From Alcaligenes faecalis (GTDB lineage Bacteria; Pseudomonadota; Gammaproteobacteria; Burkholderiales; Burkholderiaceae_B), in NCBI RefSeq assembly GCF_009497775.1, contig NZ_CP031012.1, positions 3,747,235-3,811,234 on the forward strand: 64,000 nucleotides of DNA, written 5' to 3'. Of this stretch, positions 1-64,000 are shown piece after piece; within the stretch, counting starts at the first letter, position 1, and the number at the start of each line of letters is the position of its first letter. A model generated the notes under the pieces. That model was not told the DNA's origin. It ran no database searches and was given only the letters and a program-made list of their open reading frames with translations. The translations under genes were made by a program, and so were the position numbers.

Positions 1-810
1 ATCGCACGCGCGTTCAAGGCTCCCAACCTGTATCAATCCAACCGCAACTATCTGTACCAGACACGTGGTAACGGTTGCCCCTATGACCCCGTAACAGGCC
101 AACGCGTCAGCGGTCCTTGCTACATCTTCGGGAATGACGACCTGTCACCCGAGCGCAGTATCAACAAGGAAATTGGTCTGGCCTACGACAACGCAGGCTG
201 GGCAGCCGGTCTGACTTACTTCCAGAACGACTACAGCAACAAGATTGTGGCCGATATGGGTGACCAGACCATTCCGGATGCGGTGTACATCGGTGGCTCC
301 CTGGTCCGTCCATTCCAGTGGGTCAACTCCGGCAAGGCCGTTATCCGCGGTCTGGAAGGCAACCTGACCATCCCGATTCTGGGCGAGAACGGCGACACAC
401 TGAGCCTGAGCAACAACCTGACTTACATGATTACCAACAAGTCCAAGGAAACCAATCAGCCTCTTACCGTGATCCCACGCTTCACCCTTAACAGCACGCT
501 GGATTGGCGCGTGAACGACAAGCTGTCCATGCTGGCTACCGCCACGCTGTATGGCAAGCAAAAGCCACGCTCACACAACCTGTCCAATAACTCGGAAGTG
601 AAAGGCGATGGTCTGCGTGAACGCGGTTCGTATGCCATCTTCGGTCTGAGCGGCGCTTATCAGGTGACCAAGTCCACCAATATCCGTCTAGGCGTAAACA
701 ACCTGTTTGATAAACGTTTGTACCGCGAAGACTCGGGTAGCGGCCAAGGTGCCAACACCTATAACGAACCCGGCCGTCAGTACTACGCGACATTGACCGC
801 CAGCTTCTAA
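1..810 (+). CDS. TonB-dependent siderophore receptor, FepA/BfeA type (3' part)
   Basis: The frame is open from the first base and ends at TAA 808-810, so only the last 269 residues of an outer-membrane receptor are present. They cover the C-terminal strands of the 22-stranded barrel. Seen: a 'SP-ERS-NKE-GL' strand, 'GKAV-RGLEGNL', 'YGKQKPR', 'NNLFDKRLYRE', 'YNEPGRQYY' and a terminal aromatic residue (TASF-stop), the usual BAM signal. These blocks match what I remember of E. coli FepA closely, so a catecholate (enterobactin-like) ferric siderophore is the likely ligand. The substrate is inference, because the plug domain and TonB box lie outside the window. A hairpin follows the stop. Confidence 0.9.
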   Translation: MARAFKAPNLYQSNRNYLYQTRGNGCPYDPVTGQRVSGPCYIFGNDDLSPERSINKEIGLAYDNAGWAAGLTYFQNDYSNKIVADMGDQTIPDAVYIGGSLVRPFQWVNSGKAVIRGLEGNLTIPILGENGDTLSLSNNLTYMITNKSKETNQPLTVIPRFTLNSTLDWRVNDKLSMLATATLYGKQKPRSHNLSNNSEVKGDGLRERGSYAIFGLSGAYQVTKSTNIRLGVNNLFDKRLYREDSGSGQGANTYNEPGRQYYATLTASF

Positions 811-825
811 CGCCCCACGCTTTAT

Positions 826-849
826 TCCGGACTCCAGCAGGAGTCCGGA
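826..849 (+). terminator. Hairpin after the receptor gene
   Basis: A perfect 10-bp inverted repeat, TCCGGACTCC / GGAGTCCGGA, with a 4-base AGCA loop begins 15 bases after the receptor stop codon. No strong T-run follows at once (a TTTT occurs about 10 bases on), so it may be a weak intrinsic terminator or an mRNA-stabilising hairpin. The remaining ~170 bp before the next gene contain no gene that I can see. Confidence 0.55.
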
Positions 850-1018
850 TGGCTGATCGTTTTACCCGCCCCTGCCTGCCCCGTCTGGAGCAGCAAGGGC
901 GTTACCCCATCCCGCCCCAATCCAAGAGAGCCCTCCCCAGCCTCGCTCCAACAGCGCTAGACTAAAGCCTTGTTGGCCAGCGTTCTGGCTACAAAATCAC
1001 CATATTCGGGAGCTGATC

Positions 1019-2107
1019 TTGTCGTCCACCGAGCCTGATCTCGCGATCTACGCCGGGCCTCGTGCCTATCGCCACATTCAAAGCCATGGTCTGCATGCCA
1101 AGGACATCAGCACGCTGATTGGCAGTGCGGGCGGGCCCAAGGCCTTGGCGCTGACCGGGCTGGATCAGTATCTGTTTGGGGACTGGCTCAACACGCATGA
1201 CGAGCCACTGTGGTTGTTTGGCAGTTCAATTGCCTCCTGGCGTTTTGCCTGCGCGGCCCAGAGCGATCCGCACAAAGCCTTTGCGGACTTTGCGCAGCTT
1301 TATATACACAGCCCCTTTCTGCCCAACTCCACGGTGGCGGACATTACCCGGTCTACCCAGACCATGCTGAAAACCTTGCTGGGGAATACGGACTCACAGG
1401 CGGCAATCCTGAACCACCCACGCTATCGCTTCGCGATTACCGTGGCGCGCAGCAAAGGCTGGGCGGGTTCCAGAAATCAAAAGCAACTTGGTGCGGCTCT
1501 ACTCAGTTGCATGGTCGGCAACTATGTACACCCCGCCATCCCGCACTGGTTCTTTGAGCGAGTCATCGTGCACGACACCCGCAGCCCCTTACCCATTCAC
1601 GGCAAGCATCAAGGCCAGGCTCGTTACGCGGCGCTGGATCAGCACAATCTGTTCGAGACCTTGGCCGCCAGCACGGCCATTCCATTGGTCATAGACGGTG
1701 TGGATGCGGCCCACAACTGGCCCGCCGGGCTTTACCGGGATGGTGGGCTGGTGGACTACAACTTCTGCGCGCTGGATCTGGATAGCCCCGGTCTAACCTT
1801 GTTTCCTCATTTCACGCAAAAAATCAGTGCCAGCTGGTTCGACAAATACCTGCCGCGCTGGCAGAAGGCTCGTCGCCCTCACAGCCTGGATAATCTGATT
1901 CTGCTGTGCCCCACTCCTCGCTTCTATCAGCGCCTAAAAGACCACAAAATCCCCGATCGCTCCGACTACAAGCGCTTGTCTGACTCGGACCGACGTCTGG
2001 CCTGGCAAAACTCGGTTGAACAAAGCCAGCGCCTGGGCGAGCAGTTTGCGCAATGGGTCGCTGATGAGCAGCTTGCCCAGGTTGTACGCCCCCTGCCCTT
2101 CCCCTAA
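1019..2107 (+). CDS. Patatin-like phospholipase family protein
   Basis: A 362-residue cytosolic-looking protein with no signal peptide. The order of motifs is that of patatin-type lipases: a glycine-rich oxyanion segment (GSAGGPKAL, residues 35-43), a nucleophile elbow G68-S-S70-I-A72, and a DGG motif in 'LYRDGGLVDYN' carrying the presumed catalytic Asp of a Ser-Asp dyad. The elbow ends in Ala where most patatins have Gly. The start is TTG, supported by GGGAG about 6 bases upstream; no in-frame ATG lies nearby. A role in lipid acyl hydrolysis is family knowledge and the substrate is unknown. A GCCAG-N4-CTGGC dyad at 976-989 sits directly before a TACAAA element that could be its -10. Confidence 0.8.
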   Translation: MSSTEPDLAIYAGPRAYRHIQSHGLHAKDISTLIGSAGGPKALALTGLDQYLFGDWLNTHDEPLWLFGSSIASWRFACAAQSDPHKAFADFAQLYIHSPFLPNSTVADITRSTQTMLKTLLGNTDSQAAILNHPRYRFAITVARSKGWAGSRNQKQLGAALLSCMVGNYVHPAIPHWFFERVIVHDTRSPLPIHGKHQGQARYAALDQHNLFETLAASTAIPLVIDGVDAAHNWPAGLYRDGGLVDYNFCALDLDSPGLTLFPHFTQKISASWFDKYLPRWQKARRPHSLDNLILLCPTPRFYQRLKDHKIPDRSDYKRLSDSDRRLAWQNSVEQSQRLGEQFAQWVADEQLAQVVRPLPFP

Positions 2108-2177
2108 GTAAAGGCCTGCAGGGGCCATAGGCAATTTAGTATCATTTCAACTTCAACCTATTTCATGGTGCGCGCTC

Positions 2178-3212
2178 ATGGATACTCCCATTCGTCTGAC
2201 CCAATACAGTCATGGAGCCGGTTGCGGCTGCAAGATTTCCCCCAAGGTACTGGACATTATCCTGGCCGGCAGCGGTGCCCAGAACGTGGACCCCAATCTG
2301 TGGGTAGGCAATACATCACGTGATGACGCGGCTGTTTACGGTTTGAATGAAGAAACAGGTGTCGTCTCGACCACCGACTTTTTCATGCCCATCGTGGACG
2401 ATCCGTATGACTTTGGGCGCATTGCCGCGACCAACGCCATCAGCGATATCTACGCCATGGGCGGCAAGCCCATCATGGCAATTGCGATTCTGGGCTGGCC
2501 CATCAATGTGCTGTCGCCCGAAGTCGCCCGTGAAGTCGTGCGTGGCGGGCGTGCTGCTTGCGATGCCGCTGGCATCACCCTGGCCGGTGGTCACTCCATT
2601 GATGCACCCGAGCCTATTTTTGGTCTGGCCGTGACTGGCGTAGTTGATAAAGGCCAGTTAAAGCGCAACGACACGGCTACCGAGGGCTGTCAGCTCTATC
2701 TGACCAAGCCTTTGGGCATTGGCGTGCTGACTACCGCCGAGAAAAAAGCCAAGCTGCGCCCTGAGGATCAAAACCTGGCACGCGACTGGATGTGTACGCT
2801 GAACAAGCCCGGCAGCCGCTTTGCACAACTGCCTGGTGTCAAAGCCATGACAGACGTGACCGGCTTTGGTCTGCTGGGCCACTTGATCGAAATGGCGGAC
2901 GGCAGTGGCCTGACTGCCCGTCTGAACCTGGACCGTGTGCCCTTACTGCCCGGCATTGAATACTACCTGGAACAAGGCTGCGTCCCTGGCGGCACGCAAC
3001 GTAACTTCGACAGCTACGGCCACCGCATCGCCCCCATCAGCCAGGAGCAAATCAATATCCTGTGCGACCCCCAAACCAGCGGCGGCTTGCTGATCGCCGT
3101 TGAACCCTCTGCCACGGCCGAATTTCTGGCCACTGCTGCCGAATTGGATCTGAACCTGGAAGCCATCGGGGAATTCATCCCCGCCAAAACCCACGCTGTC
3201 GAAATCGCTTGA
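2178..3212 (+). CDS. selD: Selenide, water dikinase SelD
   Basis: Makes selenophosphate from selenide and ATP, the selenium donor for selenocysteine and 2-selenouridine. The 344-residue length is normal for the family. The N-terminal catalytic segment '[11 protein letters not shown]' is intact with Cys16 and Lys19 (E. coli Cys17/Lys20 from memory), so this is a Cys form and not a selenoprotein. AIR-synthase-type blocks follow ('[15 protein letters not shown]', 'GGHSID', '[11 protein letters not shown]', '[10 protein letters not shown]'). Its TGA overlaps the ATG of the next gene (TGATG), indicating translational coupling to mnmH. Confidence 0.97.
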
Positions 3213-4306
3213 TGCGCCCTGATACCCACCACTACCGCGAGTTGTTCCTGAACGACGTGCCTTTGATGGACGCTCGCGCTCCCATCGAGTTCAACAAAGG
3301 TGCCTTTCCCGGCGCATTGAACCTGCCGCTGATGAACGATGATGAGCGTCATCAAGTGGGTATCTGCTACAAGCAACATGGCCAGGAAGCGGCTATTGCT
3401 CTGGGCATCAAACTGGTCAGTGGTCAGATCAAGGAAGAACGGCTGCAAGCCTGGGTGCAGTTCACGCAAGCCCACCCCGACGGCTATTTGTATTGTTTTC
3501 GGGGTGGTCTGCGCAGCCAGATCACACAAACCTGGCTACGCGAAGAAGCAGGCATTCGCTACCCCCGCGTAGTGGGTGGCTACAAAGCCATGCGTGGCTT
3601 TTTGCTGAGCAATCTGGAGCAAACCGTCAGCAGCGCCCATTTTCAGGTTCTGGGCGGCATGACAGGCACTGGCAAGACCGATGTGCTGCAGCAGCTGGAT
3701 CACAGTCTGGATCTGGAGGGCTATGCCCACCATCGCGGTTCCAGCTTTGGAAAACACGCCACCGGCCAACCCAGCCAGATCGACTTTGAGCATCGCCTGT
3801 CCATCACCATGCTCAGGAAAACAGCGCAAGGGCATCAAGGCTTTGTATTGGAAGATGAAAGCCAGACCATAGGTCGTTGCAGCCTGCCACTGAGCCTGTA
3901 TCGAGGGATGCAGCAGTGGCCCATTATCTGGCTGGAAGACAGTCTGGAGAACCGCATTACGCGCATCGTGCGCGACTACGTCCAGAATCTGCACGCGGAA
4001 TTTACGCAGCAGCACGACCCGCAAACCGGCTTTGCACTGTTTGCCGAGCAACTACGCCAAAGCCTGTCCCGCATCACCAAACGGCTGGGGCATCAACGCT
4101 ACCAACAACTGTCAGCCATCATGGACGCCGCCTTGCAGGAACAGGAACGCAGCGGCGCACTAGACGGCCACCGCGACTGGATTGGTGGCTTGCTGACGCA
4201 GTATTACGACCCCATGTACAGCTATCAGCGCGAACAAAAAGCTGATCGGGTTATTTTTCAGGGCGATGCCGACGCGGTCCTGAATTATTTGCGCCACCAA
4301 GGCTGA
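3212..4306 (+). CDS. mnmH: tRNA 2-selenouridine synthase MnmH/SelU
   Basis: Converts 2-thiouridine at the wobble position of some tRNAs to 2-selenouridine through a geranylated intermediate, using selenophosphate from SelD. The N-terminal rhodanese domain (about 1-125) keeps the catalytic Cys in 'YLYCFRGGLRSQ' (Cys95 from this start). A P-loop, GGMTGTGKT, follows at about 148-156. I chose ATG 3212, which overlaps the selD stop by one base; a TTG one codon earlier is possible. The pair selD-mnmH alone shows a selenium-modified tRNA pathway. No selA or selB is in the window. Confidence 0.95.
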   Translation: MRPDTHHYRELFLNDVPLMDARAPIEFNKGAFPGALNLPLMNDDERHQVGICYKQHGQEAAIALGIKLVSGQIKEERLQAWVQFTQAHPDGYLYCFRGGLRSQITQTWLREEAGIRYPRVVGGYKAMRGFLLSNLEQTVSSAHFQVLGGMTGTGKTDVLQQLDHSLDLEGYAHHRGSSFGKHATGQPSQIDFEHRLSITMLRKTAQGHQGFVLEDESQTIGRCSLPLSLYRGMQQWPIIWLEDSLENRITRIVRDYVQNLHAEFTQQHDPQTGFALFAEQLRQSLSRITKRLGHQRYQQLSAIMDAALQEQERSGALDGHRDWIGGLLTQYYDPMYSYQREQKADRVIFQGDADAVLNYLRHQG

Positions 4307-4404
4307 ATTTCATTCAAAGCCCGGCCCGCAAGGCTTGCCATCATTTATCACAGACCCGCGACAGACTGACACAGGCCCGCACCCACTCTTGTCAGAATCT
4401 GTCC

Positions 4405-4418
4405 TTGCTCTGACACAA
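4405..4418 (+). promoter_or_regulatory. Candidate FNR/DNR-type site before nosR
   Basis: TTGCT-CTGA-CACAA has the TTG-N8-CAA layout of the FNR/DNR/NNR consensus (TTGAT-N4-ATCAA), with 7 of 10 conserved positions. Its centre (4411.5) is 41.5 bases before a start point at 4453, and the hexamer TACCAT at 4441-4446 would be the matching -10. This is the class II activator geometry usual for denitrification promoters. The geometry was fitted by eye and the half-sites are imperfect, so it is only a candidate. The rest of 4307-4477 holds nothing else I recognise. Confidence 0.4.
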
Positions 4419-4477
4419 AGAGTAAACAAAGGGTAACCCCTACCATCTCGCAAGAATCTTGTTGCAGGTGGTAAGAA

Positions 4478-6739
4478 ATGACGTCCCTCAATCGCTTGGC
4501 CCGGCATGTCCAGTTACGTACTATCTGGCTCCTGCTTTTCCTTCTGGCAGCCTGTTTAAGCAGCACTTCCGCACACTCCACGTCGCGCATTGCCCACTTC
4601 CTCCCGGACATTGCCCTCAACGAGATCTTTCCCACCGCCACCCACACCAGCGAGCCCGCAGGCTCGCTGCCTGTCGCCAAGGTATTTAAAGATCAGGAGC
4701 AGCTAGGGTATGTGTATGTGACGACCGACATCGTCAACACCCGCGGCTATTCCAGTTTCCCCATCGACACTCTGGTTGCCATGAGCATGGATGGCAGCAT
4801 CGTCGCCGCCAAGCTGCTGGAACACCATGAACCCATTGTCTTGATCGGTATTCCGGAGTCGCGCGTCGAAGCCTTTATTCAAGGCTATATCGGCCAGAAC
4901 TACATCAAGAACCGCCCCAAACCCGGCGCACCGCCACCCGTAGATATCATCAGCGGTGCCACCGTGACCTTGATGGTCGTGGGCGACAGCATCATGCGCT
5001 CTTCTCAGTTGGTGGCCCGGCAAGAAGGCATAGGCCAGCCTGCCGCCCCCGCCACGGCACCCGTCGCCGTCAAGCGCAGCATAGATACCAGCAACCACAC
5101 CATTTCCAGCTGGGACGAACTGATCCAAAGCGGAGCCATCCAACGCCTGCATGTCAGCGTGGCCGACATCAACCAGGCCTTTATTGATAATGGCCGCACA
5201 GAGGCCGCCGCCCATCCTCAGGAAGGCGATCCACAAGACACGTTTATCGACCTGTACGCCGCCCTGGTCAGCGTGCCCAGCATTGGACAAAGCCTGTTAG
5301 GCGAGGCCGATTACAACTACCTGCAGCAAGAACTGAAACCCGGCCAGCAGGCCATGCTGGTCGTGGGCAATGGGCTGTATTCCTTCAAGGGATCGGGCTA
5401 TGTGCGAGGCGGGATTTTTGACCGCATCGAAATCATCCAGGACCTGGACAGCTTTCACTTCACCGACCTGGATCACCAACGTCTGCCCGGCGTGAAAGCC
5501 GCAGGCGCTCCGGATTTCAAAGAAGCCGCCCTGTTCAAGATCCCTGCTACCGCCACCTTTGACCCCGTTCTGCCCTGGCGACTGCAACTGCTGGTGCAGC
5601 GCGTCCTGAGCGTCAAAGACAAAGCCTTTGTCACGCTGAACCTGAATTACCAGCTTCCTGACTCCTATTTGACGGCGCCTCCTCCAGCAACCGCTGCAGC
5701 GGCCCCCGAAGCCGCAGAGCACGATGACCTGGAAACCGCCAGCCAACCCTTGTACAAGCAAATTTGGGCTGGCAAGAAAGTACAAATTGCCGTGCTGCTG
5801 GTGTCTTTGCTGACCTTGGGCGGAGTCTTCTTCTTCCAGGACACGCTGACCAAGCACGAAGTGTTCTACCAGCGCTTTCGCATCGGCTTTCTGCTGTTCT
5901 CCCTGGTCTGGATTGGCTGGTACGCCTCGGCCCAGCTGTCCGTGGTGAACGTGCTGACTTTCTCCCACGCCCTGCGCACCGATTTCCGCTGGGAATACTT
6001 CCTGATGGATCCACTGGTCTTCATTCTGTGGATCGCGACCGCCATTTCCCTGATTTTCTGGAACCGGGGCGCCTTCTGTGGCTGGCTCTGTCCTTTCGGA
6101 GCACTGCAAGAGCTGGCCAACAAGCTGGCCCGCTTCCTGCGCATTCCCCAGATCAAGGTGGCCTACAGCGCCCATAAACGGCTGGTAGCCATCAAGTACG
6201 TGATCTTCATTCTGCTGTTTGGCTTTGCCCTGTACGACATGGCCGTGGCCGAAAAGATGGCCGAAGTCGAACCCTTCAAGACCGCCATCATCCTGAAATT
6301 CATCCGCGACTGGCCCTTCACGATCTTTGCCGTACTGCTGCTGATTGCCAGCCTGTTCATCGAGCGTTTTTACTGCCGCTATCTCTGTGCCCTGGGCGCT
6401 GCCCTGGCCATCCCCGCCCGCCTGCGCATTTTTGACTGGCTGCGTCGCTACCCCATGTGTGGCAACCCCTGTCAGCGCTGTGCGACCGACTGTCCCGTAC
6501 AAGCCATCGAGCCCGAAGGCCCCATCAACCCCAACGAATGTATCCAGTGTCTGAATTGCCAGATGCTGTATCACCACGAGAAAAAATGCCCGCACCTGAT
6601 TCAAAAGATCGCCAAACGCAAGCGAGATAAACCGGCCCCCGTCGCCGTTGCCAGCTCGCTGCAAGACGATGCTGCTGCCCGCCCTACCGTGCGTCCGCGC
6701 AGCGTAGACAGTACCGATTCCCCCCCCGCCACGCCGTGA
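4478..6739 (+). CDS. nosR: NosR, membrane flavo-iron-sulfur protein for N2O reduction
   Basis: 753 residues, normal for NosR. A signal segment (about 10-32) leads a periplasmic FMN-binding domain with the ApbE target D156-IISGATV-T164, so Thr164 should carry covalent FMN. Transmembrane segments follow from about residue 435 with the two 'C-x3-CP/CA' motifs ([22 protein letters not shown]). The cytoplasmic tail has two [4Fe-4S] ferredoxin motifs ([20 protein letters not shown]...CP). NosR passes electrons to and maintains NosZ. It heads the nos operon; a candidate DNR-type site lies upstream. A C8 run at 6720-6727 lies within its last codons. Confidence 0.97.
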
Positions 6740-6801
6740 GACGCCTGGGCGCGCCCCAGCGCCAAGTCGGTCACGTCATCACACACAAGGAAAATCACAC
6801 C

Positions 6802-8706
6802 ATGTCCGAGAACAAGCAGGATAAACAGGGTTTGAGCCGCCGCGCCTTTTTGGGCACCGCCGCCTTATCCGGCGCTGCTGTGGTCAGCGCCACCCACATT
6901 GGCAATGCCTTGGCCGAGACCAAAAAGGCGCCGAACGGGCAAAGCGCCCATATTGAGCCGGGTGAACTGGACCAGTACTACGCCTTTAACTCCGGCGGCC
7001 AGTCCGGCGAGATCCGCATCATGGGTCTGCCCTCCATGCGCGAGCTGATGCGCATTCCAATCTTCAATATCTGCAGCGCCACCGGCTGGGGGATTACCAA
7101 CGAGAGCCGCCAGATCATGCGCGCCAACCTGACGCCTGAAACCCTGGCGTTTGCTGACTCCCTGGGCGGCATCCTGCCCAACGGCGATGCTCACCACCCC
7201 CACATGTCCTTTACCGACGGGACCTATGACGGGCGCTTCATCTACATCAACGACAAGGCCAATAACCGCGTGGCTCGCGTGCGCTGCGATGTCATGAAGT
7301 GCGACAAGATCATTGAAATTCCCAATGCCGACGGTATTCACGGTCTGCGCCCCCAACGTTACCCACGCACCGGCTATGTGTTCTGCAACGGCGAGCACAT
7401 CGTTCCCCTGCCCAATAACGGCACAGTCTTTGGCAACCCCAAGGAAAACTACTTCTCCGTCTTTACCGCCATTGATGGCGACACCATGGAAATCGCCTGG
7501 CAGGTGATCGTGGACGGCAACCTGGACAACTGCGACGCCGACTATCAAGGCAAATACGCCTTCTCCACCTGCTACAACTCCGAAAAGGGGCTGGATGTAG
7601 GCGAGATGAGTGCCAACGAGCAGGACTGGGCCGTGGTGTTCAACCTGAAAGCCATTGAAGACGGCATCAAGAAAGGCGATTTCAAAGAAATGCAGGGCGT
7701 CAAAGTTCTGGATGGCCGCAAAGGCTCGCGCTACACCCGCTACATTCCTGTGCCCAATTCCCCACACGGTTGCAATGCTTGCCCCGATGGCATCCACGTG
7801 GTCTTTAACGGCAAGCTCTCGCCCACCGTCACCATGATTGACGTGCGCCGCCTGGATGACCTGTTTGCCGACAAGATCAAACCACGCGACTGCGTAGTGG
7901 CAGAGCCTCAGCTGGGTCTGGGCCCACTGCACACCGCCTATGACGGCCGCGGCAATGCCTACACCACTCTGTTTATCGACAGCCAGATCGTAAAGTGGAA
8001 CATGGCCAAGGCCATTGAGGCTTACCAGGGCAAGGACGTAGACCCCATCATCCAGAAACTGGACGTGCACTACCAGCCTGGCCACAACCACACCACCATG
8101 GGCGAGACCAAAGAGGCCGATGGTAAATGGCTGGTGTCGCTGAACAAGTTCTCCAAAGACCGCTTCCTGAATGTAGGTCCACTCAAGCCAGAAAACGATC
8201 AGTTGATCGATATTTCGGGCGACGTCATGAAGCTGGTCCACGATGGCCCAAGCTTTGCCGAGCCACACGACATGCTGCTGGTCGCCGCTGACAAAGTACG
8301 ACCCAAGCGCGTCTGGACCCGCGACGACCCATGGTGGGACGGTGCTCGGAAAATGGCCGAAAAAGACGGCGTCACCCTGGAAGGTGCCTCCAAGGTCATC
8401 CGGGATGGAAACAAGGTGCGGGTCTACATGACCGCCGTGGCACCCGTGTTCTCCGTGCCCAGCTTCGAGGTCAATCAGGGTGATGAGGTCACCGTCGTGG
8501 TCACCAATATGGAAATGATCGAGGACTTGACCCACGGCTTCACCTTGTCCGGCTACGGCGTGGCCATGGAAATTGGACCGCAGCAAACCAGCTCGGTCAC
8601 CTTCACGGCCTCTCGCCCCGGTGTGCATTGGTACTACTGCCAGTGGTTCTGCCACGCCTTGCACATGGAAATGTCCGGTCAGATGAACGTGAAACCTAAA
8701 GCCTGA
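6802..8706 (+). CDS. nosZ: Nitrous oxide reductase NosZ, clade I (Tat-exported)
   Basis: Periplasmic copper enzyme reducing N2O to N2. From this ATG it is 634 residues with a twin-arginine signal (SRRAFLGTA) near the N terminus, which defines the clade I/Tat type. CuZ histidine motifs such as 'DAHHPHMSF' and 'GHNHTTMGE' are present, and the C-terminal cupredoxin domain ends with the CuA site '[12 protein letters not shown]'. The frame is open back to a GTG at 6736 overlapping the nosR stop, but ATG 6802 has an AAGGAAAA ribosome site and places the Tat motif correctly. It is followed 8 bases later by nosD. Confidence 0.98.
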
Positions 8707-8713
8707 CGGTGAC

Positions 8714-10054
8714 ATGAAGCCTTCTCACCTGCTCCCCACCCGTGCACGATGCCTCAGCCCAACTCTGGTGCTGAGGCTGGCCGTCAAGCCGCTTACGATC
8801 CTGGCCCTTGCGGCCAGTGGTCTGGCTGCTCAAGCGGCCACCATTGAGGTGCCCGCCGATACCGCGCTGCAAGCCGCCATCGATGCTGCCCAAGCCGGCG
8901 ACATTCTGGTGCTGGCTCCCGGCACGTATCAAGGCAATATCATCGTGAACAAACCTTTGACGCTTCAAGGCCCCAGCAACCGGCAAGCCGTGTTGATGGG
9001 CGAGCGTGAAGGCCGCACGGTGTGGGTGCAGGCGGAAGATGTGCAGATACGTCAGATCACCGTGCGTAATTCCGGCTTGAGCCTGCCCGATATGGATGCG
9101 GGCATCTTCCTGGACAAGCCCGCCCATAACGCCCTGATCGAGAACAACGACATCCTCGACAATCTGGTTGGGGTGTACGTCTGGGGGCCCCACAACGCGC
9201 TGGTGCAACACAACACCATCGTGGGCAATAAAGAGCTGCGCCTGAACGAACGCGGCAATGGCGTCACGCTGTGGAACTCCCCCGGCTCACGCATTTTGTA
9301 CAACGATATTTCCTGGGGTCGCGACGGCATTTTTTCCAATACCAGCCGCGACAACGTCTTCAGCCATAACCGCTTTACCCAGCTACGCTATGCGGTGCAC
9401 TACATGTATACCAATAACAGCGAGGTCAGCAGCAATGTCTCCATAGGCAATGACATTGCTTATGCCCTGATGTTTTCGCAGTTCCTGACGGTACGTGAAA
9501 ACATCAGTATCAACAGTACACATCAGGGCTTGATGCTCAATGCCGCCCAGCAATCGACCATTACCGACAATATTGTGGACGGGGCCGAGAAAGGCGTTTT
9601 TCTCTACAACGCCAACTTCAACAAGATCTCCGGCAACCTGATTCAGAACACCCAGATCGGGGTGCACTACACCGCCGGTTCCGAAGGCAATGAGATCACG
9701 GAAAACGCCTTCATCCAGAACCAGAATCAGGTGAAGTATGTGGGCACCCGCTACCTGGAATGGTCCAGCAAAGACCGGGGCAATTACTGGAGCGATCACA
9801 GCGCCTTTGACCTGAACGGTGATGGCATCGGTGACACCGCTTATCGCCCCAATGGCCTTATTGAACAACTGGTCTGGCGAGCCCCTTCCGCCCGTGTGCT
9901 TTTGAACAGCCCCGCCGTCTCCATTGTGCGCTGGGCGCAAACCCAATTTCCTGCCATTTTGCCCGGCGGCATCATCGATAGCGCACCGCTGATGCGTGCG
10001 CCCGAGAATCCCGTCTGGGAGCGCTACAAGGCCAATCATGACTCCATCCAATAA
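8714..10054 (+). CDS. nosD: NosD, periplasmic copper-site assembly protein
   Basis: 446 residues. A hydrophobic signal peptide (about 20-40) ending near 'GLAAQAATIEV' is followed by many short parallel-beta-helix (CASH/NosD) repeats such as 'NALIENNDILDNLVGVYVWG' and 'NVFSHNRFTQL'. NosD works with the NosF/NosY ABC complex to assemble the CuZ cluster of NosZ. The position directly after nosZ and the 17-bp overlap with nosF fit a single operon. Confidence 0.96.
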   Translation: MKPSHLLPTRARCLSPTLVLRLAVKPLTILALAASGLAAQAATIEVPADTALQAAIDAAQAGDILVLAPGTYQGNIIVNKPLTLQGPSNRQAVLMGEREGRTVWVQAEDVQIRQITVRNSGLSLPDMDAGIFLDKPAHNALIENNDILDNLVGVYVWGPHNALVQHNTIVGNKELRLNERGNGVTLWNSPGSRILYNDISWGRDGIFSNTSRDNVFSHNRFTQLRYAVHYMYTNNSEVSSNVSIGNDIAYALMFSQFLTVRENISINSTHQGLMLNAAQQSTITDNIVDGAEKGVFLYNANFNKISGNLIQNTQIGVHYTAGSEGNEITENAFIQNQNQVKYVGTRYLEWSSKDRGNYWSDHSAFDLNGDGIGDTAYRPNGLIEQLVWRAPSARVLLNSPAVSIVRWAQTQFPAILPGGIIDSAPLMRAPENPVWERYKANHDSIQ

Positions 10055-10949
10055 CTGTACGGCTCCTGTCGCGCTGGCCAATGTCAGCAAGCTGTATGGC
10101 CAGCAGCGTGCCGCCAACGCGGTGAACTTCGAGCTTTACCCCGGCCAATGCACGGTACTGGCTGGCCACAATGGCGCGGGCAAAAGTACCGTCATCAAGC
10201 TGATTCTTGGTCTGATCCGCGCCGATGAAGGCAAGGTCACCTTACTGGACCACGATGCAGGTTCATCCCAGGCTGCCCGGCTGCGAGCCCATATCGGCTA
10301 CCTGCCTGAAACCGTCGCCTTGCACCCTGCCTTGACCGGCACCGAAACACTGGCGTTTTACGCGCGCCTGAAAGGCCTGCCTACCAGTGACAACCAGGCT
10401 TTGCTGGCACGTGTCGGCATTGCCCAAGCGGCTCACAAGCGCGTAGGAACCTACTCCAAAGGCATGCGCCAACGGCTGGCACTAGCCCAAACCCTGCTAG
10501 GCAAACCCCGTGTGCTTTTGCTGGATGAGCCCACAACCGGGCTGGACCCGGCCTCCCGTCTGCTGTTCTACGAAATTGTGCAAGAACTGCGCGATGCCGG
10601 GGCCACCATCCTGCTCAGCACCCACGCTCTGGCGGAGATGGAGCGTCTGGCTGACCGCATCATCGTGATGCAACAAGGAAGAAAAATTGCCGATGGCACC
10701 TTGTCCGAACTGCGCCAACACGCAGGCTTGCCGGTACGTATTCGCCTGACCGTAGAGCAAATCCCCGATTCTGTTCCACAGCACTGGAATGTCATCGGAG
10801 CCAATCGTCTGGAGCGTCATTGCACCGAAGCTGAAAAAATCCAGATCTTGCGCGAAGCGCATGCCATCCCGGGATTGACCGACCTGGAGCTGGAATCCCC
10901 CGGTCTGGACGAGTTGTATGCGCACTTTTTAAAGCGCGAGGATTACTAA
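10038..10949 (+). CDS. nosF: NosF, ABC transporter ATPase for NosZ maturation
   Basis: 303 residues from ATG 10038, which overlaps the nosD end by 17 bp. An ATG 42 bases earlier exists but lies deeper inside nosD and would add residues before the ABC fold. Walker A is GHNGAGKS (43-50), the signature is 'YSKGMRQRLALAQ', Walker B is 'VLLLDEPTTGLDP', and the switch His is in 'LLSTHAL'. It powers NosD/NosY in delivering sulfur or copper components to the CuZ site; the exact cargo remains open in the family. Confidence 0.96.
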   Translation: MTPSNNCTAPVALANVSKLYGQQRAANAVNFELYPGQCTVLAGHNGAGKSTVIKLILGLIRADEGKVTLLDHDAGSSQAARLRAHIGYLPETVALHPALTGTETLAFYARLKGLPTSDNQALLARVGIAQAAHKRVGTYSKGMRQRLALAQTLLGKPRVLLLDEPTTGLDPASRLLFYEIVQELRDAGATILLSTHALAEMERLADRIIVMQQGRKIADGTLSELRQHAGLPVRIRLTVEQIPDSVPQHWNVIGANRLERHCTEAEKIQILREAHAIPGLTDLELESPGLDELYAHFLKREDY

Positions 10950-10952
10950 GCC

Positions 10953-11783
10953 ATGAACCCTGTCCTGATCATCATCCAAAAGGAAGTGCGCGACGGACTG
11001 CGCAATCGTTGGGTACTGGCGGTCACCCTCTTGCTGGCCGCACTGGCTTTGTCTCTGGGTTTTCTGGGCAGCGCCCCCACCGGCAGCGTCAAGGTAGATC
11101 CCTTGACAGTCACGGTTGTCAGCCTGTCCAGCCTGTCTATTTTCCTGATCCCGCTGATCGCCATGCTGCTGTCCTACGACGCCATTGTGGGCGAGATCGA
11201 ACGCGGCACCATGTCCTTGCTGCTTAGCTACCCCGTCCATCGCTGGCAGGTTCTGGTCGGCAAATTCCTGGGCCACGCCCTGATCCTGAGCCTGTCTACG
11301 GTGGTGGGCTACGGTCTGGCAGGCATCACCTTGCAAATAGCACATGGCGGCCTGGACTTCAGCGTATGGACGCCCTTTCTGGCCATGATGGGGGCCAGCA
11401 TTCTGCTCGGTGCCAGCTTCCTGTCCATGGGCTATTTCATCAGCACCCTGGTCAGAGAACGGGCAACGGCGGCCGGGCTGGCCATCGGTATCTGGCTGTT
11501 CTTTGTGGTGATTTATGACATGGCTCTGCTGGGTATTCTGGTTGCCGATCAAGGCGCCATGATCACCGCTTCCTGGCTGAATATCATCCTGCTATTCAAC
11601 CCCACCGACGTGTACCGCCTGCTGAATCTGACCGGCTATGAGAATGTAGCCATGTTTGCAGGCATGGCCGGTTTAAGTGAACAGGCTCGCCTGCCCGCCA
11701 GCATGTTGATGAGCGTTCTGCTGCTCTGGATCGCCGTGCCTTTTGGTCTGGCAAGCCTGGTATTCAAAAGAAAAGCACTATGA
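10953..11783 (+). CDS. nosY: NosY, ABC transporter permease for NosZ maturation
   Basis: 276 residues with about six hydrophobic segments, the first at residues 20-40 ('WVLAVTLLLAALALSLGFLG') and the last before 'FKRKAL'. The cytoplasmic 'YDAIVGEIERGTMSLLLSYPVHR' motif is typical of ABC-2 type NosY permeases. It begins three bases after nosF and overlaps nosL by ATGA (11780-11783), so translation is coupled. Confidence 0.95.
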   Translation: MNPVLIIIQKEVRDGLRNRWVLAVTLLLAALALSLGFLGSAPTGSVKVDPLTVTVVSLSSLSIFLIPLIAMLLSYDAIVGEIERGTMSLLLSYPVHRWQVLVGKFLGHALILSLSTVVGYGLAGITLQIAHGGLDFSVWTPFLAMMGASILLGASFLSMGYFISTLVRERATAAGLAIGIWLFFVVIYDMALLGILVADQGAMITASWLNIILLFNPTDVYRLLNLTGYENVAMFAGMAGLSEQARLPASMLMSVLLLWIAVPFGLASLVFKRKAL

Positions 11784-12295
11784 AAAAACTGCGCACCCTT
11801 CTGTTGCTGTGCCTGGGTCTGGTACTGGCCGCTTGCGGTCAACCTGAGCCTATACAGGCCCCACCGTCGCCCGTCGTCCAGATCCCCCAAACCGCCGTAG
11901 GCCACTACTGCGGCATGTACCTGTTCGAGCACCAAGGCCCCAAAGGGCAGATTCTTCTGCGCGAACGCGAAGCGCCGCTCTGGTTCACCACCATACGCGA
12001 GGTCTTTGCCTACACCATGCTGCCTGAAGAATCCAAAGCCATTGCCGCCACCTACGTGCAAGACATGGCCCAACGCGACCAGGATGGTCAGTTCCCCGAA
12101 CAAGCCTGGATACCAGCACAAGATGCCTGGTATCTGATCTACAGCCGCTATACCGGCGGCATGGGCACCATCGATGCCCTGCCCTTTAGCCTGGAGCAGG
12201 CCGCCAAGGACTTCCAGCAACAACATGGCGGCCAACTGGTTCGCTTTGCCGACATGCCGGAGAACTACATCTTTGGTGCGGTCGCGCTGCCTTGA
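11780..12295 (+). CDS. nosL: NosL, copper-chaperone lipoprotein
   Basis: 171 residues with a lipoprotein signal (LVLAAC, lipidated Cys19). The conserved 'HYCGMYLFEHQGPKGQI' block carries the Cys/Met copper ligands of NosL, and the 'YSRYTGGMGTIDALPF' region is typical of the family. It delivers Cu(I) for NosZ maturation on the periplasmic side. The start overlaps the nosY stop by four bases. Confidence 0.94.
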   Translation: MKKLRTLLLLCLGLVLAACGQPEPIQAPPSPVVQIPQTAVGHYCGMYLFEHQGPKGQILLREREAPLWFTTIREVFAYTMLPEESKAIAATYVQDMAQRDQDGQFPEQAWIPAQDAWYLIYSRYTGGMGTIDALPFSLEQAAKDFQQQHGGQLVRFADMPENYIFGAVALP

Positions 12296-12327
12296 AACGC
12301 TTATCTTCCTGATCCCAGGTATTTGCC

Positions 12328-13335
12328 ATGACTTCTACTCCTGTTTCCCGTCGTCGTTTTATCGGTATCGTGGCCGCGACCAGCGCCCTGACTTGTGTGC
12401 CGTGGGCCGCCAAAGCGATGCAAGCAGCCACGACCCCGCTCAGCTCCTGGCAAGGTGTGGCTTTGGGTGCGGACGCACAACTGCATATCCATCACCCCGA
12501 TCCGGTTTTTGCTCAAACCTTGATCGATCAAGCCCTGTCCGAAGTGCGACGGCTAGAGCGGATATTCAGTCTGTATGAAGAAGACAGCGCCTTGCGACGC
12601 CTGAACCGCGACGGCTATCTGAAGCAAGCGCCCGGTGATCTGACGCGACTGCTGCTGGAGTCTCAGCGCCTGAGTGAATTAACGAACGGGGCCTTTGATC
12701 CAACCGTGCAGGTACTCTGGGAACTGTATAGCCAGGCAGCTCAACGCAAAGATAAAGCCTCCATCCCTGATGCTGCCGAGATCAGCCAAACGCTGCAACA
12801 AGTCGGCTACCAGGCCATCCACATTCAGGACGACACCGTTCAACTACAGCACCCCGGCATGGCTCTGACCCTGAACGGAATTGCCCAAGGCTACATTACC
12901 GACCGCATCACCGAGCAGTTGAAACAAGCAGGACTGGAGCATGCCCTGGTCGATATGGGCGAGATACGCAGTCTAGGCATGGCTCCGGGCAATCGCCCCT
13001 GGCGCGTCGGCTTGGCAGGCGACCAGGCCGAGCCTGCCAGCTTGTTGAATCTGGATGTGCACAATCAGGCGGTCAGCACCTCCTCAGGGTCAGGCACTGC
13101 ACTTAGCCGCGATGGCTCGGTCACCCATCTGTTCAACCCCGCCAATGGTCAGGCCCGGCCTTTGTATCGCAGTGTCTCTGTCGTGGCCGGAAATGCCACG
13201 ATTGCCGACGCCCTGTCCACGGCTTTTTCTTGGATGTCACCGCCAGAGATTGCACTGGTATTGGCTAGTGACCCCGGTTTGCGCGCATGGGTGCTGCCCT
13301 ACGATGGGAATCAGCTAGTGCCCATGCACTCGTAA
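12328..13335 (+). CDS. apbE: ApbE family FAD:protein FMN transferase (NosX)
   Basis: 335 residues with a twin-arginine signal (SRRRFIG near the N terminus). ApbE motifs are present: 'LEALFSLYEEDSALRRLN'-type region (here RLERIFSLYEEDS), 'NGAFDPTV', 'TLNGIAQGYITD', 'ALVDMGEIRSLG', and the C-terminal 'ADALSTAF' metal-binding region. The enzyme covalently attaches FMN to Thr of periplasmic domains. Its place at the end of the nos operon indicates that NosR Thr164 is the substrate, the role known as NosX. The gap after nosL is 32 bases with no terminator. Confidence 0.93.
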   Translation: MTSTPVSRRRFIGIVAATSALTCVPWAAKAMQAATTPLSSWQGVALGADAQLHIHHPDPVFAQTLIDQALSEVRRLERIFSLYEEDSALRRLNRDGYLKQAPGDLTRLLLESQRLSELTNGAFDPTVQVLWELYSQAAQRKDKASIPDAAEISQTLQQVGYQAIHIQDDTVQLQHPGMALTLNGIAQGYITDRITEQLKQAGLEHALVDMGEIRSLGMAPGNRPWRVGLAGDQAEPASLLNLDVHNQAVSTSSGSGTALSRDGSVTHLFNPANGQARPLYRSVSVVAGNATIADALSTAFSWMSPPEIALVLASDPGLRAWVLPYDGNQLVPMHS

Positions 13336-13424
13336 ACACCAAGACAAACCCGCTTACCGGCAGACGCTCAAGCCCGATAAAGCCTCGTACAATGGCGGTT
13401 TCGTCTACTGCAGGCCAAATCCCC

Positions 13425-14996
13425 ATGCCCCTGAACGCTGAAACCCTTCCCTCTGCTGCCCCTTTGCCCGGCCTGCCAGAATGGACCGGGTTTTGCGAGG
13501 CAGCGCGCCAGTCCGATCGTTACGCGCTGGACCTGCATTGTTTGAAGGCAGCAGGCTTGCAAGTGGACTTGAGTGGACAGCGACACTCGCCGGAATTGCA
13601 GGCAGCCGGAGCCGCTCTTTTGACTGCCCGTCACTTCGACCAGGCGCGCAAGCTGCTGCTGAACGGCGGCATCATCAACAGCACCGAACACCGCGCCGCC
13701 TGGCACAGCGCCCTGCGCGCTCCCGCCCCCATGGCGGAAGTCGCCAAGGAACGCGAGCGCATGAACGAGTTCGTGCGCGTAGCCGACTCTGAGCGCCGCT
13801 GGCGCAACATTATTCATATCGGTATTGGTGGCAGCGACTGGGGCGTGCGCCTGTCCCTGGCGGCCTTTGGCTATCGCCACAGTTGGCGTAACGTACGCTT
13901 CCTGGCCAATATCGACGGCCATGCGCTGGAACATGCCTTATCGGGCATGGACCCTCACGACACCTTGATCGTGATTGCCTCCAAGTCCTTCACCACCACC
14001 GAGACCCTGAAGAACGGCCAGCGTGCCCTGGAATGGCTGCAAGCAGCTGGCGTTGCCAACCCCTACGAACAAATCGTTGCCGTCACCGCCCGCCCTGAAA
14101 CCGCCTCCAACTGGGGCGTGCCACAAAAACAAATCTTCCAGTTCTGGGATTGGGTGGGTGGACGCTTTTCACTATGGTCTGCTGTCAGCCTGACCACGGC
14201 CCTGGCCGTCAGCAGTGATGTCGTCGCTGGCATGCTGTCGGGCGCTGCCGCCATGGACCAGCACTTTCAGGAAGCCCCCATCGCCACCAATGTGCCCGTA
14301 CAAATGGCACTGGCCGGCGTGGTCAACCGCAGTGTGCTGGGCTATGGGTCCTTGAACGTTTCGCCCTACGACTTCCGCCTGGGCAATCTGGTGCCCTACA
14401 TTCAGCAGCTGGACATGGAGTCCTTGGGCAAGTCCGTCACCACCAGTGGAGAACCCGTTGGCTTAGCCACCGGCGCAGCTGTCTGGGGACTGGCTGGAAC
14501 AGACGCGCAACATACCTTCTACCAATGGCTGCACCAAGGCAGCGATGGCGCTCCTGTGGACTTTATCGTGTGCCAGCAGGCGGATCACAACCAGGCCGAG
14601 CACCATAACCTGCTGCTGGCGAACTGCCTGGCGCAGCGCGAAGCCTTGATGCGCGGCAAAACCTACGAGCAGGCCCTGGCCGAATGCGAACAGCAGGGTC
14701 TGGGTGAGCAAGCGGCCGAGCTAGCCCATCACCGGGTGCACTCGGGCGGACGCCCCAACACGCTGATCGTTTTGCCCCGCCTGAACCCCTTCTCACTAGG
14801 CGCCTTGCTGGCCTTGTACGAGCACAAGATTTTTGTGCAGGCCTTGATCTGGGGGATCAACCCCTTTGACCAATGGGGTGTGGAATACGGGAAAGTATTG
14901 GCGAACGGGATTTTGCAGGAGCTGTCGGGAGAGAAGGAAACCTCTGCCGAACATGATGCGTCTACCCGGCATTGGATAAAGATATTCCAGGGCTAA
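13425..14996 (+). CDS. pgi: Glucose-6-phosphate isomerase
   Basis: 523 residues from ATG 13425. The frame is open back into apbE (ATGs at 13287 and 13392), but the early ones are poor starts and a TACAAT element at 13388-13393, a plausible -10, would put transcription start near 13400. PGI signatures are clear: 'IGIGGSDWG', 'SKSFTTTETL', 'GGRFSLWSAV', 'QQLDMESLGK' and the C-terminal 'GVEYGKVLA'. It interconverts G6P and F6P, and so also feeds sugar-nucleotide supply for the capsule genes that converge on it. Confidence 0.96.
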   Translation: MPLNAETLPSAAPLPGLPEWTGFCEAARQSDRYALDLHCLKAAGLQVDLSGQRHSPELQAAGAALLTARHFDQARKLLLNGGIINSTEHRAAWHSALRAPAPMAEVAKERERMNEFVRVADSERRWRNIIHIGIGGSDWGVRLSLAAFGYRHSWRNVRFLANIDGHALEHALSGMDPHDTLIVIASKSFTTTETLKNGQRALEWLQAAGVANPYEQIVAVTARPETASNWGVPQKQIFQFWDWVGGRFSLWSAVSLTTALAVSSDVVAGMLSGAAAMDQHFQEAPIATNVPVQMALAGVVNRSVLGYGSLNVSPYDFRLGNLVPYIQQLDMESLGKSVTTSGEPVGLATGAAVWGLAGTDAQHTFYQWLHQGSDGAPVDFIVCQQADHNQAEHHNLLLANCLAQREALMRGKTYEQALAECEQQGLGEQAAELAHHRVHSGGRPNTLIVLPRLNPFSLGALLALYEHKIFVQALIWGINPFDQWGVEYGKVLANGILQELSGEKETSAEHDASTRHWIKIFQG

Positions 14997-15039
14997 GCGA
15001 GTATCAAAACTCGTCGGTTAACTTGCCAGCATTAACACG

Positions 15040-15075
15040 CTAGCCCAATAATCCACACTAAGAAAACTGGGCTAG
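15040..15075. other. Inverted repeat between convergent genes
   Basis: CTAGCCCA (15040-15047) pairs with TGGGCTAG (15068-15075) around a 20-base AT-rich loop, in the 148-bp gap between pgi (plus) and the last capsule gene (minus). There is no T-run next to either arm, so it is at best a weak bidirectional terminator. A shorter CGAGT/ACTCG dyad lies just after the pgi stop. Confidence 0.35.
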
Positions 15076-15144
15076 ACTCTCCACCCTGAATCGTTAACGC
15101 AACTCAGGAAAACATCTTTCCCCAATCGCCCACTGTACCTGCGC

Positions 15145-16377
15145 TTACACAGGCCGGTCTTTAGTCGCCAGGTGATTTCTCTCAAGCTCCAAGGCCACAT
15201 CCAAGGGGCCTTTCCCTACAAGCAACAGAGTTAGTCCCGCCGCAATCATGTCTTTTGATGGGGGTACATGTCCGTCGCCCCAATCACCTTCCCAATAGGC
15301 AACTTTTTGGTTGAATGACAGAACATCCTCTGATGCTTTCTCACCAACCCCAAATTTTTCCAAAAAGGGTTTGGCATGGGACTCGACGTGCCAGTCACTC
15401 TTATTTTGCAAATATAAAATAGAGCGTTGTCCCACCATAACAGAAGCACGAGAGTCCAGGCTATAAATGACTCCAGATGTATCTAATGTGCTTTGTATAT
15501 CCGCAGAACCAGAAAGCGAAGGGAATGCCACATCCAAGTAACGCTGTACCGATTTAGGGGTATAGCGCGACAGTGACGTTTGCGGATTCCACACAAATGC
15601 TGATGCACGTGGTGTTTGAATCAAACTCAACGTGAGTAACGATGCAAAGCCTCCACCAGACCCTCCCATCAGGATCAAATGTGCTCCGGTTTGCTCAACA
15701 AAGGCATCCAGCAAGCCTGCGATACGCTTTGGAAGGTCTACAAAGCCCTCATGGCCTGCATACCAACCCAAAAAAAGTCGATGTGATCGAGTCAACGAAG
15801 GATCAGCGACCGATATCACCGGAGCGCCAAGTTTTTTTGCAATCTCGACTCCAGAAAAAAATGGTGCCGAAGTCCCTTCCCGAGATGTCAGAGCTCCACT
15901 GAAACAAACCAAAACTGCCGGACTGCTTGCTAACTTATCCATACCACTGAGCAGAAGGTCTGCATGAAGCTCACCTGCTGTGAAGTGATACAACCCATCA
16001 ACAAACTCCTCCTCCACCCAAGGAGCGCCTAAATCACGCTCAAATAACGGACGTTGGCTCCAACGTCTTAAATCATAAGGGGGGCCATTTTGTACGACGC
16101 GTTCCGAGTCCAGTGTCCTAGTGGAAGGGCCAGCACTTTCAGTGGCCGCCTTTTTTATAAACACCCGGGCCTGATAACGCCCTGCAACTCCATCGTTAGC
16201 AAACTTTGCAGTCAGGCTCTTTTCATACCAACGATGGGCTACCCGAACGCCATTTCTAAGCAAATAAAAAGCGTAGGTCACACCCTCGGAAGATCCTGCA
16301 GGTACCTTAAATTGAGCAACCCAATTTTGACCATCCAAGGTTAAGCAGACCTCGGGGGTTTCAACAAACTCAACCAT
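15145..16377 (-). CDS. GxSxGG alpha/beta-hydrolase-like capsule-locus protein
   Basis: 410 residues from ATG 16377, which has AAGGG nine bases upstream; the ATG three codons earlier abuts that site. The first ~80 residues look like a small beta-sandwich ('YAFYLLRNGVRVAHRWY', 'GRYQARVFI'). The rest has a nucleophile elbow 'LMGGSGGGFASL', 'WNPQTSLSRYTPKS' and a late 'GHVPPS' that could supply the catalytic His. It shares these last three blocks with the protein at 26111-26902. No signal peptide is visible. An esterase or acyltransferase acting on the polymer is a guess; I do not recognise a named family member. It is the promoter-distal gene of the capsule locus. Confidence 0.6.
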   Translation of the reverse strand: MVEFVETPEVCLTLDGQNWVAQFKVPAGSSEGVTYAFYLLRNGVRVAHRWYEKSLTAKFANDGVAGRYQARVFIKKAATESAGPSTRTLDSERVVQNGPPYDLRRWSQRPLFERDLGAPWVEEEFVDGLYHFTAGELHADLLLSGMDKLASSPAVLVCFSGALTSREGTSAPFFSGVEIAKKLGAPVISVADPSLTRSHRLFLGWYAGHEGFVDLPKRIAGLLDAFVEQTGAHLILMGGSGGGFASLLTLSLIQTPRASAFVWNPQTSLSRYTPKSVQRYLDVAFPSLSGSADIQSTLDTSGVIYSLDSRASVMVGQRSILYLQNKSDWHVESHAKPFLEKFGVGEKASEDVLSFNQKVAYWEGDWGDGHVPPSKDMIAAGLTLLLVGKGPLDVALELERNHLATKDRPV

Positions 16378-16489
16378 CAAATCCATCCCTTCTTATGTGG
16401 CATGCCTCCATGCCAAGACGTTAAGAAACTGACTACGCCTTCATACACCTATGACGCCGTTCAAACTCACGACGCAATTTTTCACCGCA

Positions 16490-18037
16490 TCAGCCCAAAG
16501 ATACTCCACTAAAGCACATCCACTCTCGCGCCAGATCATGAATCGCCGCATCCCGATGCGGCGTTCTTGTCTGACCCTGCGTGGAGTTCCAGATAAAGTA
16601 ATCCACATCTCCACACGGAGTCCCCAGAGCTGCGTAGACCGAGGGCATGATGGGGACGTGGTCGCCATACCAGCACAGGCTGGCGGGCCTATCCGATGCA
16701 CTCAAGGCTCCGCGCAAACGTGTCAGCATGGCATCTGCATTGCGGATATGGCGCAAGTAAATCGTCAGGTCCTCACAACCTTGCGGAGGTGGTTGATGGT
16801 ACAAGGCATCGATATCACCCGCAGCGACTTTTTCCAGATGCAAAGGCCCGTGATTCTCCATCGTGATCACATGTATGAATACCGGCCCTGTGGCCTGCTC
16901 CAGCACACTGGCGACTTTATCCGCCACCGCCAGATCGCCAATATAAGGGCCGGTACGCTCCACATCGGCAAAAGCCTTGATGTCCAGAAACTCGTCAAAA
17001 CCAAATAGCGGAAATACTCGATTACGCTGGTAAAAGCTGGCGGGGTAAGGGTGAATACAAATTGTCCGGTAGCCCTGCTGCTTCAACCAGGAAGCCAACG
17101 TCGCCACCGACCATCCCGCACATACGGCGCGATAGGGGTTGAAGCGGTGCACACCCAGAGCACTGTTTTCAATACCGCTCAAGAAGGAAAACTCCGAGCG
17201 CACCGTGTTGGCCCCCCAGGCGGGAACCTGCAAATATCCACTGGCCACCGCTTCGGATTTGAAGCGATCAAACTCCGCCAGAATCTCTGGCCGAATCCCA
17301 TCAGATATCCGCCGAGCATCAAAGAAAGACTCGCTTTGTACTGAAACCAGATGAGGCAGATCGGCTGAGGAATCCGCGCCGGCCAAAACAGACGCGGGCG
17401 TTGAGGCAGCACCTGCAAAAGGAGAAGACAAGCTTGGGCGCTCCCGCCCTTGCTGCCAATAACGCCAGAAACTGGCTAACAGCCCCAGGGCCTGCACATC
17501 CTGCTCCGGTGCAATCTGCACCATCAAACGCGCGCTATTACCCCAAAGCAGCAAGCCAAGACTCAGCACAGCAAGCAGAGCCAAGGCTCCCCATTGCGCT
17601 GTCCAGGCAGCCCGCAAGGCGGGCACTGCTTCCAGCCATAAACCAATCGTCAAAGCAGCAATAAAGCCCGCTGCTGCCAGAAAGAACTTCCCCCACCCCA
17701 GAAAAGGAATATAGAGCCGAGGGTGACGGATCGCATCCGTAAAATACTCGTAGTCCTGGAACACAAAGGCTTCACGCAAAGCCTTGAACTTGGCGTTGCT
17801 GACCACGACCAGCAGCAGGAAAAACGCGCACAGCAAGGCCGTGGCAAAGATAGGCCGCCCCAACACGAAAACCAGCACGACATACGCCAAGCCATACAGG
17901 CCAACATGCAAAGCCCAGGCCGCCGCAGGACGACGCAAGCTGGCTGCCGTTTGCAAGAAACGCTCCAGCCCAACTGTCAGGGCCAGTCCCAACAAGGCCG
18001 CCAGGATTGCACTCCAGAATCCGGGCTCAAGCGTCAT
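16490..18037 (-). CDS. LTA-synthase-like sulfatase-fold phosphotransferase (RkpI/WcbQ-like)
   Basis: 515 residues: about five transmembrane helices (6-170), then a periplasmic alkaline-phosphatase/sulfatase fold. Metal and nucleophile residues typical of the LTA synthase/OpgB family are visible: 'SVQSES' (Glu236), 'GANTVRSEF' (Thr278 as likely nucleophile) and 'WYGDHVP' near residue 470. Such enzymes move phosphoglycerol or phosphoethanolamine from phospholipids to a glycan. The start overlaps the SDR stop by 11 bp. Together with the SDR, PKS and oxoamine synthase it resembles rkpGHI/wcb sets; that correspondence is from memory. Substrate unknown. Confidence 0.75.
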   Translation of the reverse strand: MTLEPGFWSAILAALLGLALTVGLERFLQTAASLRRPAAAWALHVGLYGLAYVVLVFVLGRPIFATALLCAFFLLLVVVSNAKFKALREAFVFQDYEYFTDAIRHPRLYIPFLGWGKFFLAAAGFIAALTIGLWLEAVPALRAAWTAQWGALALLAVLSLGLLLWGNSARLMVQIAPEQDVQALGLLASFWRYWQQGRERPSLSSPFAGAASTPASVLAGADSSADLPHLVSVQSESFFDARRISDGIRPEILAEFDRFKSEAVASGYLQVPAWGANTVRSEFSFLSGIENSALGVHRFNPYRAVCAGWSVATLASWLKQQGYRTICIHPYPASFYQRNRVFPLFGFDEFLDIKAFADVERTGPYIGDLAVADKVASVLEQATGPVFIHVITMENHGPLHLEKVAAGDIDALYHQPPPQGCEDLTIYLRHIRNADAMLTRLRGALSASDRPASLCWYGDHVPIMPSVYAALGTPCGDVDYFIWNSTQGQTRTPHRDAAIHDLAREWMCFSGVSLG

Positions 18038-18800
18038 AACCGATCTTGCTCAGAATAAAGACGGACAAGCGGGCGGGCAGTACAGCCAGAAACCAGCAAC
18101 CCAGGTTCAAAGGGAAAGGAAAGCTGATGCGCGCTTTATTGGCTTTCAGACCACGAGCAATACGCTTGGCGGCTTTTTGCGGGGTCCAGAGAAACGGTTT
18201 AGGGCCCGGCATGGCATCGCACATGGGCGAGCTAACGTAGCCTGGCATCACCACATTGACCTTGATCCCCTCCGGGGCCAACCAGCCGCGCAAGCCTTCA
18301 CCATAAGCTTTGACAGCCGCCTTGCTGGCGCTATAGGACGGAGTGGTGGGCAACCCAAAGTAAGCGGCCAAGGAGCTCATCAGGGCAATCTGACCGCGCC
18401 CTCTCGCTCGCATGGCTGGCAGCACAGATTGCACGACGCGCAGCGAGGCCTTCACATTGATATCCAGCAACAGTTCGGTATCTTCCCAGGCCTCCGGCTC
18501 GCCGTTGGGACCTACATGGATATTCATGCCAGCATTCACGATGACAAGATCAAACGCAGCGCATTGCGACAACCAATCATGCAAGGCATCCAGATCACGC
18601 AAATCCAGCTGATGCGTCTGTACCTGCGCACCCGCCTGCCGGCAGCGCTCGGCCAAAGGCTCCAGAATCGCGGCATTGCGACCATGCAAAGTCAGCTCTG
18701 TACCGGGCTTGGCGTAGTAAAGCGCCAGCTCGCCACCAATGGCACTGGTGGCACCAGTAATCAGAATCCGTTCCTGCCTTGCTGGTTCAGCTACGCCCAC
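18027..18800 (-). CDS. SDR family oxidoreductase (RkpH/WcbP-like)
   Basis: 257 residues from GTG 18800, chosen because AAAGGAG sits exactly five bases upstream and an ATG at 18842 would overlap the previous gene by 56 bp. NAD(P) motif 'GATSAIGGELA', 'NAGMN', and catalytic Ser ... Tyr-x3-Lys as 'YSASKAAVK'. The C terminus is hydrophobic ('WFLAVLPARLSVFIL'), suggesting membrane association as in long-chain 3-ketoacyl or 3-ketosphinganine reductases. Beside an alpha-oxoamine synthase in the same operon, reduction of a 3-keto amino lipid is a reasonable inference but is not shown. Confidence 0.82.
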   Translation of the reverse strand: MGVAEPARQERILITGATSAIGGELALYYAKPGTELTLHGRNAAILEPLAERCRQAGAQVQTHQLDLRDLDALHDWLSQCAAFDLVIVNAGMNIHVGPNGEPEAWEDTELLLDINVKASLRVVQSVLPAMRARGRGQIALMSSLAAYFGLPTTPSYSASKAAVKAYGEGLRGWLAPEGIKVNVVMPGYVSSPMCDAMPGPKPFLWTPQKAAKRIARGLKANKARISFPFPLNLGCWFLAVLPARLSVFILSKIGYDA

Positions 18801-20265
18801 GCGCTCTCCTTTCTTGAAAGGACCAGTACAAAACCATGCCAAAGCCTACGCAAACCGTCGCATTCAAGGGAATCAACAAGTAATTGCCCATGTGTATGGC
18901 CACATACAGGGCCAATGCCGAATACAGGAAGGTGAACACTTCACCAATCAGCAAATACAGGTTGATGCGGGGCTGTCTAGCGGCCTTCTCGCCTTCGCCT
19001 TTGGGGGTGCGGTTAAATTCCCCGTAGACCCTGAAAGCGGCGCGTACTCCACCGACAAAATAATACCAAGCCATGGGCGGGAACATGGCGACATACAAAT
19101 AGGTGTGCCACAAAGTGCCCAACACGCCCGGCCTGTCATCAAAACGCGCCCCTTTGCGAGCCCCAAAGGCATTATTCAAAGCCCAGACAGCGACCAGCAA
19201 GAAGAACAGCGGCGCGCCCCACTGCAAGACTACATGATCAAAATTCAACAAATAATTCAGCGGCAGGCTTAGCAAGATCAAGGCATAAATCGATGCCAGC
19301 ATGACCGATGAAAACATCATGGAAAACGCATGCATACGCTTCATCAGGGGCATGTCCTGCTGCCACATCTGCCCCAGATGTTTGAAGGCACTGTGAATCA
19401 GCCCCCGCCCCCAACGCTCCCGCTGTACACGGAAGGCGCTGATGTTCTCGGGCAAGGTGGACATGGACACCACGTCGCGCAAATAGGCATACTTCCAGTC
19501 ACCAAACTGGGCTCGATAACCCAGGTCCACGTCCTCGGTAATGGTGGAGGCATTCCAACCGCCCAAGGCTTCCACGCAAGCGCGTCGCCAGACACAGGAG
19601 CTGCCACTTAAAGAGGCCATGTCCCCATCTTCACTCAGCCCCACCGTCACATACTGCTGGTGGCCCATTTCCATGGCCTGAAAGCGAGTCAAGAAAGAAT
19701 GATCGCGGTTTTCATAGCCAATACCAGTCTGCAAAAAACCCAGTTTCTCGTCCCTGAAAGGCGGAATGGTTTTCTTCAAGAAGTCAGCTGGCGGCAAAAA
19801 GTCCGCATCGAAAATCGCAAAAAACTCGCCCTGGGAATGCTGAATACCGTGCACCAGATTCCCGGCCTTGTAGCCGGAGCGGTCTTCACGCGTAATGCGG
19901 CGGATTGGCACACCTTGTCGAGCACGCTGATCCACCTTGTTCTGGGCCAGCTTGGCCGTCCTGTCGGTAGAGTCATCCAGCACCAGAATTTCCAGCGCGG
20001 ACACCGGATAATCCAGGCGGCAAGCCGCATCAATCAAACGCTCAACAACGGCGGCCTCGTTATAAATCGGCAATAAAACGCTGACCTTGGGATACCAGTC
20101 CTGCTGCAAGGAGGCAGACGTCTGCACCAGTTCGCTTAGCTTGCGACGTTCCACCCGGCGCGAGATCAGCAGTACCCGCAGCTCCAGGACCACGTACAGG
20201 GCAAAGGCCCCAACAACCAGCAAGAACAGCGCCTGAATCAGGTACGCAAAAATACTCACAATCAT
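18787..20265 (-). CDS. Processive family 2 glycosyltransferase (CslA/cellulose-synthase-like)
   Basis: 492 residues. One N-terminal membrane helix (about 5-33), a GT-A domain with the full D, D, D, QxxRW set (VLDD 95-98, DAD 153-155, TED near 243-245, QRERW 281-285), then about five helices to the C terminus. This layout is that of processive beta-glycan synthases; spacing and the 'TITEDVDLGYRA' block resemble CslA-type mannan/glucomannan synthases. It may polymerise a neutral beta-linked backbone at the inner membrane. The start follows the previous gene by 15 bp; the stop overlaps the SDR start. Confidence 0.82.
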   Translation of the reverse strand: MIVSIFAYLIQALFLLVVGAFALYVVLELRVLLISRRVERRKLSELVQTSASLQQDWYPKVSVLLPIYNEAAVVERLIDAACRLDYPVSALEILVLDDSTDRTAKLAQNKVDQRARQGVPIRRITREDRSGYKAGNLVHGIQHSQGEFFAIFDADFLPPADFLKKTIPPFRDEKLGFLQTGIGYENRDHSFLTRFQAMEMGHQQYVTVGLSEDGDMASLSGSSCVWRRACVEALGGWNASTITEDVDLGYRAQFGDWKYAYLRDVVSMSTLPENISAFRVQRERWGRGLIHSAFKHLGQMWQQDMPLMKRMHAFSMMFSSVMLASIYALILLSLPLNYLLNFDHVVLQWGAPLFFLLVAVWALNNAFGARKGARFDDRPGVLGTLWHTYLYVAMFPPMAWYYFVGGVRAAFRVYGEFNRTPKGEGEKAARQPRINLYLLIGEVFTFLYSALALYVAIHMGNYLLIPLNATVCVGFGMVLYWSFQERRARGRS

Positions 20266-20280
20266 GGAAAAAAGCGCACC

Positions 20281-21366
20281 CTAGAAGCCGACCACATCAG
20301 CCAACTCCTGGAGGCGATGCTCCCAGGTGTGGAACTGGCGCACATAAGCTGCCCCCGCCGCCGCACGCTCACAGTCCTGCTTGGTGGGGCCTTGGCGCAG
20401 ACGGGCAAACAATTCACTGGCCTGCTCACGGGAATGCACCACGTGGCAGAAGTCACGGAAATAGCGATCCACCGCACGGCCAGGATTGGTCACCGCAATG
20501 CCCCCACTGGCCAGAATTTCCAGCAAGCGGCGCGAGCACATGGTGTCCGAGTCCGTGACCGAGTTCACGTTCAGGCACATCACATGCTCTTTGTAGATAC
20601 GCCCTGTCTCGCGATGCGGCACCTGGCCGTGCACCTGCACATGAGTCGAGCGCGGAAAGCGGAACTCGATATGCCGGGACAATCTGTCGTGATTTCTGTC
20701 GTAGGCATTCAGCTGCATCTGCGCATCCTCACAGGCCCCGAAAATCATGTCCAGAAAACGGCGACGCTCACTCAAGATACGGCGGTAATAACTGCCGGTA
20801 AAACAACCTTCCATGCGCGTGAACTCAAAGCCCGTGAAATTATGAAACGCAGGCTGATACGGCATGCTCAGGGTGTTCACGGGGACATCAGGGTTCAAGC
20901 GAGCACGGTAGCGCGGCAAACAATCGCTGTCCGTAGTGAAGACATAATCAAAGGCCTTGGCCACATCAATGAAGTGCTCGAAATACGCCCCGTCGTCCTT
21001 GTTCCAGAACACCGTGGGCACGCCCTGATCTTTAGCAAACTGCACAAGCTTGTAAATCGTGCGAGGAGTACGCAAACGGATCAGGCGTGACTGCTTGGCC
21101 AGCTCGTAACGCCACGCGCCTCCCAAGCCATGAAACACGGACTCCACAAAGAGCAGATCGGGCTTCCAGGAGGAGATGACCTCCTCGTAGTTACGTGGGC
21201 TAAGAATACGGATAGAGCACTCGGCCGACAGGCAATCTGCCGTGAAGTAGTCCGAGACCAAAGCCACTTTCAATTGCCCAAACTGCCCTGCAGGCTTGCC
21301 GTCTTCGCTGACGGTTGGGTGCGTATAGATGCGCGCCCCCAAAGCCCGGATTGCACGACCGATCAT
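20281..21366 (-). CDS. CgeB-like glycosyltransferase
   Basis: 361 residues, soluble. The blocks 'VPTVFWNKDDGAYFEHFIDVAKAFDYVFTTD', 'FTGSYYRRILSERRRFLD' and the C-terminal 'RLLEILASGGIAVTNP' are those of CgeB/DUF3880-type GT-B enzymes, with the sugar-nucleotide site in the C-terminal half. Acceptor and donor cannot be read from the sequence. It overlaps the upstream GT4 by ATGA and is related in its core to the N-terminal half of the protein at 28449-30368. Confidence 0.75.
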   Translation of the reverse strand: MIGRAIRALGARIYTHPTVSEDGKPAGQFGQLKVALVSDYFTADCLSAECSIRILSPRNYEEVISSWKPDLLFVESVFHGLGGAWRYELAKQSRLIRLRTPRTIYKLVQFAKDQGVPTVFWNKDDGAYFEHFIDVAKAFDYVFTTDSDCLPRYRARLNPDVPVNTLSMPYQPAFHNFTGFEFTRMEGCFTGSYYRRILSERRRFLDMIFGACEDAQMQLNAYDRNHDRLSRHIEFRFPRSTHVQVHGQVPHRETGRIYKEHVMCLNVNSVTDSDTMCSRRLLEILASGGIAVTNPGRAVDRYFRDFCHVVHSREQASELFARLRQGPTKQDCERAAAGAAYVRQFHTWEHRLQELADVVGF

Positions 21367-22679
21367 GAGTTAGCCCCGGCCGGCAAAGCATGCACCACAA
21401 AATCAGCCCAGCTGCGACGCTGTGTGGCTTCTTCACGCGCCAAAGCGCCATCCTGCGCCAAGACGTCCGGGCCTGCCTGAAAAGTCTCCTCCAGCACTCG
21501 GGCCAGATCCTGCACATCACCCGCTTTAAAAAAGCGCACCGAGCGACATGGACCAACTTCATCCTGAAACACGGGCAAATCCGGCACCAGAACAGGCTTG
21601 CCCATCGCCATCGCCTCGACCAGCTTGATGGGCGGCACAATGCGGCACACTTCAAAGGGGCGACGAGGAATACACACCAGCGCGGCTTTAGCCTGCAAGC
21701 TGCGAGCCTCTTCAGGCGAGACTCGACCGGCAAACAGCACGTGCTTTTCCATACCCAGACTTTGCACCTGAGCCTGCAACTGAGCGCGCGCCTCCCCATC
21801 CCCAATAATGGTCAGGGTCAAATCCTTGCCACGGCCTGCCAGATCCGCCACGGCGTCGATCAGAACATCCAGCCCTTCATAAACAATCAGGGAGCCAGCG
21901 TAGACAATCGTATTGGGCTGCACATCCTGGGCAGCGCCAGGAACAAAGCGCGAGGGGTCGACACAATTGGGCATCAGTCCCATGCGTGCGGGATCCACAT
22001 TCCAATGCTGGCGAGCGTATTGGCCCAACTGCTCGGAAATCACAAACAAACGGTCTGCCTGGCTGGCAACCAGACCTTCCAGCTCCAAACCCTGCTTGAA
22101 ACCTTGGGAATCACGGAACTCCGGCATGCGGGAGGCTCGGCTCAACTCCCACAGCCCGCGCATTTCATATTGGAACGGAATGCCTAACTGACGTGCAGCG
22201 ATCAAGGCAGGCAAGGCATTGACGTGATTGGAAGCGGCATGGATGACAGCGACGCGTTGCTTGATGGCTTCCTGGGCGATGGAGGTGGCGGCTTCTATGG
22301 CGAACTGCATGACAGGGCGATTATTGGCCGGACGTTGCACATGAACGTACTGCACTTGATCCACCACCGTTGTCTGCACCGACGCATCAGCCAATCTATC
22401 TTTGCGATCCCACGGGTAACCAGGGCGAGTCAAGACACACACATCGCCGCCTGCTTCCTGCAAAGCCTGAGCGATAGCATGTGTACGAGTGGTATAGCCG
22501 CTTATGTGATAAGGCAAGGCACTGGCCGCCACATACAGCATGCGGCCTGGTATCGGCTCATAAGGGGTTTGCACCGACCCACGCTGCTGCGTCTTGCGAC
22601 GCAACATTCGCACAGTCAAAAACCGATTAAAGGCTAGCCAGGGTTCTCCCAGCAGCCTTTGTAAAAATTTCAGCGCCAT
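21363..22679 (-). CDS. Family 4 glycosyltransferase
   Basis: 438 residues, GT-B fold. N-terminal domain: 'YHISGYTTRTHAIAQALQEAGGDVCVLTR'. C-terminal nucleotide-sugar domain: 'TIVYAGSLIVYEGLDVLIDAVADL', 'LTIIGDG', 'HVLFAGRVSPEEA' and the E-x7-E region 'PPIKLVEAMAMGKPVLVPD'. It is a retaining transferase acting on a growing oligosaccharide at the cytoplasmic face; sugar unknown. Four-base overlap with the CgeB-like gene downstream and four bases after the deacetylase upstream. Confidence 0.85.
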   Translation of the reverse strand: MALKFLQRLLGEPWLAFNRFLTVRMLRRKTQQRGSVQTPYEPIPGRMLYVAASALPYHISGYTTRTHAIAQALQEAGGDVCVLTRPGYPWDRKDRLADASVQTTVVDQVQYVHVQRPANNRPVMQFAIEAATSIAQEAIKQRVAVIHAASNHVNALPALIAARQLGIPFQYEMRGLWELSRASRMPEFRDSQGFKQGLELEGLVASQADRLFVISEQLGQYARQHWNVDPARMGLMPNCVDPSRFVPGAAQDVQPNTIVYAGSLIVYEGLDVLIDAVADLAGRGKDLTLTIIGDGEARAQLQAQVQSLGMEKHVLFAGRVSPEEARSLQAKAALVCIPRRPFEVCRIVPPIKLVEAMAMGKPVLVPDLPVFQDEVGPCRSVRFFKAGDVQDLARVLEETFQAGPDVLAQDGALAREEATQRRSWADFVVHALPAGANS

Positions 22680-22683
22680 CGCC

Positions 22684-23670
22684 TTAAACCTTTGCCTTCG
22701 CCTTCTTGTTTTTTTTCGGTGGAGGCGTGTACTGCGCTAACGATAAATCCACGGACTGCGGCGTGGATATCTTGCCTCGAGCATGCAAATCCAGAAACTC
22801 TGCTGTCGTGATCACATCGTAATCCTTGGTCAGGCGCGACAACATCTTGCGATACCCTTCCAGGCGACTATCGTCCCGGTACTCACCCAAACCGTTCTCA
22901 TCCCAATACAAAAGAGACCAGGAATGCAGCAAGAACACGGCAAAAGACGGGCTACCGCTAACAGCATTTAGCAACAAATTTCCCCACCATGGCCGGAAAC
23001 GGAAGTAGCGGGACTCTGGGTAAGTCAGCCGAACCCACCAATCTGGCTTACCTAACTTGCCCAGAATCCGCTTCTCGGTCATGGGGACCTCAAGGACACC
23101 ATTGGACCAAACATAAGGGTCATTGGTGGCCTCGCTATATATGCATTGACCATTGTGCACAGCACATACCGAGTTATTAAAAGACAGCGGAATACCCACT
23201 TCTTTCAATGCCCGGATCGTATCGGCATTCCAGCGGAATGAACCTGCACGATGCGCCAAGACCGGCTTTCCCGTTTGCTCTGTCAACAAATCTGCAAAGT
23301 GCCGAAAAACAAACTCGGCCCGAGCCTGGTCCGTGTACTGATTCATATACTGTGGACGATTGGACAAGCCATGCTCTTCCCAGAAGCTGTCCGGCAAGTA
23401 TTCAGGGTGCGTATGCAACTGTACATCCTGCCCCTGCTCATCCAGCCAGCGCACGACTTCCTTAAGCTCGTCCAGGTAAGAGTAGGCACCACACAAGTCT
23501 GTAAAAAACACATGCTTGGCACCGAACTCATCACCGATGCGGCACATCTCGGCCACCCCAGCTGTACCCTTCGGAAATCGCCCCCAGATCAGACGATTGA
23601 CGTGGTCCGCAGACGCGCGCTTGGGCAGCGCCTCCGTATCCACCGTAATCATTGCGTAGCGATCCCTCAT
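22684..23670 (-). CDS. Polysaccharide-deacetylase-like protein, copy A
   Basis: 328 residues without signal peptide. A NodB-like barrel with 'ITVDTEA' at the N terminus (possible metal Asp), 'QLHTHPEYLP' (paired His) and 'AHRAGSFRWN'. Copy B next door shares these blocks and most of the length, roughly half the residues by eye, so this is a tandem duplication. A lysine-rich tail (PPPKKNKKAKAKV) is unique to copy A. De-N- or de-O-acetylation of a cytoplasmic glycan intermediate is the family expectation. It overlaps copy B by four bases. Confidence 0.75.
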   Translation of the reverse strand: MRDRYAMITVDTEALPKRASADHVNRLIWGRFPKGTAGVAEMCRIGDEFGAKHVFFTDLCGAYSYLDELKEVVRWLDEQGQDVQLHTHPEYLPDSFWEEHGLSNRPQYMNQYTDQARAEFVFRHFADLLTEQTGKPVLAHRAGSFRWNADTIRALKEVGIPLSFNNSVCAVHNGQCIYSEATNDPYVWSNGVLEVPMTEKRILGKLGKPDWWVRLTYPESRYFRFRPWWGNLLLNAVSGSPSFAVFLLHSWSLLYWDENGLGEYRDDSRLEGYRKMLSRLTKDYDVITTAEFLDLHARGKISTPQSVDLSLAQYTPPPKKNKKAKAKV

Positions 23671-24629
23671 ACCTGTGCTTCTACATGCTCTAAATTAACT
23701 GTTCGTGAAATGTCGATTTTACCCTGCGCATGCAGCTCCAAGAATTCGGCGGTCGTGATGACCTCACAATCCTTGACAAGGCGACGCAGAAATTTGCGGT
23801 AACCCTCCAGCAATCGATCATCTCGATATACCGCGTGCCCTGCTTCATCGCGCTCAAGCAAAGACCATGAGTGTAAGAGCACCACCGTGACTGGTGCGGG
23901 CTTAGGTGCAAAAGGATGTTTCCAAGCAGGGATGGGGCGTGAGCCGAATTTGAAGTAAGGAGACTCGGGGTAAGTCAGGCTGACCCAACGATCCGGGCGG
24001 AAGCCGGGTACTCCGGGTACCCAGCGTTCGGTAACGGGGACTTCGATGACGCCGTTGGACCAGGAGTAAGGAAGGCAGTCGGGCTCACCGTGTACGCCTC
24101 TACCGCTTTCCAGGGCACGCATGGATTGGTTGAAGGACAGCGGGATATTGAGTTCTTGCAAGGCACGTATGGTCAGGGCATTCCAGCGAAAGGAGCCTGC
24201 ACGGTGGGCGAGGACTGGCCTACCCGTTTGCTCTGTCAGCAACTTAGCAAAGTGCTGCACAACAAAACGAGTTCGCGCCACATCCCGATACTGGTTCATA
24301 AATCGCGGAATAGCTGGTAACCCTTGTTGTTGCCAAAACACTTTAGGCAATGCTTCAGGATGGGTATGTAACTGCACATCATGGCCGTGAGCACTCAGCC
24401 ACCGGATGGCTTTTTTCATATGCTCCAACTCCGTATAGCATCCACACATATCCGCAAAAAAAACGTGAGGAGCATTACATTCCGCGCTCAGCTCACATAT
24501 TTCACGAATACCAGCAGTCCCAGCCTCATGCCTTCCCCAAACCAGGCGGTCAACATAGCTACTCGTAGCTCGACCGGCTAAAGCCTCTGTGTCAACTGTC
24601 AACAGTGCATAACGCCCATTCAACATCAA
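23667..24629 (-). CDS. Polysaccharide-deacetylase-like protein, copy B
   Basis: 320 residues, paralogue of copy A: 'LLTVDTEALAGRA', 'QLHTHPEALP', 'LLTEQTGRPVLAHRAGSFRWN', 'YSWSNGVIEVPVTE'. The metal-binding residues of the pattern are kept in both copies, so both could be active. It is the last gene of GC-rich composition before the AT-rich cassette at 24.7-30.4 kb. Substrate not identifiable. Confidence 0.75.
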   Translation of the reverse strand: MMLNGRYALLTVDTEALAGRATSSYVDRLVWGRHEAGTAGIREICELSAECNAPHVFFADMCGCYTELEHMKKAIRWLSAHGHDVQLHTHPEALPKVFWQQQGLPAIPRFMNQYRDVARTRFVVQHFAKLLTEQTGRPVLAHRAGSFRWNALTIRALQELNIPLSFNQSMRALESGRGVHGEPDCLPYSWSNGVIEVPVTERWVPGVPGFRPDRWVSLTYPESPYFKFGSRPIPAWKHPFAPKPAPVTVVLLHSWSLLERDEAGHAVYRDDRLLEGYRKFLRRLVKDCEVITTAEFLELHAQGKIDISRTVNLEHVEAQV

Positions 24630-24676
24630 ACACTCACGCAGCCAAATAAAACCGATTCAAAAAAAATTTCTATACC

Positions 24677-26053
24677 TCATACAACAAACTCCAAGCCAAC
24701 AAACACAACGCTTTTACCCAATGAGTTTCTTACCGAGCAACGAACCTTATACTCGCCTTGCTCATCACAATTAAAGCTGAGCTCCTTATTACTACCATAG
24801 GGGACCTTAATCAGAGCGTCACCATTCCGTTCCACCACCCATCCATATCGCAACTCATCATCATCAATGTTGTGCCGAATCCTCACCCCCCCATTAACTC
24901 GATGAACCGTTAAAGGCCTTAATTTCAACTCCATGAAATCGCTTTCTTCTTCTTTCTTTTTTTCTTTTATTTCGCAGCTATTAATTTCATAAAATCGATA
25001 CAGACGCTCTTGCACCATATCATCTCTAAAAAAACTCTCTATGATTTTTTTAGAAAACAATCCCAGCTTCCGTCTGCATGCAGATCCGGACATTAAAATA
25101 TCTAAATCCGCTTCAATCCTCTTATCAATATCGTCTTCCTGTTCTACTCCAACACCACCAAAATTACTATACACCGCCTTTTGCCAGGTATCAGGACCCA
25201 CTAAGCCACTATAGGAAGCACTTCCCAACGCAATAGTGGGAGTTCCACAACTCATAGCCTCTAATGCGCAACGACCAGGACCAATCACAACACTACTTCG
25301 ACTGTACTCTTCGCTAAGATTCCTCCCCTCCAACCAACCCTTATAGACAACACTATTACCTTTTGCCAATATTTTCACTGTTTCCAAAAACTCAGCCTTT
25401 AATTTTCCATCTCCAACAATATTCCATATTATTTTTTTTGAATATTTTTTTGACACATAAGAAACAATCTTATAAAAAATATCAAGAATAAATTTCTTAT
25501 CCGAATCCAATCTAGTAACCAACGAAAAAACCAAATCTTCCGATTGATACTTTCGAGAAGAGTCACAATCAAAAACACTTACATCAACAGCATTAGGGAC
25601 AACATGAATATGTTCTTCTGGGATTTCCGCCTCTTTCACAAGATAACGTCGGATACCCTCTGAAACAGTAAAAACAGCATCAAAAAAAGAAATATTCTTC
25701 CTGATCTCATCAGTGTATTTTCCATGCATCGTCACAACACAAGGAACACCCAGAACTCGAGATACGATCACCCCTAAACGCCTTGAGGAGAACGGATGAC
25801 AATGCACCAAATTTATTTTTTTTCTGCTATTTATTTCTTTAATTTTTTCAAGAACGCTATAGTAAGAAAACAAAGCATAGTCAGTAACCACAACAGCCAC
25901 ACCAATAGCCCGCAGCCTGTCAGCAAATACCCCCTCTTTACATGCAACGGTTACTTCATTATTTTTTGCCTTCAAGTAAACCGCAGTGGAGTATATATTC
26001 TCCTGCAACCCTCCAATCGGAGAGTTAAAAAAAACTGTCAAAAGCACATGCAT
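24677..26053 (-). CDS. Family 4 glycosyltransferase with C-terminal beta-sandwich domain
   Basis: 458 residues, clearly AT-richer than its GC-rich neighbours. GT-B domains at about 1-365: 'FNSPIGGLQENIYSTAVYLKA', 'LVHCHPFSSRRLGVIVSR', 'VVPNAVDVSVFD', 'SVVIGPGRCALEAMSCGTPTIAL'. Residues 373-458 form an extra small domain ('YGWVVERNGDALIKVPYGS', 'GEYKVRCSVRNSLGK') that resembles the N-terminal domain of the hydrolase at 15145-16377. ATG 26053 has AGGA six bases upstream. Donor and linkage unknown. Confidence 0.8.
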   Translation of the reverse strand: MHVLLTVFFNSPIGGLQENIYSTAVYLKAKNNEVTVACKEGVFADRLRAIGVAVVVTDYALFSYYSVLEKIKEINSRKKINLVHCHPFSSRRLGVIVSRVLGVPCVVTMHGKYTDEIRKNISFFDAVFTVSEGIRRYLVKEAEIPEEHIHVVPNAVDVSVFDCDSSRKYQSEDLVFSLVTRLDSDKKFILDIFYKIVSYVSKKYSKKIIWNIVGDGKLKAEFLETVKILAKGNSVVYKGWLEGRNLSEEYSRSSVVIGPGRCALEAMSCGTPTIALGSASYSGLVGPDTWQKAVYSNFGGVGVEQEDDIDKRIEADLDILMSGSACRRKLGLFSKKIIESFFRDDMVQERLYRFYEINSCEIKEKKKEEESDFMELKLRPLTVHRVNGGVRIRHNIDDDELRYGWVVERNGDALIKVPYGSNKELSFNCDEQGEYKVRCSVRNSLGKSVVFVGLEFVV

Positions 26054-26110
26054 GGCTAATCCTAAAAAAACTACAATTTCAAATATAAAAAAGAAAAGCC
26101 ATACAAAAGA

Positions 26111-26902
26111 TCACACCAAGAGACCAGACAGCTCCTCACCCGATATATTCACAAGTTGATCCAGAGAGGGTGGATTATGGCCCAGTTCCTTATCATCAAA
26201 TATGAACTCCTTTAACGTAATTTGAACCTCACTGGCTTTTAAATGTTCAAAATAGGGTTTCATATGGTTTTCATAATGAAGGTTGTCAGATCTATTTTGA
26301 ATATAGACAACCTCTGCATCAGGACTCATATTTTTAGAATTCATAGCCAACAAAGATACTCGAGGCTCATCAGTTTTGTCGAAAACATAGCCCTCCCCAC
26401 CATAACTACTTACAAATTTCGCAACAGAACTTTTTGGTTGATATTTTTTAATATCAGTTTGAGGATTCACCACAATAGCCTTTTGAAAAAAGCCCATATG
26501 CAATCCTGACAAAGCAGCAAAACCACCAGCAGAAGACCCAAAAGAAATAACCTTAGCATTCTGGAATCTTTTTTGGACGGAACTCATTACCCCGTTTAGG
26601 CTCTTCTGAAGATAACACTCATCCTTCCTGCCTACATACCAACCCAGCGCTAATCCTGCATCTCCATATGTTGCCGGATCAGAAATAATTAATACCGGAT
26701 GACGAAATTTGCTAGCCCATGTCCATCGTTGAAATGCATATCCATTTTTTCTTTGATCCAGGCTGACTGCACCATTAAAAAAAACCAAAATCTTTGAGTG
26801 ATCGCTATTATTAAAAAAGAAAAACTCTTCAAAGCATCCAATATTTGATGCTAACAATTCATCAAAGCTAGAAAAATTTGGTATTTTCAATTTAGAATTC
26901 AT
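26111..26902 (-). CDS. GxSxGG alpha/beta-hydrolase-like capsule-locus protein
   Basis: 263 residues from ATG 26902 (CAAGG five bases upstream); an upstream in-frame ATG/TTG pair at 26917/26920 overlaps the previous stop but lacks a ribosome site. Elbow 'SFGSSAGGFAAL', 'VVNPQTDIKKYQPKS' and late 'LGHNPPS' match the protein at 15145-16377, which is therefore a paralogue carrying an additional N-terminal domain. No signal peptide. AT-rich composition. Probably a serine hydrolase or acyltransferase on the capsule repeat; function unknown. Confidence 0.6.
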   Translation of the reverse strand: MNSKLKIPNFSSFDELLASNIGCFEEFFFFNNSDHSKILVFFNGAVSLDQRKNGYAFQRWTWASKFRHPVLIISDPATYGDAGLALGWYVGRKDECYLQKSLNGVMSSVQKRFQNAKVISFGSSAGGFAALSGLHMGFFQKAIVVNPQTDIKKYQPKSSVAKFVSSYGGEGYVFDKTDEPRVSLLAMNSKNMSPDAEVVYIQNRSDNLHYENHMKPYFEHLKASEVQITLKEFIFDDKELGHNPPSLDQLVNISGEELSGLLV

Positions 26903-26916
26903 AAAAACCTTGCGCA

Positions 26917-28434
26917 TCAACCAATATTATTCGAACTGCTATCTTGACATATTTTTTTCAAGAGCTTATCTGCTTCTTTCGAATATCTTATTTTCAAGGA
27001 ATTTTCCAAAAAAGACATGGCTGACTCCGGATCTCCATCCCTAGCAAGAACACGCCCTTTCTCATAATTCCAAACCGAGCATCCATTAAAATCATAGTTT
27101 ATATCTATGATTTCATTACGCTCCATAACCCCCTCAATAAAGGATTTCAGAACTTTATGCTCACTTAAAACTTGTAAAACGAGATGACCACTAAAAGGAA
27201 CTTTTACCAAATTAGCATCTTTATAGGCTGGCAAAACCAGGCGCTCTATATATCGAGCATCTTCCCTTTGATGCGGGTCATAGATAATAATAGGATTTCT
27301 TTTCGACTTTGGAGCATCAACGAGCTCTAAGTGCTTGAACTCCATGGGATACTTAAGATTATGCTTCAGCATAGGATGAGCTGAATTTTTTGGGGCAGCC
27401 GCAATCGCTTGAGCATTAATAATGCCTGCATAATACAGAGCACAATATCCTCCCAAACTTGATCCGTACGTATATACGTCCCTCTCGGCACAGAGAGGTA
27501 AGACAGCATCACGAAACTGCTCGAGGCTCAAACCCTGATACTGACTTCCTGCTGCTTGAGCAACGAAAATATGGTGATAACCTTTCTTGATTGCGTAGTC
27601 GCTGCCAAATCCGGTGCGTGTTTTACTGGAAGGCAATCCTCCAAAAGTAATAAGCATCTTCTTGGATTCAACAGCAGCCGGATGATAAGTAATTAAGTAA
27701 CCTTCACCTTCTGCCAAAACCATACCTTCCTGCTCATTCTCTTTTTTTTTATCCTCAATGGAATCATGCTCAAGCATGTCACGAAAGAGCACAGGAGTCA
27801 GGCTTCCTTCTCGAACATACTCCTTCACGTAACTCAAAGACTGGTCAAGAAATTCTTTACTATTAGAATATAGGCCACCGGAATCATCATTATCATTGAT
27901 GCCATGAAACATCAAAACAAGCCATTTATTTTCCAAAATTGCCTTATCTACCAACTTTTTAACTCGCTCAATACTAGATTTGCTATTCAGCGCGTTTGCA
28001 TAGATTAAGCCATCAGCCTCTCCAATCAAGTTAAGCTTTTCATCAGCCAGCCTAACTTGCTTGTAGTACTTTTTTGCCAAATCAAGAACTTCATCATTGT
28101 ATTTTGCAAATGGAATATTAATTGCTTCTATTTCTTTACTAACAAATCCATTCAATATTTTTTTACTATGTGACAGCTCATACTCAAGCTCATCATGTGT
28201 GAGCTCAGTATATTTTGTTTGATGGTAAACCCCATGAGAGACTATTTCATGACCTCTAGCGTCTGCATCCACAATCTCTCTGGGAGACATATATTTATCC
28301 CAAAACTCCGGATTTACTGCTCGATGAGCGATAATCGCCAAACTAGCAGGAATATTATATTTCTCATGCAGAGGCAAAGCCAGATGATAGTTATTCTTCA
28401 GCCCATCGTCATATGAGAATGTTATATATGCCAT
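26917..28434 (-). CDS. Fused NodB-type deacetylase and alpha/beta-hydrolase-like protein
   Basis: 505 residues. Residues 1 to about 210 are a polysaccharide deacetylase: 'ITFSYDDG' (catalytic/metal Asp pair) and 'SHGVYH' (metal His pair), with 'WLVLMFHGI' late in the barrel. After an acidic linker, residues about 245-430 have a hydrolase elbow 'TYGSSLGGYCALY' and a C-terminal 'FSGHLVLQ' His. The last ~60 residues resemble a TPR-like helical pair ('GDPESAMSFLENSLKIRYSKEADKLL'). Both active sites look intact, suggesting a bifunctional glycan-editing enzyme; that use is inferred. AT-rich. Confidence 0.68.
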   Translation of the reverse strand: MAYITFSYDDGLKNNYHLALPLHEKYNIPASLAIIAHRAVNPEFWDKYMSPREIVDADARGHEIVSHGVYHQTKYTELTHDELEYELSHSKKILNGFVSKEIEAINIPFAKYNDEVLDLAKKYYKQVRLADEKLNLIGEADGLIYANALNSKSSIERVKKLVDKAILENKWLVLMFHGINDNDDSGGLYSNSKEFLDQSLSYVKEYVREGSLTPVLFRDMLEHDSIEDKKKENEQEGMVLAEGEGYLITYHPAAVESKKMLITFGGLPSSKTRTGFGSDYAIKKGYHHIFVAQAAGSQYQGLSLEQFRDAVLPLCAERDVYTYGSSLGGYCALYYAGIINAQAIAAAPKNSAHPMLKHNLKYPMEFKHLELVDAPKSKRNPIIIYDPHQREDARYIERLVLPAYKDANLVKVPFSGHLVLQVLSEHKVLKSFIEGVMERNEIIDINYDFNGCSVWNYEKGRVLARDGDPESAMSFLENSLKIRYSKEADKLLKKICQDSSSNNIG

Positions 28435-28448
28435 TATTCAAACCTGAA

Positions 28449-30368
28449 TCAAAAATCACAAAAACTGGTATCCAGATAATTAGCCACAACTTGCGTCTGA
28501 TTACCTGTCAAGAAATACTCATCCGTTACATTCCAAGTATGGCCTGCTGTCTCCCCTCTCCATACAATAAAATTAAACGGATCTGATGCGTAAATCTGAA
28601 TACCATCTTTCTTAAGACGATCGATCAGATCACTATCCTCACCACGATTTAGCGATTTAAATTTATACTTTTTAAATACATCAGTTTTAAAAATGAAGGT
28701 AGCGCCAGCAACAAAATCGACATTCCGATGCTTCATGCCCGGGAATCGCCTAATAAGTTTATTAGCCCCGGAAAGATACATATATATCTCACTCTTTCCA
28801 ACCAAGCCATAATTTCCAAAGCTGAATGGAATCAACATATCCGAAAGATAGTTAGCAAAGTAGAAATCATCATCATCCATCTTTGCAATATACTCGCCAC
28901 GAACAAGCTCAGAAGCCTTATTGAAACGTTCACCCAAAGTATCCTCTGAGTTATTTTCAATAATCTCAATCCTCCTGACATTCGATTTTCTGGTTTGCAA
29001 TTTATTAGTCAACTCATATTTCTGAGCAGCCGTAAACCCTTGGATAACCAATATCAATTCGCAGTTCGTGTAGTTTTGTCGACTTATATTCTCAACGATC
29101 CGATCTATCATATTCGGCCGCCTAGTACATGTAATGATACTTACCAGAGGCTTAATATCATGCACCTCATACCCTAAAGCCATTTCTATTGATCGAGCTC
29201 TATGACTATAAGTATGTTTGGTCATTACTTCACGATATCCCAAATGTGAAGACTTTTCCCAATAAAACTCATCAGACAACAATTTATCAATAATGACATT
29301 TGCTTCCTTGGAGTCGTTAGCGACATGAACGATTCCAGAGAACTGCGCATCAATCGCTTTTGATGGAGTTGACACAACTGGGGTGCCACATGCCAATAGC
29401 TCATACACGCGTCTAGACATCATTGTTGGGGAATCAATAATCGTATTGACGTTCAAAAATACTTTGAACTTTTTATACAATTTCACGATTTCCGTAAACG
29501 GTACAGCATCCCTGATGAAAGACTGATATTGAGGAGGGAACTTATAACGATCACCTTCAATTTTTGACATGCGATCGTAAATCGCACCATTAAAGTCAAT
29601 AATTGAGGGAAGCAACGCATCCATTTGTCGCTTACGTTCATCGTGCCCCACACCGTAATACGAGCCGGCAAAACACACTGACTCAGAAGGTAGTCGAAAT
29701 CGATCAGACGGATTGCATATTTTCTCTTGTGCAGCAAATGGAACCGCATAGACCTCTGCACCCGGCACATCACGGATATAGTCCTTGACCTTATTGGAGT
29801 CGGTAGTAAAGATAATGTCCGCAGACTTTGCAATCGGTAGGTACCGATCATAATGCATAGGGTCTTCTTTATTCCAGAAAACCAAAGGCATTTTATTTTT
29901 CACATTATCAATTAAATCCAACAATGCCTGTGCATTCGCATGCTTAAGACCAGGAGAGGTAAAAGCATACTCCCATGTCCCTTTATTCCCCTTCCAGCAA
30001 CTCTCCAGAAAGCAAAAATCTGATGAAGACTCCACAACCTGCTTTTTATAGTTATTCCTATTAATTGGATAACATTTCATTTCATGCCGCCAGCATTCCT
30101 CTGAAATCTCATCCAAGATAGATACTGCCCTCAACTTACCGTTCAGTTTTCCCTTATTTTGCAAGAATGCACGCTTTCCAGTTTGACTTAACAAGGCTGC
30201 CCCCGCAGCCTTATCTGATCCATGCAGTCTTTCATAGCACAGATCCACATTAACTTTAAAAAACTCGGAACCCAACTTTGCACTCAACTCTCTATAAAGA
30301 GCAATAGCAGTTGAATAGTCCCCATTCCGAAAAGCATCTGCAGCTTTTTTTACGCCGGTTTGCGCCAT
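28449..30368 (-). CDS. Fused CgeB-like and family 2 glycosyltransferase
   Basis: 639 residues in three parts. Residues 1-60 are a TPR-like helical segment ('DAFRNGDYSTAIALYRELSA'). About 90-395 is a CgeB-like GT-B module ('MPLVFWNKEDPMHYDRYLPIAKSADIIFTTD', 'CFAGSYYG', 'RRVYELLACGTPVVSTP'). About 405-639 is a GT2 module ('LVSIITCTRRPNMIDRIVENI', 'YIAKMDDDDF'). Two different transferase folds in one chain suggest two successive linkages of a repeat unit. AT-rich. The CgeB part is related to the stand-alone enzyme at 20281-21366. Confidence 0.78.
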   Translation of the reverse strand: MAQTGVKKAADAFRNGDYSTAIALYRELSAKLGSEFFKVNVDLCYERLHGSDKAAGAALLSQTGKRAFLQNKGKLNGKLRAVSILDEISEECWRHEMKCYPINRNNYKKQVVESSSDFCFLESCWKGNKGTWEYAFTSPGLKHANAQALLDLIDNVKNKMPLVFWNKEDPMHYDRYLPIAKSADIIFTTDSNKVKDYIRDVPGAEVYAVPFAAQEKICNPSDRFRLPSESVCFAGSYYGVGHDERKRQMDALLPSIIDFNGAIYDRMSKIEGDRYKFPPQYQSFIRDAVPFTEIVKLYKKFKVFLNVNTIIDSPTMMSRRVYELLACGTPVVSTPSKAIDAQFSGIVHVANDSKEANVIIDKLLSDEFYWEKSSHLGYREVMTKHTYSHRARSIEMALGYEVHDIKPLVSIITCTRRPNMIDRIVENISRQNYTNCELILVIQGFTAAQKYELTNKLQTRKSNVRRIEIIENNSEDTLGERFNKASELVRGEYIAKMDDDDFYFANYLSDMLIPFSFGNYGLVGKSEIYMYLSGANKLIRRFPGMKHRNVDFVAGATFIFKTDVFKKYKFKSLNRGEDSDLIDRLKKDGIQIYASDPFNFIVWRGETAGHTWNVTDEYFLTGNQTQVVANYLDTSFCDF

Positions 30369-30446
30369 GATTTTAAACTTCCACTTCCAGTTTCATTAGT
30401 CAGCAATGAATTAAGATCAATGTCTTCCATCTATTTCTAGATATTC

Positions 30447-31709
30447 TTAGGAAATCATTCCCACGACATCAATTTTTACTGGATGCTTGGCAATCTTCTC
30501 AGCCGCAGCAATGAAAGGCTGATGCTTAACCAGAACGCAAACTACGTCTGCATTATCCAGAGCAAAGTCTAACGACACCAAAGACACATTGTCCGCGGCC
30601 AGCTTGCCTGGCAAGGCATCCACATTAGGCTCTACAGCCAAAATCTGGCACCCCAAATTGCTTAATTGCCGCGCAATCAACGCAGCAGGACTTTCTCGCA
30701 AGTCATCGATATCAGGCTTGAAAGCCAAACCAAGGCAAGCCACCTTAACATCAGCCATACGAGCGTCGGAACGTACAGCCAAGACCCCAGCCATTGCAGC
30801 TTTCACTTTTTCAACGACCCATTCCGGCTTGTAATCATTGACTTCACGCGCCATCCGAATGATGCGCGCTTCCTCTGGAGTCGTGTCAACAATGAACCAG
30901 GGGTCCACAGCGATGCAGTGGCCACCCACCCCGGCACCAGGCTGCAAAATATTAACGCGTGGGTGACGGTTGGCCAGGCTAATCAGTTCCCACACATTAA
31001 TATTCAAGCGGTCACAAATCAGGGATAGCTCGTTGGCAAACGCAATGTTGACATCACGGAAGCTATTCTCTGTCAGTTTGCACATTTCAGCAGTGCGAGC
31101 ATTGGTTGGCACCAAAGCACCTTCCACAAAAATCCGGTACAGCTCAATCGCCATCTCGGTCGCTTTTTGGGTCATGCCACCAATCACGCGGTCGTTGCTA
31201 ACCAGCTCATGGACTACGCGACCAGGCAAAACACGCTCCGGGCAATAGGCCACCTGAATATCAGCCTCCTCCCCTGCTTGCTGAGGAAAACTCAGGTCAG
31301 GACGGGCCTCTGCCAACCATTGAGCCAGTTGTTCAGTCGTACCGACAGGAGAAGTCGACTCCAGAATAACCAGATTTCCTTTGGCCAGCACGGGGGCAAT
31401 AGCTTTGGCTGCGTCGGCGATGTAGCTCAGGTCAGGTTTATTGCCTTCCAGGAAAGGGGTTGGAACGGCAATCAGAAATGCGTCAGCTGGCTCGGGAGTC
31501 AGCGTGGCGTGTAAATAGCCGCCATGTACCGCTGCCTGCACAAGCATATCCAGCTCAGGCTCAACAATATGGATTCGGCCTTGGTTGATCGTATCTACCG
31601 CATGAGGGTTGACATCAACACCAACCACCTTTTTGCGGCGAGAGGCAAATAATGTTGCAGTAGGCAGGCCGATATAGCCTAGGCCGATCATGGATAAAGT
31701 TTCAAACAT
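30447..31709 (-). CDS. wecC: UDP-N-acetyl-D-mannosamine dehydrogenase WecC
   Basis: 420 residues from ATG 31709, selected because GGAAG lies six bases upstream; a TTG at 31727 overlapping wecB is less likely. 'MIGLGYIGLPTA' Rossmann motif, 'GVDVNP', 'ESTSPVGTTE', 'CPERVLPG', catalytic Cys in 'PGAGVGGHCIAVDPWF', and the C-terminal 'GLAFKPDIDDLRESPA'. It oxidises UDP-ManNAc to UDP-ManNAcA using NAD twice. With wecB it indicates that N-acetylmannosaminuronic acid is a capsule sugar. GC content is back to the higher level here. Confidence 0.95.
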   Translation of the reverse strand: MFETLSMIGLGYIGLPTATLFASRRKKVVGVDVNPHAVDTINQGRIHIVEPELDMLVQAAVHGGYLHATLTPEPADAFLIAVPTPFLEGNKPDLSYIADAAKAIAPVLAKGNLVILESTSPVGTTEQLAQWLAEARPDLSFPQQAGEEADIQVAYCPERVLPGRVVHELVSNDRVIGGMTQKATEMAIELYRIFVEGALVPTNARTAEMCKLTENSFRDVNIAFANELSLICDRLNINVWELISLANRHPRVNILQPGAGVGGHCIAVDPWFIVDTTPEEARIIRMAREVNDYKPEWVVEKVKAAMAGVLAVRSDARMADVKVACLGLAFKPDIDDLRESPAALIARQLSNLGCQILAVEPNVDALPGKLAADNVSLVSLDFALDNADVVCVLVKHQPFIAAAEKIAKHPVKIDVVGMIS

Positions 31710-31723
31710 GTTTATCTTCCGAA

Positions 31724-32845
31724 TCAATAGATCAAAGTTTTTAAAATTTCACTAATGCGGGTAGCGGCCTTGCCGTCACCATAGGGGTTATGTGCCCGTG
31801 CCATACGCTCATACTCAGCAGAGTTATCCAGCAACTGCATGGCAGCGCTGACAATGGCTTGGGTGTCTGTACCCACCAAACGCACAGTTCCAGCATCCAC
31901 AGCTTCAGGACGCTCGGTAGTGTCTCGCATCACCAATACCGGCTTGCCCAAAGAAGGCGCTTCTTCCTGAATGCCCCCGGAGTCGGTGACCAAAAGGTCA
32001 CAACGATCCATCAGGTAAACAAAGGGCAAATAATCCAGTGGTTCGATCAAATGAACGTCGGAAACGTCGGATAAGATACGACGTACTGGTTCCTGAACAT
32101 TTGGATTCAAGTGCACTGGATACACCACCTGCACATCGCCACGGGAGGCAATCTGGCGCAAAGCCAGGCAGATGTTTTCAAAGCCAGAGCCGAAGTTTTC
32201 GCGACGATGCCCCGTCACTAGAACCAGGCGTTTGGCTGGATTAATAAAAGAAAATTGCGCTTCAAAACGACGACGCAATTCCGAGTCCTGGCGAACACGA
32301 GCCGCCACATCCAACAACGCATCAATTACGGTATTGCCCGTAATATGTACTGTCTTGGGGTCCACACCCTCACGCAGCAAGTGCGATTGCGATTGCTCTG
32401 TCGGAGCAAAGTGCACATCAGCCATCACCCCTGCCTGGCGACGGTTCATTTCTTCCGGCCAAGGCGAGTACTTGTTATGCGTACGCAAACCCGCTTCCAC
32501 GTGCCCGACCTTAACCTTGGCGTAATATGCCGATAGGGCCGCAGCCATGGTGGTGGTGGTATCACCATGCACCAAAATCATGTCAGGCTGCCATTGCCTG
32601 TAGACATCACGCATACCCAGCAACACGTTGCTGGTAATGTCGTAAAGATCCTGGCCAGGCTTCATCAAATTCAGGTCAAAATCAGGTTTGATCGAAAAAA
32701 TATCCAAAACCTGATCCAGCATCTGACGGTGTTGCCCCGTCACGCAAACACGTGCATCAAATGCAGGGTCCGCAGCCAGCGCTTTAACCACCGGAGCCAT
32801 TTTGATGGCCTCCGGTCGTGTGCCAAATACAGTCAAAATCTTCAT
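31724..32845 (-). CDS. wecB: UDP-N-acetylglucosamine 2-epimerase WecB
   Basis: 373 residues, the usual non-hydrolysing epimerase length. '[15 protein letters not shown]', '[12 protein letters not shown]', 'VHGDTTT', '[23 protein letters not shown]', 'TGHRRENFG', '[27 protein letters not shown]'. It makes UDP-ManNAc, the substrate for WecC next in the operon. The start is four bases after the upstream stop. Confidence 0.97.
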
Positions 32846-32849
32846 AAAC

Positions 32850-35624
32850 TTACTTTGTGTCTTTAGGGTGAACAGTTATCAAACAGGCGTCTTTCTCGAA
32901 CTTGTATTCCGTCAAAGCTCCAGGCACCTCGGTCAGCTTCAACTCAGAAAGCCAACGCTGTGCCGTTTCCTTTTCATCCTCACGGATATAGTCATCCAGA
33001 ACAAAATCGATATGAGCCTTGGGAAAGCTATCAGCAACAATCGGTCCAGCCGGATAGCGCGCACGCGGTCCCGTCGAAGCAGGAGGCCCATCGACAATGA
33101 CCAAAATGCGTTTAAAAACTGGACTCTTGCTACGAGCAAGATCACTTAATTTTTTGCGGCAATCGTAATAAGCCTGTGTCTCGCCATCCGCCCCCTTCCA
33201 TTCCGTCAAAGGTGCTAAAACCAAATCAACAGAATCGCCAAACCCGGCTTGATCCAAATGATCTTTAGTCTGCTGGTAATAACGTTCCAGATGATCGAAA
33301 GACACAAAACGGGGAGCTTTATTTCCCGTTCGCTCTGCTACCGTAGCCAAGGTTTTTGCAAGCAGAACTGTAGACATGCCGGAGCCAAATTCCACGATCA
33401 AGTCGTATTGTTCAAGCACAACACGTTGCATCAAAAACAAGGCAAAGTCCGAAGAAACAGGCCAGCTATGGCTTTGGCTATTAAAGGCAGGCAGGCTACC
33501 TGTTGCCAAATACTCCTGCATGCCAATAAAAGACTGAACTTGACGAGTTGTATTGGCACTATTGCTTTTAATCAGATTTTCAAGATAGCGACGCACTCGC
33601 AGCAACTCGTCAGTCTGCTGTTTGGATTGCTGCTCCGCTTGCTTCTTCATCAAGGCAGCCACAGCAGTTTCAAGAGCAGGCTGTTGAGCTGCCAGCACTT
33701 GCGCTTGATCCTTGATACTTTGCATTTGCTCAGAGTGCACGCGCAGCAGTTCTTCGGCCTGGCTTTTTGCTTGTTGTTTCAACAAATCCGCTACCTTTAC
33801 CTCCAGGGCGGGTTGCTGAGCAGCAAAAGTCTGAACCTGATCTCTAAGATTTTGCAGGTGCTCTGTCTCACGTGCCGTATGTACAGCCAACAAGCGCTCC
33901 AGCTCTTGTTGACGGACCTCCAATTCCATCTTGGATTTTTCAAGAGAGTGGTGGTCCCGAGCCTGCTGCAAAAGCTCACCCTGCCTTTGCGCAGCCAACT
34001 TTGCCTGCTCGTCCCTCAAGCGTCCCAGATCACGCAGCTCCTGCTGCAATTCATCGCGCTTGAGTTGCTCTTGCTTAACCTGGGCTTCCAGTTCCTGGCT
34101 ATGCTGGGCCATCTCGGCAATACGTTCCTGCAAAGCACTGTTCTCTAAAGCCAACCCCTGCTTCAAAGCATCATGCTCATGCTCAAGCGCAACAAGTGCA
34201 GCTTGTAGTGACTCACCGTGCTCCAGCCGCTCTCTGGCCAAAGCATCGGCTATCTCATACTCTTGCTGAATGGAATGAAGCGAGGCCTGCAAAGCAGAAT
34301 ATTGTTCATGCATCTGCATTACCTGCTTTTGCCCTGTTTCCCCATCTGCTACCAGTTTGGCCTCAAGCTCGGCGCACTCTTCCTTCTGTTCTGAGACAAG
34401 CGAAGCCAACTCATCGCGTTGTTGGGTCAACTCGGCAATACCTGCCTGCAAGGAAACACCTTGCTCAAACCATTGTGCAGCCAAGTCCTTCTGCTCTTGA
34501 TGCAATTGCTTGAGGTCACGCAATGAAGACTCCAGAGTTTTACTGCGTACTTGCTCCTGGCTAAGCAGAGCACTGCGTTGATCTCGCTCTTTATGGGCAA
34601 GCACAAGCTCTGCTTGCAACGTTTCACAACGAGTACGGAACTCCGTAACCGCCCTGCTCTTGGTGTCTTGCTCTGTCTTTAATGCTGCAGTCTCATTTTG
34701 TATCAATGCCAACTGCGACTGGAGCTGAACAAGCTGAGCACTTAACTGATCCCGAGACTTTGCCAATTCCTGCCATTGATGCTGAAGTTTTTCCTGCTGT
34801 TCCGTATGGGTATAAAAATCTCGTGCCAGGCTAAAACGAGAACGCTTTGATTCAATCTTCAAGCGATCCGCCTGACGAACTTCAGACTCACTGAACTTGA
34901 TATCTGCCGGCAGTAAGGTCAGCAAGGCCTCCGCCTCCAGCAGGGCGCCCGCCTCATGTAAACGGAATGCCAACCATTTTTGTCGAAATGGCTTGGGCTC
35001 CAGCCCAAACGCTCGCCGGGCCATCGTGGCAGCAAGCTCCGGAGCAACTGCCATCTGCGTACGGGCCAACGCCGTCCATGCGCTAGCCTGCAAAGCCACA
35101 GATACGGCAGCTCGCCCTAGCAAAGACTCAACGACGGACTCTCCCCCCTCCTTATAGGCTTCAATGACCTTGTCAAAGGTTTTGCCGCCTAATGAGGCTG
35201 GTACCGCCTCCTGACGATTTTGACGCCAAGCTTTATGGAGACGCTTGGGCACAGAAAGCATTGCACCAGCCGAACGGCTACCATCAATCAAGATTGCGCC
35301 CAACTGTCCCGCCAAGGCATATTTGGACTGCAACGCATGCACTTCACTTTGTGCAGTCAACAAGGCCTGGCAACGCAAGTTTTCTGCGTGCGTATCAATC
35401 AAACGTTCATCTACTGGTGCCAACTGAATAATCGTAGTCGACATAGCGTGCTCAGCTACAACGGCAGACTGCGTCAATGTCTGAGAATGTCGGCGCTCCA
35501 GCTCCTCTTGCACGAGCTGCAACTGATCAAACAACAAACGATTCTCTTCCTGCAAATTGCGCGAACTCATATTTTTTTGCTTATTAGTAAGTAGATCTGG
35601 CTGAGCGGCAGTCGAGACTGTCAT
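32850..35624 (-). CDS. Long coiled-coil protein with C-terminal methyltransferase fold
   Basis: 924 residues, start supported by GGAGAG six bases upstream. Residues ~20-60 are a short coiled coil; ~145-265 are helical and repeat-like ('[18 protein letters not shown]'); ~270-685 form a nearly unbroken Glu/Gln/Leu heptad coiled coil with internal repeats (segments at 596-629 and 640-677 share 'AAQQPALE' and 'ELLRV'; 368-388 and 530-550 share 'LRDL...LAAQ'). Residues ~700-924 form a Rossmann-like domain with SAM motif '[10 protein letters not shown]' (743-752) and a 'VDGPPAS' block. Sitting just after kpsE, it may be a chain terminator and length ruler comparable in logic to WbdD. Inference only. 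Confidence 0.7.
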
Positions 35625-35646
35625 AAGTGCTCTCCTACAATTATTT

Positions 35647-36834
35647 TTAATCTACGTGATCCAGAACAATGCTCTTGAGCAGCTTCAGAATCCCGGCCAG
35701 CATCAGAGCCAGCAACAAAGTAATGATGGTGTTATAGACACGACGTGGCTCCATTGGATACTCAGCCAAGGTTGCGGTCTGCAGCACCGACACTTTTTCC
35801 AGCATGCGAGTAGCGTCGATCCGCCCTTTCTCAAGAGCGACCAACGAAGACTTATAAAGCTCCTGTGTGAACTGCACATCCATTTGCAAGCGATGAAACT
35901 CTTCAACATAACTATTCAGTGTCCCGCCTGACGGTGTGGCCAACTTAAGCTTTTCCTGCTTTATCTGTTTGTCTACAGCATTGAGTGACTGCTTAAGCAA
36001 AACGATATTGGGATGGTCCCGATCCAGGGACTTGGGCAAAGAGGCCAACTGCGTCTGTAACTGAGCGCGCTGAGACTCCAAGCTCGCCACGATGGCATTA
36101 ATGCTGTCTGCGGTCGCCTGAGGCGACAGCAAACCAGCCTCGTTCTGATAATTCAACAAAGCCTGACTCGCTTGCTGGAAGCGTTGCTGAGCCTGATCGA
36201 CCTGAGTGGTTAGAAAATCAACCTGCACCTGGGCCATTTCATGGCCCAGCAGGTTCATATACCGCTCCCCTTCCTGCACCAGCGTCTGTGCAATTGCCTG
36301 GCTGGTCTCAGCGTCATAGGCTTGGACCTTGATACGCAGGACGCCAGCGAACTCATCAAACTCAACTTGCACACGTGACAAATAATGCCGATAGAACCAT
36401 TCCAGCGATGCATCCTGAAACCACATGCGTGAAATCAAATCATGAGACGAATCACTAAAATGCGTACGCAAATCCAGCTGTTTATCCAGCTTCTTAAGCA
36501 TGTCTACAGACAGCAAGTAATCGCGCAATAGCAACTGATTTGCGCGATCAGCATGGGCTACGCCTGAAACCAGCATCCCCAGATCAAAAGAGGGAGCGCC
36601 CACCGAGTCAGTTTTGCGAATGATCACATTCGCCTCGGACACATAACGATCAGAAGCAAAAATCAACCAATATGCCGAGGTCAGAACAGCCAAAATCAAG
36701 ATCAGGTTCACTGCGTAGTCAAATAAACGCAGAGAAAACCAGGAACGCACACGCGCCAAAAAACCAGTCTGTTGCGGCGAAGACTGAGCGGAAGCAACAC
36801 TGGCCGAAGTAGAAGCTTGAGGTGTATCTGTCAT
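35647..36834 (-). CDS. kpsE: Capsule export inner-membrane protein KpsE/CtrB/BexC
   Basis: 395 residues: cytoplasmic N terminus, one membrane helix at about 38-62 ('YAVNLILILAVLTSAYWLIFA'), a large periplasmic Wzz-like coiled-coil region with 'YVSEANVIIRKTD' and repeated heptads, and a C-terminal helix after 'YPMEPRRVYNTIITLLLALML'. This is the polysaccharide co-polymerase of group 2-type export, bridging the KpsMT transporter to the outer-membrane OPX protein. It overlaps kpsT by ATGA. Confidence 0.93.
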   Translation of the reverse strand: MTDTPQASTSASVASAQSSPQQTGFLARVRSWFSLRLFDYAVNLILILAVLTSAYWLIFASDRYVSEANVIIRKTDSVGAPSFDLGMLVSGVAHADRANQLLLRDYLLSVDMLKKLDKQLDLRTHFSDSSHDLISRMWFQDASLEWFYRHYLSRVQVEFDEFAGVLRIKVQAYDAETSQAIAQTLVQEGERYMNLLGHEMAQVQVDFLTTQVDQAQQRFQQASQALLNYQNEAGLLSPQATADSINAIVASLESQRAQLQTQLASLPKSLDRDHPNIVLLKQSLNAVDKQIKQEKLKLATPSGGTLNSYVEEFHRLQMDVQFTQELYKSSLVALEKGRIDATRMLEKVSVLQTATLAEYPMEPRRVYNTIITLLLALMLAGILKLLKSIVLDHVD

Positions 36835-37493
36835 TTGGGAATTGAATCCTTGTAGGCACGAAGCGCATCATCAATCTCATCGAACCAATGCGCTTTTCCT
36901 TGATACAGCCAGACACCAGCCTGGCAGAATTGTTTTAAAGTTTTGTTATCGTGAGCCACCATGATCAGGCCCGCACGATTAGTCATTGTTTTGAAGGCCT
37001 CTGCAGCTTTTTTTCGAAAAGCAGCGTCCCCTGCTGCAGTAACCTCGTCAGAGATATACACATCAAAATTAAAGGCAAAAGACAAAGCAAACTGAAGGCG
37101 AGAGCGCATACCGGACGAATAGGTATAGACCGGCTCTTCAAACGCTTGCCCAAGCTCAGAAAAGTCTTTGATGAAAGCCAGGCGATCAACCAGGTCCTCT
37201 TGATGCCCATGCACTCGGCAGACAAATTTTGCATTCTGCCGGCCGGTCAACGTTCCTTCCAGGCCACCATTACCCATAGGCCAGGACACGCGACACAAAC
37301 GCTGCACAGAACCTTTATTGGGATGATCAACCCCACCGATCAAGCGCAATAAAGTGGATTTGCCTGCACCATTAGAGCCAATCAGCCCAACATTCACCTT
37401 AGGAGGTATCGTTAAGTTCACCCCTTCCAACACCCACTTGCCGACACCATGGGCAGTTTTGTAGCGCTTGTAGATATCGTTAACAATGATCAT
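36831..37493 (-). CDS. kpsT: Capsule ABC exporter ATPase KpsT
   Basis: 220 residues, exactly the size of KpsT/CtrD/BexA. Walker A GSNGAGKS (39-46), signature 'YSSGMRSRLQFALSFAF', Walker B 'FDVYISDEVTAAGD', switch His in 'MVAHDN'. There is no C-terminal carbohydrate-binding extension of the Wzt type, so export does not use a terminal sugar recognised by the ATPase; group 2-like export of a lipid-linked chain is expected. Overlaps both kpsM and kpsE by four bases. Confidence 0.96.
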   Translation of the reverse strand: MIIVNDIYKRYKTAHGVGKWVLEGVNLTIPPKVNVGLIGSNGAGKSTLLRLIGGVDHPNKGSVQRLCRVSWPMGNGGLEGTLTGRQNAKFVCRVHGHQEDLVDRLAFIKDFSELGQAFEEPVYTYSSGMRSRLQFALSFAFNFDVYISDEVTAAGDAAFRKKAAEAFKTMTNRAGLIMVAHDNKTLKQFCQAGVWLYQGKAHWFDEIDDALRAYKDSIPK

Positions 37494-38278
37494 TTCATCA
37501 CCAGCTGCAACGCAAAGCGGCGATACAACACCAAGCCAAGAAACAGACTAGTTACGCCCCAAGCGTACAGATAAGCCATACTCACGCCTGGCACAGCGTG
37601 GTAATAAGTGGCAAAGCCTTGACGCACCAGCTCTAAGCCATGCACCAAGGGGTTTAATAACAATAAGTCCTGATACGGCTGCGGGACGGCAGAGATCGGC
37701 ATAATGACACCTGAAACCAAATACAAAGGCATCATCAAAATTTTCAAAATATGCTCGGTCTCCCGAACAAGCGCCATGAGCACCGAAGCCACTAGGCCGT
37801 AGCCCACTCCGAACAGCCACAAGCCAAACATGGTGACAAGAACTTGAATCGAATCATCCGGGCGTATATCGTGCCCTAACAACGCAACGCCAGTAAGAAT
37901 GACCGCAGAGACCAGAATCATCAAAAAGGCCTCTAACGCTCCACGGGCAATAGCCGTATCAAACGGCTTGACCTGTCGATAAGCAAACAAAGGCTTATTA
38001 CTATCTGCGGCATACATCACCTGTATTGCCGTTCGTCGGAAAGAAAAGAACGCCAGCATCCCCACCACAATCCAGATCGTGACATCGATACCACCGACCG
38101 TACGTAAGCGAATCACTGTAAAGATAAAGGTGACAAAGCTGATATGCAGCACCGGCTCCATCAAGAGCCAGAACCACGCCGCACGCATATCAAACAGACG
38201 ATCCAAAGCTTCACGCAGAAACAGCGCACGCCAGACCGACCAGGTAACGGCCATGGGGCTGCGTACCTGATTACTCAT
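37490..38278 (-). CDS. kpsM: Capsule ABC exporter permease KpsM
   Basis: 262 residues with six hydrophobic segments and the ABC-2 family pattern: 'RALFLREALDRLFDMRAAWFWLLMEPVLH' at the N terminus, 'FFSFRRTAIQVMYA', and 'PYQDLLLLNPLVHGLELVRQGFATYYH' before the last helices. It forms the inner-membrane channel for the completed lipid-linked capsule chain together with KpsT. A 42-bp gap separates it from the OPX gene. Confidence 0.95.
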   Translation of the reverse strand: MSNQVRSPMAVTWSVWRALFLREALDRLFDMRAAWFWLLMEPVLHISFVTFIFTVIRLRTVGGIDVTIWIVVGMLAFFSFRRTAIQVMYAADSNKPLFAYRQVKPFDTAIARGALEAFLMILVSAVILTGVALLGHDIRPDDSIQVLVTMFGLWLFGVGYGLVASVLMALVRETEHILKILMMPLYLVSGVIMPISAVPQPYQDLLLLNPLVHGLELVRQGFATYYHAVPGVSMAYLYAWGVTSLFLGLVLYRRFALQLVMK

Positions 38279-38320
38279 GCCCGCCTCGGTTGAAGAGTTT
38301 GATTTCCGGCATAAAGCTCA

Positions 38321-39520
38321 TCAATTCACCATTCTGTTCAACGTCGTACTAGGCACAGCCACCGACACCACTAGACGCAAGAACTTCTGGAACTCAGCCG
38401 CTGGCGAGTTGGACACGTAAATCACGTCCTTATCCTGCACCGGGAAGTTCTGGGTAACAAAGAAAGAAGCCGGGTCGCGCAGGTCAATCTCGTACACCAC
38501 GGGTACGACACCCTTCTTGTCCAGCAGAGTCGATTCAGGGGCACCGTCCACCAGCGCGGCATCCTCAAAACGGAAGACAAAAACACCGCGAGCATCGGCT
38601 CGTGACGTATCCAGGCCACCCGAACGGGCCAGGGCCTGCACCAAGGAGATACCTTGGGCTTCAAACGGAATTTCTTCGTTCTTGCCGGTTGCACCCAAAA
38701 TGGAGAAGCTCTGGTTCTGATACAGGGCAGTGATTACATCGCCCGGTTTCAGCATGATGTTCTGGTTCGGATTACGAATGATCGTATCCAGCGCCATGGT
38801 CGATGTATTCATCTCACGCGAGAGCTGAATGGCAATCCGGTTCACCGCTTGCTTGACGCCACCACCAGCTGCCAAGGCATCCAGCAGGCGTTCGCCTTTC
38901 GGTGTCAAAGCCATCAAGGTGCTTTGATTGACTTCACCCACCACGGTCACGTTAGAGGTGTTGTTCTGAATGACTCGCACCAGCACTTGAGGATTATTGG
39001 CCTTGCCCTGCAAACGCTTGGCAATGCTTTCTTCAATCTGTTGGGTATTGCGGCCCTTGACGGCAATACGGCCCGCAAAAGGCATGCTGATCATGCCGTC
39101 TGGTGTCACCATTTGCTGAGGGAAAGAAACAGCGTTGGTTGTTGCTGCAGTCGCCTTGGGATCCAAGGAAATGCTGCCAAACAACATGGCCGGTGGCGCT
39201 TCCCACACTGACACTTCCAACACATCGCCAGGGCCAATCAGGTAGTTGTTCGAGCCCGTGCTGGGGAACTGGGCTGCAAAGTCGCCCATGCGTTTTTTAG
39301 CGGCCAGCTTCTTGGTCAGCTCATCGGTCACGTTGACCAGGGTGATGCCTTCGATACGGCCTTCACGTCGTTCCTGCACTTGCTGGCGGCTGGGGCCGTC
39401 TGCAGGCATCCAGTCGGGCATCGTGGCACATCCGGCCAGTAAAGCGACCAGGGCGCTGGCCATGACAGGCCGTCCCATTGCTGCAATCTTGCTAACTGCT
39501 TTGTGTAGTAATTGAGCCAT
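38321..39520 (-). CDS. Outer-membrane polysaccharide export lipoprotein (OPX; CtrA/BexD type)
   Basis: 399 residues with a lipobox (LLAGC, Cys31). 'YLIGPGDVLEVSVWEAP' starts the poly-export domain, 'GMISMPFAGRIAVKGRNTQQIEESIAKRL' continues it, followed by SLBB-type domains ('VTVVGEVNQ', 'FSILGATGKNEEIPF'). Size and the absence of an extended C-terminal domain match CtrA/BexD/WcbC rather than the 558-residue E. coli KpsD. It forms the outer-membrane exit for the capsule. It starts two bases after the oxoamine synthase stop. Confidence 0.93.
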   Translation of the reverse strand: MAQLLHKAVSKIAAMGRPVMASALVALLAGCATMPDWMPADGPSRQQVQERREGRIEGITLVNVTDELTKKLAAKKRMGDFAAQFPSTGSNNYLIGPGDVLEVSVWEAPPAMLFGSISLDPKATAATTNAVSFPQQMVTPDGMISMPFAGRIAVKGRNTQQIEESIAKRLQGKANNPQVLVRVIQNNTSNVTVVGEVNQSTLMALTPKGERLLDALAAGGGVKQAVNRIAIQLSREMNTSTMALDTIIRNPNQNIMLKPGDVITALYQNQSFSILGATGKNEEIPFEAQGISLVQALARSGGLDTSRADARGVFVFRFEDAALVDGAPESTLLDKKGVVPVVYEIDLRDPASFFVTQNFPVQDKDVIYVSNSPAAEFQKFLRLVVSVAVPSTTLNRMVN

Positions 39521-39522
39521 GC

Positions 39523-40863
39523 TTATTTCTTCATGAGCGTGTGAACGGTTTCACACGCCAGGTCTATGTCATCCTGGCTATGCGTGGAGGACAGGAAAAA
39601 GCGCAGACGCGCGGCTTTTTCTTCCACCGCAGGATGGATAATGGGTTGCACATTCAGACCGGCATCAAACAACTGGCCGGACAGTTTGACTGCTTTAAGT
39701 GAACTACCTGTAATCGCGGGAATGACGGCATAGCCTTGGGCAAAGCCGGTATTGACTCCCATCGAGCGCATCGAATTCAGAAACTGACTGCCACGCTCTT
39801 GCAAGGTATGCACACGCTCGGGTTCCCGGCGCATGATCTGCAGGGCTTTCAGCGAAGCAGCCGCCAGCACGGGTGAAATCCCCACGCTGTACACAAAACC
39901 GGAGGCAGCGTACTTGAGCAGCTCCACCAGCGCGCGGTCGCCAGCGATATAGCCGCCGCAGCTTGCCAGGGTCTTGCTCAAGGTGCCCATCCAGATATCG
40001 ACATCACGGCCTGCCACACCAAAATGTTCGTGCGAGCCGCGACCCGTCTTGCCCAGCACGCCCAGGGCGTGAGCTTCATCGACCATCAAAAACGCTTTAT
40101 AGCGCTGTTTTATGTCAATAAATGCAGGCAGATTCGGGATGTCGCCATCCATGCTGTACAAGCCTTCGATCACAATCAGCACACGCTCGAACTGGCCACG
40201 AATATCAGCCAGAATGCGCTCCAGAGCGGCGCTATCGTTGTGAGGGAAGGAACGGCGGGCGGCACCCGATAACTGGATGCCTTGCAAAATACTGTTGTGG
40301 ATCAGGCTATCGTGAATCACCAGATCCTTGGGACCGAACAAGTAACCAATGGTGCTGACGTTGGTGGCGTGTCCACTGACAAAAACCACGCAATCATCCA
40401 CCTCGTAGTTCTGCGCCAGCTCTTCTTCCAGCTCACGCTGCACACGGCGCTCGCCCGCTACCAAACGGCTGGCCGAGGCCGATGTACCGTACTGGTCCAT
40501 CGCGGCTTTGGCGGCCGCATTCACTTCGGGGTGCGCGGACAGACCCAGATAGTTGTAATTGGCAAAGTTCAGATAGTCGCGCCCATCGATACGGGTGTGC
40601 GCAGCGGCCACACCGTCGTGACTGCGGAAAAAAGGGTTACGCACGCCCATACGATCCGCCATGGCCTTGGGCACCAGCATTTTCTCGTAACCAGGATGGC
40701 GGTCAAAGCGGGTGTAGGACTCCGGAATATGGCTGGCCGCGCCCTGACGGCTTGCAGACGACTCGGCCATGCGGCCATTGCTGGCCGCTTGCCCGGTTTT
40801 ACGTCCCAGAATGCGCTGTATCAGTTGTGCTTTGCTGCCTGGCGCTAGATCGTTCTTACTCAT
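39523..40863 (-). CDS. PLP-dependent alpha-oxoamine synthase (RkpG/WcbT-like)
   Basis: 446 residues. The core (about 80-446) is a BioF/KBL/serine-palmitoyltransferase fold: 'NYLGLSAHPEV', 'GTSASASRLVAGE', 'FVSGHATNVS', 'VDEAHALGVLGKTGRG', PLP lysine Lys297 in 'GTLSKTLASCGGY'. These enzymes condense an acyl thioester with an amino acid and release CO2. An ~80-residue N-terminal extension is not seen in BioF. It is not likely biotin synthesis: the gene overlaps the PKS by 8 bp and precedes the capsule exporter, so the PKS acyl chain is the expected substrate (inference). Named parallels are from memory. Confidence 0.83.
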   Translation of the reverse strand: MSKNDLAPGSKAQLIQRILGRKTGQAASNGRMAESSASRQGAASHIPESYTRFDRHPGYEKMLVPKAMADRMGVRNPFFRSHDGVAAAHTRIDGRDYLNFANYNYLGLSAHPEVNAAAKAAMDQYGTSASASRLVAGERRVQRELEEELAQNYEVDDCVVFVSGHATNVSTIGYLFGPKDLVIHDSLIHNSILQGIQLSGAARRSFPHNDSAALERILADIRGQFERVLIVIEGLYSMDGDIPNLPAFIDIKQRYKAFLMVDEAHALGVLGKTGRGSHEHFGVAGRDVDIWMGTLSKTLASCGGYIAGDRALVELLKYAASGFVYSVGISPVLAAASLKALQIMRREPERVHTLQERGSQFLNSMRSMGVNTGFAQGYAVIPAITGSSLKAVKLSGQLFDAGLNVQPIIHPAVEEKAARLRFFLSSTHSQDDIDLACETVHTLMKK

Positions 40864-43800
40864 TGATCAGTGATGTTCCTGTTTCTGCCAATCGCTGTAC
40901 ATCTTTCGCCAAGCCTTGCAAATCAGCCTCGGACATATCGTCCCCATGCTGACGTACGACATCGGCCACCAAATGCCCAGCGTCCTGCTCTGCCGAGTCC
41001 TCGCCACCGGCCGTCAGCTTGTCCACAATACGGGCCGCGACGTTCCAGACGGTGGGAGAATCGTTCAGTACCATGGCGGGCAACTGCACGCCAAAGCGTT
41101 GCTCCAAGCCCAAGGCCAATTCCACAGCCATCAAGGAGTCCATGCCCAGATCATGCAAGGAGCGCTGGGTTTCAATACGGTCTACTTCGGTGCGCAAAAT
41201 GTTGGCTACTTCTTGCGCCACCCACTCGGCCACCAAAGCGTGAATTTGCTCGGGCGTTTTACCAGCGATCAAGGCGTGAATATCCTGGCCATCGCTGCCG
41301 GAATCATGATCTTTCCGAGCGCGGTTCAAGATGGCAAAGCGTTCGCTCTGAGCCGAAGCCAGCAAGCGGGCCAAGGCATTCCAGTCGAAGTTGGCCACGA
41401 TGGACACTTCACCATTGACGGCCAGGACGCGATCCAGTTGATCCAGAGCCTGATCGGACTGCAAAGGCGCTTTGCCCAGACGTTTGCCCAAGCTGTCCTT
41501 CACGGTTTCATTACGCGTCAGGTAACCTGCGTCGCCAATCGGCCCCCAGGCAATGCAAGAAGCCGCCAGACCCAGGTTCTGACGCAAGCGCGTCAGACCT
41601 TCCAGGCCCGCATTGGCGGCTACATAGTTCGCCTGTCCGGGGTTACCAATAGAGGTCGTCACCGAGGAATACAGCACGAAGTGAGACAGCTTCAAATCCT
41701 GAGTGGCCAGGTGCAGATTCCATGCCCCTACCAACTTGGTTTGCAGCACCTTGTTCAAACTGTCCTGATCCATATTGGCGATCAGACGATCATCAAACAC
41801 GGCGGCAGCATGCAGCACGCCGGTCAGTGGGCTATCACCCGTCTGAATCTGCGCAACAACAGCTTGCACCGCTGCGGAATCCGTAACATCACACGCCACG
41901 ATTTGCACACGACAGCCTTGTGCCTGGAACTGCTCCAGCAGCTCTTGTGCACCAGGGGTATCGGCACCACGACGACCCGCCAGAACCAGAGAACGCACGC
42001 CACGCTTGACCAGCCATTGGGCTGAAGCCAAACCGAAACCAGACAAACCGCCCGTTACCAGCCACGTGCCTTGTCCAGACAAGTCGATCGGGGCCGCTAT
42101 TTGCTTTGTGAGCAAGTGGGGCTGGGCATCCTTCAAGGACACCACCAGCTTGCCGATGTGACGAGCCTGTTGCATGGCGCGGAATGCATCAACCACATGC
42201 TCGGCACCGAAGCTACGGTAAGGCAGTGGGAACAGCGCACCATCATGGAACAGCTCCATGACTTCCTTGAACAAACGCCCCGCCAGAGCTGGGCGTCCTG
42301 TCAGCAACTGGTCGGCATCAATACCGAAGTAGCTGATATTGCTCTTGAAGGGGCGCAGACCAATCGGCGTGTTCTCGAAGAAGTCACGCTTGCCCAGCTC
42401 CAGGAAGCGGCCAAATGGGCTCAAGACATCCAGACTGCGGCGCATGGCCTCACCTGCCAGCGAGTTCAGCACCACGTCTACACCTTCACCGCCAGTGGCA
42501 TCCATCACGTCCTGAGCAAAGCTCAAGCTGCGCGAATCGAACACATGATCAGCGCCCAGCAAGGAGGCGAATACGCGTTTCTCGTCCGTGCCAGCGGTGG
42601 CATAGATTTCAGCGCCCAAATGGCGAGCCAACTGAATTGCAGCAATCCCCACGCCACCTGCGGCGCCGTGGATCAGAACTTTTTCACCGGGCTGGATATG
42701 AGCCAAGTGCGTCAGGGCGTAGTACACCGTGAAGAACACAGTGGGAACGGTTGCGGCCGCTTCAAAATCCCAGCCTTCAGGCATGGGAGCGATCGCATCC
42801 GCACGTGTCACCACATGGCTGGCAAAGCAGGAGGAACCAAAACCCATCACCGGCTGGCCTACAGCCAAGTGGGTGACATCAGCACCAACCCGTGTAACCA
42901 CGCCCGAGAACTCCAGGCCCAGACTAGCACCGGCAAAACCGTTTTCTACGGCTTCGTCCGGCAACAAGCCCATCAAATACATCACGTCACGGAAGTTCAG
43001 GCCCGCTGCCATGGTACGGACTTCAACCTGATCCGCCGCCAGCTTGGGCGCCTGAACAGCTTGCCATTCCAGATTGCGCAGTTGTCCAGGCACCTGGAAG
43101 TCCAGCTTGAAGCAGGCATCCTGGCTTAGCTGAGCAGCCGCTGCCGGAGTGGCCTCTTCCAACACCAAGGTATGGCGTGCATCTTGAGACAGGACAATTT
43201 CGGTTGCGTTATCTGGCCACAGCAACTCCAGTTCCAGACGCTGTGCAACATCGCTGACACTCACATCACCGGCCAGATCAATCAAGGTGCAGGACAAGGC
43301 AGGCAGCTCGTTCATCACGACACGGCCAAAGCCCCACAAAGCCGACTGGGCTGGATTCACCGCCCAATCCAATTCCTCTGCCATCGCAGGCAAGGCACCA
43401 CCTTGCGTCACCAGGAACAAGCGGCTTGCAGCAGTACGGGCAGACAGGCTTTGAGTCAGGTTCAGCAGTTGCGCGCTGGTCTCGCTGACGGCAGCGGCAG
43501 TGTCAGCCCAACCCAGCATCTGCACCACGTTCAGCGTGCTTTCATCAGCCAAAGCATCGGCACTGAGTGGCCGGGTTTGAGCGCTGACCATTTGGCCAGC
43601 GGCTTCCAAACGGGCCTGTAAAGAATGAGCTTGAACTTGGGAAGCCTCATCAAACAACAACAGCCATTTCGCTGCAGCGACGACGTCCTGGTTTTGACTC
43701 GCTGGCTTTGTCGCGGCGCTGGCCAGAAGCAAGTAAGCACCTTCGCTCAACTCCAGAGCAGCAGGCTCTTGCGCAGTTTGCACCTGCTCAAAACCCGCTT

Positions 43801-46800
43801 GTTCCAAAGCCTGATGCCAGCCTTCAGGCGACAACAAAGAGGAGGATTGCGACTCACCAGCAGTGTGCCACCAGCTTTGGTCCAGGCCGGACAGAAAATC
43901 TGCATGCCAGTCAGGGTGACACTCGGCCAGCAGCAAGACGCCACCGCTTGCCAGCCACTGCTTGCTACGCAGCAAGGCAGGCGGCACATGCACGGTACGG
44001 TGCAGGCTGTGACGCAGAATCACGACATCAAATTGTGTATTGTCGGCCTGCTCCAGTTGCCACTCTTGCAGATCAAAACCGACAACCCGCACATTGGCCA
44101 GCGCATGATGTTGCGTCGCCTGGCGGGCCTGCAAATCAGCATCCGGCAAGGCCAGGACATACTCAAACTGGTCTTCGGACAGGCAAGCTGCCAAAGTCTT
44201 GGGCAGGTCACTAGGGCCTACGGCTACTTCCAGCACGCGCAGGCGCTGGGAAGCAGGCAGGTTCGTAGCCAGTTCTCGCAACTGGGCTTCCAGTGCCAGA
44301 CGTACACCCAGATACATGGGGTCATCGTCATACAACACTTCAACCACCGGGGAACGGCGCAAGGAGGCCAGCAGTTTTTCACCCGAAAGCTCACCACGCA
44401 ACAAGGCGGGCAGTTGGCTGCCAACCGAACCAATCTGGGTCAGTTGCGGCAAGCTGCTAGGCGAATCCTGCAAAATCGTGCGCCACAGGTCCTGGGCAGG
44501 AGGCATGTCGGCCTGGTCCACCACTTGGTAGCCTTCGCCCTCTTGCAGCAGCTCTTCACCGCGCAGCAGCTCGCTCATCCAGCGGCCATACGGGCTATTC
44601 AAGACTTCGGCGCTTAGCTCGGAAGGTTTTACGCCCTGGAAGGCTTCATAAATAAAGGACAGGCTCAAGGCATCCAGCAAAGGCAAAGTCTGCTGGAACC
44701 AGGTTTCGCGTTCTTGTTGCTGGTCAGCCAGTGCTGCCCAACCGCTTTGGGCCAGTTGTTCGGGCGCAAGCGTAACAGCGGCTCGCTCATCACGAGGATG
44801 AGGGCGCAGGTATGGCGTAATTTGCCAGTTGGAGACCGCATGGCGATCCTGACGCAAGAAATACGCGGCACGGAAACGGCAGGCCTGGGCGCTGGCCAGC
44901 AAACGGCCATCAGCACCATATAGCTCAAAATCCGCCAGTACCGAACGGGCGCTGCTACGACGCAGATGCGCACGGAAATGCGTCACCTGTCCTTCGGTGG
45001 ACAAGGTAAAGCGGCCTACTTTCACAGGCAGCAAGGCGACGCCTTGGCCTGCTTCAATATCGTGTGCGAAGAAATCCACCAAAGACTGGTAGCACACGTC
45101 CATCAAGGCCGGGTGCAACAGATAGCCGTCTTGCTCCAGGCTGACAGGCATCTCCAGTTCGGCATTCAGGTAAGCACCTTGAACCTGCGAGGCTTTCAAA
45201 CCCTGGAAGGCCGGACCGTAATCCAGCCCCAGAGAATGCGCCAGACGATAGTGTCGATCGCGGTCAATCTGCAATTCAGCCGAGGCCAAAGGCGAGAGCT
45301 CCGCCATAGGCATACGTTCATCCGAGGCCAGAATGCGACCACTGGCGTGTACCACCCACTCGTCCTGGCTCAGGCGCTGGCGGCTCTTGATATGAAAGCT
45401 GCCATCGCGCGGGCTCAACACAAAACGCAGGCTGCGGGCATGTTCACCGTCAAAAACCAGCGGAGCCAGAATATCCAGCTCGTCCACCAGGATCAGGGCT
45501 TCGCCCAGCCACTCACGGGCTGCGGCTAAAGCCATTTCCAGGTAAGCGGCGCCCGGATACACCATGGCTCCGCCCACTTTGTGGTCAGCCAGCCAAGGCA
45601 AAATCACCGGGTCCAACACGTTTTCCCAGCTGATATCGCTATCAGGCAAACGCCAGCCCAACAAATCATGCACACGGCGGCGCTCGATAGAATGCATTCC
45701 TTCAGTGCTGGACTTGTACCAGTGGCGCTCACGCTGCCATGGATAGACAGGCAGATCCACTGGATTGCCAGCCACGGGGAAACGGGCTTTCAATTGGGTC
45801 GGCAACAAGGCCAAAGTATGCAAAGCCGTATCGGCCAGACGCTGCGGGCCGTCGTCATGCTTGCGCAGACTGGACAGCACCACACCCTGAACATCATGCT
45901 GAGTCAGGGTTTCACGGATATAGCGCTGCAAAATGGCGTGCGGGCCAATTTCCAGAAACACGCGGCAGCCCTGTTTAGCCAGGCAGGCAATGGCCTGCTC
46001 GAACTGCACGGGCTCGCGAATATTGCGCCACCAGTAATCCACGCCCAGCTCTTGCGGGGACAGTTCTTCACCCGTAACGGTCGAAACAAAACGGGCTTGT
46101 GGTGCCTGTTGGCCGGGCTGCAAATCGCCCAGGCTCTTTTCCAGATGCGGCAACAAGCCATCCATATAGGGGCTGTGAAAGGCGTAATCCAGATCCAGCA
46201 GACGGAAGAAAACGCTTTGGCCTTCCAGAGCAGACTGAATACGTTGCAAGCCTTCCAGACTGCCGGACAAAGTGATATTGGAGGGGCTGTTCACACCCGC
46301 CACATTCACGCCCAAGTCTGCACCCAAGCCTTCCAGCAAAGTACTCACCGCTTCCAGCGACAGACCAATAACAGCCATCCGACCTTGGCCACGAGTCAGA
46401 CCTTGAGCCTGACTACGGGCACAAATCACGCGTATGGCTTGTTCCAGATTCAGGGCTCCGGCCGCCCAGGCGGCAGCGATCTCGCCCACACTGTGGCCAG
46501 CCACGGCATCGGGTTCAATACCATCTTCGCGCAGCATGCGCGTCGCAATAACCTGTACGGCAAACAGCAAAGGCTGAGCGACTGTGGTGTCATCCATGCG
46601 AGAAGCAGCTGGCTCGGCCTGCAGTTGCTCCAGCAGCGAGAAACCCGCCAAGGGCTTCATCATGGCATCCAGTTCGGACAGCAAAGCCGCGAAACGAGGG
46701 GACTCGCGCAACAAGGTCACGCCCATGCCCAGCCACTGTGCTCCGTTACCGGCGTAGACAAAGGCCAGTTGGCCTTCTTTGCTCAGGGCATCTACAGTTT

Positions 46801-48430
46801 GCAGACCTTGAGGAGTCTGGCCTTGCGCGTAAGCACGCAATTGCGCCACGCCTTCTGCAACCGTTTCGGGCTGAATGATCAAACCACGAGCCAAGGTCTG
46901 GCGACGGTGAGCGACAGCGTAACTGACATCGTAAAAATCTTGATCTGTCTTGCCGTTCAGCAAGTCAGCATAATTACCCGCCTGCTCGCGCAGGGCGGCT
47001 TCCGTTTTGGCCGACAAGACCAAAGGTGGCAAACCCGCGTTCGGCAGTGTCACCGATTGGCTTGTTGTCGCGACAGGAGCCTGCAACAGGACGTGGGCGT
47101 TGGCACCACCAAAGCCAAAAGAATTAAGACCCGCAACCAAAGGCTTGCCATCGTTGCGCTGCAGTTCGCGGCCCTGGGGCAGCAGCTCCAGATTCAAGCC
47201 ATCAAAATCAATGGCAGGATTAGGGGTCTTCAAGTGCAAAGCAGGTGGCAAGGCCTGATGCTGCAAAGCCAGCACCGTTTTGACCAAACCGGCCATGCCG
47301 GAGGCCGATTCCATATGCCCCAAGTTCGCCTTGACTGAACCAATAGGCAAGCGCTGTTCGCGTGATTTGCCATACACCGCACTGATCGCGGTGGTTTCAA
47401 TAGGATCACCAACTGCAGTACCAGTACCGTGGGCCTCTACAAAGTCCACCTCACCCGCAGTCAGGCCACTGCGCTCCAGCACGGAACGCATCAACTCAAT
47501 TTGTCCCTGACAGCTGGGAATGGTAATGCCGGTCTTGCGGGCACCATCGGCATTCACGCCGGTTGCCAAAATGACGGCCTGTACTTGATCGCCATCGGCC
47601 AGGGCTTGCTCCAAGGGCTTGAGCATCAATACCGCACCGCCCTCGGAACGCACATAGCCATTACCGGCTGCATCAAACGCCTTGCAACGGCCATCTGCCG
47701 ACAACATCGAGGCTTTGGTAAAGCCGACAAAGGGATAAGGATGCAGCAGCAGATTAACGCCGCCCACCAAAGCAGTGGAGGCCTCGCCATTGCGCAGGCT
47801 TGAACATGCTTGGTGCAAAGCGACCAAAGAAGACGAGCAGGCGGTATCCACCGCCATGGACGGTCCGTGCAAATCGTAGATGTAAGACAGACGATTGGCC
47901 GCAATACTCATGGTATTGCCGGTCATCATATGGGCGGTCAGGCTGGCCAGATCATCCAGGCCACGCATGCCGTAATCCAGGCCGGAAATGCCGACATAAA
48001 CCGCACAGTCACTGCCGGCCATGGTGGACGGCAAGACGCCCGCATTTTCCATGGCCTCCCAGGACAGCTCCAGCAACAAACGCTGTTGGGGATCCAGCCA
48101 GGCGGCCTCACGAGGGGAAATGCCAAAAAAGTCTGCATCGAACTCGTCGATGCGCGATAAGACGCCAGCCGAAAAAGTGATGCTGCGGCCAGGTTCGGAC
48201 CTTTTGTCGTGTTGCAATTCAGTCGTCGCCCAGCGATCCGCAGGGATTTCCGTAACCAGGTCACGCTTTTCAATTAAGGCATTCCAGAACTGGTCGGGCT
48301 GCGACAGGTCGCCCGGAAAGCGGAACGCCATACCAATAATGGCGATTGCTCCAGACGCAGTATTGCTTTTACTAATATCCGTACGGGATGCTTCCAACTC
48401 CTTAGCACCCTTGCCTATATTTTGAGACAC
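40856..48430 (-). CDS. Fully reducing type I polyketide/fatty acid synthase (RkpA/WcbR-like)
   Basis: 2524 residues, GTG start with GGGTAGGG upstream. Order: KS (~27-450; Cys198, His334, His372), AT (~555-850; GHSVG with Ser647; YAFH suggests malonyl use), DH (~920-1200; H950-x8-P959, Asp1111), a methyltransferase-like region (~1220-1560) whose SAM loop is degenerate (LEVAVGPSD), ER (~1760-2080; 'GAAGGVGIAAIQLA'), KR (~2110-2290; 'VTGGLSGFGLA'), ACP (~2400-2480; Ser in 'LGMDSLMAVEL'). No thioesterase or docking partner, so it probably works iteratively to make a saturated acyl chain and hands it to the downstream oxoamine synthase. It is the first gene of the capsule operon. Confidence 0.93.
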   Translation of the reverse strand: MSQNIGKGAKELEASRTDISKSNTASGAIAIIGMAFRFPGDLSQPDQFWNALIEKRDLVTEIPADRWATTELQHDKRSEPGRSITFSAGVLSRIDEFDADFFGISPREAAWLDPQQRLLLELSWEAMENAGVLPSTMAGSDCAVYVGISGLDYGMRGLDDLASLTAHMMTGNTMSIAANRLSYIYDLHGPSMAVDTACSSSLVALHQACSSLRNGEASTALVGGVNLLLHPYPFVGFTKASMLSADGRCKAFDAAGNGYVRSEGGAVLMLKPLEQALADGDQVQAVILATGVNADGARKTGITIPSCQGQIELMRSVLERSGLTAGEVDFVEAHGTGTAVGDPIETTAISAVYGKSREQRLPIGSVKANLGHMESASGMAGLVKTVLALQHQALPPALHLKTPNPAIDFDGLNLELLPQGRELQRNDGKPLVAGLNSFGFGGANAHVLLQAPVATTSQSVTLPNAGLPPLVLSAKTEAALREQAGNYADLLNGKTDQDFYDVSYAVAHRRQTLARGLIIQPETVAEGVAQLRAYAQGQTPQGLQTVDALSKEGQLAFVYAGNGAQWLGMGVTLLRESPRFAALLSELDAMMKPLAGFSLLEQLQAEPAASRMDDTTVAQPLLFAVQVIATRMLREDGIEPDAVAGHSVGEIAAAWAAGALNLEQAIRVICARSQAQGLTRGQGRMAVIGLSLEAVSTLLEGLGADLGVNVAGVNSPSNITLSGSLEGLQRIQSALEGQSVFFRLLDLDYAFHSPYMDGLLPHLEKSLGDLQPGQQAPQARFVSTVTGEELSPQELGVDYWWRNIREPVQFEQAIACLAKQGCRVFLEIGPHAILQRYIRETLTQHDVQGVVLSSLRKHDDGPQRLADTALHTLALLPTQLKARFPVAGNPVDLPVYPWQRERHWYKSSTEGMHSIERRRVHDLLGWRLPDSDISWENVLDPVILPWLADHKVGGAMVYPGAAYLEMALAAAREWLGEALILVDELDILAPLVFDGEHARSLRFVLSPRDGSFHIKSRQRLSQDEWVVHASGRILASDERMPMAELSPLASAELQIDRDRHYRLAHSLGLDYGPAFQGLKASQVQGAYLNAELEMPVSLEQDGYLLHPALMDVCYQSLVDFFAHDIEAGQGVALLPVKVGRFTLSTEGQVTHFRAHLRRSSARSVLADFELYGADGRLLASAQACRFRAAYFLRQDRHAVSNWQITPYLRPHPRDERAAVTLAPEQLAQSGWAALADQQQERETWFQQTLPLLDALSLSFIYEAFQGVKPSELSAEVLNSPYGRWMSELLRGEELLQEGEGYQVVDQADMPPAQDLWRTILQDSPSSLPQLTQIGSVGSQLPALLRGELSGEKLLASLRRSPVVEVLYDDDPMYLGVRLALEAQLRELATNLPASQRLRVLEVAVGPSDLPKTLAACLSEDQFEYVLALPDADLQARQATQHHALANVRVVGFDLQEWQLEQADNTQFDVVILRHSLHRTVHVPPALLRSKQWLASGGVLLLAECHPDWHADFLSGLDQSWWHTAGESQSSSLLSPEGWHQALEQAGFEQVQTAQEPAALELSEGAYLLLASAATKPASQNQDVVAAAKWLLLFDEASQVQAHSLQARLEAAGQMVSAQTRPLSADALADESTLNVVQMLGWADTAAAVSETSAQLLNLTQSLSARTAASRLFLVTQGGALPAMAEELDWAVNPAQSALWGFGRVVMNELPALSCTLIDLAGDVSVSDVAQRLELELLWPDNATEIVLSQDARHTLVLEEATPAAAAQLSQDACFKLDFQVPGQLRNLEWQAVQAPKLAADQVEVRTMAAGLNFRDVMYLMGLLPDEAVENGFAGASLGLEFSGVVTRVGADVTHLAVGQPVMGFGSSCFASHVVTRADAIAPMPEGWDFEAAATVPTVFFTVYYALTHLAHIQPGEKVLIHGAAGGVGIAAIQLARHLGAEIYATAGTDEKRVFASLLGADHVFDSRSLSFAQDVMDATGGEGVDVVLNSLAGEAMRRSLDVLSPFGRFLELGKRDFFENTPIGLRPFKSNISYFGIDADQLLTGRPALAGRLFKEVMELFHDGALFPLPYRSFGAEHVVDAFRAMQQARHIGKLVVSLKDAQPHLLTKQIAAPIDLSGQGTWLVTGGLSGFGLASAQWLVKRGVRSLVLAGRRGADTPGAQELLEQFQAQGCRVQIVACDVTDSAAVQAVVAQIQTGDSPLTGVLHAAAVFDDRLIANMDQDSLNKVLQTKLVGAWNLHLATQDLKLSHFVLYSSVTTSIGNPGQANYVAANAGLEGLTRLRQNLGLAASCIAWGPIGDAGYLTRNETVKDSLGKRLGKAPLQSDQALDQLDRVLAVNGEVSIVANFDWNALARLLASAQSERFAILNRARKDHDSGSDGQDIHALIAGKTPEQIHALVAEWVAQEVANILRTEVDRIETQRSLHDLGMDSLMAVELALGLEQRFGVQLPAMVLNDSPTVWNVAARIVDKLTAGGEDSAEQDAGHLVADVVRQHGDDMSEADLQGLAKDVQRLAETGTSLINE

Positions 48431-48827
48431 GCACCCTACCCTTTCGATCTTTACTGACTTGCCCTGTCACCGCGGAGCACGGAATAGTCATATTTGATAA
48501 AACGCTATTTCGGACAACGACTTCTGACATAGCCGTGTCGCAGGCAGCACACCAGTAAACAACGGTGAAAATTACACCCAGTTACTATGATTTACAAACC
48601 ATAATTACATGGAATATATATAAAATCCCATGCAATTTGATAATATTTATTTTCGATTTTTATTTAAGCAATGACGCAAAAAATAAAATATCCAAATTAA
48701 ATATTCACTGACAATATTGTTCTATTTATTGTTAACCACAAAAAAACGAGTGTTTGAAAAATAACCAGGCCTTGGGCGCATTTACCAAGGCAGTCTAATC
48801 AAGACACTAGGCAAAATATCAAAGGTG

Positions 48828-48862
48828 TTTTTATTTCGTCGCCACCCTTATCGAAATAAAAA
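48828..48862. repeat. Perfect 11-bp inverted repeat in the capsule upstream region
   Basis: TTTTTATTTCG (48828-48838) and CGAAATAAAAA (48852-48862) flank 13 bases. It lies in the 1-kb AT-rich non-coding stretch 48431-49436 between the divergent capsule operon and the permease. It could be an operator or an mRNA hairpin; the low GC content suggests nucleoid-protein binding as another option. Confidence 0.5.
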
Positions 48863-48894
48863 TTTCAATTCAATATTAAGCAAAGACCTTTACT

Positions 48895-48925
48895 CGCCAA
48901 GAAAACTTTGCCTACTTGGCGGTAG
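48895..48925 (+). promoter_or_regulatory. ops-like element within a hairpin
   Basis: GGCGGTAGC at 48917-48925, followed by CTGC, matches the core of the RfaH-recruiting ops/JUMPstart element. The arms CGCCAAG (48895-48901) and CTTGGCG (48915-48921) can pair just before it. The motif is on the plus strand, pointing toward the permease and away from the capsule operon, so a classical role in capsule antitermination is not supported by orientation. Confidence 0.3.
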
Positions 48926-48986
48926 CCTGCTGCACTGCAAAAAGATTAGCAGCTGCGAATGTTACCATTGCGCAGTTGTTCTAATC

Positions 48987-48992
48987 TATAAA
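48987..48992 (+). promoter_or_regulatory. Possible -10 element of a non-coding transcript
   Basis: TATAAA in an AT-rich context on the plus strand. A convincing -35 hexamer at 17 bases is not visible (TTACCA is 19 bases upstream). If used, transcription would begin near 48999 and run through the paired segments at 49041-49090 to the terminator at 49281-49309, about 310 bases. Weak evidence on its own. Confidence 0.25.
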
Positions 48993-49040
48993 GAATTGAA
49001 ATGAAGCAGGGGCGCACTGTAACAATCCGATGCTGCGCTA

Positions 49041-49090
49041 AAGCCGCCTGACTAGCTTCTTCAGTACTATCAGGCAGCTTACAAGCTAGT
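49041..49090 (+). ncRNA. Candidate structured RNA with two competing helices
   Basis: Helix 1 pairs 49041-49051 with 49070-49080 (11 bp, one mismatch; GCCTGA/TCAGGC core). Helix 2 pairs ACTAGCTT 49051-49058 with AAGCTAGT 49083-49090. The two interleave, so they are mutually exclusive or pseudoknotted. An orphan terminator lies 190 bases downstream and no open reading frame explains the segment. Either a small RNA gene or a long attenuated leader of the permease is possible; no known RNA family was recognised. Confidence 0.35.
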
Positions 49091-49223
49091 CATAACTGAC
49101 ATTTGCTGACTTTGTCACAGACACAATAAAACCACCTGGTCGTATTAAAAAACTCATTTTTGATACAAACACGACATACGCGCGACGAGTGCAAACCCGT
49201 TACTGGTGCCGGTATACAACGGT

Positions 49224-49233
49224 CCCCCCCCCC
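49224..49233 (+). repeat. C10 homopolymer tract
   Basis: Ten consecutive C bases in non-coding DNA, 204 bases before the permease start. Tracts of this length are prone to slipped-strand length change; poly-C tracts control fimbrial promoters in the related Bordetella. No promoter spacing that it would alter can be pointed to here. Confidence 0.7.
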
Positions 49234-49280
49234 TGACCTGACCATGTGCCACCAAAGCAGTGTTTTCCCTTAGCCGCATG

Positions 49281-49309
49281 AAAAACGCCCGAATCAGGGC
49301 GTTTTTTTT
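49281..49309 (+). terminator. Strong intrinsic terminator with no gene upstream
   Basis: AACGCCC / GGGCGTT with a 6-base GAATCA loop, flanked by A5 before and T8 after, so it could act on both strands but is stronger on plus. No protein gene on the plus strand precedes it; it lies 128 bases upstream of the permease start. It therefore ends either a small RNA or an attenuated permease leader. Confidence 0.75.
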
Positions 49310-49328
49310 GGGGGTTATCCCTCATTTA

Positions 49329-49353
49329 TAGCTAGGTCCACCTAGGCTCTATA
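49329..49353 (+). promoter_or_regulatory. Dyad upstream of the permease
   Basis: ATAGCTAGGT and ACCTAGGCTCTAT form an imperfect inverted repeat around CC, about 85-110 bases before the permease ATG. It might be a repressor operator or a leader hairpin. No further evidence is visible. Confidence 0.3.
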
Positions 49354-49436
49354 CGAAATGTCTTATGGCTAGGCTGTCGCACGCCGTTACATTGAAATGG
49401 CTTCATCTAATAATTAATCCACTCTGGAGACATTTC

Positions 49437-50927
49437 ATGGGTACGAACGCGACCACCGCACCCGTCGACGAACGATTACCGAACGGCAGGCTGGCTGCGC
49501 TGGGCTTGCAGCACGTTCTGGTAATGTACGCCGGTGCTGTCGCGGTTCCACTAATTGTGGGCCGGGCATTAAACCTGACGTCTGAAGAAGTATCGATCCT
49601 GATCGCCGCTGACCTGTTTGTCTGCGGCATCGTGTCCATCATTCAATCGATGGGCTTTACGCAGTATTTTGGCATCAAGCTCCCCGTCATGATGGGCGTG
49701 ACCTTTGCCGCTGTCGGCCCCATGGTTTCCATGGCACAGGCCAACCCCGGCCAGGAAGGAGCCCAGCTGCTCTTTGGCACCGTGATCGGGGCGGGGATAA
49801 TCACCATGATCATCGCCCCTGCGGTCAGCCGCATGCTGCGCTTTTTCCCGCCTGTGGTGACCGGCACGATTATTGCCATGATCGGCATTACGCTGATGCG
49901 CGTGGGGATCAACTGGATTTTCGGTAACCCCGTGGGCCCAACCGCTCCCAGCGTCATCAATCCCGATCACCTGGCCTGGATACAGCACGCACAATCGGCC
50001 GCCGCCATGCCGGGCTCTGCCTTGCCGCCGCTGCCTGAAGGGCTGGCCTTGAAGGCAACGGTACCCAACCCGCGCTACGCCAACCTGACTGGCCTGGGCA
50101 TTGCCGCCATCGTGCTGACCTCGATCCTGCTGATCGCCAAATTTGCCAAAGGCTTTCTGGCTAACGTGGCCGTATTGCTGGGTATTGTCATTGGTGCGGT
50201 TGTGGCTTCGGCCATGGGCATCATGACCTACGAAAAAGTGGCCAACGCTGCCTGGGTGGATCTGGTCTTGCCATTCCACTTCGGGATGCCTCGATTCAAC
50301 CTCCTGCACATTGCGACCATGACGCTGGTCATGATTGTGGTGCTGATCGAATCGACCGGCATGTTCCTGGCGTTGAGCGACATGACAGGCAAGAAAGTGG
50401 ATCAGAAAGATCTGGCACGCGGCCTGCGTACCGACGGTCTGGGCACCTTGCTGGGCGGTATCTTCAACACCTTCCCCTACTCCAGCTTCTCGCAAAACGT
50501 GGGTCTGGTTGCCGTAACTGGCGTGCGTAGCCGATTTGTTTGCGTGGCCGGTGGTGTGATTCTGATCATTCTGGGCCTGCTGCCCAAAATGGCTGCCCTG
50601 GTTGAGTCTCTACCCACCGTGGTTCTGGGCGGCGCCGGGATTGTGATGTTCGGTATGGTGACGGCTACTGGTATCCGCATTCTGTCCGGCGTGGATTACA
50701 AGACCAACCGCAACAACTCCATGATTGTGGCCATCTCCATTGGAGTGGGCATGATTCCTCTGGTTGCGCCCAACTACATGCAGTGGATGCCTCACGCCAT
50801 TCACCCGCTGATCGAATCCGGCATCTTGCTGACCTCGATTGCTGCCGTTCTGCTGAACTTGTTCTTTAATGGTGCTAAAGAAGATACTCACGCAGCGGTA
50901 GAAGCAGCCAAGCACGCTGAAGCCTAA
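49437..50927 (+). CDS. NCS2 family xanthine/uric acid permease
   Basis: 496 residues from ATG 49437, which has GGAG eight bases upstream; an earlier in-frame ATG at 49365 would add 24 residues without membrane character. Twelve to fourteen hydrophobic segments. NCS2/NAT signatures: 'MGVTFAAVGPM', 'ALSDMTGKKVDQKDLARGLRTDGLG', and 'SFSQNVGLVAVTGVRSR', the QNxG-x4-T motif of the purine-specific branch. It imports xanthine or urate by proton symport; the exact purine is not decided by the sequence. A strong terminator follows. Confidence 0.9.
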   Translation: MGTNATTAPVDERLPNGRLAALGLQHVLVMYAGAVAVPLIVGRALNLTSEEVSILIAADLFVCGIVSIIQSMGFTQYFGIKLPVMMGVTFAAVGPMVSMAQANPGQEGAQLLFGTVIGAGIITMIIAPAVSRMLRFFPPVVTGTIIAMIGITLMRVGINWIFGNPVGPTAPSVINPDHLAWIQHAQSAAAMPGSALPPLPEGLALKATVPNPRYANLTGLGIAAIVLTSILLIAKFAKGFLANVAVLLGIVIGAVVASAMGIMTYEKVANAAWVDLVLPFHFGMPRFNLLHIATMTLVMIVVLIESTGMFLALSDMTGKKVDQKDLARGLRTDGLGTLLGGIFNTFPYSSFSQNVGLVAVTGVRSRFVCVAGGVILIILGLLPKMAALVESLPTVVLGGAGIVMFGMVTATGIRILSGVDYKTNRNNSMIVAISIGVGMIPLVAPNYMQWMPHAIHPLIESGILLTSIAAVLLNLFFNGAKEDTHAAVEAAKHAEA

Positions 50928-50950
50928 AACGCTTGCCAAGCTTGTATTGA

Positions 50951-50986
50951 AACCGGCCTGTCGAATCCATGACAGGCCGGTTTTTT
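50951..50986 (+). terminator. Intrinsic terminator of the permease gene
   Basis: AACCGGCCTGTC / GACAGGCCGGTT, a perfect 12-bp stem with an 8-base loop, followed by T6. It begins 23 bases after the permease stop. The following ~150 bp before the next gene contain nothing I can identify. Confidence 0.92.
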
Positions 50987-51143
50987 ATCGTCCGATATAC
51001 CAAGCGAAAACGCCCCCTTCAGGAACCACCAACTGAAAACGGCGTACAAGTTACTTTTCGCTGGGCAGTCCAAAGAGAAATATCGCCTCCTTGCTGGACA
51101 TCAAACCCAAGGCGCAGCGCATGGCTGCTCCCCTTTTCTGAGG

Positions 51144-52010
51144 TCACGAAGCAAAGCGACGTGCACCGGCCACGCACAAGGCAGCACCTAAAGTCACCCA
51201 GATCATGCTGGCATTGACGGACTCGCCCAATAAAGCGGCAGCCAGCCCCAAGCCCATAAAAGGTTGCAGCAACTGTAATTGCCCCACCGCAGCGATCCCG
51301 CCATGTGCCAGCCCCCGGTACCAGAACACAAAGCCCAGAAACATGCTGAACACTGACACATAGCCGAAACCTAACCAGGCGGCAGTATTCACATTACTGA
51401 AGCTCTGGGGCCAGAACCAGAGCATCATGACGAACATGAAAGGCAAGGAAAGCACCAAGGCCCAGCAAATCACTTGCCAGCCACCCAGGCGACGTGACAA
51501 GCGTCCACCTTCGGCATAACCCAGGCCACACACCACCACGGCGGCCAACATATACAGATCCCCTTGCCAGGCCGCATCCAGACCTTCTCGCGCGGCGTAA
51601 GCCATCACCAGCAAGCAGCCTAAAACAGAGCACACCCAGAACACGGGTTTATGCCGCTCACCGGCCAAGGCCACCCCAAAAAGCGCTGTGCACAAGGGCA
51701 ACAGGGCAACGTACACAATAGAATGCGCCGAAGTGATGTACTGCAGGGCCAGCGCCGTCAGCAAGGGGAATCCCAGCACAACACCAAAACCAACCACGGC
51801 CAGGGGTAAGAGGTCCGATCGTTGTGGTCGTGCCACGCGCCCAATCAGCAACCAGGCAGCCGCCAGCAAGGCGGCGACCACCGCTCGCGCACCCGTCAGA
51901 AAAAAAGGATCCATACCCAGCACAGCGACACGTGTAGCCGGTAGAGATCCGGCAAAGATTGCCACGCCTATAAAACCGTTTAGCCAGCTGACTGCCTTGC
52001 TATCCATCAT
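51144..52010 (-). CDS. EamA/DMT family exporter
   Basis: 288 residues with ten hydrophobic segments in two EamA repeats: 'WLNGFIGVAIFAGSLPATRVAVLGMDPFFLTGARAVVAALLA' in the first and 'WLGFGYVSVFSMFLGFVFWYRGL' / 'LLQPFMGLGLAAALLGE' in the second. Start at ATG 52010 with GGAGAG upstream. It is divergent from a MocR-type regulator across a palindrome, so it is probably that regulator's target. Metabolite or amino acid efflux is the family role; the substrate is unknown. Confidence 0.88.
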   Translation of the reverse strand: MMDSKAVSWLNGFIGVAIFAGSLPATRVAVLGMDPFFLTGARAVVAALLAAAWLLIGRVARPQRSDLLPLAVVGFGVVLGFPLLTALALQYITSAHSIVYVALLPLCTALFGVALAGERHKPVFWVCSVLGCLLVMAYAAREGLDAAWQGDLYMLAAVVVCGLGYAEGGRLSRRLGGWQVICWALVLSLPFMFVMMLWFWPQSFSNVNTAAWLGFGYVSVFSMFLGFVFWYRGLAHGGIAAVGQLQLLQPFMGLGLAAALLGESVNASMIWVTLGAALCVAGARRFAS

Positions 52011-52073
52011 TTACTCTCCAACAAAGATGCTTGTCAGTACAACACAGCTATGCCAGCATACACAGGCACAGTC

Positions 52074-52099
52074 CAGTACAGTTTTAAAAAACTGTACTG
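52074..52099. promoter_or_regulatory. 12-bp-arm palindromic operator between DMT exporter and MocR gene
   Basis: Arms CAGTACAGTTTT and AAAACTGTACTG are perfect inverses around a central AA. The site lies 37 bases before the regulator start codon and 64 bases before the exporter start. Two more GTAC-containing half-sites are nearby (AGTACA near 52036; GTACAC near 52112). GntR/MocR dimers bind such palindromes or repeats; autoregulation and control of the exporter are inferred. Confidence 0.65.
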
Positions 52100-52135
52100 C
52101 TCACTAGACCCGTACACCGTGCCCGAGACCGCCCC

Positions 52136-53527
52136 ATGTCTGCTTTGACCCGTATCGACCACATCATGCAATCCGTGCGTGAACGCATCGCGGCACGGAC
52201 CTATCCGCCCGGCACTCGCCTGCCGTCCGTACGCGCTCAAGCAAAGTCAGCAGGAGTGTCGGTGTCCACGATTGTCGAAGCCTATGGCAGGCTGGCCGCC
52301 GAGGGGCTGATCGAGGCTCGTGCGGGCTCCGGCTTTTATGTGACGGCTCCTTTGGCTCCGCTCAGTTTGGCCGCTCTGGAACCTGCCCTGGAGAAGGATA
52401 TAGACCCCTTATGGATCTCGCGCCAGTCTCTGGAAGCGGATTCCGATGTCTTGATGCCCGGCTGCGGCTGGCTGCCCTCAGACTGGATGTATGACCACGG
52501 GGTGCGCCGGGGTCTGCGCAAGGCCGCCCGTAGCCCCAGCGCGGACTTGACGGACTATGGCTCGCCCCTGGGTCTGGAACCCTTGCGCCAAATGCTGGCC
52601 CGCCGCCTCGTACAGTCCGAGATAGACGCTGCCCCGCATCACATCATGCTGACCGACTCGGGCACTCAGGCCATTGACCTGCTCTGTCGCTTCTTTCTGG
52701 AGCCGGGCGATACCGTCCTGGTGGACGACCCCTGCTACTTCAATTTCCATGCCTTGCTACGCGCACACCGAGCCAAGATCGCCAGCGTGCCCTACACCCA
52801 TCAAGGCCCTGATCTGGCCGCCTTCGAGGCAGCCCTGCAAGAGCACAAGCCCCGCCTGTACATCACCAATTCCGGCATACACAACCCGACCGGCGCGCGT
52901 CTTTCCGCCATGACTGCGCATAGCGTGCTGGCCATGGCGCAACGTGCCGACCTCTACATTATTGAGGACGATATTTTTGGGGATCTGGAAACCCGACCCG
53001 CCACCCGGCTGGCCGCGCTGGATGGCCTGTCCCGTGTAGTACAGATAGGCAGTTTTTCCAAAACACTATCGGCCGCCTTGCGCTGCGGCTACATCGCCGC
53101 CCAGACTCCGTGGATAGAAAGTCTGGTTGACTTGCGTACCGCCACCAGCTTCAGCAGCAACCGTCTGGCCTCGCATATTCTGAATAGTGCCCTTAGCGAC
53201 AGCGGCTATCGCAAACATCTGGAGCGGGTTCGATACCGGCTCTCCAAAGCCATGGATCACGCAGTGGCACAGCTGGAACAACTTGGCCTGACACCGTGGC
53301 TGCGCCCCCGCGAGGGCATGTTTCTATGGGCCCGTCTGCCAGCGGGACATGATGCCTTGAGTCTGACACGCGCCTGCCTGCCCCATGGTGTGGTGCTGGC
53401 CCCTGGCCCGGTTTTTAGCCAGGCTCCCGATGCAGCCCAGTTTCTGCGTTTTAACGTCGCACAATGCGGTGACAAACGCGTCTTTAGCGTCCTGAAACGG
53501 GCTCTGAACAAAGAGCTGTCTGTTTAA
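52136..53527 (+). CDS. MocR-type regulator (GntR wHTH plus aminotransferase-like domain)
   Basis: 463 residues. Residues 10-70 are a GntR winged helix ('RIAARTYPPGTRLPSVRAQAKSAGVSVSTIVEAYGRLAAEGLIEARAGSGFYV'-type layout). Residues ~115-455 are a fold-type I PLP aminotransferase domain with the Schiff-base Lys309 in 'GSFSKTLSAALRCGY' and 'IIEDDIFGDLE'. MocR proteins sense PLP or an amino compound bound to it. Divergent arrangement with a DMT exporter suggests it controls that gene through the palindrome at 52074-52099. Confidence 0.9.
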   Translation: MSALTRIDHIMQSVRERIAARTYPPGTRLPSVRAQAKSAGVSVSTIVEAYGRLAAEGLIEARAGSGFYVTAPLAPLSLAALEPALEKDIDPLWISRQSLEADSDVLMPGCGWLPSDWMYDHGVRRGLRKAARSPSADLTDYGSPLGLEPLRQMLARRLVQSEIDAAPHHIMLTDSGTQAIDLLCRFFLEPGDTVLVDDPCYFNFHALLRAHRAKIASVPYTHQGPDLAAFEAALQEHKPRLYITNSGIHNPTGARLSAMTAHSVLAMAQRADLYIIEDDIFGDLETRPATRLAALDGLSRVVQIGSFSKTLSAALRCGYIAAQTPWIESLVDLRTATSFSSNRLASHILNSALSDSGYRKHLERVRYRLSKAMDHAVAQLEQLGLTPWLRPREGMFLWARLPAGHDALSLTRACLPHGVVLAPGPVFSQAPDAAQFLRFNVAQCGDKRVFSVLKRALNKELSV

Positions 53528-53594
53528 AGCATCAAGGAATTTCAGACCGTCCGCAAGAACACCCCGCGTCGGTGTCCTGGTCGCGGCCAGAGGA

Positions 53595-53600
53595 TTACAA
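53595..53600 (+). promoter_or_regulatory. Possible -10 element of the EamA gene
   Basis: TACAAT, a good -10 match, 51 bases before the chosen start codon at 53651. No clear -35 hexamer is visible at the right spacing. The element helps reject the ATG at 53612, which would give an almost leaderless mRNA. Confidence 0.35.
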
Positions 53601-53650
53601 TCTGCTCTGTTATGCGGCCCATGCGGACCGCCGCCACCGATCCCATTCCC

Positions 53651-54526
53651 ATGTCCCCCAAAGACTTACGCGATTTATTCCTGCTGGCCGCCATCTGGGG
53701 CGGCTCGTTTTTATTTACGCTGCAAGCGGTCCCCGACTTTGGCCCCTTTCCCCTGACTGCCGTACGCGTCGGTGTCAGCGCCCTGGCCTTGATGAGCTAC
53801 ATCACCATCACCGGACGTTTGCCCGTCTTTCTGACGAACTGGAAACCCATTTTTGCCCTGGGTGTTCTGAATGCCGCTGTGCCCTTCTCCCTGTACGCCT
53901 TCGCGGCCTTGCGACTGGAGTCGGGCTTGCTGGCCGTTTTGAATGCCATGGCTCCCTTGTTCGGTGCACTGGTGGCCCGAGTCTGGCTAAAAGAGCGCCT
54001 GACACCCAGCCGCATTCTGGGCCTGTGTTTGGGCTTCCTGGGCATTCTGATTCTGGTGTACGACAAGCTCAGCTTCAATAAAGGGGCCGAGGGCTGGGCC
54101 GTTCTGGCGTCTTTACTGGCCACGGTGTTTTACGGTATTGCCGCCAACTTTACCGCCCGCTATCTGCGTGGTGTGCAGCCACAAGCCGTAGCGGCAGGCA
54201 GCATGGTCAGCGCAACATTGGTATTGTTGCCAGCGGCAATTTACTGGTGGCCCGCACAGTTGCCAGGCCTGCATGCCTGGGGCGCTGCACTGTCCTTATC
54301 CCTGCTGTGTACCGCAGTCGCCTACCTGATTTTTTATCGCCTGCTGTCCAATGTCGGCCCCTCCAAAACCATTACGGTGACCTTTCTGGTGCCGCCCTTT
54401 GGAGTACTGTGGGGCGCCTTGCTGCTGGACGAAGCGCTGACCGCACAGATGCTGATCGGCATGAGTACCGTTCTGTTTGGGACCTTGCTGGCCACTGGTT
54501 TGATCGGCAAGCGCAAGGCGGCGTAA
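53651..54526 (+). CDS. EamA/DMT family transporter
   Basis: 291 residues from ATG 53651 ('MSPKDLRDLFLLAAIWGGSFLF'), chosen because the TACAAT element lies too close to the earlier in-frame ATG at 53612; neither start has a strong ribosome site. Ten hydrophobic segments in two EamA repeats ('LLAAIWGGSFLF', 'MAPLFGALVARVWLKERL', 'TFLVPPFGVLWGALLLDEAL'). Inner-membrane metabolite transporter of unknown substrate. It converges on the T6SS-side gene, with heptanucleotide repeats between the two stops. Confidence 0.87.
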   Translation: MSPKDLRDLFLLAAIWGGSFLFTLQAVPDFGPFPLTAVRVGVSALALMSYITITGRLPVFLTNWKPIFALGVLNAAVPFSLYAFAALRLESGLLAVLNAMAPLFGALVARVWLKERLTPSRILGLCLGFLGILILVYDKLSFNKGAEGWAVLASLLATVFYGIAANFTARYLRGVQPQAVAAGSMVSATLVLLPAAIYWWPAQLPGLHAWGAALSLSLLCTAVAYLIFYRLLSNVGPSKTITVTFLVPPFGVLWGALLLDEALTAQMLIGMSTVLFGTLLATGLIGKRKAA

Positions 54527-54560
54527 GTCAGCTACGCCGCCCCCTGGGTCCTGCGTCTTC

Positions 54561-54609
54561 GTTCTCGGTTCTCGGTTCTCGGTTCTCGGTTCTCGGTTCT
54601 CGGTTCTCG
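54561..54609. repeat. Heptanucleotide tandem repeat, (GTTCTCG)x7
   Basis: Seven perfect copies of GTTCTCG fill most of the 87-bp gap between two convergent genes, ending five bases before the stop of the T6SS-side gene at 54614. No terminator hairpin is visible in the gap. Length would be expected to vary among strains by slippage. Confidence 0.95.
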
Positions 54610-54613
54610 CAGC

Positions 54614-56389
54614 CTATTTGAACTCGTGGCTGACGCTAGCCGTCTTTCCTGAACGCACCCGAATTGTTGTGCTGAACTCCGGCAAACCCGCATTTTTGAT
54701 GACGATGCGGTGCGAGCCTGGAGCCAGCGACAAGGATTTCAAAGGCGGGCTGACACCTTGCTTGCGACCATTCACATAAACCTCACCCCAAGGGCGTACA
54801 TCCAGGACGATCGTGCCCTTCGCCGGTGGCGCAGGCTTGGCGGCGACGGGTTCCAATTGCTCCACATGATCGACTTGAGCGACAGGCTCAGAGGATTCGG
54901 TTTGTGTGCTTGCGGCCACTCCTGATGCAGTGGCCGTAGCAGTCCCGGTAATTCCCATTGCTCCGGCACTTCCCGCAGCCACGGTAGTTTCATTAACTCC
55001 GGAGGCGCCTGTTGTTGCAGCCCCCCCTCCAGTAGCTCCTGTCACGCCGACGGCTCCGGCTGTTCCGGCTGCTCCGGCTGTTCCGGCTGTTCCGGCTGTT
55101 CTGGCTGTTCTGGCTGTTCCGGCAGCATGATCAGCCAAAGCCAAACGAGCTGTCTCATCCAGTGTGTTTTGTGTTTGCACTGGCATAGCAGGCTGCAAAG
55201 CCCCCAACTCGGACAGCAGTTTCAACTCCGGTGTTGCTGCTTGCGAACCCGAAGCCTGAGCTAGTTGCTGCCCTGCCCCCGTGCCATTTTGCGCACCTGT
55301 CGGCTGCGACCCAAGCTGACCTGCTCCTGCCGCCAAAGACTGCCCGGATTGAGGTGTAGACATACTCCCCGATAGCGGTTGTCCTGACTGTGAAATCTGT
55401 TGCTGAATCTCTTGCTGTATTGGCTGCTGTGCCTGCTGCTGCCCGGACAATTGCTGATGCGCATCCTGCCCTGACGACACCCCTGACCCTTCCGCTGCCC
55501 CCACGGTTCCAGCCACTCCCACAGACCCAGCCCCAGCACCCAAAGCAGCCACATCATTCGGTTTGGATTCTCCACCAGCCACCAACCCTCCTGGCGGCTC
55601 CGACGTAGTTGTTCCCGGCCTTGATGTGGACTCTTCAGACTTGGCCCCGACCACCGCTGGACGATTGGCATCAGACGATGCAACAGCGGGCCCGGTCGTA
55701 TCACTATCCCCACTCCAATACGCCGCCCCCAGCCCTGCCAGAACGACCACTGCCAAGCCCGCCAACCACAGCGGCAAGGAAGACCGGCGTTCAGGCGTAA
55801 TCGGCAGCACCGCTTGCGCAGGGGGAGCATGTTCAGGCACAGGCTCTGGCACTTGTCCCAATCGTTCCAGCCTTCGATACGAAGCCATGGATTGAGGCCG
55901 CTGCACCCAGTCCAGGGCCAGCCCCTGCAACATGGCCTGCGTAGGACCATCCGCGTCCTCATCCATCACCACAGGATCTTTCAGTTGCCGCCAAGGAGCC
56001 GCCATCAAAGGAAGACCCGTCGTCAGTTGCCAGCGCAAGGCTGCATAGCCGTAGACATCCGTCCAGGGGCCGGCAGGCCGCACCGGATCGTCCACATATT
56101 GCTCGGGAGCCGCGCAAGATTCATCAAATGCCATGCCCTGAGCACGTGCCTGCGCCAGACTGCGCTTGTGCATGTTCTGCTCCAGCGGCAGTAGCTGAAC
56201 CAGACCTTCGTCACTCAAGACCACCGTATCCAGCCCCAGCGCGCCATACCATTCCTGGTGCTCATGCAGCTCGGCCAGTTGCAAGGCCAATTGATCCAGA
56301 ATCACCAGCCGTTGGTCCAGCAGCAAGGAGTCCAGAATCTGCCCCAAAGGGCGACCCTGGGCATCCTTGGCAGAGTTTGTACGTTTCAT
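54614..56389 (-). CDS. T6SS-linked pseudokinase with transmembrane segment and PEGA domain
   Basis: 591 residues from ATG 56389, eight bases after the tagF stop; the longer open frame upstream lies inside tagF. Residues 1-180 match only the C-lobe of a Ser/Thr kinase: 'APEQYVDD' and 'GPWTDVYGYAALRWQLTTGLPL' are present, but the HRD and DFG residues are absent ('YGALGLDTVVLSDEGLVQLL') and there is no N-lobe, so it should not phosphorylate. A helix at 206-224 crosses the membrane. About 230-520 is Gln/Gly/Ala/Ser/Thr-rich with 9-bp DNA repeats. The C terminus is a PEGA domain ('GEVYVNGRKQGVSPPL'). Probably a PpkA-like regulatory relic or sensor of the T6SS. Confidence 0.75.
   Translation of the reverse strand: MKRTNSAKDAQGRPLGQILDSLLLDQRLVILDQLALQLAELHEHQEWYGALGLDTVVLSDEGLVQLLPLEQNMHKRSLAQARAQGMAFDESCAAPEQYVDDPVRPAGPWTDVYGYAALRWQLTTGLPLMAAPWRQLKDPVVMDEDADGPTQAMLQGLALDWVQRPQSMASYRRLERLGQVPEPVPEHAPPAQAVLPITPERRSSLPLWLAGLAVVVLAGLGAAYWSGDSDTTGPAVASSDANRPAVVGAKSEESTSRPGTTTSEPPGGLVAGGESKPNDVAALGAGAGSVGVAGTVGAAEGSGVSSGQDAHQQLSGQQQAQQPIQQEIQQQISQSGQPLSGSMSTPQSGQSLAAGAGQLGSQPTGAQNGTGAGQQLAQASGSQAATPELKLLSELGALQPAMPVQTQNTLDETARLALADHAAGTARTARTAGTAGTAGAAGTAGAVGVTGATGGGAATTGASGVNETTVAAGSAGAMGITGTATATASGVAASTQTESSEPVAQVDHVEQLEPVAAKPAPPAKGTIVLDVRPWGEVYVNGRKQGVSPPLKSLSLAPGSHRIVIKNAGLPEFSTTIRVRSGKTASVSHEFK
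55052..55123 (-). repeat. Imperfect 9-bp tandem repeats inside the pseudokinase gene
   Basis: About eight copies of GGCTGTTCC (with CTCC and TCTGG variants) encode a run of Gly/Arg-Thr-Ala triplets on the minus strand. As the unit is three codons, copy-number change keeps the frame and only lengthens or shortens the periplasmic linker. Confidence 0.8.
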
Positions 56390-56397
56390 GAGGGGTC

Positions 56398-57141
56398 TCA
56401 CCATGGTTGATAAGCGCGGCTTTCTGCATCTGCCGCTGTGGCTGACACGAACAAGCGTCGAAACAGGGCCAGACTTAACTCGCCACTGTGCGTCACGCTG
56501 CGCCAGCTTGGATTGTTCATGCCCAGGCACCACCAGTAACTGCGGTGGGAACCGGGCTCCAGACAAGGCTGCAAAACAGCCCACGGGTCTTGTGGCACAG
56601 ACGGGGCTTGAGAGCCGTACAAGACATCCAGAATGTCCTGCCCCGCATCGCGCTGCTCGGACTTGACGGCAACGCTGTCGGCCAGCAAACCGGCATAGGG
56701 CATGGCACTGCACAAGGTGTGGTCCAGCTGCGTTGCCGCCCAGCAAAAGCGCACACCTTGCTGCAAGGTCAGGCCCAATTGCTCAACCATACTGGCCAGC
56801 ACAGGCAGGCGGACACGCTGAGACTGATCGGCATCCAGTGGCACCAAAGCACACACCAGATACTCGCGCCCAACCCGGTCCTGACTGGGCATGACCGCCC
56901 CTGCTTGGACACCCCCTTGCGGCAAGGACATCAGAAATCCCCAGACATGGACGGGCGTGCCGGGCATATTGGGGCCAGCAGGTTTGTTGGGCGAACGAAT
57001 CTGGCTGACACCGCTGCTGAACCAGCGCTCCCAAGGCAGCAAGATCGGCTCGGGCATGCGTCTGCGCACAAAGTCCCCCATGGCCGGAATCTTGCCGTAC
57101 CACATCACCACCGGGCTGGAATCGAAATCATCCTGGCGCAT
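56398..57141 (-). CDS. tagF: T6SS-associated protein TagF
   Basis: 247 residues. The N-terminal 'VMWYGKIPAMGDFVRRRMP' and 'PWERWFSSG' blocks and the late 'YWWCLGMN' block are typical of TagF (DUF2094). In systems where it has been studied TagF represses T6SS assembly post-translationally, often together with PpkA/PppA-type proteins; here it precedes a pseudokinase. It starts one base after the tssM stop. Confidence 0.88.
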   Translation of the reverse strand: MRQDDFDSSPVVMWYGKIPAMGDFVRRRMPEPILLPWERWFSSGVSQIRSPNKPAGPNMPGTPVHVWGFLMSLPQGGVQAGAVMPSQDRVGREYLVCALVPLDADQSQRVRLPVLASMVEQLGLTLQQGVRFCWAATQLDHTLCSAMPYAGLLADSVAVKSEQRDAGQDILDVLYGSQAPSVPQDPWAVLQPCLEPGSHRSYWWCLGMNNPSWRSVTHSGELSLALFRRLFVSATAADAESRAYQPW

Positions 57142-57142
57142 C

Positions 57143-60100
57143 TCAGTGGCTCCCTGGGCAGCTAAACCCTCTCATCTCCGCCAAACGCCACGGATTTTTG
57201 GAGCTATTGGCCACCACATCCACCACAAACTGGCGACCTCCCAAGGCAAAGGACAAGCGCTGGGCCCCGGCAGACGCGCCCGATACAGGCTGTGCCTTGT
57301 CCAGCAAGCGCAGCAGCGCCCAGGCACCGGTCGCCCTCATCCCCGAGCCTTCGGACTGTGGCTGTGCCTCCAGACTGACCTGACGGCCCCCGCGCGGCCC
57401 CGGCCACTGCACCCCCATGGCAACCTGCGGGCCATGGGCATAACGCAGCACCTGGCCATCCACATCCAGCAGCACTTGTGACAGCTCGGCATCCAGCTGA
57501 ACAGGCGTGAACGCCATATCGATACGCGGTTGATTACTGCCTGCCGGGAAGAACACATCCCGAATCACAGCCGCACGCTGAAACGCATCCAGATAACGGA
57601 AGTTGGCAGCCGCCTGCCCATCTATGCCCGGCTTGAAGCGCCAACGTCCACCTGACATATCCACCTGATGCATCAGATGCTCTTGAAAGAAGGCATCCAT
57701 CAAGCCACCCGGCGCAAACATGCGGGCAAAATCGTTAGGCGCAACATCCTGACTGGATTGAGCGGCGAAGGGATAACGCCCTGCAATCGCACTACGGCAA
57801 AACTGGCCAATGGTGGCATTCAGCAACTGCCCCAAACTGGCTTGAGTCCGCGATGCAATCTCGGCAGAAGCCCCCACTGAGAACTGATCCAGCGCATCAC
57901 GCAAAGGGCCGGGCAGTCGGCCTGCCTCTGCTTGCAGCTTCGTCAGCACATTGGACTGTGGAGGAGTGCCCGCGCTACGCAAAGCCGCATCCGAGGAGGT
58001 CAAAAAAGCATAGAACTCATCCAGCAATTCCAAAGTGCCATCAATAGGCGCAGGTGCCCCGCCGCTGCTGGAGGCCAGGCGGTGATAAGGCTCAAAATGC
58101 TGATCCACAATCGCCTCTACCTGCTTGGCCTGAGGCTCATTACGACGGCTGCCTTCCAAGCCGACCGGGCCAAACATCTGCTCCAGCGCCTGCCGGGTAT
58201 CGTCCAGCCGCACTTTGGCTTGCGCCCCCAAGGAAGCCCCCTGCTGCGCATCTTCTCGCAACAAACGGGTTTGCAAGGCCACCTGCTGGACCAACTGCTT
58301 CAAGGGCGAATCAGCCATGGACAAGGTCCGGGCCAGTTGAATGTTCTCCAGCAAGCTGCCGCCTTGCAACAGGCGCAAGTCAGCCAGATAGTCATCCCAA
58401 ACCCGCACGTAATCCAGCAGATACAGGCGACGCAGTTCCTGGCTGGCCGCACGACGCGCCGCTTCGGACTGCCCGGCCCCCGTATCCAGCCCCAGAATCC
58501 AGCGATCGTCCTCGCGCATCTGCTGCAACTCGCTGTCGATGCGTGGCTCAACCACGGTCCAGTAACCCTCGTAGGTGTACAGGCCGTCTACCCCTTCGGT
58601 TAGCGGCTTGCCACTTTCACGCTTGAACACAGAGGCCGCATACGGCCCGGCCATGCCTGAGACCGACATGGGCATCAAACCAGGCGTGGCTGCCAGAATG
58701 CGACGCATGCGGCTGTAAGTGCGCTGCTCCAGGCTGATACGCGCCAGACGTTCCCGGCTTTGTTCAATCAGGGCTTCATTGCGCGGGAAGGGATTGAGCA
58801 ACAAGCCCGCCTGTGTCACGGCACGAACATGGCTCTCCAGCCTGTCGTATTGCGACTGAGTAAAGCCTGCCGGCAAATCCTGTTTCAAACTGCCCAGCAA
58901 CCAGGTCTGCAAATGGGCAGCGTCATAGCGTCGCGTGTCGTACAGCATCAGGTAGGCACGCAGTGCCTCGTAGCCGTACTCCAGGTCCTGCGCCTGCTCG
59001 CTGCGCAACACGGTTTCGATACGACGCGCCAGCAAGGGGGCCAGCAGTTTTTCTAAGGCGCGTTGATAGACGGTATCGGCGGCAGCCTTCATCTTGTCGC
59101 CCTGATACAGGCCCATGCGCCGCTCCAGGCCGGGCGCATTCAAGCGAAACTGATCGCTTTGCGGCAACAGCGACAACATATCCAGCAAAGGCAGCAAGCC
59201 GACTGCCGGAGTGGTATCCAGCACCTGTGTCTGATCCGCCTGTTGCTGAGCCTGGGGGACACGTCCCTCAATCTGCTCCACATAGCTGCGGTTCAACAGG
59301 AAACTGCGACCCCAGGCCAGCCCCAGTAACAGCACGCCCACCGCCACCAGACCGTAGACCAGAAAATGGCGCAAACGTACACGGCGCTCCCAGCGCTCGT
59401 CCCGGCCTGCCACACCAGCTTCCTGAAAAATCAGCTCTTTCAGCAGCTGCGTCAGAAAATAGCTGCGACCCTGACCGGCCACCGGCTGCGCTTGATCCGC
59501 CTGTACATCCACTTCCAGATACTCGCGCATGGAGTCCCGCACCTGATCCAGGCGCACACCTCCTTGCCGACCACTGGTGAAGTACACGCCACGCAGCAAC
59601 AACGGTGCCTCGAAGCGGGACTGACTAAACACCTGCTCCAGAAACTCCTCCAGCACCGGCCCCAGGCGAGCAAACTGTTGTGGCAGCAGATAGGCCTCGG
59701 CACGCACGCTTTCATTGGGCTGCTCGGCCATCACGGCCGCCAGGCCACGCTCCAGACGTTGATGCAAGGCTTCGTACTCGCGCCCATAGGTGTGCGACAA
59801 GGAAAACCCCGCTTCACGCGAGCTTTCATAAGGCAGGGTGAAGCCCCAGACTTGCTCCAGTTCCTGACGATCACAATGGTCGAAATACTCCTGAAAGCCC
59901 TGGAGCAAATCCATTTTGGTGACCAGCACATAGATAGGAAACTGAATCCCCAGGCGTTCACGCAATTCGGCCAAACGCTGGCGCAAGACCTGCGCATGAT
60001 CGTGACGTTGCGCGGCCGTGCTGGACAATAAATCCGGCACGCTGATGGTCAACAAAGTGCCATTAATCGGCTGCCTGCGGCGATAGCGCTTGAGCAGGCC

Positions 60101-60742
60101 CAGAAAACCACGCCATTCCTGCTCATCCCCTACCGGATCGCTTTCATGCGTGGTGTAACGGCCTGCCGTATCCAGCAAGACAGCTTCATCGGTAAACCAC
60201 CAATCACAATTGCGCGTGCCACCCACGCCTCGCAACGACGTTTTTCCGTAGCGCTCCGACAAGGGAAACTGCAAACCGGAATTGACCAGCGCCGTGGTTT
60301 TGCCCGCTCCGGGTGCACCGATAAAGACATACCAGGGCAACTGATACACGTACTGACGCGACAGCAAGGAGCGCAAGCGTCCACCCATATGCGAACCAAA
60401 GCGAATCCGCTTGAGCAGTTCGATGGCCTCATCAAACTGGCTCTGCAAAGGATGAGGCGTAGCCGTATTGCCCGGTGCTGCCGTCTTCTGTGCCGGGCGG
60501 CTTAATTGCCCCAGCAATTGCGCATTCAAACGGCCTTCCCGCCAACTGCGCCACAACAGGCGCAACAACCAGAACACCACCACAACCGCCATCGCAATCC
60601 AGCGCGACAGCTCGGTTTCCAGTGGCCGGGTTTGGCCAATTGCCAACAAGGGCCCAAGCAACCAGATCAGCACCAGCAGAATCAGCACACCGACAAAGGT
60701 CCAGACGCTGCGGCTGAAGACCAGACTCAAAAGACGTGTCAT
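57143..60742 (-). CDS. tssM: T6SS inner-membrane protein TssM (IcmF)
   Basis: 1199 residues, full length. Two N-terminal helices (about 13-35 and 48-64), a cytoplasmic GTPase-like domain with Walker A GAPGAGKT (142-149) and 'DWWFTDEAVLLDTAGRYTT', a third helix near 455-475 ('YGLVAVGVLLLGLAWG'), and the large periplasmic domain with IcmF-related and C-terminal TssJ-binding regions ('WPGPRGGRQVSLE'). It forms the TssJLM trans-envelope complex. It overlaps tssL by ATGA. Confidence 0.97.
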   Translation of the reverse strand: MTRLLSLVFSRSVWTFVGVLILLVLIWLLGPLLAIGQTRPLETELSRWIAMAVVVVFWLLRLLWRSWREGRLNAQLLGQLSRPAQKTAAPGNTATPHPLQSQFDEAIELLKRIRFGSHMGGRLRSLLSRQYVYQLPWYVFIGAPGAGKTTALVNSGLQFPLSERYGKTSLRGVGGTRNCDWWFTDEAVLLDTAGRYTTHESDPVGDEQEWRGFLGLLKRYRRRQPINGTLLTISVPDLLSSTAAQRHDHAQVLRQRLAELRERLGIQFPIYVLVTKMDLLQGFQEYFDHCDRQELEQVWGFTLPYESSREAGFSLSHTYGREYEALHQRLERGLAAVMAEQPNESVRAEAYLLPQQFARLGPVLEEFLEQVFSQSRFEAPLLLRGVYFTSGRQGGVRLDQVRDSMREYLEVDVQADQAQPVAGQGRSYFLTQLLKELIFQEAGVAGRDERWERRVRLRHFLVYGLVAVGVLLLGLAWGRSFLLNRSYVEQIEGRVPQAQQQADQTQVLDTTPAVGLLPLLDMLSLLPQSDQFRLNAPGLERRMGLYQGDKMKAAADTVYQRALEKLLAPLLARRIETVLRSEQAQDLEYGYEALRAYLMLYDTRRYDAAHLQTWLLGSLKQDLPAGFTQSQYDRLESHVRAVTQAGLLLNPFPRNEALIEQSRERLARISLEQRTYSRMRRILAATPGLMPMSVSGMAGPYAASVFKRESGKPLTEGVDGLYTYEGYWTVVEPRIDSELQQMREDDRWILGLDTGAGQSEAARRAASQELRRLYLLDYVRVWDDYLADLRLLQGGSLLENIQLARTLSMADSPLKQLVQQVALQTRLLREDAQQGASLGAQAKVRLDDTRQALEQMFGPVGLEGSRRNEPQAKQVEAIVDQHFEPYHRLASSSGGAPAPIDGTLELLDEFYAFLTSSDAALRSAGTPPQSNVLTKLQAEAGRLPGPLRDALDQFSVGASAEIASRTQASLGQLLNATIGQFCRSAIAGRYPFAAQSSQDVAPNDFARMFAPGGLMDAFFQEHLMHQVDMSGGRWRFKPGIDGQAAANFRYLDAFQRAAVIRDVFFPAGSNQPRIDMAFTPVQLDAELSQVLLDVDGQVLRYAHGPQVAMGVQWPGPRGGRQVSLEAQPQSEGSGMRATGAWALLRLLDKAQPVSGASAGAQRLSFALGGRQFVVDVVANSSKNPWRLAEMRGFSCPGSH

Positions 60743-61995
60743 TGCCCGACCTCCTTGCTCAAGGGCACGATCGTGATCTCCACCCGACGGTTCTGTGCCC
60801 GACCTTGAGCGGTGTCGTTGTCAGCCACAGGTGCGGCATCGGCCCGACCTTGGGCACGGACACGTTCAGGCTGGCTCAAGCGCTCCTGCAAGACGGCCTT
60901 GACCGAATCGGCACGTGCCTGCGAGAGATGGAAATTGGAAGGAAAGCGCACACTGCGTATGGGAACGTTATCGGTATAGCCATCCACCAGTACCAAGCCC
61001 GGTGCAGCTTCAACGGCATCCGCAATACGAGCAATGACAGGGAGCTGCGGCGCACGGATCTGGTCGGCTCCTGAGTCGAACAGACCGTCGCCTCGCAAGA
61101 TAATGACGCTGCGATCCGCCTGATCTCGCACGGTCAGCAGGCCCTCGGCCACCTCGGGGGCCAACAGCTCTGCCAAGGCCAAAGGTGCAGGCGGCACCAC
61201 GCTGCTAGTCGGCGGCTGGCCCTGTGTCTGCAAGGCCGGCAGGCGCAAGGCCACGATGTCCTCAAAAGCCTGATCGGACTGTCGGTTCAGCAACAGACTG
61301 GCACCCAGATACATCAACAAGCACAGCAGCAAGGCCACGCACACAGCCACCCAGATAGGTACAGGCAAAGGCTTGCCGACTTTCTGCGCCGGGTTGTCGC
61401 GCCAGTGCGGGGACAGAGCGGCAGGTACAGCCTGCCCATACTGGCGCAAGCTCATGTACAGACGTTGGCGCACGGTTTCCAGCTGGCTGGCACCCTGCTC
61501 ATGCACGCGATAGCGACCTTGAAAACCCAGAGCCAGACAAAAGTACATCAGCTCCAGCAACTGCAAATGCGCTGCCGGGCTTTGCATCAATTTATCCAGA
61601 AGCTGAAAGAACTTCTCCCCGCCCCAGGTCTCGTTGTGAAAGGTGACCAGCAAGGTGTGCGATGACCAAACTCCGGCCTGCCCCCAAGGGGTGAGCGCAG
61701 CCGCCTCATCCAGGGTCGTACACAAGCAGTAGCGCGCCGCCAAAATGGTTTCATTGGCCACGGGCACGGCCTGTGCACGCAATTCAAATTGACGGATTTC
61801 AGCCACCAGCTTGGCACGCAAACCCGCCGGGTCCGCATGCCGGGCGCTGCGGCGTATATCGGACACCATCACCAGCAAAGGATTGGCGGCCTCCAGCAAG
61901 GGATTGGCCCCTTGCGCAACAAAGCGCGGCGCATCTGCCCGCGATCGGCGCTCGTCCGGGACCGGGCCGTTACTCCAGGAAACTGTCTCGTTCAT
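60739..61995 (-). CDS. tssL: T6SS protein TssL (IcmH/DotU) with OmpA domain
   Basis: 418 residues from ATG 61995: GGAG lies seven bases upstream, whereas the ATG two codons earlier is too close. The cytoplasmic DotU domain has 'ILAARYCLCTTLDEAA', 'GGEKFFQLLDKL' and 'YFCLALGFQGRYRV'. One transmembrane helix at about 220-245 ('VCVALLLCLLMYLGASLLL') precedes a periplasmic OmpA-like peptidoglycan-binding domain ('GYTDNVPI', 'LSQARADSVKAVL', 'GRAQNRRVEI'). This is the extended, specialised TssL form that anchors the complex itself. Confidence 0.96.
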   Translation of the reverse strand: MNETVSWSNGPVPDERRSRADAPRFVAQGANPLLEAANPLLVMVSDIRRSARHADPAGLRAKLVAEIRQFELRAQAVPVANETILAARYCLCTTLDEAAALTPWGQAGVWSSHTLLVTFHNETWGGEKFFQLLDKLMQSPAAHLQLLELMYFCLALGFQGRYRVHEQGASQLETVRQRLYMSLRQYGQAVPAALSPHWRDNPAQKVGKPLPVPIWVAVCVALLLCLLMYLGASLLLNRQSDQAFEDIVALRLPALQTQGQPPTSSVVPPAPLALAELLAPEVAEGLLTVRDQADRSVIILRGDGLFDSGADQIRAPQLPVIARIADAVEAAPGLVLVDGYTDNVPIRSVRFPSNFHLSQARADSVKAVLQERLSQPERVRAQGRADAAPVADNDTAQGRAQNRRVEITIVPLSKEVGQ

Positions 61996-62009
61996 AGCCA
62001 TGCTCCGGG

Positions 62010-63332
62010 TCAGCGGCGTATTGCCCAAAACTCAAGTTGCAGGCCGGGAAAGTCTCCGGCCAAATGCAGGGCCAATGCGCCGTTCTGCTCCAGCTGACGC
62101 CACAGTTCGCCGCCTTTTTCCAGCTCGAAGTAGGTAAAACCGGCGTGATACGGCAAGGCACGTGGCGCGACGGACAAGGGCTGCAAACCGATGCCCGGCA
62201 ATTGCAGATGAACCAGATCACGGATGCGTTCTACCGGCCCCAATTTCACCTGTGCCGCAAAGTGCTGCCGCACCGTTTGGGCGGGCAAATCGGCCTGTAC
62301 GGCCAGCACAAAACCCGCTTGACGCATGAGTGCACGGTCCGCAATCTGGGCCAGCCGTACGCCCTGCCCTTTGTCCTCCAGAGCAATCGACACGGCTTGC
62401 TGTTCCAGGACGACAGACAGAGCACGGCGCAACTCCAGCACCAGCGGCAAAAAGGACTGGGCCAGATCGTCATGCTGATAGGAAGGCCAGATCAGCGGCT
62501 GACGCCCGTCCTGGGTGTAGGTGGCCAAGGCGCCATGCAGTTCCATCCAGGTCTGATACAGCTCGCAAGGATGCACGTGTACGCGCTGCTCCATGGCCCA
62601 CAAGGCAGCCCGGTAACGATTGACCAGCTCCAGCATCATGAAGTCGGCCACATCGCCCTGCCCGCGTCCTCCCGGCCCCAGGCGTTCTGCCAAGGCTTGG
62701 GCACGGGCCTGCAATAAAGCCTGCACATCCGCGCTTAAAGCACTAAGGCGTGCATGGGCCTGAATGGACAAGATGGGGGGAATGAAATCCGGGTCCAGCA
62801 CCAGCGAGCGGTCGGGCCTGCGCTCCAGAATACGGGCCACGGGCATGGCAATGCTGTCTTCATACACCTCGGACTCGGGCAGCAGAACCGGCTGCAAACG
62901 CCCCAGTTGCGACAGGCACGGCTCAGGCGACAAACCACTGCTGTCATACAAATCCTGCTCGCTGACCACATAGCGCGAACGACGCGAGCTGTGCCCATCA
63001 AACTGAATCTCTGCACGCCCGGCCTGGCGGCGGGGCAGCACCAGCATCAGGCGTTCGGGACGCACCACTTCGGGGGCTGTCCAGGCCACAATCTGCATCG
63101 CACCCGGCCGGCAATCAAAGGGCGTGCCATCCGGCAGCAGGCCGCGCGCTTCGCGCAGCACGACACTGCCCATGCTCAGGGCCTGCTCGTCCAGACTCAA
63201 GGTTTCAAAGCCCCAGCAAAATGGCTGCGCAGCCCGACGTCCGGCGTGGGCATAGTGCTCCAGATAGCGCTCCATCTGCTGAAAATGCTGGGGTCGTAAA
63301 AACAGCCCTTCGGTCCAAATGACTTTATCCAT
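62010..63332 (-). CDS. tssK: T6SS baseplate protein TssK
   Basis: 440 residues, usual length. 'VIWTEGLFLRPQHFQQMERYLE' at the N terminus and 'FLPLVLELRRALSVVLEQQAV' / 'GIGLQPLSVAPRALPYHAGFTYFEL' later are characteristic TssK blocks. TssK trimers link the baseplate to the TssJLM membrane complex through TssL and TssM. The gene lies 24 bases after tssJ and 14 bases before tssL. Confidence 0.96.
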   Translation of the reverse strand: MDKVIWTEGLFLRPQHFQQMERYLEHYAHAGRRAAQPFCWGFETLSLDEQALSMGSVVLREARGLLPDGTPFDCRPGAMQIVAWTAPEVVRPERLMLVLPRRQAGRAEIQFDGHSSRRSRYVVSEQDLYDSSGLSPEPCLSQLGRLQPVLLPESEVYEDSIAMPVARILERRPDRSLVLDPDFIPPILSIQAHARLSALSADVQALLQARAQALAERLGPGGRGQGDVADFMMLELVNRYRAALWAMEQRVHVHPCELYQTWMELHGALATYTQDGRQPLIWPSYQHDDLAQSFLPLVLELRRALSVVLEQQAVSIALEDKGQGVRLAQIADRALMRQAGFVLAVQADLPAQTVRQHFAAQVKLGPVERIRDLVHLQLPGIGLQPLSVAPRALPYHAGFTYFELEKGGELWRQLEQNGALALHLAGDFPGLQLEFWAIRR

Positions 63333-63356
63333 TGAAATAATCCGTTCTACGCCCTG

Positions 63357-63860
63357 TCAATCAACAACATGAATGGCGTTCTTGCGTAATTGCAGGCTGA
63401 CCTGGACGGCATCCGGGGCCGACTGCCAGAACTTGTAGATATTGGTGGTGCGCGACTCTGGCAGCGGCAACAGGACACGCCACACGCTGGCATCCAGCTC
63501 GCGATAACCCACGACCACGCCAACCGCAGTGGCTTGCAGATCGCCCGGCCGTTTGAAGGTATGGGTCTGGCCGGGGCGCAGCACGATCTGCTCCACATTG
63601 AGCAGATCCGCCTGCAAGGCTTGTTGCGGGTCGGACTGCAAGGCAAAGAAGTCCCTGGATTCAAAGGTGCTGCCCGAGCGCAGCTCGAACACAAAAACCT
63701 GTACCGGGGAAGGCCGACCCGTGGCATCCGGGTTGAGCTGTTCATCCGCCGTCAGAACAATCTCGTAGGGCACGGCCATGCGACTGGAGGTGGACGCGCA
63801 CGAGGCCAGCAAACCCAGCATCAGCAGCGAACACAAACGAAGCAATCGGCAAACGGTCAC
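63357..63860 (-). CDS. tssJ: T6SS outer-membrane lipoprotein TssJ
   Basis: 167 residues from GTG 63860, which has AAGGAG five bases upstream and gives a compact lipoprotein signal (LLASC, Cys21). An ATG 30 bases earlier would place the ribosome site inside the gene. 'YEIVLTADEQLNPDATGRPSPVQVFVFELR' and 'VGVVVGYRELDASVWR' are conserved in TssJ/SciN. It anchors TssM at the outer membrane. The 140 bases between its start and the window edge contain no gene I can support. Confidence 0.93.
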   Translation of the reverse strand: MTVCRLLRLCSLLMLGLLASCASTSSRMAVPYEIVLTADEQLNPDATGRPSPVQVFVFELRSGSTFESRDFFALQSDPQQALQADLLNVEQIVLRPGQTHTFKRPGDLQATAVGVVVGYRELDASVWRVLLPLPESRTTNIYKFWQSAPDAVQVSLQLRKNAIHVVD

Positions 63861-64000
63861 GATGTCTCCTTGAATGGCAATGCGCCCCATCTAAAAGCAT
63901 GAATGCGACAACTTTGTTAAGGACACGGGGTGTTTCGGTGCTTACCCTTGCGCAACAACTCTTACAAAAGCCTCCGCGTCATGTCATGTGGCTGTCTTTT

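Follow-up and report, generated by a model that had tools for sequence, protein, structure and literature searches.

A conserved glycosyltransferase cassette in the kpsS position of an Alcaligenes faecalis capsule locus: a candidate Kdo-free link to a sphingoid-type lipid

How might an ABC-exported capsule be joined to a lipid in a bacterium that lacks KpsC and KpsS? In the available part of one study, KpsS puts the first Kdo on phosphatidylglycerol and KpsC extends it (PMC11666461), and the available part of a 2025 review gives the poly-Kdo linker as characteristic of ABC-exported capsules, with Vi as the notable exception (PMC12220298). The locus analysed here lies in a window of 64,000 nt (the whole stretch of DNA that was analysed) from a genome assembled as a single contig of 4,159,911 bases, with a completeness of 100. 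Between positions 15145 and 48430, the ORF list and Pfam and model searches gave a single run of 21 capsule-type genes on the minus strand, to which all coordinates below refer; their grouping into one block follows gene order.

A capsule locus in a genome without KpsC or KpsS

An initial annotation of this DNA had placed KpsM, KpsT, KpsE, an OPX exporter, a polyketide synthase (PKS), an alpha-oxoamine synthase (AOS), an SDR and an LTAS-like protein in one block, and we found all of them on the minus strand. It had also reported no homologue of KpsC, KpsS, KpsF or KpsU; likewise, neither PF05159, the KpsC/S family, nor the KpsF/KpsU-type Pfam families matched any of the 21 ORFs. A KpsC or KpsS gene elsewhere in the genome had been named as evidence that would count against the lipid anchor proposed in that annotation, and a PF05159 search of the complete genome gave 0 matches, so we reject the existence of a PF05159-family gene outside the block.

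Read from the PKS end, the block runs PKS, AOS, OPX, KpsM, KpsT, KpsE, a 924-aa protein, WecB and WecC, followed by a variable low-GC middle, two deacetylase-like genes, a GT4 glycosyltransferase, a CgeB-type glycosyltransferase (GT), a membrane GT2, the SDR, the LTAS-like gene and a 413-aa hydrolase-like gene. Neighbouring genes overlap at PKS/AOS (8 nt, an overlap already noticed in the initial annotation), at GT2/SDR (56 nt, with the SDR ORF taken from its TTG) and at SDR/LTAS (11 nt). The exporter comprises the outer-membrane OPX protein (38321..39520; PF02563 and PF22461, SLBB), the KpsM ABC permease (37490..38278; PF01061, with 137.5 bits to NF050053, below the model cut-off of 300), the KpsT ABC ATPase (36831..37493; PF00005) and KpsE, a PCP-3 protein (35647..36834; 271.9 bits to TIGR01010, below the cut-off of 437.5). 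WecB, a UDP-GlcNAc 2-epimerase (31724..32845; TIGR00236), and WecC, a UDP-ManNAc dehydrogenase (30447..31727; NF008286), both score above cut-off. Between KpsE and WecB, the 924-aa protein (32850..35624) has a long coiled-coil-like stretch and a C-terminal part that resembles a SAM methyltransferase by eye; it had no Pfam match, whole or as two halves at E<=1, its sole match is to an SMC coiled-coil, and homologues lie near KpsE in other loci with the cassette described below. It is a possible chain-length ruler.

The middle of the locus (24677..30368) is variable and serotype-like, with a GC content of 38-43% across 24-30 kb. It encodes a bifunctional GT (28449-30368) with about 30% identity to its match in the locus of A. 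faecalis AU14, and a deacetylase/hydrolase (26917-28434), a hydrolase-like protein (26111-26920) and a GT4 (24677-26053), none of which has a listed match of at least 45 bits in the AU14 locus; the AOS of the window is 98% identical to that of AU14. The adjoining second copy of a polysaccharide-deacetylase-like gene (23667..24629) is 63.5% and 52.6% identical to two deacetylase-like genes of AU14. At the far end of the block, the 413-aa protein (15145..16386) is alpha/beta-hydrolase-like by eye and had no Pfam match; it has 65% and 87% identity to proteins in two Alcaligenes loci and, among the mapped loci, occurs only in Alcaligenes ones, with one 45-bit fragment elsewhere.

A lipid module of the rkp/wcb type

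The PKS (40856..48430) is of the iterative, highly reducing RkpA/WcbR type, with the Pfam domain order KS-AT-DH-(degenerate MT)-ER-KR-ACP. A pattern search found the active-site motifs of KS, AT, DH, ER, KR and ACP intact, and the catalytic motifs are also kept in 14 relatives inspected out of 71 aligned sequences. The protein retains a C-methyltransferase-like region (PF13489) that is absent from the initial annotation; its SAM motif I appears degenerate both in the window and in 14 relatives inspected, again out of 71 aligned. Intact reducing domains combined with a degenerate motif I predict a saturated chain, probably unbranched if the MT region is dead, a reading of that region that rests on one motif. 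Identity of the PKS is 44-62% to its counterparts in non-Alcaligenes cassette loci, 59% to that of Nitrosomonas europaea and 35% to the PKS of the Sinorhizobium meliloti rkp region.

The AOS (39523..40863; PF00155), of the RkpG type, is predicted to release the PKS product by joining it to an amino acid. Among solved structures it matches serine palmitoyltransferase best (3a2b, 222.8 bits), with catalytic residues and the PLP lysine kept; H189, D262, H265 and K297, which we presume to be the catalytic positions, are invariant across 16 aligned sequences. Scores against two curated serine palmitoyltransferase models fall below their cut-offs (303 bits against 640, and 272 against 500), and identity is 72% to the AOS of N. 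europaea and 51.8% to that of the S. meliloti rkp region. Fungal pathways to fumonisin and sphingofungin combine a highly reducing PKS, an AOS and an SDR, with the AOS unloading the PKS before 3-keto reduction. The same logic appears in the window, whose AOS also matches the solved SphA (79.7 bits); the fungal product is a secreted metabolite, whereas that of the window is a predicted membrane anchor.

The RkpH-type SDR (PF00106), a predicted 3-keto reductase, had been placed at 18027-18800; the gene stands, and its ORF runs from a TTG over 18027..18842, with a start near 18800 also possible. In the RkpI position lies an LTAS/GacH-like phosphoglycerol transferase (16490..18037; PF00884), for which the best solved match is GacH (53.6 bits), with the ES, T-EF and YGDH motifs aligning. 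The locus has the features of an rkp/wcb lipid module, with an RkpA/WcbR-type PKS, an RkpG-type AOS and an RkpH-type SDR followed by an RkpI-type LTAS-like gene; RkpJ (PF05159) was found neither beside the module in the block nor in the whole genome. The corresponding S. meliloti region has, in order, a PKS, an AOS, an SDR, an ORF recognised as LTAS-like by its motifs (17367-18905) and a PF05159 protein, which we take to be RkpA, RkpG, RkpH, RkpI and RkpJ. S. meliloti rkp-1 shares the first four of these with the window in the same order, but it carries the PF05159 protein in the RkpJ position (412 bits) and an adjoining KpsF-type gene, neither of which is in the window block; the GT cassette, by contrast, belongs to the window locus. 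The same PKS family (WcbR/RkpA) lies in the capsule clusters of the Burkholderia wcb type and the Nitrosomonas rkp type; the available part of PMC3908369 mentions rkp clusters of Nitrosomonas and, with that of PMC4245539 on the SwfA/SupA sponge PKSs, deals with other groups of PKS. No Kdo-free subtype and no such cassette is mentioned for the wcb/rkp type in the available parts of the literature examined. We assign the locus to the rkp/wcb capsule type as a Kdo-free variant; it lies outside the KpsC/S group, whose defining enzymes are missing.

The initial annotation had proposed that PKS, AOS and SDR make a long-chain amino alcohol that anchors the capsule of a locus without Kdo-linker enzymes. 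This is partly supported: the amino-alcohol route fits the predicted proteins, and the module alone is no stand-in for the Kdo-linker enzymes, as described next. Nor is a special lipid from such genes a new idea, since the products of rkp-1 are already described in the available part of PMC4881576 as making and modifying a specific lipid carrier for K-antigen secretion.

Loss of KpsC/S accompanies a conserved cassette

We searched 80 genomes, comprising that of the window and 79 behind AOS loci (one locus, L045, was left out); the loci were the best 80 of 584 confirmed. PF05159 was present in 33 of 49 and 27 of 30 AOS-locus genomes in two groups, and absent from the window's own. KpsC/S occurs without the cassette in 58 of the 80 AOS-bearing genomes, and we therefore reject the PKS/AOS module as the replacement of the Kdo enzymes; the PKS/AOS/SDR/LTAS module usually co-occurs with KpsC/S. 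The correlate of KpsC/S loss is instead a set of deacetylase, GT4, CgeB-type GT and GT2 genes at 18787-23670, which the initial annotation had overlooked. Its CgeB-type GT was found at 54-100% identity in 11 of 50 and 1 of 30 genomes, and its GT2 (at least 64% identity) in the same 11 of 50, with one further 35% match in genome G047. Without the window's own genome, the first CgeB-type count becomes 10 of 49, at 54-99% identity. Taking the CgeB-type GT as marker, PF05159 was missing in 10 of 12 cassette genomes, including N. europaea, and present in 58 of the 68 others (Fisher p 5.6e-6, kinship ignored). The two cassette genomes with PF05159 have it on another contig with a second LTAS-like gene (G013) or as a 26-bit partial match (G004), and all 10 non-cassette genomes that lack the family have record titles of metagenome bins. 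Among isolates, sorted from bins by record title, PF05159 is missing in 6/7 cassette genomes and in 0/27 others (p 5.2e-6, kinship ignored). A tree-corrected pair test had only three well-supported (starred) pairs, too few to reach significance.

A sample of 399 genomes of the order, which overlaps the first set in part, contained 26 AOS-positive genomes (E<=1e-130); PF05159 was missing in 3 of the 4 with the cassette (GT identity at least 60%) and in 5 of the 22 others (p 0.07, kinship ignored). The remaining cassette genome has a 66-bit PF05159 match on another contig, and four of the five non-cassette genomes without PF05159 have the lowest AOS scores (440-487 bits). The CgeB-type GT was found in 7/399 of these genomes at E<=1e-20, in 4/399 at 60% identity or more, the window's own included, and at E<=1e-60 in 1/369 genomes of a class sample, again the window's own. 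Exporter type does not follow linker type: a KpsM of 54-55% identity also occurs in two PF05159 genomes (loci L010 and L028), and we rejected that association.

The polysaccharide-deacetylase-like protein of the cassette (22684..23670) scores 25 bits against TIGR03006, below cut-off, and E 0.052 against PF01522, and its gene is present in 7/7 other loci whose sequence extended that far. The GT4 (21363..22679; PF00534/PF13439) is 59-63% identical in six other loci and 88% in AU14. The CgeB-type GT (20281..21366; PF13524) gave an AF2 model of pLDDT 83 with a GT4-like GT-B fold resembling BshA, Gtf3 and PimA; a 41% homologue adjoins KpsC/S in two genomes (G102, G205), so this gene alone is no marker of a Kdo-free linker. 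The BcsA-like membrane GT2 (18787..20265; PF13641 and PF13506), in the KpsS position, has five hydrophobic segments and the motifs DDS, DAD, TED and QRERW. Among solved proteins, cellulose synthases are closest to it, and its QxxRW motif is of the processive type; it also scores above cut-off (40.4 bits) against the Pfam family-21 model, which we take to represent the ceramide glucosyltransferase family. Its structure model is weak (pLDDT 63), and a cellulose-synthase-like and a ceramide-glucosyltransferase-like mode are not separable from it. Locus mapping showed the cassette to be constant between loci while the middle of the locus varies.

Gene order points to positional exchange. We mapped the query proteins, and these proteins only, on 155 loci that had been picked for their AOS, LTAS or cassette genes. 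Of the mapped genes, the one that immediately precedes the SDR on its strand is KpsS in 23 distinct loci and GT2 in 8, the window included, with distances of -52 to +173 bases between the match ends. LTAS follows the SDR in 39 of the 47 locus rows that contain an SDR match (some genomes counted twice). Thus Zoogloea has the order PKS-AOS-KpsE-KpsM-KpsT ... OPX-KpsC-KpsS-SDR-LTAS, and deacetylase-GT4-CgeB-type GT-GT2-SDR-LTAS occurs in Leeia, a Burkholderiales bin (G005), N. europaea, Accumulibacter, Achromobacter pulmonis and A. faecalis, the two locus ends sitting on different contigs in three of these six. There are exceptions: the SDR follows the AOS in L001, L028/L127 and L145-L147, and has no mapped upstream neighbour in L004, L062, L074, L086 and L096. 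Caballeronia insecticola has retained the cassette and its exporter, but GT2 does not adjoin the SDR, which lies at the opposite end, next to a PKS of Burkholderia type accompanied by an LpxC-like gene. In addition, 4 of 120 GT2 homologues among the matches listed are GT2-SDR fusions, 70-74% identical to the window's separate GT2 in one half and 63-67% to its SDR in the other.

In a quick maximum-likelihood tree of 85 AOS proteins (12 labelled cassette, 48 Kdo and 25 unlabelled), the linker label changes 6 times, with at least 3 changes forced by starred branches; shuffled labels gave a mean of 11.2 changes, and 0 of 500 shuffles were as low as 6. The AOS of A. pulmonis groups with that of Kdo-type Tepidimonas, and that of Caballeronia with Kdo-type Paraburkholderia. 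S. meliloti sits on a long branch and its placement is unsure. The label changes and these groupings indicate that linker sets were swapped on a lipid module that was itself retained.

A possible glycosphingolipid-like anchor and its alternatives

We lean narrowly towards a reading in which the cassette, in place of kpsS, attaches the capsule without Kdo to a lipid, likely sphingoid-type, made by the PKS, AOS and SDR. On this proposal the PKS would build a saturated chain, unbranched if the degenerate MT region is dead; the AOS would take the chain from the ACP and join it to an amino acid, which could be Ser, Gly or Ala; and the SDR would reduce the 3-keto group. The membrane GT2 would then put the first sugar on the amino alcohol, the counterpart of the KpsS step with Kdo. 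Its fusion to the lipid-completing reductase in some homologues and its KpsS position are most simply explained if it is such a first-sugar transferase, as we infer. The CgeB-type GT and the GT4, aided by the deacetylase, would finish a short conserved linker, on which the variable enzymes would build the serotype polymer with ManNAcA supplied by WecB and WecC. The LTAS-like enzyme would act on the periplasmic side, adding phosphoglycerol to the lipid or to the linker, and KpsMTE/OPX would export the lipid-linked polymer. Counting against this reading is a title in the reference list of PMC4881576 (Fraysse 2005), which calls the poly-Kdo anchor of S. meliloti phospholipidic.

A different division of labour has the PKS/AOS/SDR lipid as anchor and the cassette making a polymer part common to these capsules, with GT2 a processive synthase, the deacetylase a modifier and the first-sugar enzyme elsewhere. 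We consider this unlikely, though it draws on the D, DxD, TED and QxxRW motifs of GT2, on its cellulose synthase relatives and on the deacetylase-like gene close by, an arrangement familiar from the deacetylase and GT pairs NodB/NodC and PgaB/PgaC. Ceramide glucosyltransferase has D,D,D,QxxRW yet is not processive, however; the cassette is constant while the locus middle varies, GT2 occupies the KpsS position, and a polymer synthase leaves the GT2-SDR fusions unexplained. Somewhat less probable still is that the rkp-type lipid is a separate membrane lipid serving export, the polymer growing on phosphatidylglycerol, undecaprenyl phosphate or another acceptor. Work attributed to Muller in 2009 is said to have found intracellular polymer still produced by S. 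meliloti rkp-1 mutants, which would suit a separate lipid, as would the description of rkp-1 as required for KPS export and secretion in the available part of PMC4881576. Set against this, the genes for lipid and linker lie side by side, overlap and in some cases are fused, and no initiating undecaprenyl-phosphate transferase was recognised by Pfam in the block.

A Kdo linker could also exist, formed by enzymes that have diverged beyond the reach of PF05159, with the GT4 and the CgeB-type GT as candidates. In favour are the CgeB-type homologue beside KpsC/S in two genomes and a retaining Kdo transferase, itself highly divergent, that the available part of PMC12887879 reports for the K13 capsule of E. 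coli. We judge this improbable: the CgeB-type GT model resembles GT4-type GT-B enzymes, and Pfam searches recognised no kdsA/kdsB/kpsF-type gene within the block, whereas the KpsC/S locus L002 carries such genes. Common descent, incomplete assemblies and sampling could account for the association of the cassette with missing KpsC/S, without any replacement of function, which seems very improbable; the few independent pairs, the choice of the best 80 of 584 loci and the metagenome bins among non-cassette genomes speak for it, but the association holds among isolates, and the positional exchange and fusions are independent of that count. A Vi-type capsule with a diacyl-HexNAc anchor hardly needs consideration. 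The exporter parts match VexA/B/D models, below cut-off, but the PKS/AOS module is present, and NF011721 (PRK15174), a model that we take to represent VexE, had 0 matches in the genome, on which we reject this anchor. Vi of Salmonella Typhi has ABC export without KpsC/S, as in the window, and its anchor is a diacyl-HexNAc made by VexE according to the available part of PMC12220298.

If the proposed Kdo-free attachment is correct, the locus would be a further exception to the poly-Kdo rule besides Vi. Group 2 capsules share KpsMTE/OPX export with the window, but they have KpsC/KpsS and poly-Kdo on phosphatidylglycerol, whereas the window's genome lacks KpsC/S and has a PKS/AOS lipid module. On the same condition, the role of the rkp/wcb PKS-AOS-SDR genes would be to provide the lipid acceptor for initiation by either KpsS or GT2. 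More tentatively, and at rather less than even confidence, we suggest a third chemical class of ABC-exported capsule, glycosphingolipid-like, in which a cellulose-synthase/ceramide-glucosyltransferase-like GT2, in some cases fused to the 3-keto reductase, adds the first sugar to a PKS-derived long-chain base, and Kdo and non-Kdo linker sets are exchangeable on one lipid module. We found no description of a deacetylase-GT4-GT-GT2 cassette in the available parts of the rkp/wcb, KpsC/KpsS, Vi and capsule-lipid literature, a body of text to which subscription papers mostly do not belong. The Kdo-free type would span Alcaligenes, Nitrosomonas, Leeia, a Desulfovibrio and several metagenome bins, and the cassette also occurs in A. 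pulmonis and on a Caballeronia plasmid. Lastly, the GT2-SDR fusion is a single protein that offers both steps, reduction and predicted first-sugar transfer, for testing.

Related genes in other genomes

The CgeB-type glycosyltransferase (GT; window 20281-21366) has a homologue (41%) that adjoins KpsC/KpsS-family genes in two genomes (G102:C1:494450-498669 and G205:C3:275696-282912), where it may act as a junction transferase; neither genome has an alpha-oxoamine synthase (AOS) of the window's type at E<=1e-130. At three other loci (L145, L146 and L147), an AOS gene is followed directly by a reductase (SDR) gene, in genomes (G394, G369 and G178) that have neither PF05159, the KpsC/KpsS family, nor the cassette GT. 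These AOS-SDR pairs possibly represent a separate long-chain-base pathway.

Candidate lipid-modifying genes

GNAT/N-acetyltransferase genes are found in L002 (22543-23145), L003 (19252-19935) and L111 (16344-17048); none was recognised within the window's capsule block. Since the bacterial ceramide synthase is of the GNAT type, these genes could possibly N-acylate the long-chain base at the three loci. We also note an LpxC-like deacetylase gene close to the polyketide synthase and AOS genes in L003, L004, L046, L049, L051, L072, L077, L079-L081 and L084, loci that are for the most part Burkholderia-type.

A putative chain-length ruler and neighbouring genes

Adjoining KpsE is a 924-aa protein (32850-35624) with a coiled-coil-like middle and, as read by eye, a SAM-like FGSG motif in its C-terminal stretch. 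Locus mapping showed that its length and identity vary from strain to strain, with 44% identity in A. faecalis AU14. The protein is reminiscent of WbdD, the ruler/terminator of ABC-exported O antigens; if it acts in this way, a chain-length ruler would be unusual for a capsule locus.

Three window proteins (15145-16386, 26111-26920 and 26917-28434) share, by eye, an alpha/beta-hydrolase-like, GxSxGG-like stretch, and one of the three also has a polysaccharide-deacetylase domain. Lastly, genes for a PEGA-domain protein (54614-56746) and an IcmF-family type VI secretion protein (57143-60742) lie near the capsule block, within 54614-60742.
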